This document shows, one piece after another, positions 1 to 64,000 of a DNA stretch of 64,000 nt. The notes under the pieces were generated by a model that was given only the letters and a program-made list of their open reading frames with translations, was not told where the DNA came from and did not search any database. The stretch is from Styela clava (Eukaryota; Chordata; Ascidiacea; Stolidobranchia; Styelidae), in assembly GCF_964204865.1 (NCBI RefSeq), contig NC_135257.1:14344151-14408150 (forward strand), written 5' to 3'. Both the position numbers and the translations under genes were made by a program. Every line of letters starts with the position of its first letter. Position 1 is the first letter of the stretch.

Positions 1-107
1 TAAAATTGAGCAGAATCGCCAATATAGCGGCAATTACGCTATCATTCAAAGCGCGAGTATATTCTGATGGAATTTTTCACAAATTTACGACAAACTACAA
101 TACCATA

Positions 108-930
108 TCGTCACGCTAATAACCGAATTGCGTAAGTCATTTTTAGCAGTTTGGAGAAAAACGTAAAAAACTTCCTAATGATATTGTTAAGCCATTGAGA
201 GTCAATAATTTGCCATGGTTCAATTTTTTGATCGTAGCCGGATTTAAGTTAATTTGTATGACGCAGTTAAGTGACGTCATAATGGCGCACTGTGACTTAG
301 GCAGAAATGTGTCTATGACTTGGGGATATACGCAATTTTGCAACTTTACTATATGCACCAGTCCTGAAAACTGAACATTCCAAAAACTAATGTAATTCTC
401 AGTATCTGCAATGTCTAATCCCCAAAATAGCTAATCAGTTTCAATTACATTTTTTTTATGTTTAAAAATATATATTTCATCAATATAACACGTTCTGCAC
501 ACCCACCGAAATAAGACTAAGATTAAATATAAAGAATAAAACAGCAATGCACCCAATATAAAAGCCAGCCAAGATGAATTGGACTCGGACAGTGAATATC
601 GCAAGTGCACGCCTTCCTATACTGTAGTATAAATTCAAATTAATACGCGCTAAGCTAGAATCCGAGATGCGAAAACTCGAAAATACTTCGCCGAGGTTAT
701 TTTGTTTCTGTGACGTCACAATAGTCCTGCGCTAACAATGACAATTCATTATGACGAAACAATTGCACAAATGTGCATTTCAAACTAATTCTCCATTTTT
801 ATGGGTTTCGGAATTCTTAAAATAAAATCTGAGTTAACAGACAGGTGCGCAGCATTACATAAATACCTATTTTATAAAAAACTCAAAATCGCCAAAAATG
901 ACTTACGCAATTCGGTTATTAGCGTGACGA
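108..930. mobile_element. 823-bp TIR element, copy 1 (non-autonomous DNA transposon)
   Basis: The left end TCGTCACGCTAATAACCGAA is repeated in inverted form at the right end; the perfect inverted repeat is about 37 bp. A second near-identical copy lies at 13030-13853. The interior has no transposase-like frame, only short ORFs shared by both copies because the copies are recent. It contains palindromic TGACGTCA-type motifs. Flanks suggest a 2-bp duplication (TA here), but the boundary is ambiguous. Superfamily not recognised. Confidence 0.85.
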
Positions 931-1727
931 TATGGAACTTGAATTTCGACATGATTCCTAGAAATGACTTCAGACTACGCTTCCGGGTTCAGGTGTCCTC
1001 AGCAGAAATTAGTCAAGTGTCCCCAATACCACGAATTTTGAGGTTATGTCTATTTCGATCGACTGAGCACGATCTTCTGAGGTTTATATTACGCGGAAAT
1101 CTGTGACTACGCTTTATGGTGTGTGTAGCTGCGCACCAATGCATTAAGGATGCAGTCCTAAATACATAACTATGATGCAAATAATATGGTACTGTTTGGT
1201 TTCTGGCTAAAAGGAACGTAGAACTAAGGAATATTTAAAGTTTACTCAAATTGGGTTTCAATGCGAGGAATATCTTGATAATATCGAAATAAAAAATGTT
1301 CGCTTGGTTTGTGAGGAAATCTAGCGGTTGAAATGTAACTGCTGTGGGCAACCCGGCTTTGGCGCAATTGGCTACATTGATACGCTTTTCCATATTTGAA
1401 TACAAAAATTTGCAGTAAAGCTCTCTACTGACAGAATTTGTGATATGACCTGCAACAAATACTATGAGGTAACGCGTTGTTTATCCTTCGTTCCGCGTCT
1501 CTTACGAGACGAATTCTCCTGCGACTTGAAGCATAAGGGCACTTGATTCGAACAAGCCAATCTGAAAGTTTATTTCGAATTTAATCGAATTTAAAAATTG
1601 AAATCTTTTGTTTATATTTTCAGTTCATTTCTAAATATTTCTATTCTTAGATTTGCTCGATTATCTTCTCATATTTATATTCTACGTATATTTTTGATGA
1701 AATATCCAGAATATTAGCTGAAATAAT
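931..1727. other. 5' flank of gene A, no gene seen
   Basis: No coding signal is seen. A pyrimidine-rich run followed by cag at 1621-1623 looks like a 3' splice site about 104 bp before the gene A start codon. It could end a 5' UTR intron or serve as a trans-splice acceptor. No TATA box or promoter could be assigned with confidence. Confidence 0.4.
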
Positions 1728-4700
1728 ATGGAAAAACGAACTTTTGCTGCTGCCGATTATGCGGTTTTTGGTTTAATGTTGGCATTATCTGCTGCTATCG
1801 GAATATTTTATGCAATTAAAGATAGAAGATCGAAAGATGGTACAGAAGGATATTTACTTGCAGGCAGGTAATGAAATAACCAAATCACAATATACGGGGA
1901 ATATTCAAAATAGGATAGGATGGTTTCAGAGATAGTCGGTCATGTAATTCAGTGGTTTGCAACTTTTCTACACCGACGAACGGTAACATCTAATAAACCA
2001 TCCTCAAAAAATACGAAAAATTTTGAGATGAATTGATTAAACAAAAATATTAACCTGTATTTTCCGAATCAAAGCAATGTTTGTTGCAGCGACTCCACGT
2101 CTAATACGTCTAATCACACAAAAGAGTTGAAACAACAATTTTACGCAAGATGTTAAAATTATGCGCGGAAATATATAATTTTGTTACTTGTTGTAATTAT
2201 GGGTCAGAAAACAAAAGGTACGGGTTTTAATGGCTGAGAATGGTGCATATGCAGCAGCGCGCCCAACCCGTGAGTCCGACAAATCGAGGGATCGCATAAC
2301 ATTCTTTTGTGTAGTTATAGGGAACCTATATTTTACAACTCAATATATGCTAATTGGAGTACTAATCATAATGGGATTGGAGGCTTTAATCGGACTTCGG
2401 ACAAAACGGGGAATCGTCGGGAGTTTAGAGAAAGCAGTGGAACGTGCGCCCGGCATCTTGAGATCCGGAAAAACAACAAGGTCTCGTTTTCTGCCGAAAT
2501 TTGACAAATTCGATTAGACATAGTCATTGTACGAGATTATGATACGGCGCACGCCATTATGGAAAAAAGCTAGAATGCGAATTTAATTGTGTATACTACT
2601 AAAATATGACAGGTTTCTACATTAGCAATTATTCTGAAGGAAATCGAAGCATGAGAGTAAAATTATAGGCTAATTAAATATGAAAGTAATGACAAGCATA
2701 AAAACATTAAGATATTCTTATTTTTAAAAGTCAATTTTTACTTATTTGGTATATGTCAAACGCAATACACATTATTTAGCAATTTTCTATAATTACTTAT
2801 CATTATGAATTATATCAGTGGTTCTCAATTTATTCATGTCATACCCTCGAGCTACAAAACATTCAGCCCAAATTGCTTTCTCTTTTAGCTGAAACCAAAT
2901 TATGTGATAGTTTATATTTTACAACTCAATATATGCTAATTTGAGTAGTAAATATAATGGAATTAGAGACTTTGATCGGACTTCGTACTAAATGGGGAAT
3001 CGGCAGAAGTTTTGACAAAGCAGTGGAACGTGCCCTAGCCATCTCTGAGATCCGGAATAACCGCCCTATCCGCACTATGGAAATACGATAGAATGATTAT
3101 GTATTTCGAAAAAAAAATTAAAATAATTTTGAATTTAATTGTGTATATATATTACCACATCGTGTTATTGAATATTAGTAGAATAATAAAATATGACTGG
3201 TTTCTACATTAACAATTATTCTGAAGGAAAATATGATAGTAAAATCATAGGCTAATTAAATATGAATGTAATGGCAAACATAAAAACATTGGGATATTCC
3301 TATTTCTAAAGGTCAATATGTTTACTCTTTTACTATATGTCAAAATGTCAAATGAAGGTGATGACAAACATAAAAACATTGCGATATTCTTATTTCTAAA
3401 GATCAATGTTTACTCTTTTACTATATATATGTCAAATGCAGCAATACACGTTTTGTAGTATGTTCTGTAATTTCTTATCATCAATCATATCAGTAATTCC
3501 CAATTTATTCATGTAGCCTAAGTCACCCTCGAGCTAAAAAACGTTCGACCAGAATTTCCTTCCCTTTAGCTGACACCAAATGAAACGATAGCCTAATACA
3601 TGACGAAACAGTTTTAGGGGGAACCGCGAGTGTTTGTTCGTGCTGGTTGAAAAACATTTTACTAGCTACCAAACGCGCATTTAGATCGGACATACCTACG
3701 TCTTCCAGCCATGCCTTCGCATTTGTAGTATTGAATTCACTATCGTCAAGAACAAGAGGCCACGATGCGGATCTTTTGTACAAAGTCTCACCGCTCAAAA
3801 AAAAATAGTAAATATCCAATTATGGTTAGGGCGGGGGCTAGGAATTCGTATTGCGCTGGATATTCATATTCTTAATCCATTCCGAACCCGTACCCCAACT
3901 GGATAATTACTATTTTGTTATTCTAAACCGTGACGGGGGTGTTTTCCTCAAATCACACATTTTTGCATTAGTGGCGGGGGATATCTCATGAGGCCTATTA
4001 AATTTACTCGGCGTACCTTTCTATTTCATTCTAATGTTATATATACCACTTTTTGTTTTTTCATTTTTATTTTTTCTGCTTATTTCAGATCGATGAGCAT
4101 TTGGCCAGTTGCTGCTTCGCTTACCGTGAGTTTTATGTCTGCAATTACAGTGCTTGGTACTCCAGCTGAAATGTATTGGTTCGGAACAATGTTTTGGTGG
4201 TAAGTTTATTTATTTTTATTCTTGTTCAGAGGCTTGAATCAAAGATCCTAAGTATGGGATATAACTTAATTGAGCCCACAAATATCAATGTATTACCCAC
4301 AAATAATTTGTGTTATGTGCCAACAGACAGAAAAAATCTTTACGTAAAAAATTTTCCAAGAGCTTTGATTGTGAAAAATTCACTGGAGCTGTTTCCCTGA
4401 TTGTTTGACTTTTGAACTGCTCGGAGTCGTGTGTCAATCGGGATTTGCTATTGCAAAAAGTGCCCTTCAGAAAATCGATACAGTGTCAGTAAGTCATGAC
4501 ATTTAGATGATCGTTCATTACTTTGATTAAAAATGCGCCTTTTTTACTTCTAAGTGAGTGCGCGGGACCTTTCTTTGAGCTAATTCTCTTTCAGAAGATT
4601 TTATCTTAGTACAACACTTTATCATATCTCATAATTATTATTTTGTAGGCTGCTCCTTGTTTTTATCATTGTTGCCATCGTTGTTTCACAAGTATATATT

Positions 4701-7700
4701 CCATTATTTTATACTCTTGGGATAACAAGTACATACGAAGTAAGTTTTTTCTTTGCTTTCCTAATATTAGTCATAAAATGAAATAAACTAAAAATGAAGA
4801 GACCAAAAATAATCTTTCATTATAGATAGGATGTAGCTTTAATATTACAAACATTCTATTACTAGAATTTAATTTTCTTATTTAAAGACAAACAAAATTT
4901 TTAATTTTTTTTAAATTTAGTATTTGGAAATGAGATTCAACAGGCCAGTTCGCATTCTGGGGACATTTTGCTATCTTATTCAAAATGTTTTATACATGGG
5001 AATTGTTATATACGGACCAGCACTGGCGCTTAATGAAGGTATGTCTTAAGAATATGCATTAATTAGTTGGAGTTTAATATCTAGAGTGGAGATAGTTCGA
5101 TGCCTTACTGTACAATAGATAAAAGTTTGCCGGGCAAGATTGTCAGAAGCTGAAATCATTTTTATCATTTAACATGGAATAATTTAAATAGAAAAATAAA
5201 AAACAAACCATATTTACTCCAATGTTAAGATATTTATAATAAGTTCAATGCAATTTTAGATTAAGAATAGGACTGGAAAATCCCGCAGACAAAAATTTGT
5301 TGTTAAGATATAAAGTCTGCAGACGCATTTCAAATCCTTAACTGCTAGATTTAAATTAATAATTGTCCTTATTAATTGTAATTATTTTTGCCTCTAATAT
5401 TTTCTAATTAGCTTTCTCATGTAATGCATCACATACAGAAATCTAATTTAAAGACAACTTTTTGCAGTTACCGGATTTGATCTATGGATGGCGGTATTTA
5501 CGACAGGACTTGTTTGCACCTTCTACACGACTTTGGTAAATAACGTACAATTTTTAAAATAAGTAGCAATTAGGCTTTTCATAATATACTACTTCCATGA
5601 CAACATGACAAAGCTTTAGAATTTAATTTGAATTATAGGGAGGCCTAAAAGCAGTTTTATGGACGGATGTATTTCAAGGTATCGTGATGTGTGCTGGATT
5701 TATTGCTGTTATTATAAAAGGAAGTGAATTGGAAGGTGGATTCGGTAATGTCTGGAGAAAATGTGAAGAAGGTGGAAGAATTGACTTTCTACGGTATGCA
5801 TTTTAAAATGTGCTCTTTCGGTGACATATTTTGCCGATCAGTAACCTAATGTAATAAGTAGAAAAGGAGGATTTCGAAACTATCTGCTTTTTGAATTGGG
5901 TATGTTTGCAGCAAAGATGTGAAACATCACATAGGTGTTTTCGTTTTAGCAACATTTATCTAAATTATTTCAGTTTCGACACAGACCTGCGCATCCGACA
6001 TTCATTTTGGAGCATGGTGCTCGGTGGCGCCGTCTTGTGGGTCAGTGTGTATGGTGTTAATCAATCTCAAGTTCAACGTTATTTATGCTGCAAATCTGTT
6101 AAACGAGCATCCCAGTGAGTATATAGATATAAGATATAGGAATCAAATTTGGCACCGAAGATCAAAATTTACTTAGGTATTCTGATATATATTATATATA
6201 TATAATATTTATAGTAAAGTATTCATTAATTTCTTTCCATGGGATAGGCTACTTTGTCTTTACGTTTTGCAATACCGTTTTATTCTATTCTAGAGCACTA
6301 TATCTTAACGTTGCTGGACTATATATTGTCGTCAGCCTCGCTTGTATGACTGGACTCGTAATATATGCTCGATATTCAGCATGTGATCCAATAAATCAAG
6401 GGTGTGTTGATAAAAAAGATCAGGTAGGCTATATGGCTATATTTTTGGTGTGTAATTATAAATATGACACTTGATTTTTCTATATAATAGTCATTTGCCG
6501 TGACCAACCGCTTCTGAACGATTTCTCAAGCCTGAGTTTAGAAGACCGTGTGAAACAAGGCACAGCGGACATTGGTTCAAACATACAGACGCCCAAATAG
6601 CAGAGAATATTGCTGTTGAATAACTTATCTTAGGCCTTCAATTAAAATTTAACTTTGTAAATTAAACAGTCGAGCTCAATAAATGCTGATTTCAAAGAAA
6701 TTAAATGCTATTATGTTTTATAAAATTCTACGATCTATCAAACTTGCCATTTTTTTGTTTCAGCTTTTCCCATATCTTGTTATGGATATTCTTCATGATT
6801 ATCCAGGCGTTCCGGGATTATTTGTTGCTTGTGTATTTTCTGGAAGCTTGAGGTGAGTGTGATGTAAAGAGAATTGCTCATTGATTGTGTTTTGAATTTA
6901 CGATAATTCATGCAAGTATGTATGTTAAAAAGAGAAAGGTTGGAGGACCTTATCAGAAGAGAAGTACTCGCTAAATTTTATATTGATCGGTTTCATGTAA
7001 TCATACCAATCACCCCAAAATACTGTGAGGTCATATTTAACAAGATTTTGATCAAAGAACGTGTTACATTACAGATAAGAATATTGGAATAGACTAAATG
7101 TGGACTTAACGCGAGACTATATATAAGACCATTCCTATCTATATGTTGTAGTTTTGGGTATTTGACCTCAAATAAGATTTCACACAGATGATGCATTTAA
7201 GGCTAAACTATTATTTTTTTTAGCACCGTATCGTCGGGAATCAATGCAATGGCAACTGTAACAATAGAAGATTTAATCAAACCTTTCGCAAAGTGGAGTG
7301 AGAGAACATACATGTGGGTTACAAAAGGTAATTCGAACACTAGACATTAGAAAGTCGCTCTGTCACATTGAAATATATAAATTAGATAAGTTAATGGAAA
7401 ATTGATGCATAACCTGAAAAAACTGCTTACCCATTTTTGAGATAAAACTTACTGTATAAATAATATCATATCATGTGAAAAAGATTGATATCTCATATTT
7501 TCATCAATACTATATATATTATAATCAAAAAGATGATAAAAGACACTTGTAAATAGTAATAGGATAATGACATGCCGCAAGCTTGATAAAATTTCGAAAA
7601 CTTCCTTCTCTTTAAAATTTAGTATTTGTCATAAACAAGTAACACTCAAATAACATTCAAGCATTTCATTTAAAATACAGGATTAGTCATTCTTTTCGGC

Positions 7701-9979
7701 TTGTGCAGTATCGGTGTAGCAGTACTGGCATCCTATCTTGGAGGAATCTTACAAGCTGCATACAGTATCTTGGGTATGATCGGTGGCCCTTTGATTGGAT
7801 TATTCACGCTTGGAGTTTACATTCCATTCTGCAATTCAATTGTAAGTATAGGACATTTAAAAGCATAGATATCTGGTAATACATATGTGAAGATTTATTC
7901 AAAGTGCATGTTTTTAATATTAGAGATATTTCAACTATATAGCAAATGAGAACGAAAGACGCATTATATTTAAAGGTTACGATGTGTACTGGGGTCTGGT
8001 GTAGTTTACTACCACATGTCCTAGTTTGCTTGGCTCAGATATGCATGGATCGTTATGCTACGCCCCCTAGACGTACTTGTGGTACTAAACTACACTGAAC
8101 CCGTGTACTAGCTAGGCCACAGCTTAGCAACCAAAACTGTGAGTGAAACGAAAGAAAGTTTCTGTGTTTCTCTTCTCTCGGGATCATGCTCAATCAATCA
8201 CGTTTACAAAATACTAATTGATAATTGGCATTTTTCGAATTTGAATACTTTTCGCAATTTCAGTACAGCACATCACGTATATAACATCTATGAGCAAAGA
8301 TAGCTTGCAAGAGTTCATCACAAATTGAAATCAGCGTCTTACTTTACTATTGGCTGTAAATCATCTGTGAAAATGACCACAAATTTTTTTTACTACAGGG
8401 TGCATTCACAGGCCTTGTTGGAGGGGTAGTAATGACAACATGGATGTATATTGGAAGTCAATCTTATAAAGCAGGGCCAGAGTTCACAAGAGAATTGCCA
8501 CGAAATACTACCAATTGCCCTGCATATTGCAACACAATCATTGGATCGGAGAATAGTATAAATGCAACAACAATGCGGATGGAAGTATCAACAGCCACAA
8601 ATTATATCTATAACACAACCGCTTTTGACAACACTGAGGTCGAAGAACCGGCGATTGCGGAATTCTACAAAATTTCTTATCATTACGTAACATGTATTGG
8701 AATGGCGTGTACAGTGATTCTCGGAATGATTGTTGGACTCATGTCTTGTAAGTTATCGTACCATTGCATTTGGACTTGCTGCTAATAGGTCTATATGTAG
8801 TGGGGACGGAAAGAGTTGATTCAATTTTTAATTTATATATATACCTGAAATTGAAGAACAACAAAATAAATAGTATCTATCTAGTGACATACTATAGATT
8901 AAAATAAACTGCTTCTGCTGTATAATCTGTGATCATGTCACTATTTTTCATCTACTTTGTGCCTGAAAGAATCATGTAGCTTTCCTTTTGTCTTTCGTTC
9001 TCGACGTTTTTCCAAGGTGCCTCAAAGGCGGCAAAAATAGTCGATTACGTTGTCTCCTGCATATGAATTCATGACACTCATTACTAATACATAAAGCCTT
9101 ATACTAAAGGTATCATAGCCCTTTCAAAAGCAAATTCATGATATAGATTGTGTTTAAGTTTGTAGAGTATGATGCACAAATTTTGGTCAAAAATCGCAAT
9201 AAACTATTTCTATTTAAGGTGGTTGGCGCCAACGAGTAACCGTTGATCCAAATCTGATGGCTCCATTTTTTGATCACAAGATGTTCTGTTGGATACCTGA
9301 AAAAGTTCGATACTATTTAAGGTTCTGTGTTAAAGGTAAAGTTCCACCAAAACCCGAGCAAGAACTTTATGATATATCACGTGGAGTTTACACAGAGGTA
9401 ATTCGTACATTTTTGTGTGGTAAATCTAGATTTGAATATTTTGAAGAGAAATGATTACGCGCTTAATCAAAAAATTAAATCGCAAATTTTCGCTTTTCTG
9501 ACAAGGATAGAATATGAATTATATCGTTGTTGGGGTCAAACAAAAAAATACCCATTGGTATTTTTATGAATGTATATATTGTTCGAAATAATCTTATTGT
9601 ATTGTTTTTGAAAACAAATTGCAAAAGCAGGAGTGGCAATATTATCAAAATATATATTTATTATATTGAAACTGATCTGACCTCCAGAAAGCTTCTCTAT
9701 CATAATGACTAAATGGTCATGATTATGAAAATATTTATTAGCATATTCGAATGAGTTGAAATCATTGAGACCAAGTAACGAGTCACTATTATTGAACAAA
9801 GAAAATTTTTTTTTCTAAAGTCAGCCCTATTGAATATTTTTCATAAATACAAAATAGCACTATACAATAATTTCAAAATATAATATTTACCCCCTTATTT
9901 ATTTGTTCAGAATTCACTGGCGAATGTCACCGCTTCACCCAACGGCGGATACGAAAACCAAATTCGTATGGACGAATGA
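1728..9979 (+). CDS. Gene A: SLC5A8/12-like Na+-coupled monocarboxylate transporter (14 exons, 634 aa)
   Basis: Exons: 1728-1867, 4089-4199, 4649-4739, 4921-5038, 5468-5535, 5639-5793, 5974-6114, 6294-6423, 6764-6852, 7224-7327, 7681-7841, 8399-8747, 9219-9397, 9911-9979. All introns are GT-AG and the frame is unbroken. TM1 is about residues 10-30, followed by a basic DRRSK loop and TM2 ([14 protein letters not shown]). The symporter signature [21 protein letters not shown] is near 169-189, NQSQVQRYL at 257-265, and the SSF serine motif [11 protein letters not shown] at 348-358, in the helix that carries the Na2 site in this family. The last extracellular loop (about 458-525) has sequons at N472, N491 and N508 and paired cysteines. 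The expected role is Na+/monocarboxylate symport at the plasma membrane. Exon 13 ends in a GAG|gtaatt donor and exon 14 adds a 22-residue tail ending RMDE; without that splice the frame stops at 9454. The start lies in an ATGG context and matches gene B. Family assignment is firm; substrate is inferred. Confidence 0.93.
2327..3590. repeat. Tandem duplication of about 586 bp in intron 1 of gene A, with hAT-like ends
   Basis: Sequence from 2327 recurs from 2913 in the same order: the TATATTTTACAACTCAATAT block, the CGGACTTCG block, the CTACATTA.CAATTATTCTGAAGG block, a GACAAACATAAAAACATT block and a CAGTGGTTCTCAA block (2816; variant at 3491). Within the second copy the AACATAAAAACATT segment is itself duplicated (about 3271 and 3358). 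CAGTGGTTCTCAA is a typical terminus of hAT MITEs, so this may be a tandem or nested insertion. Confidence 0.7.
7984..8109. repeat. Inverted repeat (MITE-like hairpin) in intron 11 of gene A
   Basis: An arm of about 44 bp beginning GTGTACTGGGGTCTGGTGTA is followed, after a spacer of about 40 bp, by its imperfect reverse complement ending ACTGAACCCGTGTAC. There is no ORF. It is probably a short foldback or MITE; no second copy was noticed in the window. Confidence 0.65.
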
Positions 9980-10269
9980 TATGCAATTGAATCCAATGTT
10001 CAATAACAAAACATCTTAAACATCTTAGATGTTATAATGAATTCGTCAGGTAGTTCTGACATCGTCAACCAAATATTGCTAAATTTGCCAAGATTTGCAT
10101 ACTTTTTTTATTGTATTTTTGTAAATAGAACTAATACGACAAGTTGAATTTTTTGAAGGGAAATATGTATTGTATGATCCATCAAATATGTCGCTTAGCT
10201 TAGCAGTTAGTTTATTTGTAAAATAATGCAGATTGGTGCCTTGTTTAAAAATTTTGTTTCGGCAATGGA

Positions 10270-10275
10270 AATAAA
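10270..10275 (+). other. Candidate poly(A) signal of gene A
   Basis: AATAAA lies about 290 bp after the exon 14 stop codon. It is the first canonical hexamer I noticed downstream, in an AT-rich 3' flank. The cleavage site cannot be seen. Confidence 0.45.
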
Positions 10276-10704
10276 TTATTGGATTCCCAAGACAGTTTAA
10301 ACAACATCTTATAGAATATGTTATGGCTCCTGTTATTTAAACTTTGAAACGTTCGATAATATTTGTTTTTACATAATTAAAAAAAAACTGACGAGTGAAA
10401 TTGGGGTAGAAATCGGAGGCCCGATTCTTGCGCGAACAAAAGAATATTCAGGGTTTAAGACAGGGCGTTTTCCTATCTTTCGCTAGCAGGTTATGTTCTG
10501 GATGACGCTTCGTAGATAATATGATAGATATTTGTCAATTCCATCGAATAAGATTTGCCACTTATCACTGGTAGGACAGTTATGACCTAAATATACTTGA
10601 ATTGTTTAATTACGGTTTGAAAAATTTGCAAATATTCATCACACAAACACCGAAAGACGGTACTGAATAATCATCTTCTTTAAGTCTACTTTATTCTCTT
10701 AAAG

Positions 10705-10990
10705 CAGGGGTGGACAATTACTTTTCTGAGTGGGCCAGTTACAGATAATAGACTTTGTGCGTGGCTGGAGGCTCAAAACTCTATATGAAAAACTATAAAT
10801 AAAAAAAGCAGTTTATTTACAACAGCTAGATTAACGTTTATACAATAATAAGAAACACAAGGTAACAATCGGTCAGTCACTATGACTTTATTTTCATCGA
10901 TATTTCCAACCTAAATTTATATTCATAAAAATCATAGTCCGCATGGACCGAATCCGGCCCGCGAGCGTAATTTGCCCCCCGTTTGTCTTG
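10705..10990. mobile_element. Degenerate hAT-like MITE
   Basis: It begins CAGGGGTGGACAATTA and ends near CCGGCCCGCGAGCGTAATTTG, a pairing typical of hAT-derived MITEs. The right terminus is eroded (a run of C, then GTTTG), and no clear 8-bp target duplication is visible. No coding capacity. Confidence 0.55.
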
Positions 10991-11965
10991 AAGCTGCATA
11001 CTAAAGTACGTGATACAACGACTATTTACAAATAAAATCACCAACTTGGATCTATTCATTCGCCTTGTTCAATCAGTACGACAGGATCATTGGCAAATTT
11101 ATTATTTAAGGGCCCATGGCTTCATTGTAAGTTGTTGGAAGAATAACCCCGCCCAAAACAAGATTATACCAACACCTTCACGCATATTTGATCATTCAAT
11201 TAATAAGGACGCGTAAACGGTATTGTTAAAACAACACACTCACTTACCATAAAATTGTTAAACAAGTTTTTACACTTTGCGAAGACAGTACTTTATTGTC
11301 TGTGACAATCGCTGGAATATATAGCCGTAGATTTGTAGTGTAGTGATCGCTATCCGCAATTTATTTGAATGTTCGAGCAAAAGCTCGCCCGAGTGCAGGA
11401 TATTATAAGGAGAATTAAACCCGACATAGTGTTTGCTTGTGGACAAACCGGGACACTCTGGACGAGTCCTGGAAATAAAAGCCAAGTTAGACGTTATCGA
11501 ATTAGCTGAAATGTTGTGTTGGTGAATTTTGATCATGGGGTAACAAAAAGGCTAGAAAAACAATCACTAGAAGAGTATGAGCCAAGTTGGCACAGCTTAG
11601 CTAACATTCAGCCAAAGTTAAGTCTTCGAACAAGGAATTGGCTACTTTAGTGAAAAATAACGTCAATTGGGGGTTTATCTTTTCTACTTTTGCGGCCTGC
11701 ATTATAATTATTATTCACGTTATTAGAAGAAACACCGTATCAGGGTCTCGTGGGAGATTCTCTAGCGGGAAAATTCTCATTTTGAACACACACAGATAAC
11801 TTTAAGGTAAATTGCATTTTATATGATAATAGAAATAATGTATTTGTACTGAAAGAAATACAGGAGAATAGTGTGGTCGGGTTCTGATCGGGTTTCTCTT
11901 CCATATCGTGCTTGGTAATTGACATAGTATAAATGACCCGGGTGCAGGCTCGTGAAATTAAATGA

Positions 11966-12078
11966 GATGTATACGACAAATTCACGAATTTGCTACACCA
12001 AAAAATCATTCACGAATTCTGTCATACACAACAGCGGCCATATACATAACACATCTGATGCTATGTGAATATAGATAG
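11966..12078. repeat. Dispersed repeat R3, copy 1
   Basis: The block GATGTATACGACAAATTCAC through CTATGTGAATATAGAT recurs at 14365-14484 with a small insertion (GGGCCTGC) and few changes. Same orientation. No coding signal. Confidence 0.75.
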
Positions 12079-13029
12079 TGGGTTTGTGTATGGAATACTA
12101 CAAATTCCTCGACCAACTCATATTATCAGGAAAATGAATACTCCCACGCCAAGACCGATATGTATAATTGTTTTATTCTAATTGTTTTTTTGATCATCGT
12201 AATTAATATACTGGCATTTGCGATTATTGACGAAAGAAACAAAGTGCTAATAGCGATTACAAGTGATTTAAGAGGATTAGGATTGAAGGATAGGCATTGG
12301 ATAACTGATAGATATTCTATAGTGATTAGTTATCACCACACGTAGATTGTTTGTAGATTGGTCTGGTTTGTGCATTATAACACCAGCATTGACTGACAAA
12401 AATTTTGTCTTGCGTTCATTAACTCGAACTGTCTGTCGTTAGCCTTCGGCTGTAGTAAAGAGACGTTTGAAGACACCTTATGAGTTTATTGGATTTCGAG
12501 AAGTTGATAATTGCTATTGTGGGAATAATTAATTCTGTTTTTCATGAGTTTCTCACGAATTGGGCCAATTTGGTGTAGTTTTGTAGTTACGTAACAACTA
12601 ATTGGCTAATTGGCAATTCGGATAGTTGGAATTCAGTCTAAGCTATGTTTTAATCACACTATGTTAAAATTTTATATTTGAATCAATAGTTGAGATTAAT
12701 TTTACATGTTTTACAAAGAGCAGTTTACAAGTATGTTGACTCATTTTGTAAAAAAAATTTGGAATAAAAAGCTACAAATTTGCGAACAACATTAAAACAA
12801 CACAAAAATTATTGGGTTACTTGACTTTATACGACAAAACTCGTATTGTTATAGCTTTGACGGTGGCCGAAAACCAACGACATATTCTTAGATTACTTTG
12901 TACTAATCATAGATACTTTCTCATCGTTATATTTGCTATATATTACCTAACACGCATCAGATGAGAGCAAGAATGCGTTTTCTTTATCTAAACACAATTC
13001 ATATCAGATATACTGGGTTAATGAGCATT

Positions 13030-13853
13030 TCGTCACGCTAATAACCGAATTGCGTAAGTCATTTTTAGCAGTTTTGAGAAAAACGTAAAATACTTCCTAA
13101 TGATATTGTTATGCCATTGAGAGTCAATAATTTATCATGGTTCAATTTTTTTATCGTAGCCGGATTTAAGTTAATTTGTATGACGCAGTTAAGTGACGTC
13201 ATAATGGCGCACTGTGACTTACGCAGAAATGTGTCTATAACTTGGGGACATACGCAATTTTGCAACTATACTATATGCACCAGTCCTGAAAACTGAACAT
13301 TCCAAAAACGAATGTAATTCTTAGTATCTACAATGTCTAATCCCCAAAATAGCTAATCAGTTTCAATTACATTATTTTTTATGTTTAAAAATATATATTT
13401 CATCAATATAACACGTTCTGCACACCCACCGAAATAAGACTAAGATTAAATATAAAGAATAAAACAGCAATGCACCCAATATAAAAGCCAACCAATGTGA
13501 ATTGGACTCGGACAGTGGATATCACAAGTGCACGTCTTCCTATACTGTAGTATAAATACAAATTAATACGCGCTAAGCTAGAATCTGAGATGCAAAAACT
13601 CGAAAATCCTTAGCCGAGGTTATTTTGCCTTTGTGACGTCACAATAGTCCTGCGGTACCAATGATAATTCGTTATGACGAAACAATTGCAAAAATGTGCA
13701 TGTCATACTAAATCACCATTTTTATGGGTTTCGGAATTCTTAAAATAAAATCTGAGTTAACAGACAGGTGCGCAGCATTACATAAATACCTATTTTATAA
13801 AAAACTCAAAATCGCCAAAAATGACTTACGCAATTCGGTTATTAGCGTGACGA
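13030..13853. mobile_element. 824-bp TIR element, copy 2
   Basis: A near-identical second copy of the element at 108-930, in the same orientation. It starts TCGTCACGCTAATAACC and ends with the inverted form. It is flanked by TT rather than the TA seen at copy 1. The high identity implies recent movement or recent segmental duplication; because the flanks differ, transposition is the better explanation. Confidence 0.85.
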
Positions 13854-14144
13854 TTTACGATTATTAGAAAATTTCAAGATGAGCTTCACACAAATTACAC
13901 CTTCCTTTACTATATATATTGTGAATAGAGAGTGAATTTCAAATGCTATTGACGATTATAACGATATTTTTTCTAAAGTGACGTGTTTGAAATATTCGAA
14001 TATTTCGCTATCGAGCAAATAAATTGGTTGAAAAGTTACGATCTGCTTCATTAAATTTTATGCTCTAGTTACGAAGCTTTAAATGTATATTTCTCGGAAT
14101 GGAACTATACATGCTATTTCATCCATGGCTGAAGTAGTAAGAAT

Positions 14145-14350
14145 AGCAGCAATGACCGTGGCGATTCATTGTTCAAATTATAGCATATTATATACAAATA
14201 TCTCAACTTAATGGATAGTTTACTTAAAATAAGATAACAATTTCAATGAAGATCTAGTAAGCCTAATAGATCTACGCGTATGAGTAGACATAGGCGTTGT
14301 AATCATATTAATTTTAGTAGAAAGGAAAAACGATCAGTAGTTGGGAATGT
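14145..14350. repeat. Dispersed repeat R2, partial copy
   Basis: The segments CAAATTATAGCATA, TTAAAATAAGA and GGCGTTGTAATCATA occur in the same order and spacing as at about 15190-15350. It represents the right half of repeat R2. No coding signal. Confidence 0.65.
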
Positions 14351-14364
14351 AGATGAGAGATTTT

Positions 14365-14484
14365 GATGTACACGACAAAATCACGAATTTCTACACCAAA
14401 AAATCATTCACGATTTCTGTCATACACAACTGCGGGCCTGCGGCCATATACATAACACATCTGATGCTATGTGAATATAGATCG
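14365..14484. repeat. Dispersed repeat R3, copy 2
   Basis: Direct copy of 11966-12078, with an extra GGGCCTGC beside the GCGGCCATATACATAACACA block. Confidence 0.75.
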
Positions 14485-14499
14485 TAGTCTGAAGTATGG

Positions 14500-14665
14500 G
14501 AAACGGATGTCTCTAGACTCTAGAATAGATTCTTAGACTAGAGCAACCAACACCCGCATAGTTGATACGAAGCCTTCGATACGAATGATGGGTTCGGCGG
14601 AAGGTTAAAAAAAAGCGCAGAGATTCGGCAGGCTGGCATAAGTTAAGAACCACTGGTCTAAAATT
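14500..14665. repeat. Repeat R4 with hAT-like terminus
   Basis: It contains GACTAGAGCAACCAACACCC and GGGTTCGGCGGAAGG, which recur near 16570 and 16752. The right end reads AAGTTAAGAACCACTG, the reverse complement of a typical hAT MITE terminus (CAGTGGTTCTTAACTT). It is probably a degraded MITE on the - strand. Confidence 0.6.
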
Positions 14666-14997
14666 AACGAGTCAAATATCGTGCGTCTTGACTAAAAGTT
14701 TTTGTCTCACTCCAAAGGGTAGCGTGATAAACTTCATTTGCAACGGTAGCAGTGGCATCACAATTACCATTTTTTTACGGAATTTGAGGAAATTATGAAT
14801 TAGCTACAGAAGTTTGAGCAGACATGTAACATTTATGGTTTAGGAATATTTATTTTCTGCTGTTCAGATAATACCTGGATACTTGGCAAGGTTATTTGAC
14901 GAATATTCAACGTTTAGACTAAAAATTAAGCAGGTCTTAGATCTGCATTGTATGATGCGAATATATCTTGAATAAATGATGAAATATTTACTCTGGG

Positions 14998-15400
14998 TAC
15001 AATTACATAACCGAATTATCAAATTAAATGGAACATAAAAAATACGAATTTTGTGGCGATTTCATTAAGAGTGCGCCCACAGAGTTTAGCTTATCGATAG
15101 CGGTGCAATTTTTTGTATGCGTGTGTGCAGTTATTTGCATATTCAGTATTCATTCGTTTTTGTGTATGACCTTATTACCGATCAGCGTCATTGCTCAAAT
15201 TATAGCATACTGTATCCAAATAACTTATTTTGTATTGGATAGTTTCCTTAAAATAAGACTAAAAATTCGCTAAAGATCCAGAAAGCTTAGAAAATCTACT
15301 TGTGAATAGATTGGGCGTTGTAATCATACTATTTTCAGTAAAGAGCAATATGAAAAAGAAATTGGCGATGGGTACCTAGAAATGTAGATAAAAGATTTGA
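14998..15400 (+). repeat. Dispersed repeat R2, longest copy
   Basis: It begins at ACAATTACATAACCG and includes AAATGGAACATAAAAAATAC, GCGCCCACAGAG, TGTGTGCAGTTATTTGCATA and TTTTGTGTATGACCTTA. Related copies lie at 16795-16950, 14145-14350 (right half) and, inverted, at 59960-60153. An 81-codon ORF across it has no similarity I recognise. Confidence 0.75.
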
Positions 15401-16216
15401 ACGCAAAGCTGTATTTGTTAACAGTTTTATAATATTATCTTACTATAGCAATAAGAAACATTGACGGTTCGAAATGTTCATTTTATTTGGGTTTTATCTC
15501 CCTATTCTAGCCAAAAGTCAAAATCCTTCCCCTATAACAATAAAGAAACGGTGAAGAATTACGCAGCGTTTATGTAACGCTGTTTTATTTTGCCATCAGG
15601 GTTCTAGGGATACGTTATTTCTTGCGATACCTTGCGTACAAAAGAGAATACAACTCACACAGTTGATATGTTGCAAACATTTTAAATCAGCGAATTCATT
15701 TTCATAAATTTACTATATTTTTTTAATAGTTTTGATTCCCTAAAATTTGGTCTTTGTCATGATTTTGATTTTAAAGGGATTCATTTTAGTTAGTGAAACA
15801 CATAATTATTCATATATAGGATCCTTTGAGTCAAAAGTAAGAAATACAGGAATATAACATTTTGATTTTAGAAACGTTTAATTGTTATTGATGAACACCC
15901 TAGAGAAAAACATAGTAGAGAACCTATAGGCGTCGGTGATGAATAATGGTGCCAAATCTAATTATATTCTTCCTCTGGACAATCTCTCGGGATTATTTAA
16001 GTATCTGCCAAGTAATAAGTTGCTTATGTAAAGTTTGTTTGTTTACATGCATTTTATTTTCATTATTCGTTCACAATAGCTTCGAAGAACAATCCCAGTC
16101 ACTCAAATCCGTTACTAAAATATAGCTTAGAAATTGTAGAAAACAACAGTGTATATTTTATCTTGCCTCAAAATATGTCAAGTTCCAATTATTACGTGTA
16201 TACCCCTTTTATACCA

Positions 16217-16371
16217 TGAACATTTGCACCCACGGACGTTTTTACCCTTGAACGTTTGCATCCATGTACATTTGCACTCATGGACATTTGCACCCACGTA
16301 CATTTGCATCCGGGAACATTTGCCTCTACGTACATTTGCACCCGCAGGTGTTGGTACCTATGTACATTTTC
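16217..16371 (-). repeat. 16-bp minisatellite, block 1
   Basis: Repeats of the 16-bp unit CATTTGCACCCACGTA with substitutions, about ten units. The block and its flanks (from about 16080 to 16400) are duplicated at about 16950-17285. Written on this strand the unit is the complement of block 3. Open frames across it are a by-product of the repeat. Confidence 0.85.
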
Positions 16372-16556
16372 TCCTATTGATTTTTGCATTCGGGAATTAA
16401 TAGGCATTTGTGGGGAAGCATATTTTATTGTACATCTTTGCTTAAAATGATTACCATTTACTCTGGGAATCCTCAGTATGGCGTTGAGGCATATGATATC
16501 CCTATTTCCTCAAACAATTGACAAACGTTTTTATGCGCAATTCAATGCAGTCGGAA

Positions 16557-16950
16557 GGTCGGGAACGGATGACTAGAGCAACCAACGCCCGCATAACCTA
16601 ACAACAAAAAGTATCTTCTTCCCCTGCCGATGACACTATTGTGATGTCTGTATTGGTATCTCCGGAAACAGCACAATGATCCCATTTTGCGCAAAATTAG
16701 CATCCTCTTATGAATTATCAATGCGCTCCTCGTTTCAACCCTTCGCTACGTGTGGGTTCGGCGGGGGCTTGGAGACTAGCGCAGGGGTTGTGGCGATTTT
16801 ATTGAGAATGCGCCCACAGAGTTGAGCTTATCGACATCGGTGTACATGCGTGTGTGCAGTTATTTGCATATTCTGTATGCATTTGTTTTTGTGTATGACC
16901 TTATTACCGATCACTGTGACGATTTCATTCTTCAAATTATAGCATATTAG
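16557..16950 (+). repeat. Composite of repeats R4 and R2
   Basis: The left part (16557-16795) shares GACTAGAGCAACCAACGCCC and GGGTTCGGCGGG with R4 at 14500-14665. The right part (16795-16950) is an R2 copy (GCGCCCACAGAG, TGTGTGCAGTTATTTGCATA). The same R4-then-R2 order occurs at 14500-15400, so this composite probably arose by duplication. Confidence 0.65.
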
Positions 16951-17068
16951 ATAGATTTCAATCACTCAAATTCGCTACTAAAATATATTTAAAAATTGTA
17001 GGAAGACACAGTGTATATTTTGTTTTGCCTGTACATGTCTAGTTCCTATCATGACCGTATCCTTTTTT

Positions 17069-17261
17069 CACCCTTGGACATTTGCACCCATGCACGTTTG
17101 CACCCATGAACGTTTGCACCAATGGAACATTTGCACCTACAGACATTTGCACCCATGGACATTTTACCCATGTACTTTTGCACCCAAGGACATTTTCACC
17201 CGCGGACATTTGTACCCACATACATTTGCACCCGCAGGTGTTCGCACTTATGTACATTTTC
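17069..17261 (-). repeat. 16-bp minisatellite, block 2
   Basis: Same unit and orientation as block 1 (CATTTGCACCCATGGA-type). It ends with the same flank (CATTTGCACCCGCAGGTGTT, then TTCTATCGATTTTTGCATTC). It lies 260 bp from block 3, which is in inverse orientation. Confidence 0.85.
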
Positions 17262-17520
17262 TTCTATCGATTTTTGCATTCGTGAAGATTTAAACCCATG
17301 GCAATCAGCTTCTGATGTGAAAGAGCTTTTATTTTATGACTGAAAAAACGCAGCTACCTTCACCAAGAATATGGGCTACTTACAACTTGTTATCTTTCCT
17401 CATTTCCAATATTGAAATTGTCTGAAACACAGTTATTCGCGAGCGAACGTGTCTGCAAGTGCAAAATATCTACGGGAAAAGGTGTTCATGGAGCAAATGC
17501 ATACGCGTAAAAAGTAATTG

Positions 17521-18186
17521 CTGCAAATGTACGTTGGTGCAAAAGCACGTGGGTACATATGTCCGCATACGCTGACATGGGTGCACATGTACAGAACTGA
17601 AATTGTACGTGGGTGCAAATGTACATGAGGACAATCGTAAGTGGTAATAAAATGCCCATGGGTGCAAATGTACATGTGTGCAAATGCACGTGGGTGCAAC
17701 TTTCCGGAGTGCAAATATCCGAGGGTGCAAATGTACGTGGGTGCAAATGTCCGCGGGTGAAAATGTCCGTGGGTGCAAATGTACATGTGTGCAAATGCAC
17801 GCGGGTGCAAATATCCGAGGGTGCAAATGTACGTGGGTGCAAATGTCCGCGGGTGAAAATGTCCGTGGGTGCAAATGTACATGTGTGCAAATGCACGCGG
17901 GTGCAAATATCCGAGGGTGCAAATGTCCGTGACGGTAAATGTCCAGGGTGTAAATATCCATGGATGCAAATATACGCGGTGCAAATGTCCATGGGTACAA
18001 ATGCTCGTGGGGGCAAATGTCCGTATATGCTGACATGGGTGCAAATGTTCATTGGTGAAAATGTCCGCGGGTGCAATCTATCTACGGGTGCTAAAGTCTA
18101 TTAATGGAAATGTATGGGTGCAAAATCATGTAGGTGCATATTCCTGGGTGGAGTTTACGGGTACAAATGTACGTGAGTGCAAATGT
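17521..18186 (+). repeat. 16-bp minisatellite, block 3, with 96-bp higher-order repeat
   Basis: About forty units of GGGTGCAAATGTCCGC and variants. Between 17721 and about 17912 the variants recur with a 96-bp period (six units), so neighbouring units differ but units six apart match. Because 16 is not a multiple of 3, all three minus-strand frames stay open for 188-203 codons and give the same kind of peptide. I do not regard these as genes. Confidence 0.9.
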
Positions 18187-18398
18187 GTTGTCACCGAATC
18201 ATAGAACTTTGGCCGAACAACTTTTGCAAAATTGCCTCTAGATAGCCGATAAGAAGAATTATATATAATAAATCAATCATAAAATTCAAAAGCTTAATTA
18301 CAAAATTCTTCCCGGGAAAAATTTCAAAGTAGACTATAAAATGAAACACAAACATGTCGGCTCGATTCGGTGATAGTCGAAAAAAATTTTTTTTTCAG

Positions 18399-18459
18399 GA
18401 CTTATGTTTTTCGGACAGGTGTGAACCAGCAAGGGATTGGAATACTTAAGGTTCTCACC
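18399..18459 (+). promoter_or_regulatory. 5' UTR segment of gene B after a strong 3' splice site
   Basis: A long T-run followed by CAG ends at 18398, 61 bp before the gene B ATG. This looks like a 3' splice site, either of a 5' UTR intron or for spliced-leader trans-splicing. Acceptor-like sites also precede the starts of A (1623), C (31768), D (46673) and E (58706). Confidence 0.5.
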
Positions 18460-21400
18460 ATGGAAAAGCGAACCTTCAGCAATGCAGATTATGGAGTTTT
18501 TGGTGTAATGTTGGCATTATCTGCTGCTATCGGAATATTTTATGCGATTAAAGATAGAAGATCTGAGGCTGGTACGGAAGGATATTCCCTAGGAAGCAGG
18601 TATGGACATTTTTTAGATGCTTGAGTAATTCCATGTCTGTTACAATGATTTGCATTCCAGATCAATGGGAATCGGACCAGTAGCTGCGTCACTCACTGTT
18701 AGCTTTACTTCTGCTATCACAGTACTTGGCACTCCAGCTGAAATATATTGGCACGGAACAATGTTTTGGTGGTGAGTGTGCTTTGTCTTGTGAAATTGAC
18801 TTCAATTATATTAAGTTTGTAACAAATAATGATTTATAGTTAAGTTATAAGTATTCTTTCCCTAAAGAGATTATTGGGATGTAAAGCTCGTTTGAGCTAT
18901 CGTAAAGACATGGTGTAATTTCTTCTCAATTTATGTCCCCGAGTAGGAATTAATTGTTGAGCCAAATCAGTTACGTTTCTCTAACTAAAAGAAGCAAATA
19001 GTTCATACTGATCCCTTAATACCCCCGCCGTTTTCTTGGGTCATCAAGCACAGACGGACGAAGGGTGTTAACAACGACAATAACTGCTTAATACATACAT
19101 ATTGGGAAGGTTTGGTTAATGGCGAAAAGATGAAATCAACGCATTCCTTTATAATGCGTATAGGTAGAAATCTATAATAGCATTTATTTAAATTATGCGT
19201 TTGACAAATATTACTAGCTTTAATACTGTACTTGGTTTATTAGCATGCTTATGAAATCATTATATAAAATAATAAGTATAAAAACACCAATACCATTGGT
19301 GTGGCGACGGTACGCCATGTGTAGCAGTGCCATTTCATGAATAAGTATTATCGCCAAGTCTGTAAAATCTTCAAAAAATTCCGTGTGATGCAAAGCCCCG
19401 TCCCAGCAGAAATTCATGGATTAAAACAGATATAATATAGAACAACCGAAACGCCACCACCTGGGCGATAGTCCGACAAGAATAATTAGGACATGCTAAA
19501 ACGGGGTCACGTGAATCAAGGTGCTCGGAGTCAAGTATGTATAAAACTGTTCTTTATAAAATACCTCAGGATCGCCGCTGTCTTCATCATTGTTGCAGGT
19601 GTCGTATCTGAAGTTTACATTCCTCTGTTTTACTCGCTGGGTATCACAAGCACGTACGAGGTAAATAATATACTATTACTAAGTTATTATTGTATGCGAC
19701 CTGAATGTTATTCTTTATCTGTTTATCACATAAGCTAATACACATACCTGCCCAACTCGGCTCAGGACATCAGACACGCAGACGAACCTCATAACATATC
19801 AAAACAAGCGCTTTCGGCATTCTACCAATTCAGATAATTTTTGTCTTGATACCTGAACCGCAACATGAACTCAACTCCAAACAATACCAGTGACAGCAAA
19901 CACAGAATAAAATGCTGTCAATAAATCAATTTTATTCTATCAACTGGATATGATGTTATTCGAAATTAATTTCGACATTGATTTATTTGGCAGATTCGAC
20001 TTTATATCACACAAGGCATCAAAAATTCAACATAAAATTGCTCACAAAATGTTTCATTTTTAGTATCTAGAACTGAGATTCAACAGATCAGTTCGAATAT
20101 TGGGAACAGTTTCATATCTTATCCAGAGTGTATTGTACATCGGAATAGTGATTTATGGACCAGCACTTGCTTTGAACGAAGGTATGCCAGATTTTTTTTC
20201 AAATAACACACGAAAGAAGATTATGCTGTGTTAAAATGCCAATTCATTCAATCAAATTTTACTTACAAAGCACACATGGCTATCAATTATGATTGAACCT
20301 ATTGAAAACATGAATTATGCGCTCATCTTTCATTAATCATACGCAGGAACATGACCATCCCTAGGAGCTAAAATGATATTTTTCGTATGCTGAATATGCT
20401 TGTTGATGAGTAAGCTAAGAGTTGGGCCAAAATTTAAAAAAAGGGTACAGTAAACGCATTTTGAAGTGTTTACTTTTGATGCTATTCAATCGGTATTAGT
20501 TGTTAACGTCACTCAAGTGGTTAGGTACAAATAAATCTAATTCTCTTTGTTTTGATATTTCAGTGACAGGATTTGATCTATGGATGGCAGTATTTACAAC
20601 CGGTCTTGTATGCACTTTCTACACAACTTTAGTAAGTATAGTATAATGCGTGTCATTTCTTCAGCCTTACTTTATCTATAAAATTAACTTTACTAACCTT
20701 TGGGCTAACATAATCTTAACAGAAGTTTAAAATATAATGATGTTTAGTTTTCATAATGTATCTGTGCTTTAATAATAAAAAATTTACATTTTAATTCATT
20801 AGGGAGGACTAAAAGCAGTTTTATGGACCGATGTATTTCAAAGTGTAGTCATGAGTGCTGGATTTATTGCTGTTATTATAAAAGGGAGTGAACTGGAAGA
20901 TGGATTCGGCAATGTCTGGAGAAAATGTGAAGAAGGAGGAAGAATTGATTTTCTACGGTAAGTTCAAAGGTCATGTACGTCGTAAACTTTTTATTTTAGA
21001 AAATATACTATTATTACTAACCTATTATGGTTTATTCTCAGACAGTCCCCCCTTCCCACAAACCGTTTTTTATTCCAACTAACCATAGTTGTAAAATTGT
21101 TCAATATACATGCTACATATTATAAGTGCAATATTTTTCAACATTTAAAAGGCATTTTGGCATTGTTGGCTGCAACATAATAATAAGTAGGATAGGCCAT
21201 TCGCGGACATGCATTCCTCTATAAATTTTTGAATTAACGTTAGCAATATGTCAAAATAGAATCATTATGTTATCAACATGCGACCGTACAATGCGGTTTC
21301 ACTCAGGGTTCTATCATCGGGCTAATAATGTTCATATTATTTGTGATCTTCCACTGAATTGCTGGTAACACTCGTTACTGATGGTACCGGATTGTTCTTA

Positions 21401-24400
21401 AGTCGAGTTTCACTAATTGATTTTGAGTTTTACAAGAAAATATTACTCAATTGCAAAAAATCCAGCTTGAATGACCAGCAATAGGTTGACTTAATTGTTG
21501 GAATTGATTGATTTTAACTAATTGATTTTGAGTTTTACAAGAAAATCTCTCTCAAATGCAAAAAATCCAGCTTGAATGCCCAGCAATAGGTTTCATGGTG
21601 TGTCTATATTGTGTTGACAAATAAATACTGAATAATTGATTGATTTTCTTGTAGACTTTTCACTCGTATTAAAAATCTGTCCTATATATATATATATATA
21701 TATGAGTAAAAATTCAGACCAGGCATTGTTCTCCAATTTCGAAGAAAGCATTGATTCAGTACGTACATAAGTTTTATAATTCACTGTTCAGATTTGATAC
21801 GGACCTGCGTATCAGACACTCATTCTGGAGTCTGATGGTCGGTGGCTCCATCCTGTGGATTAGCATATATGGTGTAAATCAATCTCAAGTTCAAAGATAT
21901 TTATGCTGCAAATCTAGAAAACGAGCATCTCAGTAATTATGCTTATTCTAATATGATATAATAAATCTATCTTGATTTATCTAACTAATTATTATTTTTT
22001 CAAGTACTGGAGTGAATTACTCACTATACATGAGCAATATTAAGAAAAAATTGAAACCAGCAAATTCAATAAAATAGAACATCTAATTATAGTTGTGATG
22101 CATTCAAGATTTTTTAAATGTAATTTATCAAAGTAACTCCTCGTTATGTATACAAAGATTATAGTCAAAACTGCAGACAGTTTTTTCTAGGGCTCTCTGC
22201 ATCAACGTGCTGGGATTATTTGTTTTCGTCAGCCTCGCTTGCATGACTGGTCTTATAATATATTCTCGATATTCAACCTGTGATCCAATAACACAAGGAT
22301 GTGTTGCCAAGAGAGATCAGGTGAGCACCAACCTAATTACGTCAATAAATTTGAAGACTTTATAAGCATTATATTGTACTCAACACAAAATAGAGTAAAT
22401 AATTTTTATTTTCATTTCAGCTTTTTCCGTACTTAGTCTTGGATATTTTACATGATTACCCTGGCGTTCCAGGACTTTTTGTTGCCTGCGTATTTTCTGG
22501 AAGTTTGAGGTGAGAATCAGTCATTTCTTTTTGATGAATATGAAATAGTGTTTCTACCTCTCTGTAAAAATTTCTTGCAGAATTTGGGGTCATTTTATTA
22601 ACCTCAAGGCCAAGACGTCTTTCTAAAAAGACATTGACTTCAATTCAGTCTGGGCAAATTTCAATTTTAGCAACCCCACGTCAAGTCGAGGTATCAGTAC
22701 CTGAGAGTCGAGTTGGTGGTTAATGGTTATCATAATTTTTTTCAGTACTGTTTCGTCTGGAATCAATGCAATGGCGACTGTTTCTATTGAAGATTTTGTT
22801 AAACCTTGCTCAAATTTGAGTGAAAGGACTTACATGTGGATAACCAAAGGTGAATTGTTTCTATCAGTTAACTAAGTTATAATAGTATTTTAATATATAT
22901 GGATGTTGTGGGTCACTCTGTTAATGTTTTGTTTATAATACTCCCAAGCAATCAGCAATAGTTTTTGTATTTTTTCGTGAGCTTCGACACGTTTGAAGAA
23001 TCCTTAAATCCGATTGTTGATATTAATCCTTGTTAACTTTCTTGTCAGACTGTTTTTTTTTTGTGATATTTTTTGACATATAATAACTTCTTTTGAGTTG
23101 TATAAAGTAATTATATGTACGTGTTGGAAATTATAGCTACTAAATAATTTCAATTTCCCACGGATGATACGAGACGACATATAAGATGCTATTATCGACG
23201 AAAAAATAGCCATTTCTTCATTTTAGCCGTGGTTTTATTACATTTAAAAGTAATCGGTGTTACAGCGTGTTACCAACAGTCGTTTGTATTCGTGTACCGA
23301 CCGATACATATATATTCTAATTCTCACACATACAATATATTACAGGATTGGTGATTCTTTACGGTCTGTGTACTATTGGTGTAGCAGTACTGGCATCACA
23401 GCTTGGTGGAATACTGCAGGCGGCATACAGTATCTTAGGTCTGGTTGGTGGTCCTATGATTGGATTATTTACTCTCGGAGTTTACATCCCATTCTGCAAT
23501 TCAATTGTAAGTAATCATAAGACCTCGTTCAATTCTATTTTTATCAATTTATTACAGAATCAGTCTCGGTATTTTAAAATGGAAAGGGCCTCAAAATTGT
23601 CTTTTGTTTGTAGGGTGCTTTTATCGGGCTTGTTGGAGGACTAATAATTTCCACGTGGATGTTTGTTGGCAGCCAGACGTATAAAGCCGGGCCCGAGTTT
23701 ACAAGAGAACTGCCACGTGAAATGACAAACTGTCCTGCTTATTGCCAAACATTCAAGGAAGCAACAGACATTGCAAATTTAACAGCAGAGACTATTCCTC
23801 TAGAAGTAACCACGCTTATTAATAACTTCACCTCTTTTACCTCTATCAACAACACCGCAGTGATGGAGCCAGCAATTGCAGAATTTTACAAAATTTCTTA
23901 TTTGTATGTAACTTGTATCGGAATGGCATCCACGATGATTTTTGGAATGATCTTTGGACTCTTAACAGGTAATTCATCGACAGTGATTGGCCAAACTTAG
24001 TGCAATCTTGGAAACATTGAAATTATTTTCGTAAAGAAACGGCGGGATCAAAAATAGTTTTGCTGTTTTGTGCTTAGTTGAGATCATATTGTGAAAAAGA
24101 GAAATATATTACGTTACTTTGGCATTTGTATAATTTTCACCATTTAACGTAAAACATGGTAAGTTGTATATGACATTCTCGTACACCTTGTAATGGAAAC
24201 TCAAAATGTTTGGCATAATCAAAACCTACTGACAATTATTTTAACTAAAGACATCAAAATAAATTTTTTAACCTCTCAGTTCTCAGTTTTGACACCGACT
24301 ATCTTAATGATTTTTAATTTATTCCAAATAAAATTCCTAATATATGAGCAAATTGTCAACAATTGCCAAAACCATCGAATTATTTTTTTGTACTTTCAGG

Positions 24401-24584
24401 CGGCTGGCAACAAAGATTAGGAGTCGACCAAAATTTGATGGTACCGTTTTTCGATCACAAGATTTTTTACTGGATACCTGAAAAAGTTAGATACGTTTTA
24501 CGATTTTGTGTCAAAGAAAAAGTTCCACAGAAATCTACCGAAGAAGAGCTTAAATACGCCGAAAAGCTTTTAGGACAAGTTTGA
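18460..24584 (+). CDS. Gene B: SLC5A8/12-like Na+-coupled monocarboxylate transporter (13 exons, 615 aa)
   Basis: Exons: 18460-18599, 18661-18771, 19570-19660, 20064-20181, 20564-20631, 20803-20957, 21792-21932, 22191-22320, 22421-22509, 22746-22849, 23346-23506, 23614-23968, 24400-24584. The first eleven exons equal gene A's in length, and the protein is the closest to A in the window. Both start MEKRTF, and both keep the GTPAE motif in TM2, the NQSQVQRYL motif and [11 protein letters not shown] at 348-358. The extracellular loop of exon 12 is two codons longer than A's and has sequons at N491, N507 and N515. The start ATG sits in a strong ACCATGG context, with no in-frame ATG upstream. Unlike A, C and D, exon 13 runs straight into TGA (ending LLGQV) and a poly(A) signal follows 48 bp later, so the separate tail exon has been lost or bypassed. 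Expected role is a 13-TM Na+/organic-anion symporter; substrate is inferred. Confidence 0.93.
21412..21596. repeat. Tandem duplication, 105-bp spacing, in intron 6 of gene B
   Basis: ACTAATTGATTTTGAGTTTT through CCAGCAATAGGTT occurs at 21412 and again at 21517 with few changes; about 75 bp is well conserved in each copy. It lies just before exon 7. No coding or RNA signal seen. Confidence 0.75.
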
Positions 24585-24631
24585 ATTGCGTGTTTCCCAC
24601 GCTTTGCCAGGAGTGAAAAAATATATTTATA

Positions 24632-24637
24632 AATAAA
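24632..24637 (+). other. Poly(A) signal of gene B
   Basis: AATAAA lies 48 bp after the TGA of exon 13. Its closeness supports exon 13 being the true last exon of gene B. Confidence 0.65.
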
Positions 24638-25245
24638 ATTATATTTATATCCCCTTATTTGATTCATTACAAGGACCATGAAACTACGCTTAAACATGTC
24701 AACAAAAGTTATTTTTTCCATATGTAAAGGTTAAATGAATGCACGGTTCGCCGAACCTTCAGATGTTGTTATGTAACAAATTAGTAGGCATCCGTTTTGA
24801 GATTTAAAGTTGGTGCTTCCGGTATATAAGTTTAAATTTTTTGTTGATTAAAATTCACATTACGTCCAAAATTTGCACCCTAATCTTACACAAGTAATTC
24901 ATTATATGTGAATTTGAATGATACACTCATACGGCCTGAAAACAGCATCAGGTCGTTTTCTTCATCTATCTGCACGTATGCAAAGACTATACTGAAAAAT
25001 CTATTTAGTCATTAATTGTCTTTTTTAAATACAAAAACTCAAACTACTTTCAGCTATTAAATTTTGTTTATACTAGCACACACACGTTTATTCGGCAATT
25101 TTGTTAATTCGTTCATCATTATTTGAAATAGCCAGTTTTCACTGTTTTTGGCCTGTGGACATTAGTAGTACATATACAATATATACATATTTTATAGCGA
25201 GCCAGTTACTATAATTAGAAGTAGAAATGTAATCATGTACCAAAG

Positions 25246-25527
25246 CAGGGGTGTGCAACCTTCAATGGAGGAGGGCTAGATAGAAATAACTGGGTGAAAC
25301 CGCGGGCGGCCGCACCTTTATTCAACATAGCCTTTCTAGTAGTTGCACGCACAAAAACTTTGGTTATTGGTCTAATGACATGCGCTCTTGGCTTCGCACA
25401 TGCTAGCTGTTGTAACGTCCTAGGCATAGAGAATAAATGTGATTCGGTGATATGCTTTGCAACGCAAAGGGATTTGATTCACCCGCACGTACCAAAGTGA
25501 ACTAAATTAAAAATTTGCGGACCCCTA
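25246..25527 (+). mobile_element. 282-bp hAT-like MITE with 8-bp target-site duplication
   Basis: It starts CAGGGGTGTGCAACC and ends ..GGACCCCTA. Flanks TACCAAAG (25238-25245) and TACTAAAG (25528-25535) match at 7 of 8 bases, the duplication length expected of hAT elements. An inverted relative lies at 50849-51163, sharing AAATAACTGGGTGAAAC and CTTTCTAGTAGTTGCACGCA. No transposase remains. Confidence 0.8.
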
Positions 25528-25789
25528 TACTAAAGCAATAGTTTTATCTGTTATTGGCACACATTGATATTCTTATTCCATTTATCGTGTTTAGTTCATT
25601 GTTCCAGTGATTATTGAGCATATTCAAATCTACCGTACTATGATAGTTTGTTTTTTCTTCCTCCGTTATTTCAAAATAATATGCACTGAGAGAAAGGTAA
25701 TTTTTTATTGTAAATTACGTTTTATCCCTAATTTCGCGCTGGGGGATCATAAGCATATATATATATAAGCAGGCGTGGAGACAAGGGTG

Positions 25790-26180
25790 TGGGACAAAGA
25801 TCTCTATACTGGTAGAGTGGTATGGCTGTCACCGATTAGAGTAGCCTGATTGAGTAACCCACGTAGAGTGTGTGAAGTCGCTGCTGACATTTGACAGATA
25901 TAGTGGGAGTGGCGTGATATAGTAAGTAGCAAGCAAGAGGAAATTCGAAAGTGGCACATACACCTATAACATAATATCTTAATTGTGCATGTATGAGATG
26001 AATATAGACAATATGATGAATGATTATATATATGAATACATTATCTAGGATGTGCATCCTCACGTTGCGCCTGAGACGTGATACATTGATTGTTTTATGA
26101 GAAATGTGTCTCAATTTGCTGTTGTGTGTATCTTTGTAGATTATCTGATGTTCACGTCGCCACAGTAACATTATTTTAGA
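25790..26180 (-). other. Possible solo LTR or other repeat; no gene supported
   Basis: The reverse strand reads as a GC-richer stretch beginning near TGTTACTGTGGCGACGTGAAC, with a TATATATAAT box in the middle and an end rich in CACACCCTTGTCTCC. That layout could be an LTR, but I see no target duplication and no second copy. An open frame of 111 codons (25836-26171, minus) has no recognisable domain. Confidence 0.25.
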
Positions 26181-26827
26181 CTACGTTGGCATCATGGTAT
26201 TCGGGCGCTAATTTCATCAACTGTTTTGGCGCCGAAAGCAGTTTTTATAACTATCTATAACTGTAGTTAGATTTCTGCACCATATCGAAAATTCCAATAC
26301 CATGTCACTGTGATAGATGTTTAAATATATTCAGACCAGAGGAAAACCTTTTAGTAGATTCACCAAATTGAGTTTCAGGAATTGCCGATTTATAATTTTT
26401 TTTATGTAAGTAAGTTCAGAGCAAGGCAGTGGGCCCAGGCGTAAATAAAATAACGAGTGAAGTCGAAAATGACTCGGACTAAGATAGTATCATTGTCATC
26501 CTTAATTAAACACGGTATCTGTGATGAATTTACAAATTTACATTTCATGTCTAAAAATGTACGTTATACAATCAAACTTGAAGCAGTATCTGAGACACCA
26601 ATAGAAAGATTTCGGAGAGTTGAGAATTATTAACCCATTTCTCAACGCTTATTTTTCACTGAATTTCACCATTGTTTAGTCCAACACAGCTATTCAGGCA
26701 GAAAAGAAATGTATGTATTATATTATGTAGTGCGTCAACTTAATTTTATTTGATTCATCAATATACCTACTTTTCTCTATCATTACATGTCGCCAAGCAC
26801 TTCCGATTGTAACCAAGTAGGTGGCAA

Positions 26828-27085
26828 GGTATCCAGGCCGTAGCGACTGTCAAAACAGCGACTGTCATAATGGCGACCGCATTAAAACAGCGACTGTTAT
26901 GATAGTGACTTAACTCGTGTTAGGGTTAGGGTCCTCTCTATACACGTATGCACGCACAAACAGACAAGCATTGCGTAGTGAAAGATTGAAACCAAATGGG
27001 ACTTTGAAACAACATGATTACGTCGCTATTATTAAGGGGCCATTATGATAGTCGCTGTTCTGACAATCGCTATATGGAACCCTAG
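26828..27085. mobile_element. Element of about 258 bp with terminal inverted repeats
   Basis: The left arm GTAGCGACTGTCAAAACAGC, then GACTGTCATAATGGCG, is mirrored at 27041-27085 by GGCCATTATGATAGTCGCTG, then CTGACAATCGC. The arms are about 40 bp and imperfect. It has no ORF, so it is best read as a MITE. The exact ends and target duplication are not clear. Confidence 0.6.
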
Positions 27086-30000
27086 TCGCTTCGAGTAATG
27101 CAGTTGAAGCGCTAGGAATAACCCGTTCTTCTGGTGGTCCTATGAATTTTCTTCAATTACAATCTTTAAAATTATCTATCTTCAATGAGAGATGTTAGTT
27201 TGAACTTTCGGCAAAGCCTTACGGTACTCAACGACAATAACAGTATTTGCGCAATTTAAATTCTGATCTTTTCAATTAGATATCAGAACCTTGAGTCTCG
27301 CTGCATGTAAGTCAGCTTTGGTTCCTTGGCGGCTTCATTTCCCCGTGAAACTGTTGCGGTTATCTTATTTTTTCTCTTCTCGAAATTTGTATGTGTGACT
27401 CATTTTTTACTGGTTCGAAAAAATAAACTTGACCTGACTAAAGTTACGTAATCGGGGAGGAAAAATAGAAATAACTGTTCAGTAAATTAATTCGCTTTCG
27501 TGGTTATATAAAAGTGTGTAAGTCGCTAATACGCGCTCGAATATACAGACTGAAAGATAAAATAAAATTTTGTGCCCAATCATATTCATTGCGAACAGTA
27601 ATCAATAAAAGATCGTCTATATTTATTGCACAAGTCAAGTGTATATATATATATCATTTTATAGATGGATATACGCTTGCACAACAAAGAATGCATGCTA
27701 GCTTTTTAGCAATAGACGTAGCATATTCATTTTAGGGCATATAACTTGAGATGTTGAACACCATGCAGTTAATATGAAAATATGTTGGCTGTGCTGGGCC
27801 TTTCTTATTTTTCAAATTACGGTAACATATTGATAGCGTTTTACAGAAATTTACAACGAGCTCCATTCAAATTTATTTTCTCGATTTCAACAAAGTTATT
27901 ATTTCAGTTTTCTGAAATTCCTATGAAATTAGCTATTTTCACACATATATGATAAAATATGAACAACGATTGACTTTATCAAAATTCATTACAAAAAATT
28001 ACTTAAACATTACTTACATTAAATTGATTACAAAATAATTTTGTACCGGACAAGTAATGTATATCAATGAATATCCTAATTTTTGTAGCTATTCACGACT
28101 TTTCAAACTGCACGCAATTTAGTAACGGCGACGTAAGGATAACATTGCAGTTTCTTATTAATTACTATCGAAACGAATAAAAAGATCAATTTTTCAATTA
28201 AAGATGATTAATTACAGATTAGACGCATACAGCATTTTTTACATGACTATTATATATCTTATTGTAGTTTATCAAACTGATTTACTTAGGTTACTTCATC
28301 ATTCGAGATTTTATGTTCTGTATCAAACACGTTTTAAATGAAAGTTTTGATTAGGGAATACCCTATTTTCGAATATCGATGATTTCAGAGTCGAATGTTT
28401 TTTTTTCGAATCGAATCTGGAATACTTCGGAGACATTCAATTGTATATGACTATTTATTGCGATGGTTCCTCGAGGCACGAAAATAACTGGAAGAAAAAC
28501 TATTCGATCTGATGTGAATATTCGATTCGAAATGCCCAGCCCTAGTTTTAATCAATCTCTGTGATTTACTACAGTTGTACGCCTATCGTTACACGAGTAA
28601 TCTTTGACACGGCCTAAATATGAAAATCCTACCATTTCTTAATCATGCATGTATAGCAAATATTATAATGCTGCTCTAATATCATGATATTCTGCACAAT
28701 TTGTTACAGGTTCAGAATTTAAGGTGCCTTACAGAATTGCAAACATTGTTGGGAAAATGAACCACTAGTTGATACATATTCCCATTTTGATTGTATCCAG
28801 TTCTGTTTTCAACTAACTGGCTGTGTAAAAATAACAAACCCTACCAGAGAATCTAAAAAAATCCTTTTTATTTAAAATTTACTTCAGTTGATGTTTACAA
28901 TTTTAGTAATGTCCTGGTTCGCAATTGAACAATTTGGAATTTCCTTTGAATTTGCCTCAAGACGATTACAATTCAGATTGACTAAATTTTTCATATGATG
29001 TAATGAGATTATTCTTTCAAAGATTGAGTTGACCGTGATCTAGCAAAAACATCAGTATATTGATACCAAAATATGATTACGAACGACTTAATTTATTTAA
29101 CTTTCATTTTCACATCTTATTTATATACATTGTGTCGCAGATTTAGATATAATACGGAAATACACTGTTTAACAAATATGTCATATTTAACTCCCGTTTA
29201 CCGGACATTCAATTTTGTCTCGACAAACGCACAATTTGATTTTTACTCCTATGACCCCAATCAGTCAATGTCTTAAAAGTTCTTTTCCACAAAAGTCAAA
29301 AAGGTCCAAATTCAATAAGGTCCTTAATTAATGAATCATTAACATTTAAATACCGTAACTTTCGCTCATAATGAGCGCAAAAATTAAAGGTCCATCATTT
29401 ACTTCACGACATTTTAATCTTCCCGTCATCACAACTCGGCGCATTCTTTTGCTTGGTCATTTTCATATTACGTAAATTTAGCGGGCAACGCCCGAAGAAA
29501 GCATTTTATATGACCGTGTACAAAAATATCGTCACATAGATTTCTCGTTTCCCGTTAATATGACGACATCGATGAATAATTAGCTTTTTGACGCTATATT
29601 CATAGTATCAAACTTGACTGCAATCACGGTTATTGATTGAAAATGATTTATTTTGTATCAATATTTCCAATTCTGTACAGAGTTTGTGCAGAAAATTAAT
29701 GTTTTGTGCAATAATTTCATTTTTTTTGTACAGTTATACAGTGTTACATGTTCACCGATCCTCGTGATATAAAAATTCAAACCAAGCAAACTTACGATTT
29801 TTTTTAATAAAATCCATTTTTCGCTCATACATCAGTATTTTTGTAGGATATCTGGGTCCTTAATAATCAGCCAATAATGTCACAAGCTTGATAATACAAA
29901 TACAAAAATAACTTAAATACTAAAAAACAGTTCAAGTATTGGTGTCGACGATTAGATTCCGAGTTCAAACTCCACGACCAATCTAGGGGTTTAATAAATT

Positions 30001-31793
30001 TAGATGACAAAAAAGCTCAACCGAAAAAAAAAGTTTTATTACAAAACACAGTAGCTCGATGCTTGCTAGTGCCGCTTGCTCGGAGCGTTGTTTAGAGCGA
30101 AGATGAAAAGTAAATTTCAAACCAATAATTGTAATGTTGAAATAACGAGAAACAGCAAAATATTTGAGATAAAATTGGCAACTATGTACTGCTTCACTGC
30201 TACTGTTTCATTTTTGTACAGTAAGTTATTTTCATATGCGAGAAAAAAGCGCGTCGAAACCAAGGAAACATAATTACGCAAACATTCCTCGGCTATACTT
30301 ATTTTCACACAACGGCAAGTTTAGCAAGCTACTATCGCAAATGGAAATTTCTTGGTGGTTATGCGAATATATCGCCCTTAGCAAGTCTAGTTGTGTATTA
30401 TGCCAATTATTATGCCAGCGTATTATGTAAATCAATTTATGCGGCATTAGATTGGGCAATCAAAACCGGATAATAACGGTATTTCGTTTGTAAATTCGAA
30501 AACGAAGAGCGTAGTATTATTTTTACGGAGTTTAGAATGTTCCAGTTTAACCGAGCCTACCATAAGGTTCAAAAGGTAGAAATACAATGGCTGGCATCAA
30601 CGCGAATATAAAATAAAAAAAAACACTAACGCAAGGGAGTATGGAAAATTTATATTTTTAAGTCTATAGGCGATATGGTATATATGTGTTTTATCTATTT
30701 GTTATTCCAGTTCAAAAATAAGAGCTAATGTAAGAGATGAGTATTATTGTGACTTTTGGCTCCGGGACCCACAATAAAAATACTCTAGAGTATTCATCCC
30801 AACTACCGGGGATCTATATCTATGTGACATATGAATGATGAAAATAAATCGAATTGGTGTTGGCGATAGGCTACTTACAAGAGTGTTGTTGGTTTGTATA
30901 TATGCCGTACAACTGAACGTGTTTCAGAATAACTTTTACACCTTAATCATTGAACATTTTTTCTACGTTTTCGCAGAATGGATTTTATCACATATATCAG
31001 GAAAAATATTTTATCATAACGTGAGCGCATTCCATGGATTTCGTTACTCGTCGCCCGAGGTGATGGTATTCAGAGTTTTACTTGCTTTTTAAATGATGTT
31101 GTTGTTTGAAGATTTATGCAAAAATCCTCTCATAATCATTAACAATAAAAGCCTGACTTTCAACCTAAATTGACGCATGCGGCCACAGTATTTATATCTA
31201 CATTTCAGTGAGGTTAGTTAGTCATATGCGCGGAACATAATTTTGTCAGGAATCTCCAGTTCACCTGGTTCCCCTTGAACAGTTTCCAACCTTGATAAAT
31301 TGTTGAAGCATAGCAAATTTTCGTTTCTACTGCGTAGCCGTATTTGTCATTGAGGATGCAAACTGTTGTAACTACCGTCTAACCAACTCCTGTAGCCTGT
31401 CATTCTACTATAGAATATTATATATATTAAAAATACAATGCCATTGATAGCTATATCAATTTCTCTTATCTAGTTTATGAAAAATGAAAATACGGTATTG
31501 AAAAAATGTAAATTGTAAAGATAATTGAGGATAATTAAATGTGATGTAAATTTAATGTAAGGATAATTAAAAAAAAAATACTATTGTAGTTGAAAAGTTT
31601 CATTTACGAGCGTGGTTTTTACCGCAAAGACGTTGTTGCAATGCTTATTATTATTGTCATTACCCATTCTGAGTAGCAATGTTTAATATGCTGAAATACG
31701 TGGAATACCCTAGCCATCTGATTCAGCAATGCAGATTACTGAACCGTCTTACCATTACTCAAATACAGAATCTAGTCTTAATTATAAGAAAAT
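27086..31793. other. Intergenic region between B and C, no gene seen
   Basis: AT-rich DNA with only short random-looking frames (none above about 85 codons). I found no exon-like run with symporter motifs, no tRNA I could fold by eye and no clear mobile-element ends. Regulatory elements of gene C may lie here but cannot be named. Confidence 0.5.
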
Positions 31794-34700
31794 ATGACAC
31801 AGAAGCGGACATTTGTAGCAGCGGATTATGCTGTGTTCGCTGTAATGCTCGTAATCTCGGCTGCAATTGGTATATATTATGCAATACGAGACCGTAAAAG
31901 CAAGCAAGGAACAATCGGATATCTTCTTGCAGGAAGGTTAGAGCATATTAATGATGTTTTTACCTTTTCATATTAATTTAATATAAATTATGTAATCGAA
32001 ACCTACACAATTCAGGTTAAAGCAATTTTCAAATTCCAGCTCTTTTAATCTAACAAAATCTTAAAAGCAATCAAAAGGGTATGTAGATTACTTGCATTAA
32101 TGCGTGGATGAGTGAAGCGTGATACTATGTAGTATATAGTATCGCTATGAGTGTTTTAGTTACCCTCAATGTTGGGTGATAACATAAATGAATTTGAACT
32201 CTCAAGACCTTCTCGACCCGACATTCCTCGCAAATCTTTTGGCAGTCGGCTGCATTGTTCAGTTCATTTTCTCGAAACCTAAATATTTTAAAGTGATTTA
32301 CCCGTTAGAAGCAAAATATCGAGACTTGGGGTTGTCTTTTATCTCTAGCCAAGATTACATGCACAATACTCTCTCCAAAGTAGGATAATTATAATACAAT
32401 ATTTACTTATCGATCTTGTTACTTATCGGTCTTGTTACATATTGATCTTAAATCAGTAAGTAAGTTGATAGGTATTTCTGTTTGTTTGTCTGTTAGACAC
32501 TTTCGTATGTTACGAGATATCTCACGAAAGCGAGGTTGAATCTGCTTTTGCATGTGCATTCATCATATCTCGGAAAAAAGCCTATTGATTTTGGGTGAAT
32601 TATGTCGTATAATTAGGGAGTTAATTAATTAGTGACGAGACACGCGGTGTCGCTATTGAGTCAAAGCGAAGGATACACGCCGCTAGATCGATACGTCGGC
32701 GGCCTCTGATCGCTATCTCGTTACAATATTACCGAGTACTGAGATATCTATAGATATGGCATTACTATGTAGGCGATATCTGAAACTAGAGAGTTCAATG
32801 ACTCAAATCAAAATCAGTGCAAAATATATATTTCTATTTTCCCAGATTAAGTCTATTCATATCCTAATTTTCAGATTAGTAGAATTATTATTTGTCCCAA
32901 AATAGATTCGAATAGTCCAATCTATATTTTCATTCAAATTTTACTCTTTATTTCAGGAGTATGCCGTTACTTCCAGTTGCCATATCGTTAGCACTGAGTT
33001 TCCAATCGTCACTGACAATGCTCGCTATACCTGCTGAAGTTTATATGTTTGGGACGATGATTCTGTGGTAATTATAAATAACTGTATAATAATATACATT
33101 GCACAAATACTGAACTCAATGCTATTCTAGTGTATTAATCATATTTGCCAACAGGGTGCCCCAAAAACACCTATACCTATTTCTTAATTATTATGGAATT
33201 AACTACTTTTTAATCACCATACGAAATTCATTTAACACACGAACTCTCTTTTAGAGTATGATTGTACCCAAATGTTTCTGCAGTTTTGGATTCTTTGCAC
33301 AAAAATTATGTTTCCTTCAGAATATGGTCCAAATTACTCGGCCTTTTTTGGTTACCTTGTACTTGGCATTAGCATTTAATCTGATAGTTTTATCCGCGAG
33401 TTCAATTACATTTTGTTATTATGGGTACTCAGAAATTGCAGAAAATCTTGTCACCTTTTTCGGAATACAAGTAATTGATGAAAATAATATTATATATATA
33501 TATATCAAATACTAAGTTGCAAGCATGTGCAGTGGGCTACCATGAATCATCCAAAGTATTCCATAACCCCATTTATTGGGTAAAATTCATGTAAATACAT
33601 TTCTACATGGATACAATTTTAAAAACGTAATTTCGTAGCATAAATCGTTTCATTATTAAATCTCCCTACAAGTTGGAGACCAATAATTCAAGCATACATA
33701 CCACTGAGTGTAGAATTTTTGAATGAATAAATATCGATTTTCATATACCAACAGTCGTATATAACAAAGATCTCACACGTTTTTTTTACAATTTTTTGTT
33801 TTCAATCTGCTCGTGTTGGTTCTTAAATTAATAAACATTTACTCCTGCGTACACACGTAATGTAAATATGGCTGTAGACCTTGTATATGTATCACCGCTG
33901 TAAATCCCTGACTTCTGTGTTATGAATTTCATTGATTCAGTTTACCTATTTTTTTCTCTAAAGGGTTGATCTCATATACGTGTTTATTGCAATCATAGCA
34001 GCAGAAATATTTCTTCCAACCTTTTACAGACTTGGGATATCCAGTACTTATGAGGTTAGTAGTTATGAATTGCTGTTGCCGTCAATTCCAATCAATCGAC
34101 TGACCATTTCATTTCGTAGGGTTCATTTAAGGGTTTTTTGTCCTCACAAATTGGAAGCTTCAATATACTTATGCATTGACATTTTCAAACAATTTAATTT
34201 CAGTACCTTGAGTTGCGTTTCAACAAAGCTGCGAGAATATTTGGTACTTTAGCGTTCATTGTTGCTACTATTTTCTACATGGGAATAGTGATGTATGGAC
34301 CAGCACTGGCGTTTGGGGCAGGTAGAGTATAATGATTTCAAATGAAAGTTGGTGTATTGTTGAAGTTATAACACAGACTAAATTTAACTCACTCGATATA
34401 AGCACATTACCTGCCTTCAGCGATTTATTCACAAAAATCAAATGACAAATACTTTTCTCATCGGATTTAACTTACTCGTACATGCTGTTAAAATATATCT
34501 TTATAATGTAAGAGATCATATTATTGTAGTGTAGACCAGGGCTTCCCAAACTTTTGAGCTCGCGTCCCCTTTTAATATATTAAAATTTTTCGCGGCCCTT
34601 GTTCACGTTAATAATGCTAAACAGTACTGTAATATGCATTTTTAATATTTTATTGACACAGCTAATTATCAACTTTTAGTAGGCCTACTCAATAACAAAA

Positions 34701-37700
34701 ACAAGCGCATATTTACTCAGATTAACATTACTCAATTATTCAGTGTAATGGGTGCGAATGCTTTTTGCTGCATAGCAAGTCCAGCCGTGGCTCAATGTTC
34801 GTTTATGCAGATGTAATGATGAATTACAATGTCTGGCCACAAGCCACCGACGGCATGGTTCTTATCCGGAATTGTTACGCACTCCTATTGATCAAATTTA
34901 GCATAGACAGTGGTTTGTGCGACGCCAAATTATCAGGGACAAAACTCGCGGCGCACCTACACGAAAAATACGCTGCCTCGAAATAAAACACAATTTTGTC
35001 ATCGTTAATGTGTACTTTATGCCCTTTGAGGTTTATAAACATGTAGGCCCAATGGATAAAGGCAAAAGGTTAACTTTTGTTTCCTATCCCTGCCTGGTTT
35101 TCTTTAAAATGCTAAAAAATCACTCATGTTCGATAATCTCGGTTCAGCAAATGAATAAACTGCAGCCTACGAAATTGCAGCTCTTCTGTTACGCAACAAT
35201 AGACCGTACGTAACAGAAAGTGAACAACATAGGATGGTAAAATGAATTTGAATCATAAACACATCATTTGCAATGATGAGAAAAAATAATACATTCAGAA
35301 TAAAAAAAAATATGTGAAATATGCAATCGTATATTAGTTAATATTTAACACAAATATCCTAATTTTCGAGGCGCACTTAGCAAATCTTACGAAACGAATA
35401 TTCATTGTTATGCAAGCGCGATGATTCAACCGCGTTTCCCCGAAAATTAGACCAAGCCTGAATTCTAAAAAAAGGTCAAAAAAAGACTTAGGCGACAGCG
35501 CAATTTTTTTTGACCTAGTCCCGTGGTTCACATAGCGCGTCGTTTCAATTTCGCTAGGGCGTCGCAAAATTTTTGATTCGTGAACCTTTCAAACAACCCA
35601 TATCTTCTACTTTTACTGAAAAAAGTAAGATTAAATAATAAAGTTTAAAGTTAATAAAGTTTTGATAAAGATTATAAAGCTTAATTCTGAAATTCGGGTT
35701 TCTGTAGATAAAGATTATTTTTCCTTGGTTCAAAAAGCGTTGCGCACAAGGATTTCTTGCTATCAACTCAGTGGTACTCGAACTTCATTGTATTGTTACG
35801 CCCTACAAAAATATGCTCAAGTTACGAAAACCCGTGAAAATACGTATTGATACCTTTCAATAAAAGACCTTTTTTGCAATGAGTTTCATATAAAGGAACG
35901 AACAAAACATAACGACAGTCAGTGAAATCATATTTAATGGGCCTTGGTAAAAAAGGCCTGCTTTATATAAATACGAAATCGCAAAGGGGATAGGAGTCCG
36001 CAAAGCTTTTTGAACCAAGAAAAATAATCTTATCTACAGAAAACCGAGTTTTCAGAATTAAACTTTTTTATTATAACACCATCACCACAGGTAAGATCGA
36101 TATAATCTTCCCCTTTTTCTGATAAAGTAAAAGATGGGTTGGTTGAAAGGTTCGCGAATCATGAAATTTTGCGACGCCCTAGCAAAATTGAAACGATGCA
36201 CTTCCACGGTATTAAGTCAAAAAAACTTGCGCTATCGACTAAGTTTTTTAAGGGGGAGCGCTTGTATTAAAATAATTCCTAAAATTCAGGCTTGGTTTTA
36301 TTTTCGGGTAAACACGATAGAAAAATCGCGCTTGCATAACAATGCATATTCTGATCGTAAGACCCGATTTGCCCAATGCCGACTTTAATCGTAAAGCTAG
36401 CGGTTCCCGAAGGCGATTTGCGCCTCGAAATATATTACATATATATTTTATTTATTCTAAATGTTTTATTGTTTCTCATTGCTGCAAATGATGTGTATAC
36501 GAATCAAATTCATTTTATTACGGGTTACGTCGGGTATATTGTTAGGTAACAGAAAAGGTAAACCCTACATGCTGCAATTTCGTAGGCTGCAGTTTGTTCA
36601 TTTGCTGAACCGAGTTTATCGAACATGAGTGATTTTTTAGCATTTTAAAGAAAAACCAGGCGGAGATAAGATAAGTACATATTAACGATGACAAAATTGT
36701 GTTTTATTATCAGGCAGCATATTTTTCGTGTTGGTGCGTCAAGAGTTTTTTCCATGATAATTTGACGCCACACAAACCGCTGTCTTATGTTAAGTTTGAT
36801 CAATAAGAGTGAACAATTCCGGATAAGGACCATGCCGTCGGTGGCCTGACATCGTAATTCATCATTTAGGTCTGCATAAACGAACATTAAGTCAAGGCCG
36901 GACTTGCTATGAAGCAAAAAGTATTCGCACCCATTACACTGAATAATTGAGTAACGTTGATCTGAATAAATATGTGTTTGTTTTTGTAATTGAGTAGACC
37001 TACTAAAAGTTGAGAATTAGCTGTGTCAAACATCAAAAATGCATATTTCGAACTGTTTAGCATTATTAACGCTAACAAGGGCCGCGGAAAATTTTAATAT
37101 ATTAAAAGGGGCCGCGAGCTCAAAAGTTTGGGAAGCCCTGGTGTAGACAATGCTTAATTTTAGTTATTGTGATTAGCTTTACCCACGTCAATCACGATCA
37201 ATTGGTAAACGATGTAAATACGCATCAATATAAAGCGAACCAGCGTATACTAATATATATGAGTAATCGTGGTGGCAACCGCTTTTCCATCAAATTATCC
37301 TGCAGCGGGTATTATTACAATACACAATTATTCTTGAGTTTGAATATGCCTGGAATACAATACAATTCTTGGAATACAATTAATTTGGGCAATTTTGTGT
37401 AATCAAAGTATTATGACAACTTATGCGGTTTGGTACAGGTATAGCATTTCATTTTGAAACCCTTAGTGAAGTTTATCAAGATCACTACCAAAAAATACTT
37501 TCATGGTCATTTTAAACCTTGCTTCGAGTATTATCTGATAATGACATCGATAAATACATAGTGCTTTTATTTTATTTCATGTCGCGCTTTTTTGGGAGAT
37601 TTCACATTCTCATCTCCACTTTGAGAAAATATCTATGAATACTTATGTGACATGCAAATCACTGATTCAAACTTACTTTGGAAAAGGATACTTGTTTGTC

Positions 37701-40700
37701 ATATTCAAATAATGTATCCAATTTGCGGGTCTACTTATATTTCAGTTATAAATTTCATAATGAATAAGAATAAAGGCAACAGAACGGTGTACAATGAACT
37801 GCTGGTCTTTCGTTATCCATCACATACTGCTTTGCGTTACTTACTTCATTATTCATTTTTTTCACTTTCAAATACAGATCTAATTCTTGTTATCACATTT
37901 GTTGGAAATGATATGGATTTATAAAAATCCTAATGAAAATAGAATAAGACGTCTACATGGCAGAGTCACAAATGAAGACTTTTGTATATTTATTACTAAA
38001 CCCATTCGGAAGTCCATTCCCTACTTATTTTCGAAGTATAACAATGTTACAAATCGAACAGCGTTAATTGTCTTGGCCATTTGCTCTACAAATTTTCGCC
38101 AACCAAATCTTTAACCAGGCTATATTAAAGCATCATATATATGTTATATTAAATTGATTCAATCAGTTTCGTTCTATTTAGTAACGGGATTCCAACTTTG
38201 GATTGCAGTTATAACAACGGGATTGGTCTGCACGTTTTATACCACCTTGGTAAGTGTTATGGTATTTTTGTGGCAATTGTTCAAGTTAACAGTGAAAGTG
38301 ATATACGGTATATAAGTTTTGTGTTTCAGTGGAATCGATTTGTAATTGCTATAAAAACAAATAAGGTGTGCGTAGAAGTGTGTGTACTAATATGGAGGTA
38401 ACTGATTTTGTTCGCCTACTTTACATCAAGTTGTGTGAAGGGACTGAAACCTATGGCAGGGGTATATTTACTTGGCTAACACAGACGATAATAGAACTAA
38501 AATAAGGAAAATCGTAAAAAAATTATGGCCTAATTCTAACCTGGTACACACATTACGGGAGTACCCAAATAAGTATACTGCATGCAAATGCTAAAATAAG
38601 ACCTTCATGGACAATTCGTCTTTCTTTTGTGTTTGCAGAACATGTCGTGAATTACAGTTTTACGGTATTATCCGATTATATTCTCTAATCTTCCAAGATT
38701 TCAGTCACGAGCCATCTTTTATAAAGATCTTGTAAATTTGAACTTTTTATCTGTCATTGATCCTTTTCGAATTTTATATGAGTTTTTTAAAATCTCGGCA
38801 CGAATATTTATTGAAGTTATTGACAAAAAATCTATATGTATCGTTGTCAAATCATATTCCATTCGAACTATTTTGTCAGAATTGAGTTTCTTAACCTTTA
38901 CTTACTGAAACTGAACATTGTTACCCACATTATTTACCTTGTTTTCAATTCAGGGCGGTCTTAGAGGCGTGATATGGACTGACGTATTCCAGGGAGTTAT
39001 TATGTTTGGTGGATTTCTTGCGGTGTTGATCAAAGGAAGTGTAATGCACGGTGGAATGGGAAACATATGGAGAATAGCTGAACGCGGAGGAAGAATAGAT
39101 TTTGTTCAGTAAGATTTCTAACTATTTTTAATATTTTCTCACTCAATGATTTTTCAAATTCAATACTTACATACAGTACATTTGGTATTGTGGCGTAGTC
39201 TTGATGATCGAATAGTTTTGTCAGGGCACCTTATTATTAACCTCAAAATTAAACAATGAAATGATTAAGAATGAATTTCCGTCATATTAATTAACATGAA
39301 ACACATTTACCAACATAAGCTGCACTGAGATACAGAAGACGTCTGTCCAATCTTGTGCTAATAAATTTTGTTTGTTTTTCTAGCTTTGAAACGGATGTTA
39401 GAATAAGAAATACGGTATGGAGCATCCTTATTGGAGGGACGATTCGATGGGCGGGAATGTATGCAGTCAGTCAATCTCAAGTACAACGATATTTGAGCTG
39501 TAAATCAGAAAAGCATGCAAAATGGTACGTAATCAACGCAAATTCAAAACAACAGAGCAATGCTCGAAAATATGGGCACAAAATCAAAACGAAGCAGCAT
39601 CCAACCTTACGGTAGTTTGACCACTAAATCGCTGAAATGTGATCACGATTCACGGCAAAGTGCAATTTTTTAAATTTCGATGATGTCATCACATAAAAAA
39701 ATTAAAGTGAAAAACAAATTCCATAAAAATAAATAGAAAGAATAACTTTCTAACGACAACAACAATGTTCAACTACTAAAAATTCCAATACCTAAAGTTT
39801 TCTACAATAGGTATTGAGAAAAGCGATTTTTCACAACAAAAAGAAGAAAAACATAAAATGATTCATAGGTCCCATTTCGTGTCGACAAAAGATCATAATT
39901 TTGATGTCTATATTAAACAATATTGTACTTTGACAGGTCGATCTATTTGAACGTAATTGGATTGGTGGCCTTGATTACGATGGGTGTGTTATGTGGGCTT
40001 ATTCTTTTTGCACATTATGAAACATGCGACCCCCTGCAAAGAAAATGCGTACAAAAACACGACCAGGTAATAATTATTTGTATCATCTATGCTTACTCGT
40101 ATATTGATTCAAAATTGGATTCATTCTAATACGAGTGCCAAGTATCAAACATATATATTCAATATTACAACTGATGGCAGAAGATGTTCATTTTCCGAGT
40201 ATCGGCCCTCATATTTATTATTTATTTATTTTAGTATCTTAAGTTCATCTGATCTCCTTCACAAGAAATATCCATATAACAAGTATTCGCGCTTTTCAAT
40301 CAGCTATTTAAACGTAATAACTATTAGGGTTTAGAAAAACTAAAATTTGCCCTGTTCCCTCCAGATAAATTTTTCAATATTTTACACCTCATGTGATGTG
40401 GCGGAATGCGAAATGTCCCCAATTGCTTGAATGTGAGATTTCTTTCTCTGTCATCATAGTTAGCGTCACGCCACAGCCTCAAGACGATAGAAATTGATTC
40501 TATTAACTATTTCACAATTTTAGCTACTGCCTTACATGATGCTTGAAATTTTTGAAGACTATCCAGGAGTTGCTGGTTTATTTGTTTCAGCTGTGTATGC
40601 CGGGAGTCTGAGGTGAGAACATACTAAAATTATTATTATACCTCATCCCGCGAAAGAGGAGTGTTCGAAAAACCATCCAAGACCCAACTTGATCGTTACT

Positions 40701-43700
40701 TTTCCCATCAGGTCACCAACTTCCTTTTTCCCGCGACGCGGACGATGGCGGCCTTGAAGTACCATCCCTAGCCACGGCGATCAGACTGATCAAACTGTGT
40801 GCTGCTTTAGCCATATAAGAACACCCGAAAACACACTGTGCAAGTCATTAGTAGGTATCCTAATTTCCTAACACTCAACATCTGCTTCCACGATGTGGAT
40901 CTTATTTATCAAGTACAAGAATAACTGTAAACAACAAGGATGCAACAAATATATTGACGAATAAACTGCACAATACCATCGGGGTCCTTAGCAGTCAAAT
41001 AAGCATACTTATCGTTATGCATTAACGTGCCACGCAGCGATGTTTCATGGCAATCCACCCATCGCACGGGCAAGTAGATCAGTCAAAATCTATACAACCT
41101 TGGTCGGCGTGGAAGAACAAACCGACAGATATTTTGATGCATAACACTTGATCAAACTGGAAAAACTCGTGTTATTCTGCCACAGATCTTTTTCAGTCTG
41201 GATTTCAATAGCCTTTATTGGTTACGTCTTTTCTCACGCGTGGTAAAGGCTAGCTAGCTATACTCACCATCAAGAAATAGCATTTTACATTTGATTCAGA
41301 AAGGCGTGATGATTAACCGTCGGTTGTTGATCGCCTCCGCAATGATACCCCAACGAGCGTTCGTGCAATAGCGTGATAAAGCGAGCAGGTTTGTGTTGGT
41401 GTGCAGCTGGACTCATTAATTAGATAGAATAGGCAGGAGTTTACTTTAACCTAATTGTTATTGCATAAATCTCAGTCAGAAAGTTTCAATAATTTGGTAA
41501 ATGGATGTTGAATGTTAAAGAAGGCACAAACGCCAAACCTGATCAAATGAGTGGGCTTGTTTGGGAAAATTATCGTTACGCCTATATGATAATTGACCAC
41601 GCCTCCGTAGAAGTGCGTGTTTGGTTAAAAAAACGTTGGTTCATCTATAAAAACAAATTAAAAACCGACTCTTTTTTACAGCTCTGTCTCATCTGGAATT
41701 AATGCTATGGCAACCGTAACATTAGAGGATATGATCAAACCCGTTACAAATCTGAACGATTCTTCATATACCTGGATATCCAAGGGTAAATACATTGTGT
41801 CATGATGCATTTTCAGTTAGCTGTTACGGAGTCATATAACTGTGCAGGAGATGCGACAACGAGGTGACAATACCGGATGCCAGTATATTGTGTAAAAAAT
41901 TTAATATGAATGATGAAAAATGGTTTCATTTTTATTTTTCAGGAATTGTCATAGTTTTTGGTCTACTGAGTATCGGGATGGCGTTTCTTCTTTCGACTGC
42001 CAAAGAGTTGCTTCAAGCAGCATTCAGTTTGATGGGCTTGATGATGGGACCTTTGATTGGAATGTTTACTCTTGGAGTTCATTTTCCATTTGTTAATTCT
42101 ATAGTGAGTAAATTCTTAGCAAATTATGAATATTTGTGGTACTATTGTGATTTCTGATTGGTATGCCTAGCATCCGGCAAATCAATTCAATGTCAAAGAT
42201 TAATATGCTATAGGTTTGCTTCAGTTAGACAACGTGCGCTTTTACCTGCTCTCGTTTGAAAATCGTTGTATCAGGTGTATACGATGGTTTAACGTGCGTG
42301 TTAGAATAAGAAATATCAAATTGTGTTGCAGTAAATAATATATGATTCAATTACAAACTTTTCATCTCAGGGTAGTATCAGCGGACTACTGGCAGGTATT
42401 GGAGCAGGTACCTGGTTCTACGTAGGTTCAAAAGGGATTAAGAAATCCAACGACCTAATCAGAAAACTTCCATTGAGTGTTGAAACTTGTGCAACTACTT
42501 GTGGTGGGGAATCATACATCAATGGCAACGATTCTTGGGTGTACGGCATGAATTATACCACCACAATGGAGTTGCCTTCCACTGGATCCGGAGACGGAGA
42601 TTCGTACATTACAAGTACGACTCTACCTTTCACCAACACTACCTTAGGAGCAGCAGCTGGTTTTCAAGATGATACGCCTTTTTACACATTGTCTTACCAT
42701 TACATCAGTGCAATCGGACTTGGTTTCACATTGGGCGTTGGAATTCTTGTAAGCCTGCTAACATGTAAGTACATTTTCAGTGTCATTGTGCAGCTTCCAC
42801 TATATCAAACGGAAGCGTTTTCCTTGGACGCTGCATATCACAGTGGACGTTGACAGCGCTATCAAAAATACTTACAAAAAAGTATAAATTTGAAATTAGT
42901 TATATTTGAATAAATTCGTTGAGTGTTTAGTATCTAAAATGCAGCAAAATATTGTTTATGATAACCCCACAAATTGTCGCTTGTTTTAGGTGGTTGGAAA
43001 GATCGTAAGGAAGTTGATCCCAGATGTCTGAGACCTCCCTTTGATCATTGGATGTTCCGGTGTTGCCTTCCAGAAAAAGTTAGAAAATTTTTGAGATTTG
43101 GAATTGAATGGGAGGATAATGTGCCAGAAAACGAGGAGGACTTGAAAATGGAAGAATCAAAAAGGGTGAGTGATTCAATAGATTGATTGCACCTCTGATT
43201 CACGATATACCTTAATAAAGAATATGGAATCTCCCATTCCTTGAAACGTTTTACAAATATGTATTCCATACCTTTTATTGTTAATGTAAGTTAATTAGTG
43301 AAATAACCACCAATTCACCAAACGTTGATGTAAAAAATGAAGTCAAATATGTAACGAATATTTGGTTGTAGTCTCATGAACAAGATGTAAGTGGAATACC
43401 AACTCAACAAAATTTCGATTCGAATTTGCCAATCTAACATTGAAACCAGTTTGCAAAGTTTGACTTCTTTTATCAGTATGAAAGTTATGAAAAAACTATT
43501 GAAGCGTAAAACAAATATTCGACAGGTTAATGAATTGGTTTAGAGAGTTGCCTACTTCGAACGATTTTTTATATATAAGATAAATATTTGTAAGCGTGGA
43601 GATGTAGTTTTGCCCAGGTTGGTAAATATCCTCTCTCATAAATTTGACATGGAATTTCCTGTATTAAATATTGATATGCATATGTTCGCTATTTTGCAGG

Positions 43701-43795
43701 ATTCGAGTAATGGAAACTCTGAAGGCATATTATCAGAAGCGTATGAACCTGATAGGGTCCCTGTCAATGACAAAGACGACGTAAATAGCGTATAG
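31794..43795 (+). CDS. Gene C: SLC5A8/12-like Na+-coupled transporter (14 exons, 658 aa)
   Basis: Exons: 31794-31936, 32957-33067, 33964-34054, 34204-34321, 38182-38249, 38954-39108, 39384-39524, 39937-40066, 40524-40612, 41682-41785, 41943-42103, 42371-42764, 42990-43165, 43700-43795. Exon 1 is one codon longer than in A and B (MTQKRTF start); exons 2-11 match exactly in size. The symporter motifs are present ([30 protein letters not shown] near 349-359). TM2 is divergent ([14 protein letters not shown]), so the GTP of A and B is AIP here. Exon 12 is the longest of the cluster (394 bp), giving an acidic Ser/Thr-rich extracellular loop with sequons at N490, N498 and N526. The tail of exon 14 is acidic and ends DDVNSV. 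Intron 4 is 3.86 kb because of a hAT-type foldback insertion. Transport function is inferred from family; substrate may differ from A and B. Confidence 0.92.
32390..32760. other. Distinctive GC-richer block in intron 1 of gene C
   Basis: It contains TTTGTTTGTCTGTTAGACAC, then ATGTTACGAGATATCTCACG, and later CGCCGCTAGATCGATACGTC. The composition and CpG content differ from surrounding intron DNA, which suggests an inserted repeat. No ends or target duplication could be fixed. Confidence 0.35.
34537..37140. mobile_element. 2.6-kb foldback hAT-type element in intron 4 of gene C
   Basis: It begins CAGGGCTTCCCAAACTTTTG and ends with the inverse, GTTTGGGAAGCCCTG. Perfect 8-bp duplications GTGTAGAC flank it (34529-34536 and 37141-37148). 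The terminus sequence and duplication length both point to the hAT superfamily. Almost the whole element is one long inverted repeat: left arm about 34537-35746, right arm about 35998-37140, with a spacer of about 250 bp. Both arms carry the same decayed frame (34765-34986 plus; 36645-36917 minus) containing [13 protein letters not shown] cannot identify it, and no intact transposase is present. The element sits inside the intron without disturbing splice sites. Confidence 0.9.
40640..41280. other. GC-richer insert-like block in intron 9 of gene C
   Basis: Between exons 9 and 10 of gene C is about 640 bp of CpG-containing sequence (for example TTCCCGCGACGCGGACGATG) unlike the AT-rich introns around it. 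It has no exon, no long ORF and no inverted ends that I could pair. It may be an unclassified transposon fragment. Confidence 0.3.
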
Positions 43796-44033
43796 TAGTT
43801 TAAGTACTAATTGGACACGTCAGTGTATATAACGATCGTTTCAATATTATGTTGTTGTTTTTGTTAGTATTCTTCTTCTCCTTCGTCATGATGAAATCGC
43901 TTTTCTCTTCGAATACTGGACCAATTGCTTTGAAATTTTCAGTGGTTAAAGATTGATTTTTTTGCCAGAAGGCTATTACTTTTACTTATTCAAAAATTTA
44001 TGTGGACTTCAAGATATTCATTTTTCATGTTAA

Positions 44034-44039
44034 AATAAA
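44034..44039 (+). other. Candidate poly(A) signal of gene C
   Basis: AATAAA is about 240 bp after the TAG of exon 14. A second AATAAA lies at 44199-44204. Either could be used. Confidence 0.5.
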
Positions 44040-44204
44040 AAAATAGCGACACCTTGTGACGTGTCCATATATTTGGGCACAGCTCTCGTGTTTTCAATTG
44101 CATACCTTTTTTCTCAAATCACAATCATAACACATTCACAAAGAGAACAAATTGTATGGCAATATGGTTTTTAATAACGTTTCATTGCAGTAAAAAAGAA
44201 TAAA

Positions 44205-46676
44205 ATATATTTGGGATGTTTTGTTTTAATATAGAACAGTTTCAGGATATCTGAGTAGCGGAGGATACTTGTGCATGCTTGCACCATTAAATGGCCACGG
44301 TCACAAAATGATTCGGGTACCTAGCTATAGGAATTTCAGCCAGGCCCAAATGAAGGAAAGTCATTTGCAGTAACGAATATTAACATATTATGTCAAATTG
44401 AATCCACAAAATTTGCACCAATACCTGCATTAGTACTCACAATACTTGCAGTTGTGAAATTTTTTTAGAAAGATGTATAAATTTACACAAGTACCTTTAA
44501 CTCGGCAGATACCTACTGGGCCACATGATCGCTCAAAGATGAATTTTTTTACCTTGGAGGCAATCATACGAACGATGTATGTATGTATCATACGGCGATC
44601 CATCGTGTATTTTAAAATCCAACATTCTTTTATGCAAAACATGGAGATTTTGTGGTCTAGTCTGGAGTGAACCGAAGCTTAAGCCTACACGCGGTTATTT
44701 ACAGTTTTACGTTATAAAAATAAATTAAAAATAAATTTTATAGTTTATTTATCTTTGCCTCTAAACCCCGACAATCACTTTTGACTTTCATTATGATTAA
44801 ATTTACTCATTTTAATATGAGGTCGTAAATTGGGCTGAAAATATGTTCATCTGACATTTATAAAAATCGCACTCAAAGCAGTTTTTGAAGTGTGAAAATT
44901 GAACTAGAGGTATATAAATAAATATTCATATCATGCAATGTTCTTGCAACTATAATTTTCGTATCGTATCGAATTTTGAAAAGGCTCAAATAACCGTGAG
45001 TTCAATTGTACTGTATGTTGTAATTTTTGTTGCAATTTATAAGTGAAAATGTACGGATGCAAAGAAATCTGCAGGTGCAAGGCCAACGGAACGACGACGT
45101 GAAAATATTCACTTCTTTAAGTACGGGATGCGTTCATAATAAAACAATCCAAATAAAAAGGGAAAAATGCGAAACAAAAATGTCAAAGTATTCAATTTTT
45201 ACAATTGAAAATTACTGCTACTGGATTTTCTATAACTATTTAACGTGAATTACTGATTTGAGTATAAACTGGGGAGACAACATTATATTCCTAGCTATGA
45301 TACTGTGGATGCAGCAATGATTTGTGCAATAGATTTAAAATCTCTAAATTGAAGCTAGTCCGAATGGTATAAATTGTAAAATTACTCATAATGTCAATCG
45401 ATAGATATCAAAGCCACTAAATGTATTTACGCCTTTATTCATTTATTTTTCAATCCAGTCCAAACTATCTAAATTTCAAAAAACTTCACATAAAATTATC
45501 ACTCTCTTGTATCGCAACAGCTGGAAAAAAACATATTGTATAGAATTACGTGTTACGCCTGGGTAAGTACAGGTAAGGTAACTCGAAACCATATAGTAAG
45601 GTATTGATGAAAGCTTCATTCAAGCCGTAACGGCTACGACATCGCTATTCTACGACAATTTTGTTATCAACGCTACGGTCCGCTAGACCCATTCTTAAAA
45701 GTTAGCAGAATGGCCTGAGGCTATCTTGCATTGTTGCTGAGGATAGAAATTTAACTTGTGGTAAAGCATATTGCAAGTTGTCAACCCTGGGGAAATGTAC
45801 ACAGATATATGTCAAATGAAGTTCAGTTTAGTTCTGTTCATTAAGCACTTGATGAAAGAAATATTTGGCATCGAAAAGAACTAATATTGTGTCTTCTTAT
45901 GAAAGCACATGGCAGCTGCCACAAGAGAATTCTGGCTCAGTAGGCCCAATCGTGTTATGGTATTTATATGGTTTATATAGGAAAACAAGAGGACTAGAAT
46001 TCTGGAGACAATTTTGCAAAGGCAGTTCAATCAGAAATGTGTTATGATATAGAGATAGACCTTTCACCTACAATATTTATTTTGCAGTTGAATCCAAAAT
46101 ATGCCGTTGAAGATAAGTGGTTTTATCAGAATACTGAATTTGACAGCTCAGTGTTGTAAAACGAGTCATACTTTTGGGATTAGAGATGAAATAGTCAGGA
46201 TCGATTCCGAAGGATTTTTTTCAATTTGTTATCGGCCTATTACAGAAAAATATCATATGAAATTAATTTGGCATATTTCAATATTGCTGTTACAAGGTCT
46301 TGTAAAAGATCCATTCAAATCTCGATATACGCACGGAGTTGTAAACCAGTGTTGTAGACTTTGATTGGTTTATTTCCTCTATTTTTTCTCGTGCTGCTTG
46401 AAGAGTTATTTCAAACCTGGAGCAATGGCAGTTAGGTATATTTCAATGACAAATCCAACCTAAAATATTACTGTATTAATAGTGGGCTCAACCTCATAAA
46501 CGTAACCAAACGGACAAAAATAGTCGTATATTGCAAATTCGGATTGCACAAAATTATTTAATTTCAGAAAAATAATATGTTATGACCAAATAACATAATA
46601 AATCTAGATGAGATGCTGTTTGATGGATAAGCCATAAAGACAATTACTTCTGATAAAAACACTAATCAGCAGGGAA
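44205..46676. other. Intergenic region between C and D, no gene seen
   Basis: AT-rich, with short frames only (up to 87 codons) that have no recognisable motif. The gene D promoter presumably lies within or just before the last part, but no specific element is recognisable. Confidence 0.5.
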
Positions 46677-49600
46677 ATGGCTGGAAGAGAGCCTGCAAGT
46701 CTCAAGGCTGCAGACTACGCCGTGTTTATTATTATGTTGATGGTTTCTGCCGGTATTGGTATTTTCTTTGCATACAGAGATAGGAAGTCAAAGGCTGGAG
46801 TCCAGGGATACTTAATGGGCGGAAGGTGCGTTTTTAGTTATATTTAATCCTCTATTATTCTTAATGGTAATCAGACCATCAAGTTGACCAATCATGTGAA
46901 ACATATCGTGCCTGCATTTTACATGGTTGTGCTTTCTCTATGGTTCCAGTAAGACTTGTGCATAACTGATACCATGTTAACTATAACGAGGGTACCCCCT
47001 AGAGTACCCAACTGAAGAATCTTCAACCCAAGTTAGACCGACTGTAGTATCTCCAGCCAAAGTCAGACCGACTGTAGAATCTCCACCCCAACTAAGACCA
47101 TCTAACCCTAACCTTACCAAATATTTAGTCCAGGTCAAATGAAGGATCAACTGGTATTCACCAGGTCAAATGAAGGATCAACTGGTATTATCGGCTTAGG
47201 TGGGTTAATGGAATATTCTTCAGTTGGGAAACGAGATCAACTGAAGAATTTTCACCCCAACTAAGACCAACTGAGGAATCTCCTCCCCAGGCTGGTCTGA
47301 GGGGAGGGGGGGGGGGGATTCTTCAGTTGATCCGACTCCTCTCATCTCTCGTCACTGCACTGAAATTACTCATCATTAAAGTTTATTTGTCGTTGCCAGT
47401 TGAGCAACTATGCGTGAGGCGGCTTCGTTGTATGAATAATCGTTTGTTCTTGTGGCGTTTCAGCGTCGTTTTTACGCGATAATAACTTTCATTTAGAAAG
47501 TCAATCCGACTTCAAGACTTTTTAGGCAAATAAATCTAAGGCCAAAAACCATTCAAAAAATAAAGTGTAAATATACATTTTTGCAGCAATTTCAATTGCG
47601 TTTCTAATACATATTGACAATCAATATCCGTGTACAGAAAAACCTCATGTTACAGATTCCTCACTATAAACATGAGGTTCGAATCTTCTGAAAAGTATCG
47701 TAAAAACGTAATCGTAAAGTTTTGAAAATCTTAAGACAACTGTTTGTTATGGAAGTGGTTTGATACTATTACTAACGCTATATTTTTTTAGAAACATGAG
47801 TTACATCCCTGTATCGATATCGCTTAGTTTGAGCTTCGTATCTGCTGTAACTATCCTTGGAATTCCAGCAGAAATGTATATATTTGGTTCAATGTATTGT
47901 TGGTAAGTTTGTGTAAAATTCATGATAGTTCTACTGCTTTCGCATATATCAGATTTTCTGACAGACAAAAGTTTGAATAGTAGCCAAGAAAAAGTTGGCA
48001 AATTTGTTTTGTGATAAAAGTCAGATTTGTATAAAACAACAAAGAACAACAAACAGCATCAAAATTGATTCCCAGTTTTTATTGTTTTGGCATAATTTTC
48101 AATATTTAAAAAAACAATATACGACGTATTTTTTCATACCAATTCGTAATGTTCAACATTAGAAAAGACAATAAAAAGAATATTAGAGTAAACCTTTCAA
48201 ATTACTCGGTATGCAAAAGTTTGTCAAAAATTATAATTTCCCAAAAATTACAATTGGTATACAAATTAAAAAAAATCCTGGTCTTTTATTTATAAAATTA
48301 TTTCATATTCATCTTTTATTTTTATTACAGGTTATTATTCGGATGCGTAATGATATGTGTGCTTCCTGTGACGGAAATCTTCATTCCAATTTTTTATCGA
48401 CTTGGAATCACCAGCAGTTTTGAGGTGATAAAGGAAATCTATTAAATTCACTGTATTTTCATGCTTTCTATTTTTTTTTTTAGAAACCCAGACACATTCT
48501 TTGTTTGAATATGCTTGGATAGGTGATTTATTAAATTATTTGCAATAGACATCTTGAATATCTCAATTTTAATTTTCTACACGGTTGACCACTTTTTATT
48601 AAGGATATTGTGCAGATATTTTCTATGCCCTGTTACTTTTTGTATAGAAAAATAATTTTGCGCCTTCCGTGATTTTTCGCTTTATTCAGATATAATGTTG
48701 GTTGAAACCTCGACCTAACTTTCGATATACATCTTATTTTATCGACTGACTGCTGTTTTTCAGTATCTTCAACTTCGTTACAATTATGCCGTTCGTCTTC
48801 TTGCCACTGCGGCATATATATTTCAAAATATCATGTATATCGGGATCATGATATTTGCCCCAGCGCTTGCTTTAAATTCAGGTATTTCGTTAATATTTGT
48901 GATAGGCCTTACATCTAGGCAGAGTTTTCATTCCGTCCTGTTTTTAAATATTTATCTCTATTTGTTAGCTACATTTCTATTCTGTGTGATAACACACAGT
49001 TTTAATGTTGAAATTTGCACAGAAGACGGTGGGTTAGATTGGATTGTGCTACAGTTTTTATAGGTTTCATCGGGGTTGTCGTAAATGTTTGTTCATTTTT
49101 TGTACCTATACTTGGTAGTGTGGTGTTCCGTCGCAACGATCACCTGAAAATGGTTCATTTTTTGGCCTTTATCTTGCTTGTCTAATGTAGCCTGCACGGT
49201 AATAGCCACTTTTATTTGGAATAAATCCAGAACTACGGCGGCGGTCTTACCACTCCTGATGTAAATCCCCAGGATCGTGTTATTAATATATAAAAGATAA
49301 AACTTAATTTGTCTGTAACTGTGCTGTTGCTCCATATATTGTGTGATGATTACAGGCCATTTTTCTAAACTAATTAATTAACAAATGTATATTATCATTT
49401 TTAGTGACGAGTTTAAACCTTTGGGCATCAATATTCTCTATAGGACTTGTCTGCACTTTTTACACCACATTGGTAAGTCCAGCTTTATATCATTCGCAGC
49501 AACTTCGTTATTCTGATTTTACTGTTCATGGCCAGCTGGATATATACCCTTTGGGGAAAAACTGGACTTTTTCTTATTACACAATTTCTGCGTCAAAATG

Positions 49601-50215
49601 GGAAAGTCGAACCGGAATGTGCGAGTAGCCCCGTACGCCTAAGTGGTTGTTTCTTAGGATTAAGTCCCCTCTTGAAACAAATGTAGAATTCTCACAGTGT
49701 AACATTGATACCAAAAGTTGACCTTTGAAGTTTTAATTAGTCACTGCAATATAATTTTCAGAAAATAAATGAACGATAATTAAAATGCATGTTAAAAATG
49801 AAATTTAAATTTCACGATTCAGGGTGGACTGAAAGCTGTTATATGGACTGACGTATTCCAAGGCTTCATCGTTCTTCTTGGAACAGCAGCAACTCTATTT
49901 GCAAGCGCATCAAAAGCAGGAGGTTGGGATCGAGTTTGGAAAGTGAATTATGAGAGCGGACGAATCGATTTTGGAAGGTTAGTTAGTACCAATGCATGTA
50001 TTTTTCAATCTTCATTGCATTCAAATCAAGAAGATTATTTATAACGATTATCCGCGATGAGAAAAATAACGTCTTCGTGGAATGGACTAGTAAATTTATC
50101 AATTAAAATTAGGGAAGATATTATATGATCCATAAATGTCCATCTTTCGATTGCCATTTCGTAAAAATACTTGCTAACGTAAATGTTATTTAGATAATTC
50201 AAACAATTACTCACT

Positions 50216-50276
<61 letters not shown>

Positions 50277-53200
50277 GATGGTCTAATGTTAAAAGAACAA
50301 TAAAGCGGTTACTTTACAATGTCATAGGAAATGAGCTAATGTATGGTCACCAAGTACAATGATCACATATATATAGATATATTTTTAAATAAATGATAAA
50401 CCTTGTTCTAGTGTTATTCATTATACTCAAATAAATTCATTTAGAGCCAAAATAATATACGATTGCATTTAACTGCCGTCACCAATCACAAATTATAGGG
50501 TCCATTGCGCCATACACGAATAAAATACAATCGGTCTAAATTTTAAGATTATGTTTTCAGGCAATTATTATACACATAATCAATGAACTGCATTATTATG
50601 TACACGATTTGTCTAAAACATGTAAGAACTACGTCTCAATTGAAAACTCTTTTTTCTTTGATGATGCTCGTCGTAACATAAGACAAAAACCTCGAAATAC
50701 TAAGTTTACTTGATAGTTAATACATATCATTTGTTCATGAATGTTATCGAGATACAACGTTTCATTTTTGTCGCTGCCAGTACTCAATATAAAAAAAATG
50801 AGATTTTCGGCCTAATCGATTAGAACCAGATATAAAAATAGGCTAGAACAAGAGTGGGCAACATGTGGCCCGCGGTCTGAATGTGAACCACAAGGAAAAA
50901 TTGTGTGGCCTGTGGAACAGTGACAATTTTGAATGGTGTGCCGCCCGCGAATCGAGTTTCAATTTAGTTTAATCTGGTACGTGCTAGTAATTCCAATTCC
51001 TTTGCGTCCCCGAGTCCAATTAATATCTAATATGCCAATGACGTTACAATATCTTTCTTTGTGCGTGCAACTACTAGAAAGCCTATGTTAAACAAAGATG
51101 CGGGTCGCGTTTCACCCAGTTATTTGTATCTGGCCCTCTTTTATTAAAGGTTGCACACCACTGGGAAAAGAAAATATAAATGTGTCTAGTCTAAACTAAA
51201 GTATGCATTAACAACTTGTTTGGTCCCATTTGAGAATAATTAGCGAGAATGACAAAAAATTTATTTGCATTTATTCCACACATCATAATATTCCACCTTG
51301 AACTTTATTATTCTATTTCATTTCTAGATTTGACTTTGATGTTCGAGTAAGACATTCATTTTGGAGTATTTCAATCGGCCTCGGATTCCTATGGATGAGT
51401 ATATTTGGTACAAGCCAATCTCAAGTTCAGAGATATTTGTGTTGTCGAACAGAAAAAGACGCTAAAAAGTAAGCACACGCGGGAAAGTGTTATAAAGAAC
51501 TACTGTCATTTCTTATTTCAAGTTTCTCGTACTAACTGATAAATATGAGGCCAAAGTTGTAATAGAAAGAGAACACATTGATCGATATAAACACAACAAT
51601 TGGTCTCTTTGCGTAAAAGACAAAATCTAATACTTTTTTGTTGGACATGATCTAACAAGCTTCGTGCCCAATCTACGGGGATCAGATTTATCGTGCCGTC
51701 GAGTCGAAGTATGAGTTTTGCTTGTTTTTATTTATATTGTTGTTGGAGTCATATTTTCAATCCTTCCAGAGTCGGAGCCGAAGTTGAAAATGTTGAAATC
51801 TTTGGTATAAGAAATATACACTTTTATGCCGATAATCTGAATTATAATTTTTGCCAAAAACTCAAAAAGTAACGTACTTTCTCAACAAACAACGAATGCT
51901 TGCCTATGCCAATTTTTTTCTTTTTATCAAAAATTGGATTCTCGGAGTTTGGCGTCGAAGTCAAAATTTCCATCAACCAGAAATTGAGAGTCGGAGTCGT
52001 TGTTGTTTCATAAACAACCCGCAGTTTTGTGTCCTAGTGTGGTTTAAATTTTCAATATGAGTGATGTGGCAGTAAAACTAACATGAAATGAATATGACAC
52101 ATTTTACGTAAATATTTTGCTATATATAAACCCTACAATTTTTTGTTTAAATAACGAGTTATATATATATGTTTATAACAGAGGTGTTGTAATCAGCATG
52201 GTCGTATCAGGTCTTATATTCTTACTGACAGTATTCACGGGATTCGTCATGTACGCATATTTTGCTGACTGCGATCCATTATTAAACAAAGAAGTGTCTG
52301 CTCCTGATCAGGTTTGATTTTGATTGATTGATTTTGATTACTGCAATTGTAGTTAATGAAGTTAAATTGAGAATAAATTGAGGTGTAAGATCATATTGTA
52401 GGTAAATATTTACATACGTAGAAAGGCCAAACAACGCCCCGCGTCGCGAAGTATGCAAGCGTATATTTTTCCAAGTACACCAATTACGTCGCGTACATCT
52501 ATTTTACATGTGGCTCTCCACATCTCTCCTAAAAAATAGGTTTTGGACAAAAAGCCACTGATACGTATAGGGGATGAATGGAAACTGTAAAACAGTTTTT
52601 TTAAATTCTCAAATCTTCAAAATTGTGAATACATAAGCAATATGTTTTAATTATGTTTAATTTAAAACCATTATATGTTGCAAGAAAAATAGCCTGACTG
52701 TATTATCTTAAAAATATTTTTATTGTATTTAAATTTTGAATTTCCAGCTGCTACCTTACATGGTATTAGACGTTTTCCGCGACCATCCCGGACTTCCTGG
52801 CCTATTTGTTGCGAGTGTATTTTCTGGATGTTTGAGGTAAAAAAAAAATTATAAACAGAATCATATCATTAAAATTAGGTATGAATTATTAAATAAGATC
52901 CATGGCCCGAGAAAATATATTTTTTTGCAATTTTGGTAGCATTTTTTGAGATTCTTTCAAAGTAAAGCAAAGATTGCCTATATACTCTAAAACTAGTTTA
53001 TCGTGTGGTGAAATCTGATAGAAAATGAAAGATCACGGCATATACAAGTTGAAATATTACTCCTAATCTGAACTTAAAATCTTGACTTTTAAAAGTGGAA
53101 ACGTTGGTATTTCAGATATACAAAAAAAAATGTTTTTGATGAAGCAGTTCGACATCGAAGTCGATTTAACTGGTTAATAACCATCAATTTTTCAGTCACA

Positions 53201-55973
53201 TTCACTCCTCCGTTATAGCCACGAATATTATCACCTTGAGCTGTTTTTTTATAAATGGCATATTTTTCAGCACGGTGTCATCTGGTATAAACGCAATGGC
53301 TTGCGTAACTGTAGAAGATTTTATTCGACCATTCGTCACGTGGGAAGAGAAAACTTTGACGTGGTTATCAAAAGGTTTGTAAAATTAGCATGCCAATGCA
53401 TGAACTGCTCTAAACTGGTGAAAATCAACTCAGTGAACATCGGTGAATTTTCTACCAATAGGGTAATATGTCTGTGTCTGGTTTTCGATAACTAGCATAA
53501 TAGTTAAACGACATTCGTCCTGAATGGATTTCGTTATATGGCATCAGATCTGAGCAAGCGATCACTTCGACGTACAAGGTTATTTGATATTCTGTTGTCG
53601 TAGCTCATAACAACTCACCAAGTTTAGGACGCCCTAACGGAGATTCGTGGACAGACAGGCTCTGAAATCGACATCACTCAAATCTGTCCATATTGTGTGT
53701 ATACGTTGCTATGTCGCTTTATATTACGCTTTTGGTATTGCCTTACTCTACATACCGTAGGGCGTAGGCTAAGTGATTCGTCGGTTCATGTTTTTATTTC
53801 CGAAAAATGCCAGCGTGTATTTATATGACACGGGTTGTTGTTTTTAGGTCTGGTGTTCATGTATGGCTTGCTTTGTATTGGATTTGCATGTTTATCCTCA
53901 TTACTTGGAGGAGTTCTTCAAGCTTCACTTAGTGCAATAGGAATCGTTGGAGGACCGCTGCTGGGAATATTTAGTCTTGGAATTGTATTTCCGTGTGGAA
54001 ATTCTATTGTAAGTTTATATGATTAGAACTGCTGGGTTGTGCTGTGCTAGTCGAGAAAGTACTCGAAATGAACCTGAAAAAATAGGAAATAATTTTCTAT
54101 GTCGCCCGTCGTGATAAATAATGCTAATATTATTAAAAAATGTTTTTTTTCACTCGATTTAACATGTCACATTGAGGGCGAAAGAGTCTTTAGTTAGAGC
54201 TTTATAATTTTTCTTGTCATTGTGATTCCTTCTAGTGGATATGATATTAATTCAATAACGATGTTCTCTGGAGTTCAAACACATTGTTTTCATTTATAAG
54301 TTATATCTAAATCATATGGCATATACTCTTAATGCTTTTACTTATGTTGATTACATTTCTATGACACACCCTACCTAACATACAGATTTAGCTGCCTTTA
54401 ACATATTTCTATTTTTAACAATCTATTCACTAAACGCGTTAGAACTATTTTTTTTAATTTTCACCAACAGGGTGTCACTGTAGGCATGATATCAGGAATG
54501 ATATTGACAACTTGGATATATATTGGAAGCCAAGCATATCCACCTCTACCTCAATTTACGAGACCCAAACCACGAGATATTTCAGGTTGTCCAGATCCAT
54601 CGTCAATCGTGTTTCCGATACCGCCAGATCCGGCTTCTCGTCCGAATATTGCAGATGATTTTTATTCAGTTTCATACGCATATTATACAGCTATAGGATA
54701 TGCGACCACTATCGGAGTTGGTTTGCTGGTCAGCTTATGCACACGTAAGAATTTATTCCTCAATATTTTCTGTTGTCTTTGCTGTGAATTCTTGGTTTAA
54801 AAACCTAAGCAACAGCATTTCGTGAAAAGATTTCGTCCCTGGCCACAGATTGTGTCAACCACTATAGATTTCATTAGAGTTGGGTAGAGCATAGAACAGC
54901 TGTAATTAAGGTTTGGCATCGGAGGAAAGATTTGAAACCAAAAAATTATATATATATCTCAAAATTCTAACTAGCGTTTCTCACTGAGCCCGAAAGTCGA
55001 GGTTCAGATGTACGAGGTTCTTATACTACGGCCTTGACCACACAGGACACTGTACTTAACCTATAAATCGACAGAATGACACGATGCTGTATAAGAATAT
55101 ATGACGGAAAACCTTGAATATTATTTTGAGGTGGATACCAAACACGGAAAGAAGTGAACCCAAGATTGATTAGGCCGTTACTTGATCATAGAATCTTCCG
55201 ATGGCTTCCTGAGAAGTTCAGAAGATTCATGTGGTGTGGCGTAGAACATGACAAAGTCAATGCGCATGAAGTAAGGAGACTACTGAATTGTTCAAATTTG
55301 TATCCAACACACTAATACTCGACGTCGGTAATCTCTGAAAGTAATTTAGGCAAATATGTTTGGTGAAATTTTACTCTTGAATATATACTTCATTTTTTGG
55401 CAAACAGGAGAAAGGGTATTTAGTTGATTTTGGGGCGCGAGTGGATTATTAAAAATTTGAACCTTTTTTAATCAAAAAACGCGCACATTGCCTAAGGTTT
55501 TTCAATGAGTTACCAATTTCGGCAAGTTGGAAAAACTAAAATCTTCTCCAAGTTTAAAAATTTATTTCATATTTTCCGATTTGTGAAATTTATACAATGT
55601 TCAGGTGATCAAAGTTCCAGAACAGCCGCCTGAATATTCACTGAAAAGGCGTTGGTCTAGTCGAGAGAGAACCAGCTCTCTTCGCCTGAGTAGACGACAT
55701 TGGAGAGAAGGAAACGCACAGAGAGTAGCGAGAGACTGGAGAATGAAACACGAAAAAAGAGTGGAAATGAGAGAGTTGATGAACAATCAGGAAGAAGAAT
55801 TGAACAATGACACAGTTCCCGCCAAGCTGGATTTACAAAATGAAACGAACGGTAACAGCAGAACTTCAGGGAAAAAAACATCATCTTTGCGACCGCAAAG
55901 AAAGTCATCAAAGTCCAAACAGCCCGAACGAGGGGATTCAGTGAAATCCGGAATACCGAGCGTGTGGATTTGA
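46677..55973 (+). CDS. Gene D: SLC5A8-like Na+-coupled transporter with long basic C-terminal tail (14 exons, 700 aa)
   Basis: Exons: 46677-46825, 47792-47902, 48331-48424, 48764-48881, 49405-49472, 49823-49977, 51328-51468, 52182-52311, 52748-52836, 53271-53374, 53848-54008, 54471-54744, 55131-55270, 55605-55973. Core motifs are [14 protein letters not shown] (TM2), [10 protein letters not shown] and [11 protein letters not shown] near 352-362. Exon 3 carries one extra codon. By eye, the segments [12 protein letters not shown] and [12 protein letters not shown] resemble vertebrate SLC5A8 more than the other copies do. The exon 12 loop is short, proline-rich and has no N-glycosylation sequon. 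Exon 14 encodes about 122 residues (579-700) with roughly 28 Lys/Arg, an acidic patch in the middle and a C-terminus PSVWI that could fit a class II PDZ ligand. This tail is far longer than in A-C. Exon 13 uses a TTTTGAG acceptor, weaker than the others but frame-consistent. Confidence 0.9.
47009..47331. repeat. 31-bp-type repeats and poly-G hairpin in intron 1 of gene D
   Basis: Degenerate units of about 30 bp of the type ACTGAAGAATCTCCACCCCA occur from 47009 to 47095. CCAGGTCAAATGAAGGATCA is repeated exactly at 47130 and 47161. GATCAACTGAAGAATT near 47227 is mirrored by ATTCTTCAGTTGATC at about 47320, enclosing a run of about 13 G preceded by GGGGA. The block could fold as a hairpin, and the G-run could form a quadruplex. 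Confidence 0.7.
50220..50275. repeat. (TA)n microsatellite in intron 6 of gene D
   Basis: An uninterrupted TA dinucleotide run of about 28 units. It is likely length-polymorphic. Confidence 0.95.
50849..51163 (-). mobile_element. hAT-like MITE in intron 6 of gene D, inverted relative of 25246-25527
   Basis: Read on the minus strand it starts CAGTGGTGTGCAACC and then follows the 25246 element: AAATAACTGGGTGAAAC, ATAGGCTTTCTAGTAGTTGC, later GCACGTACCA. The other end reads AAGAGTGGGCAACATGTGGC. Flanking 8-mers match poorly, so the insertion is old or the ends are mis-set. Confidence 0.7.
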
Positions 55974-56061
55974 CGTTTTTTCAAGATTGGAATCATAGTA
56001 CGATAATTTTTTACAAGAAGATTTAACGCTGCCTTAAAAAGAATTTCCGGTTGTTATAATT

Positions 56062-56073
56062 AATAAAAATAAA
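56062..56073 (+). other. Poly(A) signals of gene D (two adjacent)
   Basis: Two AATAAA hexamers, at 56062-56067 and 56068-56073, lie about 90 bp after the TGA of exon 14. Their position supports exon 14 being the true last exon. Confidence 0.65.
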
Positions 56074-57819
56074 GTAAAACTTGAAACCGCGATTTCTAAA
56101 GTTCTGTAGATCACAATACAATATGCACTTCGTCAAAGATCATATTTATATGTAAATAGTAAATTCAATGAATGCCGTACACTACTCTACAGCAAAATAT
56201 TTTAAAATGATGTGTAAATCATTGCCAGATACCTCACATCGCATCTCTACAGAGTTTCAAAGTTTCTGATGTTTCGACAGTGGTTTACAATGATTTATAT
56301 ATTTATTTTTAATATTATTAGGATAATTAAATTCTGCTTAATATACTGCTTATATTACTGATACCATAGAGATAGTGGATATTTAAAATTCATAATATGA
56401 AATAAGTAAATAAATATATACCTTTTGTGTTTGATCTTTAATTTGAGTATAGTATATATATGTCTAGTTAGCGTTAGGCTTACAGAAGTCAGACTTTGCA
56501 GACAGACAGAAGACAGACTTAGCTGGACTTCATATTGAATTTCGAGTATTTTCCGAGGAGTAGGGATCAGAATTTCAGACTTGTATAACAGTCGAGAGTT
56601 GGACTCAAGATCATCTGCTAAAACTATAACATAATTATGGTTTTTAGAATATATATCAGGCATTACCAACTCACAGAGATGCTACTCACTAAAAATCCAC
56701 TCGATATAATAAGGTCAATAATAAACTTAAAGAATGATCCTATGTAAGAAAATCTATGGATTTTATCCACGTTAGTTTAGCCCATATTTACCGGGAAAAG
56801 TAAACACGACGCGAAGATGTGAACATTAACAAAATCACGTTGCTCAATCGCTCGCGACGTCAGTATGAAAGGAACGTTTTCAGCATCCGCAGCTGCTATG
56901 GATAAAGCGCCTTTGTTTGAGATATCTGCAGTCAGAATAGGAGCTCGATAGTCCGTACCCCAAACGTCTGATTCGGGGTTTTAAAATTGATACTTGGACG
57001 CAGCCTTTGTGAAGTGTAAATCTTAAATAAAAACTGACTAATACGCAACCAATATTTTTCGAATGATAATATAATTACGTCGGACTTTATGTCGAAGTAT
57101 GCATATTTCCTCTTGGTTGCGTATATAAGTCAATGCTTCTAATGTTAAAAACGAAGAAAAGCTTGATTGCAAAGTTTCGTATGCATTTCATAAACTTTTT
57201 CCTCGTTTAATTAGAATAACAGTTTATGTTAACAAATAGACAATTCCCTCAGGCCTCAGTATCAGCAAACATTTTTGTGACAGATTCAAATCGCAACTTA
57301 GATTAGGAACAGGTGACAATTTCGTTTGAATAATCTTAATTTTTTTTTTGAGTCAAAATCATATTTTTATATTTGAAAAGTTCAAAATATTTCCCATCTC
57401 AGTTGTTTTCGCCGTAGGCTTCGACACTAAGTAATCAGCCGATCGTTCACATGTTGGTAAAGTATTTATAAATGGCAGTCTTCAAGCAATCGAAATCTGA
57501 TGCCAATTTCCTTTTTTTCGCGAAAATCCAATTAGTTGACATTAACGTTATTCCCAGAACTCGATGCTTGTACATGTATAAAACTACAAAAATCAAAGAT
57601 TATCTATGATTAAAAGTTGATCACAGATTGTAAGTTTCAATTGGACAATATTTTTCTGTAAATAAGGCTTGGAATTGAACTCCAAATTTGTCACGTACAC
57701 TCCAATTTTAACTTTGATTCGGGTGCTCTGGATGTTTATATACAGCTGTGTCAAATGAACTAAGGGTTGATAACTAGATGAAATAAAAAACTACTGAAGA
57801 GCACAAATTAAGTACAATT
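56074..57819. other. Intergenic region between D and E, no gene seen
   Basis: AT-rich. No exon-like frame with recognisable motifs, no RNA gene and no clear mobile element. The only structured part is the tandem duplication that follows it. Confidence 0.45.
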
Positions 57820-58059
57820 GAGTTTACGTAGCTACGTGTTGGATGTTTCTGAATGATGATTAGAAATCTTGTTATCAGGAAACAGTCTTTACAGTGGATC
57901 GACGAGTAACGCTCTTCCAGCACATAAATCAAGACTAGCGAGTTTACGTAGCTACGTGTTGGATGTTTCTGAATGATGATTAGAAATCTTGTTATCAGGA
58001 AACAGTCTTTACAGTGGATCGACGAGTAACGCTCTTCCAGCACATAAACCAAGACTAGC
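57820..58059. repeat. 120-bp near-perfect tandem duplication upstream of gene E
   Basis: 57820-57939 is repeated at 57940-58059 with one difference (T at 57929, C at 58049). The second copy ends about 680 bp before the gene E ATG. As 120 is a multiple of 3, a minus-strand frame stays open through both copies (57774-58052) and yields a 40-residue peptide repeat; no family recognised. Confidence 0.93.
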
Positions 58060-58737
58060 TATGGGGAGCCGAGGATGGAATCCTCTGAAGAGAAGAGTCC
58101 GTTGCAAACTACAACAGCTATAAATAGTACTAGTAATAGTATATATATATAGTACATTTGTGGTGCTATTAAATAATTGTTAAGCGTTGTCAAAAGGTGT
58201 AAAGAAAGTCTTTCTAATATTATATCAACTAGATTTAACGGGAATGTACCGATACAAACAATTTAATGTACAAATAAACTCTTTTCTAATGGCTACCGCT
58301 TATCACAAATTAGGCATGCAGTACCTTGTACAAGCATATTTTCTCTCTCGCCAAGCGATTTGTTGGAGGCAGAAATTAGGCAAATTTTAAGCAAACAATC
58401 ATGTGTATCCATTATAAGTAAGTCTAATTATTGTTCCGAACCACTAATCTCCACTTAACCCCTAAATATACAGTTTATAGTGGACGCTGTATTGATTTGG
58501 AGTTTTGAGAGATGAATTTTCCTTGGAATTTGTCCTTGTAGATTTGTATAATCTCTGCAATTGTCATATACTATAGTATGGCAAGATTTTGAAAGCTTAG
58601 AATCTAAATAAAATAGATAATATTTTGGCGCTTTGGCCGATATCGACACCCAATTTCGTTGGTGTAATTCGATCGGATTCATCGTTAGAGTTCTCAATTT
58701 TCTCAGTTGTAAACTTTCACATAAACAAATAGTTACT

Positions 58738-61700
58738 ATGACATCCAATTCAGAAGAAAAGGAGTTGTCAGTTATTGATTACGTAATATTTGCTGGGATG
58801 CTCGCAGTATCTGCATTGATTGGAGTTTTCTACGCGTATCGTGATAGAAAGTCAAAAAATGGGACAAGAGGATACCTGATGGCAAACAGGTAACTGCTTT
58901 TTATTATGGATGCACTCTATTTTATGGCATCGAATATAATAGGAGCGTGTCCAAACAATTATTTGTTTAACGGAACGACAAATGCACTCGCCGTAAAGTA
59001 ATGTGTCTACAAATGACTTTTGTGCATATCTCGGGACGCATTAAAATCACAAAAGTTGCATCTGAATTTAAAGGAAATTAGTTTCTGCTTTTTGTGCCCA
59101 TATTCCATTTGGAGGAATTTTATTTTGCACATTTGTTTTATTTTTTTATGGAGATTTTGTGTGATTCATAGAATACAAACAAATCATGTCGATCTATTTT
59201 TTCAGAAAGAATAATAGTTTGTTCAATTAGAACGCCTATTACCTTAACCAGCCTCGATTGACCAGCAACACGGGAGTCCAAGTCCCAACCCGCGAACCAA
59301 AACATTTGTTGCGGGCGAGAAATTTTTCTCATAAAAAAAAAATTCGCAAGCAAGACACAATTTTTTTTTTCAACCACAAACTAATATGTCTTTGCCAATG
59401 CGGTCCACTCGAAAACATCTAACCAACTATACATTGCACTCTCTGGGATTACAATATAATTAGAAAAAACACGTATTTTTGCATTAGTAGTGTAAAGACT
59501 AAGTTAGTTGTTAGTTTCTATCATTTGTTGGATTTTGTGTAAAACTAATTACTTTATAAATAACTTGATATGTGTGTGTAATATCTTTCTTGTTTTACTC
59601 AAGGTCGATGGGGGTTATTCCAGTTGCAGTTTCCCTGGGGGTGAGCTTTCAATCCGCAGTTACTGTTCTTGGAATTCCCGCCGATGTTTATCAATTCGGT
59701 ATGATGTATATATGGTGAGTTTGCTTTGTATTTCAAAAAATCAAATAAAAAGTTCAAAAACAGGTTTTTATTTGAAGATGAACATAATGTCACAGCAATT
59801 CTAAGATTGCATTAATTTAATAGAAAACTTTTTTCTGCTAAAAGATGTTCTGATTATATAAACTGTCACGTGTCAACATCAGCAGGACTACGTTGTTCAC
59901 ATTTTTACGTTTTTTCGTGGATTTTCATGTCTTATACCAAGGGGGGCCTGCTTTCGACTGATCGTTAGTAAGGTCATACACAAAACCGAATGAGCACTGA
60001 ATATGCAGATAACTGCACACACACACATACAAAAAAAAATTTCACCGCTGCCAATAAACTCGGCTGTGTGAGCGATCTCTTGATGAAATCGACACAAAAT
60101 TTGTATTTTTTATGTTCCATTTAAGTTGGTAATTTGAATATGTAATTGTAAACGAAGTAAAAAGTTTCATTTTATTTAAGATTTATTCAAATTCTTCAAT
60201 TCAGATATATGGCCTGCATAATTTTTGATCGTAAGTGTTGAAAATTTCTTAAATTAAAAATATCCAAGTATCCTTGTATTATCTAAATGTGAAAAATCAA
60301 TATTCTCAAACCATAAATGTTATATGTCTGCACAAACTTTAGTATCTAATTTACAATTTCATCCAAGCGCGAGTCTTCGCTCGTTTGGTATTAGAAAAAA
60401 ATGTGCATTCTGGTGCCATTGCGAATGGAATTTGTCATACTGCTCGCGGAGTGAGACAATAACAAGAAATTATTGTAGGCTAGTTGGTAAGTCATTTCAC
60501 GCGATATTCGGCAAGTTCATTATTAAACTTTGGCAGCGGCAAAACTTGCATTTGTTACGTAATAATAAGCTCCATCGGAGTTGCCCAAATAATGTATGTG
60601 TATATTGTATTTTGCGCATGTAGAGGACTGTATTCTTCCTATTTTAAAACACACAACACGCACTGCATGAAACTGATTGGAGGCAATTTTTTAGGGTATG
60701 TCATTAAATTCACCAAACATCCGGCGCGATCGACGTGTTGGCCGCCCCTGCATACGAAAGCAGTAATGAGATGCGGGAAGTATAGTAGCATAAGTCTGTA
60801 GATAACCAATGTGTTTTCATTTATTTGTTAAATTAAAACCGATTTACTACGTTTTAACGAAAACTGTATTTCTACTCAACGTTGAACAGGTCGGTGTTAA
60901 GTTTGATTCTGGTGACGATAATAGTGTCAACGACATTCATTCCTACTTTGTATAATCTTGGAATTTCAAGCACATATGAGGTAGTTGTATAAACCTGTTA
61001 TGAATTTGTGGATGCTTCTCAATTTATTTCAATCTATGGTTTTTTTTTTGTGTATATTTATTAGCAGCAGTAGTATTTTATTAAGTAATGCAATGGATTT
61101 TGCATTGCTGTCGATTGCATGGATCAAATTGGAAAGTATGTTGTTTGAAATAACTGAAATGTGTTGTTCCAAACATTGATGATGGATGCAGACAAGTAGG
61201 CCTATATTGAGGAAATCTACGTATTTTTCGTTGATTTTCTGTTGTGAAAACATTGTAAATAAACGAGATACACATCCCTAACAGCGGTTAAAACATGTCT
61301 AAGCTGTTGACATATACATGGTTTTGGCGGATTATCTTTCCCAGTTCCTATGTCTTAGTATTTAATATAACGCAATTAACTGTTTAGCGTATAGCTAAAT
61401 CCGATTACACACTATCAAATTTAATTTACAATCTATCATTATATATACAATATTTTAGTTTCATACTGCTACAGGCTCGCAAAACATAGTGGATATTGAA
61501 AGCAAATTATATATACTAATTTATTAATCCAACAGTACTTGGAGAAACGATACAGTAAAAGCATGCGACTCATTACAACAGGGATATTCTTATTGCAATA
61601 TTTTTTATACATCGGAATAAACATATATGGGCCATCGTTAGCACTCAGTGGAGGTAATATTTTACTAACATTTTATATCAGTACTTTATAACTTTGATTT

Positions 61701-63574
61701 TTTTGCAAATTTTAATCGTGATTTATTGTCAGATCTAATATGATATTATAAATAGTTAAATATATGTTTGCCATGAGAGCATGCTTCTCACAACAATACA
61801 CCCGTTTTCTGGCTTTTATAACTGAAATGTCCGCTACTCAGACTTCTGTCTTCCATAACTTGGATCGCATTGTGTCGAAATCCTAATGCTAGCACACAGA
61901 AAAAAAAATGGAGAAAAACGCTACAACTGTCGATTTTTTTTTTCTGTATTGTGATTCAGTACATTTTTCTTTTCAGTGACTGGGTTAAGTTTTCTATCGG
62001 CTATGTTGTCAACTGGATTAATCTGCACATTCTACACAACGCTGGTAAGTTTGATAAAGACGAAAGATGAAACCATGAGCGTTTGAAAAATGTGTGGGCT
62101 CACGAATTATGTAGGACTGGATGTTATGTCGTCACTATTCACTTTGTACTTAAATTTACTGGAAAATTTATATTAAAACTAATCTCTTAAGGCACCGAAC
62201 GTGATTTAGGATGAGATAGACAACTAAAAATAAGTCTAAATAAATATAGCTTTGCAAGTGTCGTATACTAGCTAGTTGGAATATTAAATTGAATAAGATT
62301 CGTCCATCTATATATTAACGGCGAATAAAGAATACTAACATGTAGTATATTTTTTTAAAAAGGGTGGATTAAAAGGAGTAATATGGACAGATGTATTTCA
62401 AGGTTTTGTTATGTTTATTGGAATGCTGACATTTATTATTCGAGGTTGCTTTGTCATGGGTGGAATTAGCGAAGTTTGGAAGATTGCTGAAGCTGGAGGA
62501 CGAACTGATATATTGAAGTAAGTCACAATCGCTGTCTAAAATTTCTCTTATCATGAGAGCGGTGTTTTAATTCAAAAAATAAGTAAAATTCAATTTCAAT
62601 CTATGATTACCAATATTGATATGACGTACCTGTATCGGAAATATCGGACGGAGAGATTGATCAGTTTCGAACATAAGATAACAATCACTACATCGAATCG
62701 AGATTGAATTTTAATGTTTCAAATTTGATGATGCTCACAACCAGAAGATTGGAAATGATGTGAATACGTGTTCTTAAATTCCATATATCATCGGAAATAT
62801 CAGAAATGAAACTATCGAAAGTTTGGTATCGGTAAAAAATATTGGTATTGAATTGATTCCATAACTGTATTACAAAAAAAAATTCAGTAAAATCCCAAAT
62901 CCACGGACTATTTTATGCTTGAAAACAGTTCACGGGTATTTTGAACAGTAATTTTTACCATATTTGTGATAACAAATATACCATATTTTTTAGTTATGTA
63001 ACAAATTGGATTTGACAAATTGGCCATTACAACGTATTTTTTAGTAAATTTAAACAATACAAAGTAAGAAAATAATCTTAATCGTGGTTTGGTTTTCTTT
63101 GCAAAATATTTGAAAAAAACGTAACACACGAACAGAGAAATTGTATCAAAAAGTAATCATGTTGTTGTTTTTCCTATTTTTAAAGGTTTGATGTAGATCC
63201 AAGAAAACGATATACAGTGTGGACAGTTGCTGTTGGTTCTATCATTCTTTGGATTGGAATTTTTGGAACAAATCAGACTCAAGTTCAAAGATATTTGAGT
63301 GTTAAATCGCAAAATAAAGCAAAAAAGTGAGAAAATAATATTTTCACATGAAATATAAAAATTGAATATACAAATGTCCCTATGTTATATACGTGTCGCA
63401 AATTCCCTTTTTACTGGTTATTACTGTGCAATTATGTTAAACAGATCCTTATATTTGGGAGCCACAATTATTGCAATGTTCTCTACCTTAGCTGTGTCTT
63501 GCGGACTTGTGAGCTATGCTTATTATCATCAATGCGATCCAATATCGGCAGGTTGCATCGATATAAGAGATGAG
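58738..63574 (+). CDS. Gene E: SLC5A8/12-like Na+-coupled transporter, 3' end beyond the window (exons 1-8)
   Basis: Exons seen: 58738-58889, 59604-59714, 60890-60980, 61536-61653, 61977-62044, 62363-62517, 63186-63326, 63445-63574. They encode 322 codons. Exons 2-8 equal the other paralogs in length and phase; exon 1 is 152 bp, giving a longer acidic N-terminus ([11 protein letters not shown]). TM1, the DRKSK loop, TM2 ([14 protein letters not shown]), [21 protein letters not shown] and [10 protein letters not shown] are all present. No exon 9 (the LxPYxxLDI block) is visible between 63575 and 64000, so the gene is cut by the window edge and is not a pseudogene on this evidence. NQT replaces NQS in the second symporter motif, and GTP is GIP in TM2. 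The start is the first ATG in frame, 32 bp after a tctcag acceptor-like site. Confidence 0.9.
59960..60153 (-). repeat. Dispersed repeat R2, inverted copy in intron 2 of gene E
   Basis: The reverse complement matches 14998-15200: AAATGGAACATAAAAAATAC, the GATTTCATCAAGAG block, TGTGTGCAGTTATCTGCATA and TTTTGTGTATGACCTTA. It shows that the R2 family inserts inside the gene cluster as well as between genes. Confidence 0.7.
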
Positions 63575-64000
63575 GTAAAGGTTTTATCTGAATCCGATTT
63601 TTTTGTGGTACACTATACGGAGGTGTTGAACTTATGCATACTTTACTTTTAAACAGCAGGCATGATATCCATCAAGGTCTGTTTCCCCGATTTCTGAGCA
63701 GATTACAACACAATGGCGTATGTTTGAAACCCAACGTCTTAATAATCCAAAAACGAGAGGAATCCTATGAAATAACTCTAAGAGCCCATCCGCCACACTG
63801 TAGCTCATTTTTAACGAATTTATTATAATTTAAACGCCGATTGAAGCCGTTTGCTAGTTATTACGATATTATTATCCGGAATCAGTCACTTGAATCTTAT
63901 TGTGAATAAAAGGGAAATATTTCCGACTCCGCTTTTTTTCTTTAAAAAATTATAAACTAAATATTGCTCTTACGGAAATTAACATTAGGCTATATTTCCA
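63575..64000 (+). other. Start of intron 8 of gene E
   Basis: It begins gtaaag after GAT GAG. No acceptor followed by an LxPYxxLDI-coding exon 9 is present before the window ends. Confidence 0.7.

Follow-up and report, generated by a model that had tools for sequence, protein, structure and literature searches.

In the razor clam Sinonovacula constricta, 16 sodium-coupled monocarboxylate transporter (SMCT) genes have been reported and credited to both tandem and dispersed duplication (PMC11939762). The Drosophila SLC5A genes rumpel, bumpel and kumpel were described as partly redundant, with rescue experiments suggesting the transport of glucose or lactate (PMC8790523). Among ascidians, an endostyle transcriptome of Styela clava names a sodium-coupled monocarboxylate transporter among the potentially related transporters detected and calls its role controversial (PMC9953650), and at high salinity the median level of Ciona robusta 'SLC5A8' was given as dropping from 522 to 7 TPM (PMC12592103). 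The first-pass annotation of the DNA considered here took SLC5A8 and SLC5A12 to be single genes in vertebrates, which does not hold uniformly, as an extra slc5a8-like gene is described in fish (PMC9309457). No description of a tunicate SLC5 expansion of this kind was found in the open literature, with subscription papers falling mostly outside the search.

Organisation of the locus

The window, meaning the whole 64,000-nucleotide stretch of S. clava DNA that was analysed, corresponds to C9:14,344,151-14,408,150 in a genome of 376.6 Mb in 379 contigs. Self-comparison of stop-to-stop fragments revealed, on its + strand, five series of exons that match one another in the same order. The corresponding genes, c1–c5, each fit one 13-exon plan, with c1–c4 complete and c5 truncated at the right edge. 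Fetching of the flanks (40 kb to the left and 60 kb to the right) added c0 on the left and c6 and c7 on the right, with no further copies found in the remainder of the fetched sequence. The whole array occupies C9:14,326,702-14,436,776 (~110 kb) and comprises eight genes placed head-to-tail on one strand, separated by coding-to-coding gaps of 3.0–9.4 kb. It has the attributes of a tandem array, namely adjacent genes on the same strand that follow a common exon plan and are all paralogous. Exons 2 and 4–11 are equally long in all eight copies (111, 118, 68, 155, 141, 130, 89, 104 and 161 nt), and pairwise protein identities range from 37 to 79%, well above chance. Coordinates are listed in Table 1.

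Table 1. Positions of the array genes and their exons, in window coordinates.
Feature	Position	Strand	Remarks
c0	left flank, at -17.4 kb	+	public S. clava P0002, 99.8% over 607 aa
c1, SLC5A8/12-like symporter	1728..9979	+	634 aa; public S. clava P0001, 99.5% over 612 aa
c1 exons 1-7	1728-1867, 4089-4199, 4649-4739, 4921-5038, 5468-5535, 5639-5793, 5974-6114	+	
c1 exons 8-14	6294-6423, 6764-6852, 7224-7327, 7681-7841, 8399-8747, 9219-9397, 9911-9979	+	
c2	18460..24584	+	615 aa; 79% identity with c1; Pfam SSF 130 bits
c2 exons 1-7	18460-18599, 18661-18771, 19570-19660, 20064-20181, 20564-20631, 20803-20957, 21792-21932	+	
c2 exons 8-13	22191-22320, 22421-22509, 22746-22849, 23346-23506, 23614-23968, 24400-24584	+	
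c3	31794..43186	+	633 aa; Pfam SSF 117 bits; best solved relative human SLC5A8, 531 bits
c3 exons 1-7	31794-31936, 32957-33067, 33964-34054, 34204-34321, 38182-38249, 38954-39108, 39384-39524	+	
c3 exons 8-13	39937-40066, 40524-40612, 41682-41785, 41943-42103, 42371-42764, 42990-43186	+	
c4	46677..55973	+	700 aa; public S. clava P0026, 100% over 579 aa
c4 exons 1-7	46677-46825, 47792-47902, 48331-48424, 48764-48881, 49405-49472, 49823-49977, 51328-51468	+	
c4 exons 8-14	52182-52311, 52748-52836, 53271-53374, 53848-54008, 54471-54744, 55131 to ~55273, ~55602-55973	+	
c5, exons 1-8 of 13 inside window	58738..63574	+	624 aa whole; runs on to 67178; public P0038
c5 exons 1-8	58738-58889, 59604-59714, 60890-60980, 61536-61653, 61977-62044, 62363-62517, 63186-63326, 63445-63574	+	
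c6	right flank	+	public S. clava P0034, 99.2%
c7	right flank, array end at 92,626	+	public S. clava P0121, 609/613

The exons of c1 were read by hand, and those of the other copies were then restricted to AG...GT candidates in c1 phase and free of stops. Every exon of every copy has an in-order, high-scoring candidate under this search; because only such exons were admitted, the canonical splice sites and open frames arise partly by construction. Exon 14 of c1 was placed with the tail of public protein P0001, and the C-terminal tail of P0026, from which that of c4 was set, maps to 55602-55970. The modelled C-termini of c0 and c7 read into introns, and the final exon of c2 may be longer or further spliced.

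Six of the eight genes (c0, c1, c4, c5, c6 and c7) match public S. clava proteins at 99–100%, with c5 identical to P0038 over 624 aa. No public S. clava counterpart of c2 or c3 was found among the best 120 matches listed per protein search; these searches scored a capped number of proteins, all of 0.55–1.75 times the query length, so the annotation of the two genes may be merged or missing. The positions and strand of the five head-to-tail copies of the first-pass annotation were recovered but its count was too low, since two further copies lie in the region to the right, where it had advised looking, and one to the left. Its treatment of the copies as separate genes agrees with the public proteins, which for six of the eight genes match one copy each and join no exons across copies. 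Between the genes, 10 of the 52 open reading frames of at least 80 aa outside exons were checked, and none had a Pfam match over the cut-off; a small multi-exon gene may lie between copies. No Rfam family reached its gathering threshold in the window.

Phylogenetic analysis

The main tree, which comprised 56 rows and has as its weak points a root on one SMVT sequence and a long NIS branch, grouped all tunicate rows and eight further rows in one clade (97/92), sister to vertebrate SLC5A8 and SLC5A12 with NIS. Orthology of the array to SLC5A8 or SLC5A12 specifically was considered and discarded in favour of this sister position; judged by the tree, the array genes are co-orthologues of vertebrate SLC5A8/SLC5A12 and neither one proper.

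Within the tunicates, c1 and c2 (100/100), c5 and c6 (100/100) and c3 with c5 and c6 (99/97) were grouped, and c0 joined c1 and c2 at only 90/79. Copies c4 and c7 were placed together with P0015 and P0123 of S. clava and two further rows at 100/100, and did not form an exclusive pair. The sub-clades follow the order A A A B C B B C along c0–c7.

We first consider that the array might be an old tandem cluster, which predated the separation of Styela from Ciona and Clavelina and was inherited. This is a minority possibility that nonetheless deserves weight. The S. clava rows do not form one clade (p = 1.5e-5), as genes like P0025/P0040 group with Ciona P0031 at 100/100; synonymous divergence is saturated between most array copies; and three Clavelina proteins of the family each lie on equally long contigs, a hint of clusters there. 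Against such an inheritance, none of the sampled Ciona or Clavelina rows of the 56-row tree fell within the three sub-clades of the array. Furthermore, the array and its four relatives as one clade without sampled Ciona or Clavelina rows was not rejected (p = 0.42; p = 0.27 with P0029 and P0017 included), whereas orthology of c0–c2 to the group of Ciona P0008 and Clavelina P0009 was (p = 0.018), these groups having been named after the tree was seen, so that the three values are guides. The view that the array lineages are older than the Styela–Ciona split was dropped after the c0–c2 test. Expansion on the Styela side is accordingly the better, if unproven, reading of the p = 0.42 and p = 0.018 results. 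We read the tree as indicating that the ascidian ancestor already had several genes of the wider family, and that the radiation which gave the array its lineages most likely took place in the Styela line, on a single chromosome.

Family assignment and sodium site

All eight array genes passed the Pfam SSF model (PF00474, cut-off 22.8 bits) at 113–143 bits over its full length (1-406), with public proteins as input for six genes and spliced models for c2 and c3. Human SLC5A8 was the best solved relative of each of the four copies tested, c1, c3, c4 and c5, at 573, 531, 532 and 451 bits, respectively, in keeping with the SLC5A8/12-like identity proposed at first pass. The corresponding scores were 470, 422, 467 and 377 bits against NIS and 452, 410, 445 and 372 bits against SMVT. 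SGLT1 scored at most 78 bits and the choline transporters at most 36 bits or were unlisted, which places the four copies in the NIS clade of SLC5 (A5, A6, A8, A12).

The predicted fold of c5 (P0038; mean pLDDT 83) had SMCT1 as its top PDB match (7sl9; TM-score 0.93 by target length). Copy c5 is among the most diverged of the array, yet is predicted to fold like SMCT1.

At the positions that we assign to the sodium site (NIS 66, 69, 144, 191, 194, 263, 353 and 354), 62 of 64 cells hold the residue of NIS or SLC5A8, the exceptions being F at 144 in c6 and S at 354 in c3. The split of the tabulated positions into sodium and anion sites, including which of them bind Na+, is partly our assumption. 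Mean pairwise identity at the sodium site was 0.94, compared with 0.55 for the background. The predicted fold, for c5 only, together with the sodium-site residues of all eight copies, matches a Na+-coupled LeuT-fold symporter. Eleven anion-pocket positions were not hypervariable, with an identity of 0.50 against the background of 0.55 and 30% of random draws as low. A subset of eight pocket positions, chosen after the table had been seen, gave 0.31, with 1.3% of draws as low. All eight proteins carry T at the position of NIS Q72, presumably an anion-site position, as do SLC5A8 and SLC5A12, and none has the Q of NIS (SLC5A5). In a published NIS model, most of the tabulated positions belong to the pocket (PMC7034854).

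These results bear on whether some copies transport iodide, like NIS, or vitamins, like SMVT, instead of monocarboxylates. NIS does branch with SLC5A8 and SLC5A12 (96/88 inside 98/96), and the sodium-coupled monocarboxylate transporter in the S. clava endostyle profile is named with the gene unspecified (PMC9953650). Such substrates are nevertheless unlikely given the T shared by all eight copies and the higher SLC5A8 scores of all four tested. By homology, the array genes are SLC5 symporters of the NIS clade, a well-supported functional assignment, and would take up organic anions.

Relatives elsewhere and divergence of the copies

The genome was searched with a 99-residue query spanning exons 6–7; 108 candidates were scored, and 99 matches had E-values of at most 0.1. 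Merging of matches within 2.4 kb gave 58 loci at 28 sites, the weakest with best E-values of ~4e-4 to 6e-4, compared with four human types (SLC5A5, A6, A8 and A12); these loci are exon 6–7 matches of NIS-clade type rather than full gene models, with SLC5A6-like and SLC5A8-like pooled. Under a 60-kb rule, 42 of the 58 fell into 12 clusters of two or more, the largest being the c0–c7 array (eight loci), followed by a cluster on C6 (seven). From the 49 non-array, intron-bearing loci, 20 were fetched under a search that demanded AG-GT sites and limited exon lengths; all had open exons 6 and 7, and exon 7 measured 141 nt in all 20 and exon 6 measured 155 nt in 19. One intronless copy of 610 aa is found at C4:10086454-10088094. 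A 77-row tree, built on 99 columns only and with a bootstrap that had not settled, contained one 99/99 group with seven C9-mapped members, namely five loci in addition to c4 and c7.

A recent burst within the array only, starting from one progenitor gene and without relatives elsewhere, would account for the neighbouring close pairs c1/c2 (79% identity, dS 1.08, dN/dS 0.13) and c5/c6 (78%, dS 0.80, dN/dS 0.16), and c0–c3, c5 and c6 do fall on the same side of a weakly supported branch (76/27). It is nonetheless improbable: the array alone as an exclusive clade was rejected (AU p = 6.6e-7, run without P0121, a duplicate of c7) because c4 and c7 cluster with P0015 and P0123, genes located outside the array on that chromosome (P0015 at C9:12.158 Mb, 98% in exons 6–7; P0123 at C9:14.114 Mb, 99%). 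In addition, the pairs c1/c2 and c5/c6 are the only moderately recent ones; the other array pairs are close to or beyond saturation at synonymous sites, with no dS value obtained in 9 of 28 pairs. The expansion described as lineage-specific at first pass is consequently compatible with the array plus its relatives but not with the array by itself, and the scatter over different ancient SLC5 clades that was to speak against it was not found for the five window genes.

Haplotypes left unmerged by the assembly, or successive pseudogenes, to which the lack of listed public counterparts for c2 and c3 might point, are hardly credible, as the closest copies differ by dS 0.8–1.1, far above alleles, and the window by <1% from public alleles, all eight models are open over 592–637 codons (before tail correction) with dN/dS of 0.13–0.16 in the close pairs, and six of the eight genes are present in public S. 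clava protein sets. At the sequence level, both close pairs are under purifying selection.

Proposed origin and function

We favour, with a probability of roughly 0.7, the reading that the window covers the central part of a tandem array of eight genes for NIS-clade Na+-coupled symporters, with the origin and functions that follow. Unequal crossing-over of whole genes, occurring repeatedly, is the most likely way in which the array grew, because its copies share strand and intron positions and the close pairs adjoin. The order of the sub-clades suggests an additional joint duplication of a B–C pair, an idea weakened by the lack of an exclusive c4/c7 pairing, and later rearrangement probably carried the same-chromosome relatives out of the array. 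Each protein would use the Na+ gradient to bring a small organic anion into epithelial cells, with a monocarboxylate such as lactate, a short-chain fatty acid or similar as candidate substrates. As the sodium machinery is kept and substrate-side residues vary, the copies are probably distinguished by substrate, affinity or tissue. It is a long shot that the NIS clade became a large substrate-diversified repertoire, in which one or more SMCT-like genes stand in for a true NIS and provide the endostyle with iodide or other anions.

The genome, with its eight-gene array and dozens of other loci, provides natural variants for finding the residues of substrate choice, as well as a route to the question of how iodide reaches ascidian endostyles. 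In ascidian expression and salinity studies (e.g. PMC12592103), 'SLC5A8' may mean any of many paralogues.

Comparison with known systems

The array is a sizeable expansion of an already known family, preceded by the clam expansion of the same family. With S. constricta it shares the invertebrate setting of that expansion, which in the clam arose in an independent lineage and was reported as 16 genes (PMC11939762), compared with 58 exon-search loci of the NIS clade here, the two counts having been made differently. The Drosophila genes are likewise invertebrate SLC5A paralogues but are insect genes (PMC8790523), outside the rows of our tree. By sequence and tree, the array belongs to the NIS clade as treated for vertebrates (slc5a5, 6, 8 and 12; PMC9309457), in an article whose main text does not mention Ciona, tunicates, urochordates, amphioxus or Styela. 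The closest counterparts are vertebrate SLC5A8 (SMCT1), the best-scoring solved relative, and SLC5A12 (SMCT2), with which the array has in common the predicted fold, the sodium-site residues and T at the position of Q72. In contrast to these dispersed single genes, the array consists of eight tandem copies in a separate, tunicate-side clade, for which transport is predicted.

Repeats within the array

The direct-repeat copies flanking the array gene c1 comprise many fragments, 76–100% alike when compared at the protein-frame level. The minisatellite ends ~0.4 kb upstream of the c2 start codon, and the 120-bp repeat lies ~0.7 kb upstream of that of c5. Inside c3, complementarity across the arm pairs (n = 8) was 83–98%. 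The inverted repeat is transposon-like, as its 886-bp right part has many copies scattered through the genome (75–94%; at least 61 matches, a lower bound from scoring 40 of 1430 candidates).

Family members outside the array

The C9 cluster is located ~0.2 Mb left of the array (c0–c7), and two sampled loci of its four were grouped with c7, the last array gene. Several matches in the C6 cluster score equally in pairs, which suggests recent segmental copying. The locus L019, with 44% identity to c1, is probably an old retrocopy with a preserved reading frame, given its lack of introns and long branch.

Coordinates of repeats (window positions) and additional loci of the transporter family (chromosome positions)
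Feature	Position	Location or strand
Direct repeat, ~0.8 kb	136–924 and 13058–13847	either side of c1
Minisatellite, 16-bp unit	16214–18076	upstream of c2
120-bp unit, two copies, 99%	57820–58059	upstream of c5
Inverted repeat, 2.6 kb, eight arm pairs	34529–37148	intron 4 of c3
Four family loci	C9:14098354–14133082	both strands
Seven family loci, span 90 kb	C6:9989415–10079541	
L019, intronless SLC5A8-like open frame, 610 aa	C4:10086454–10088094	− strand
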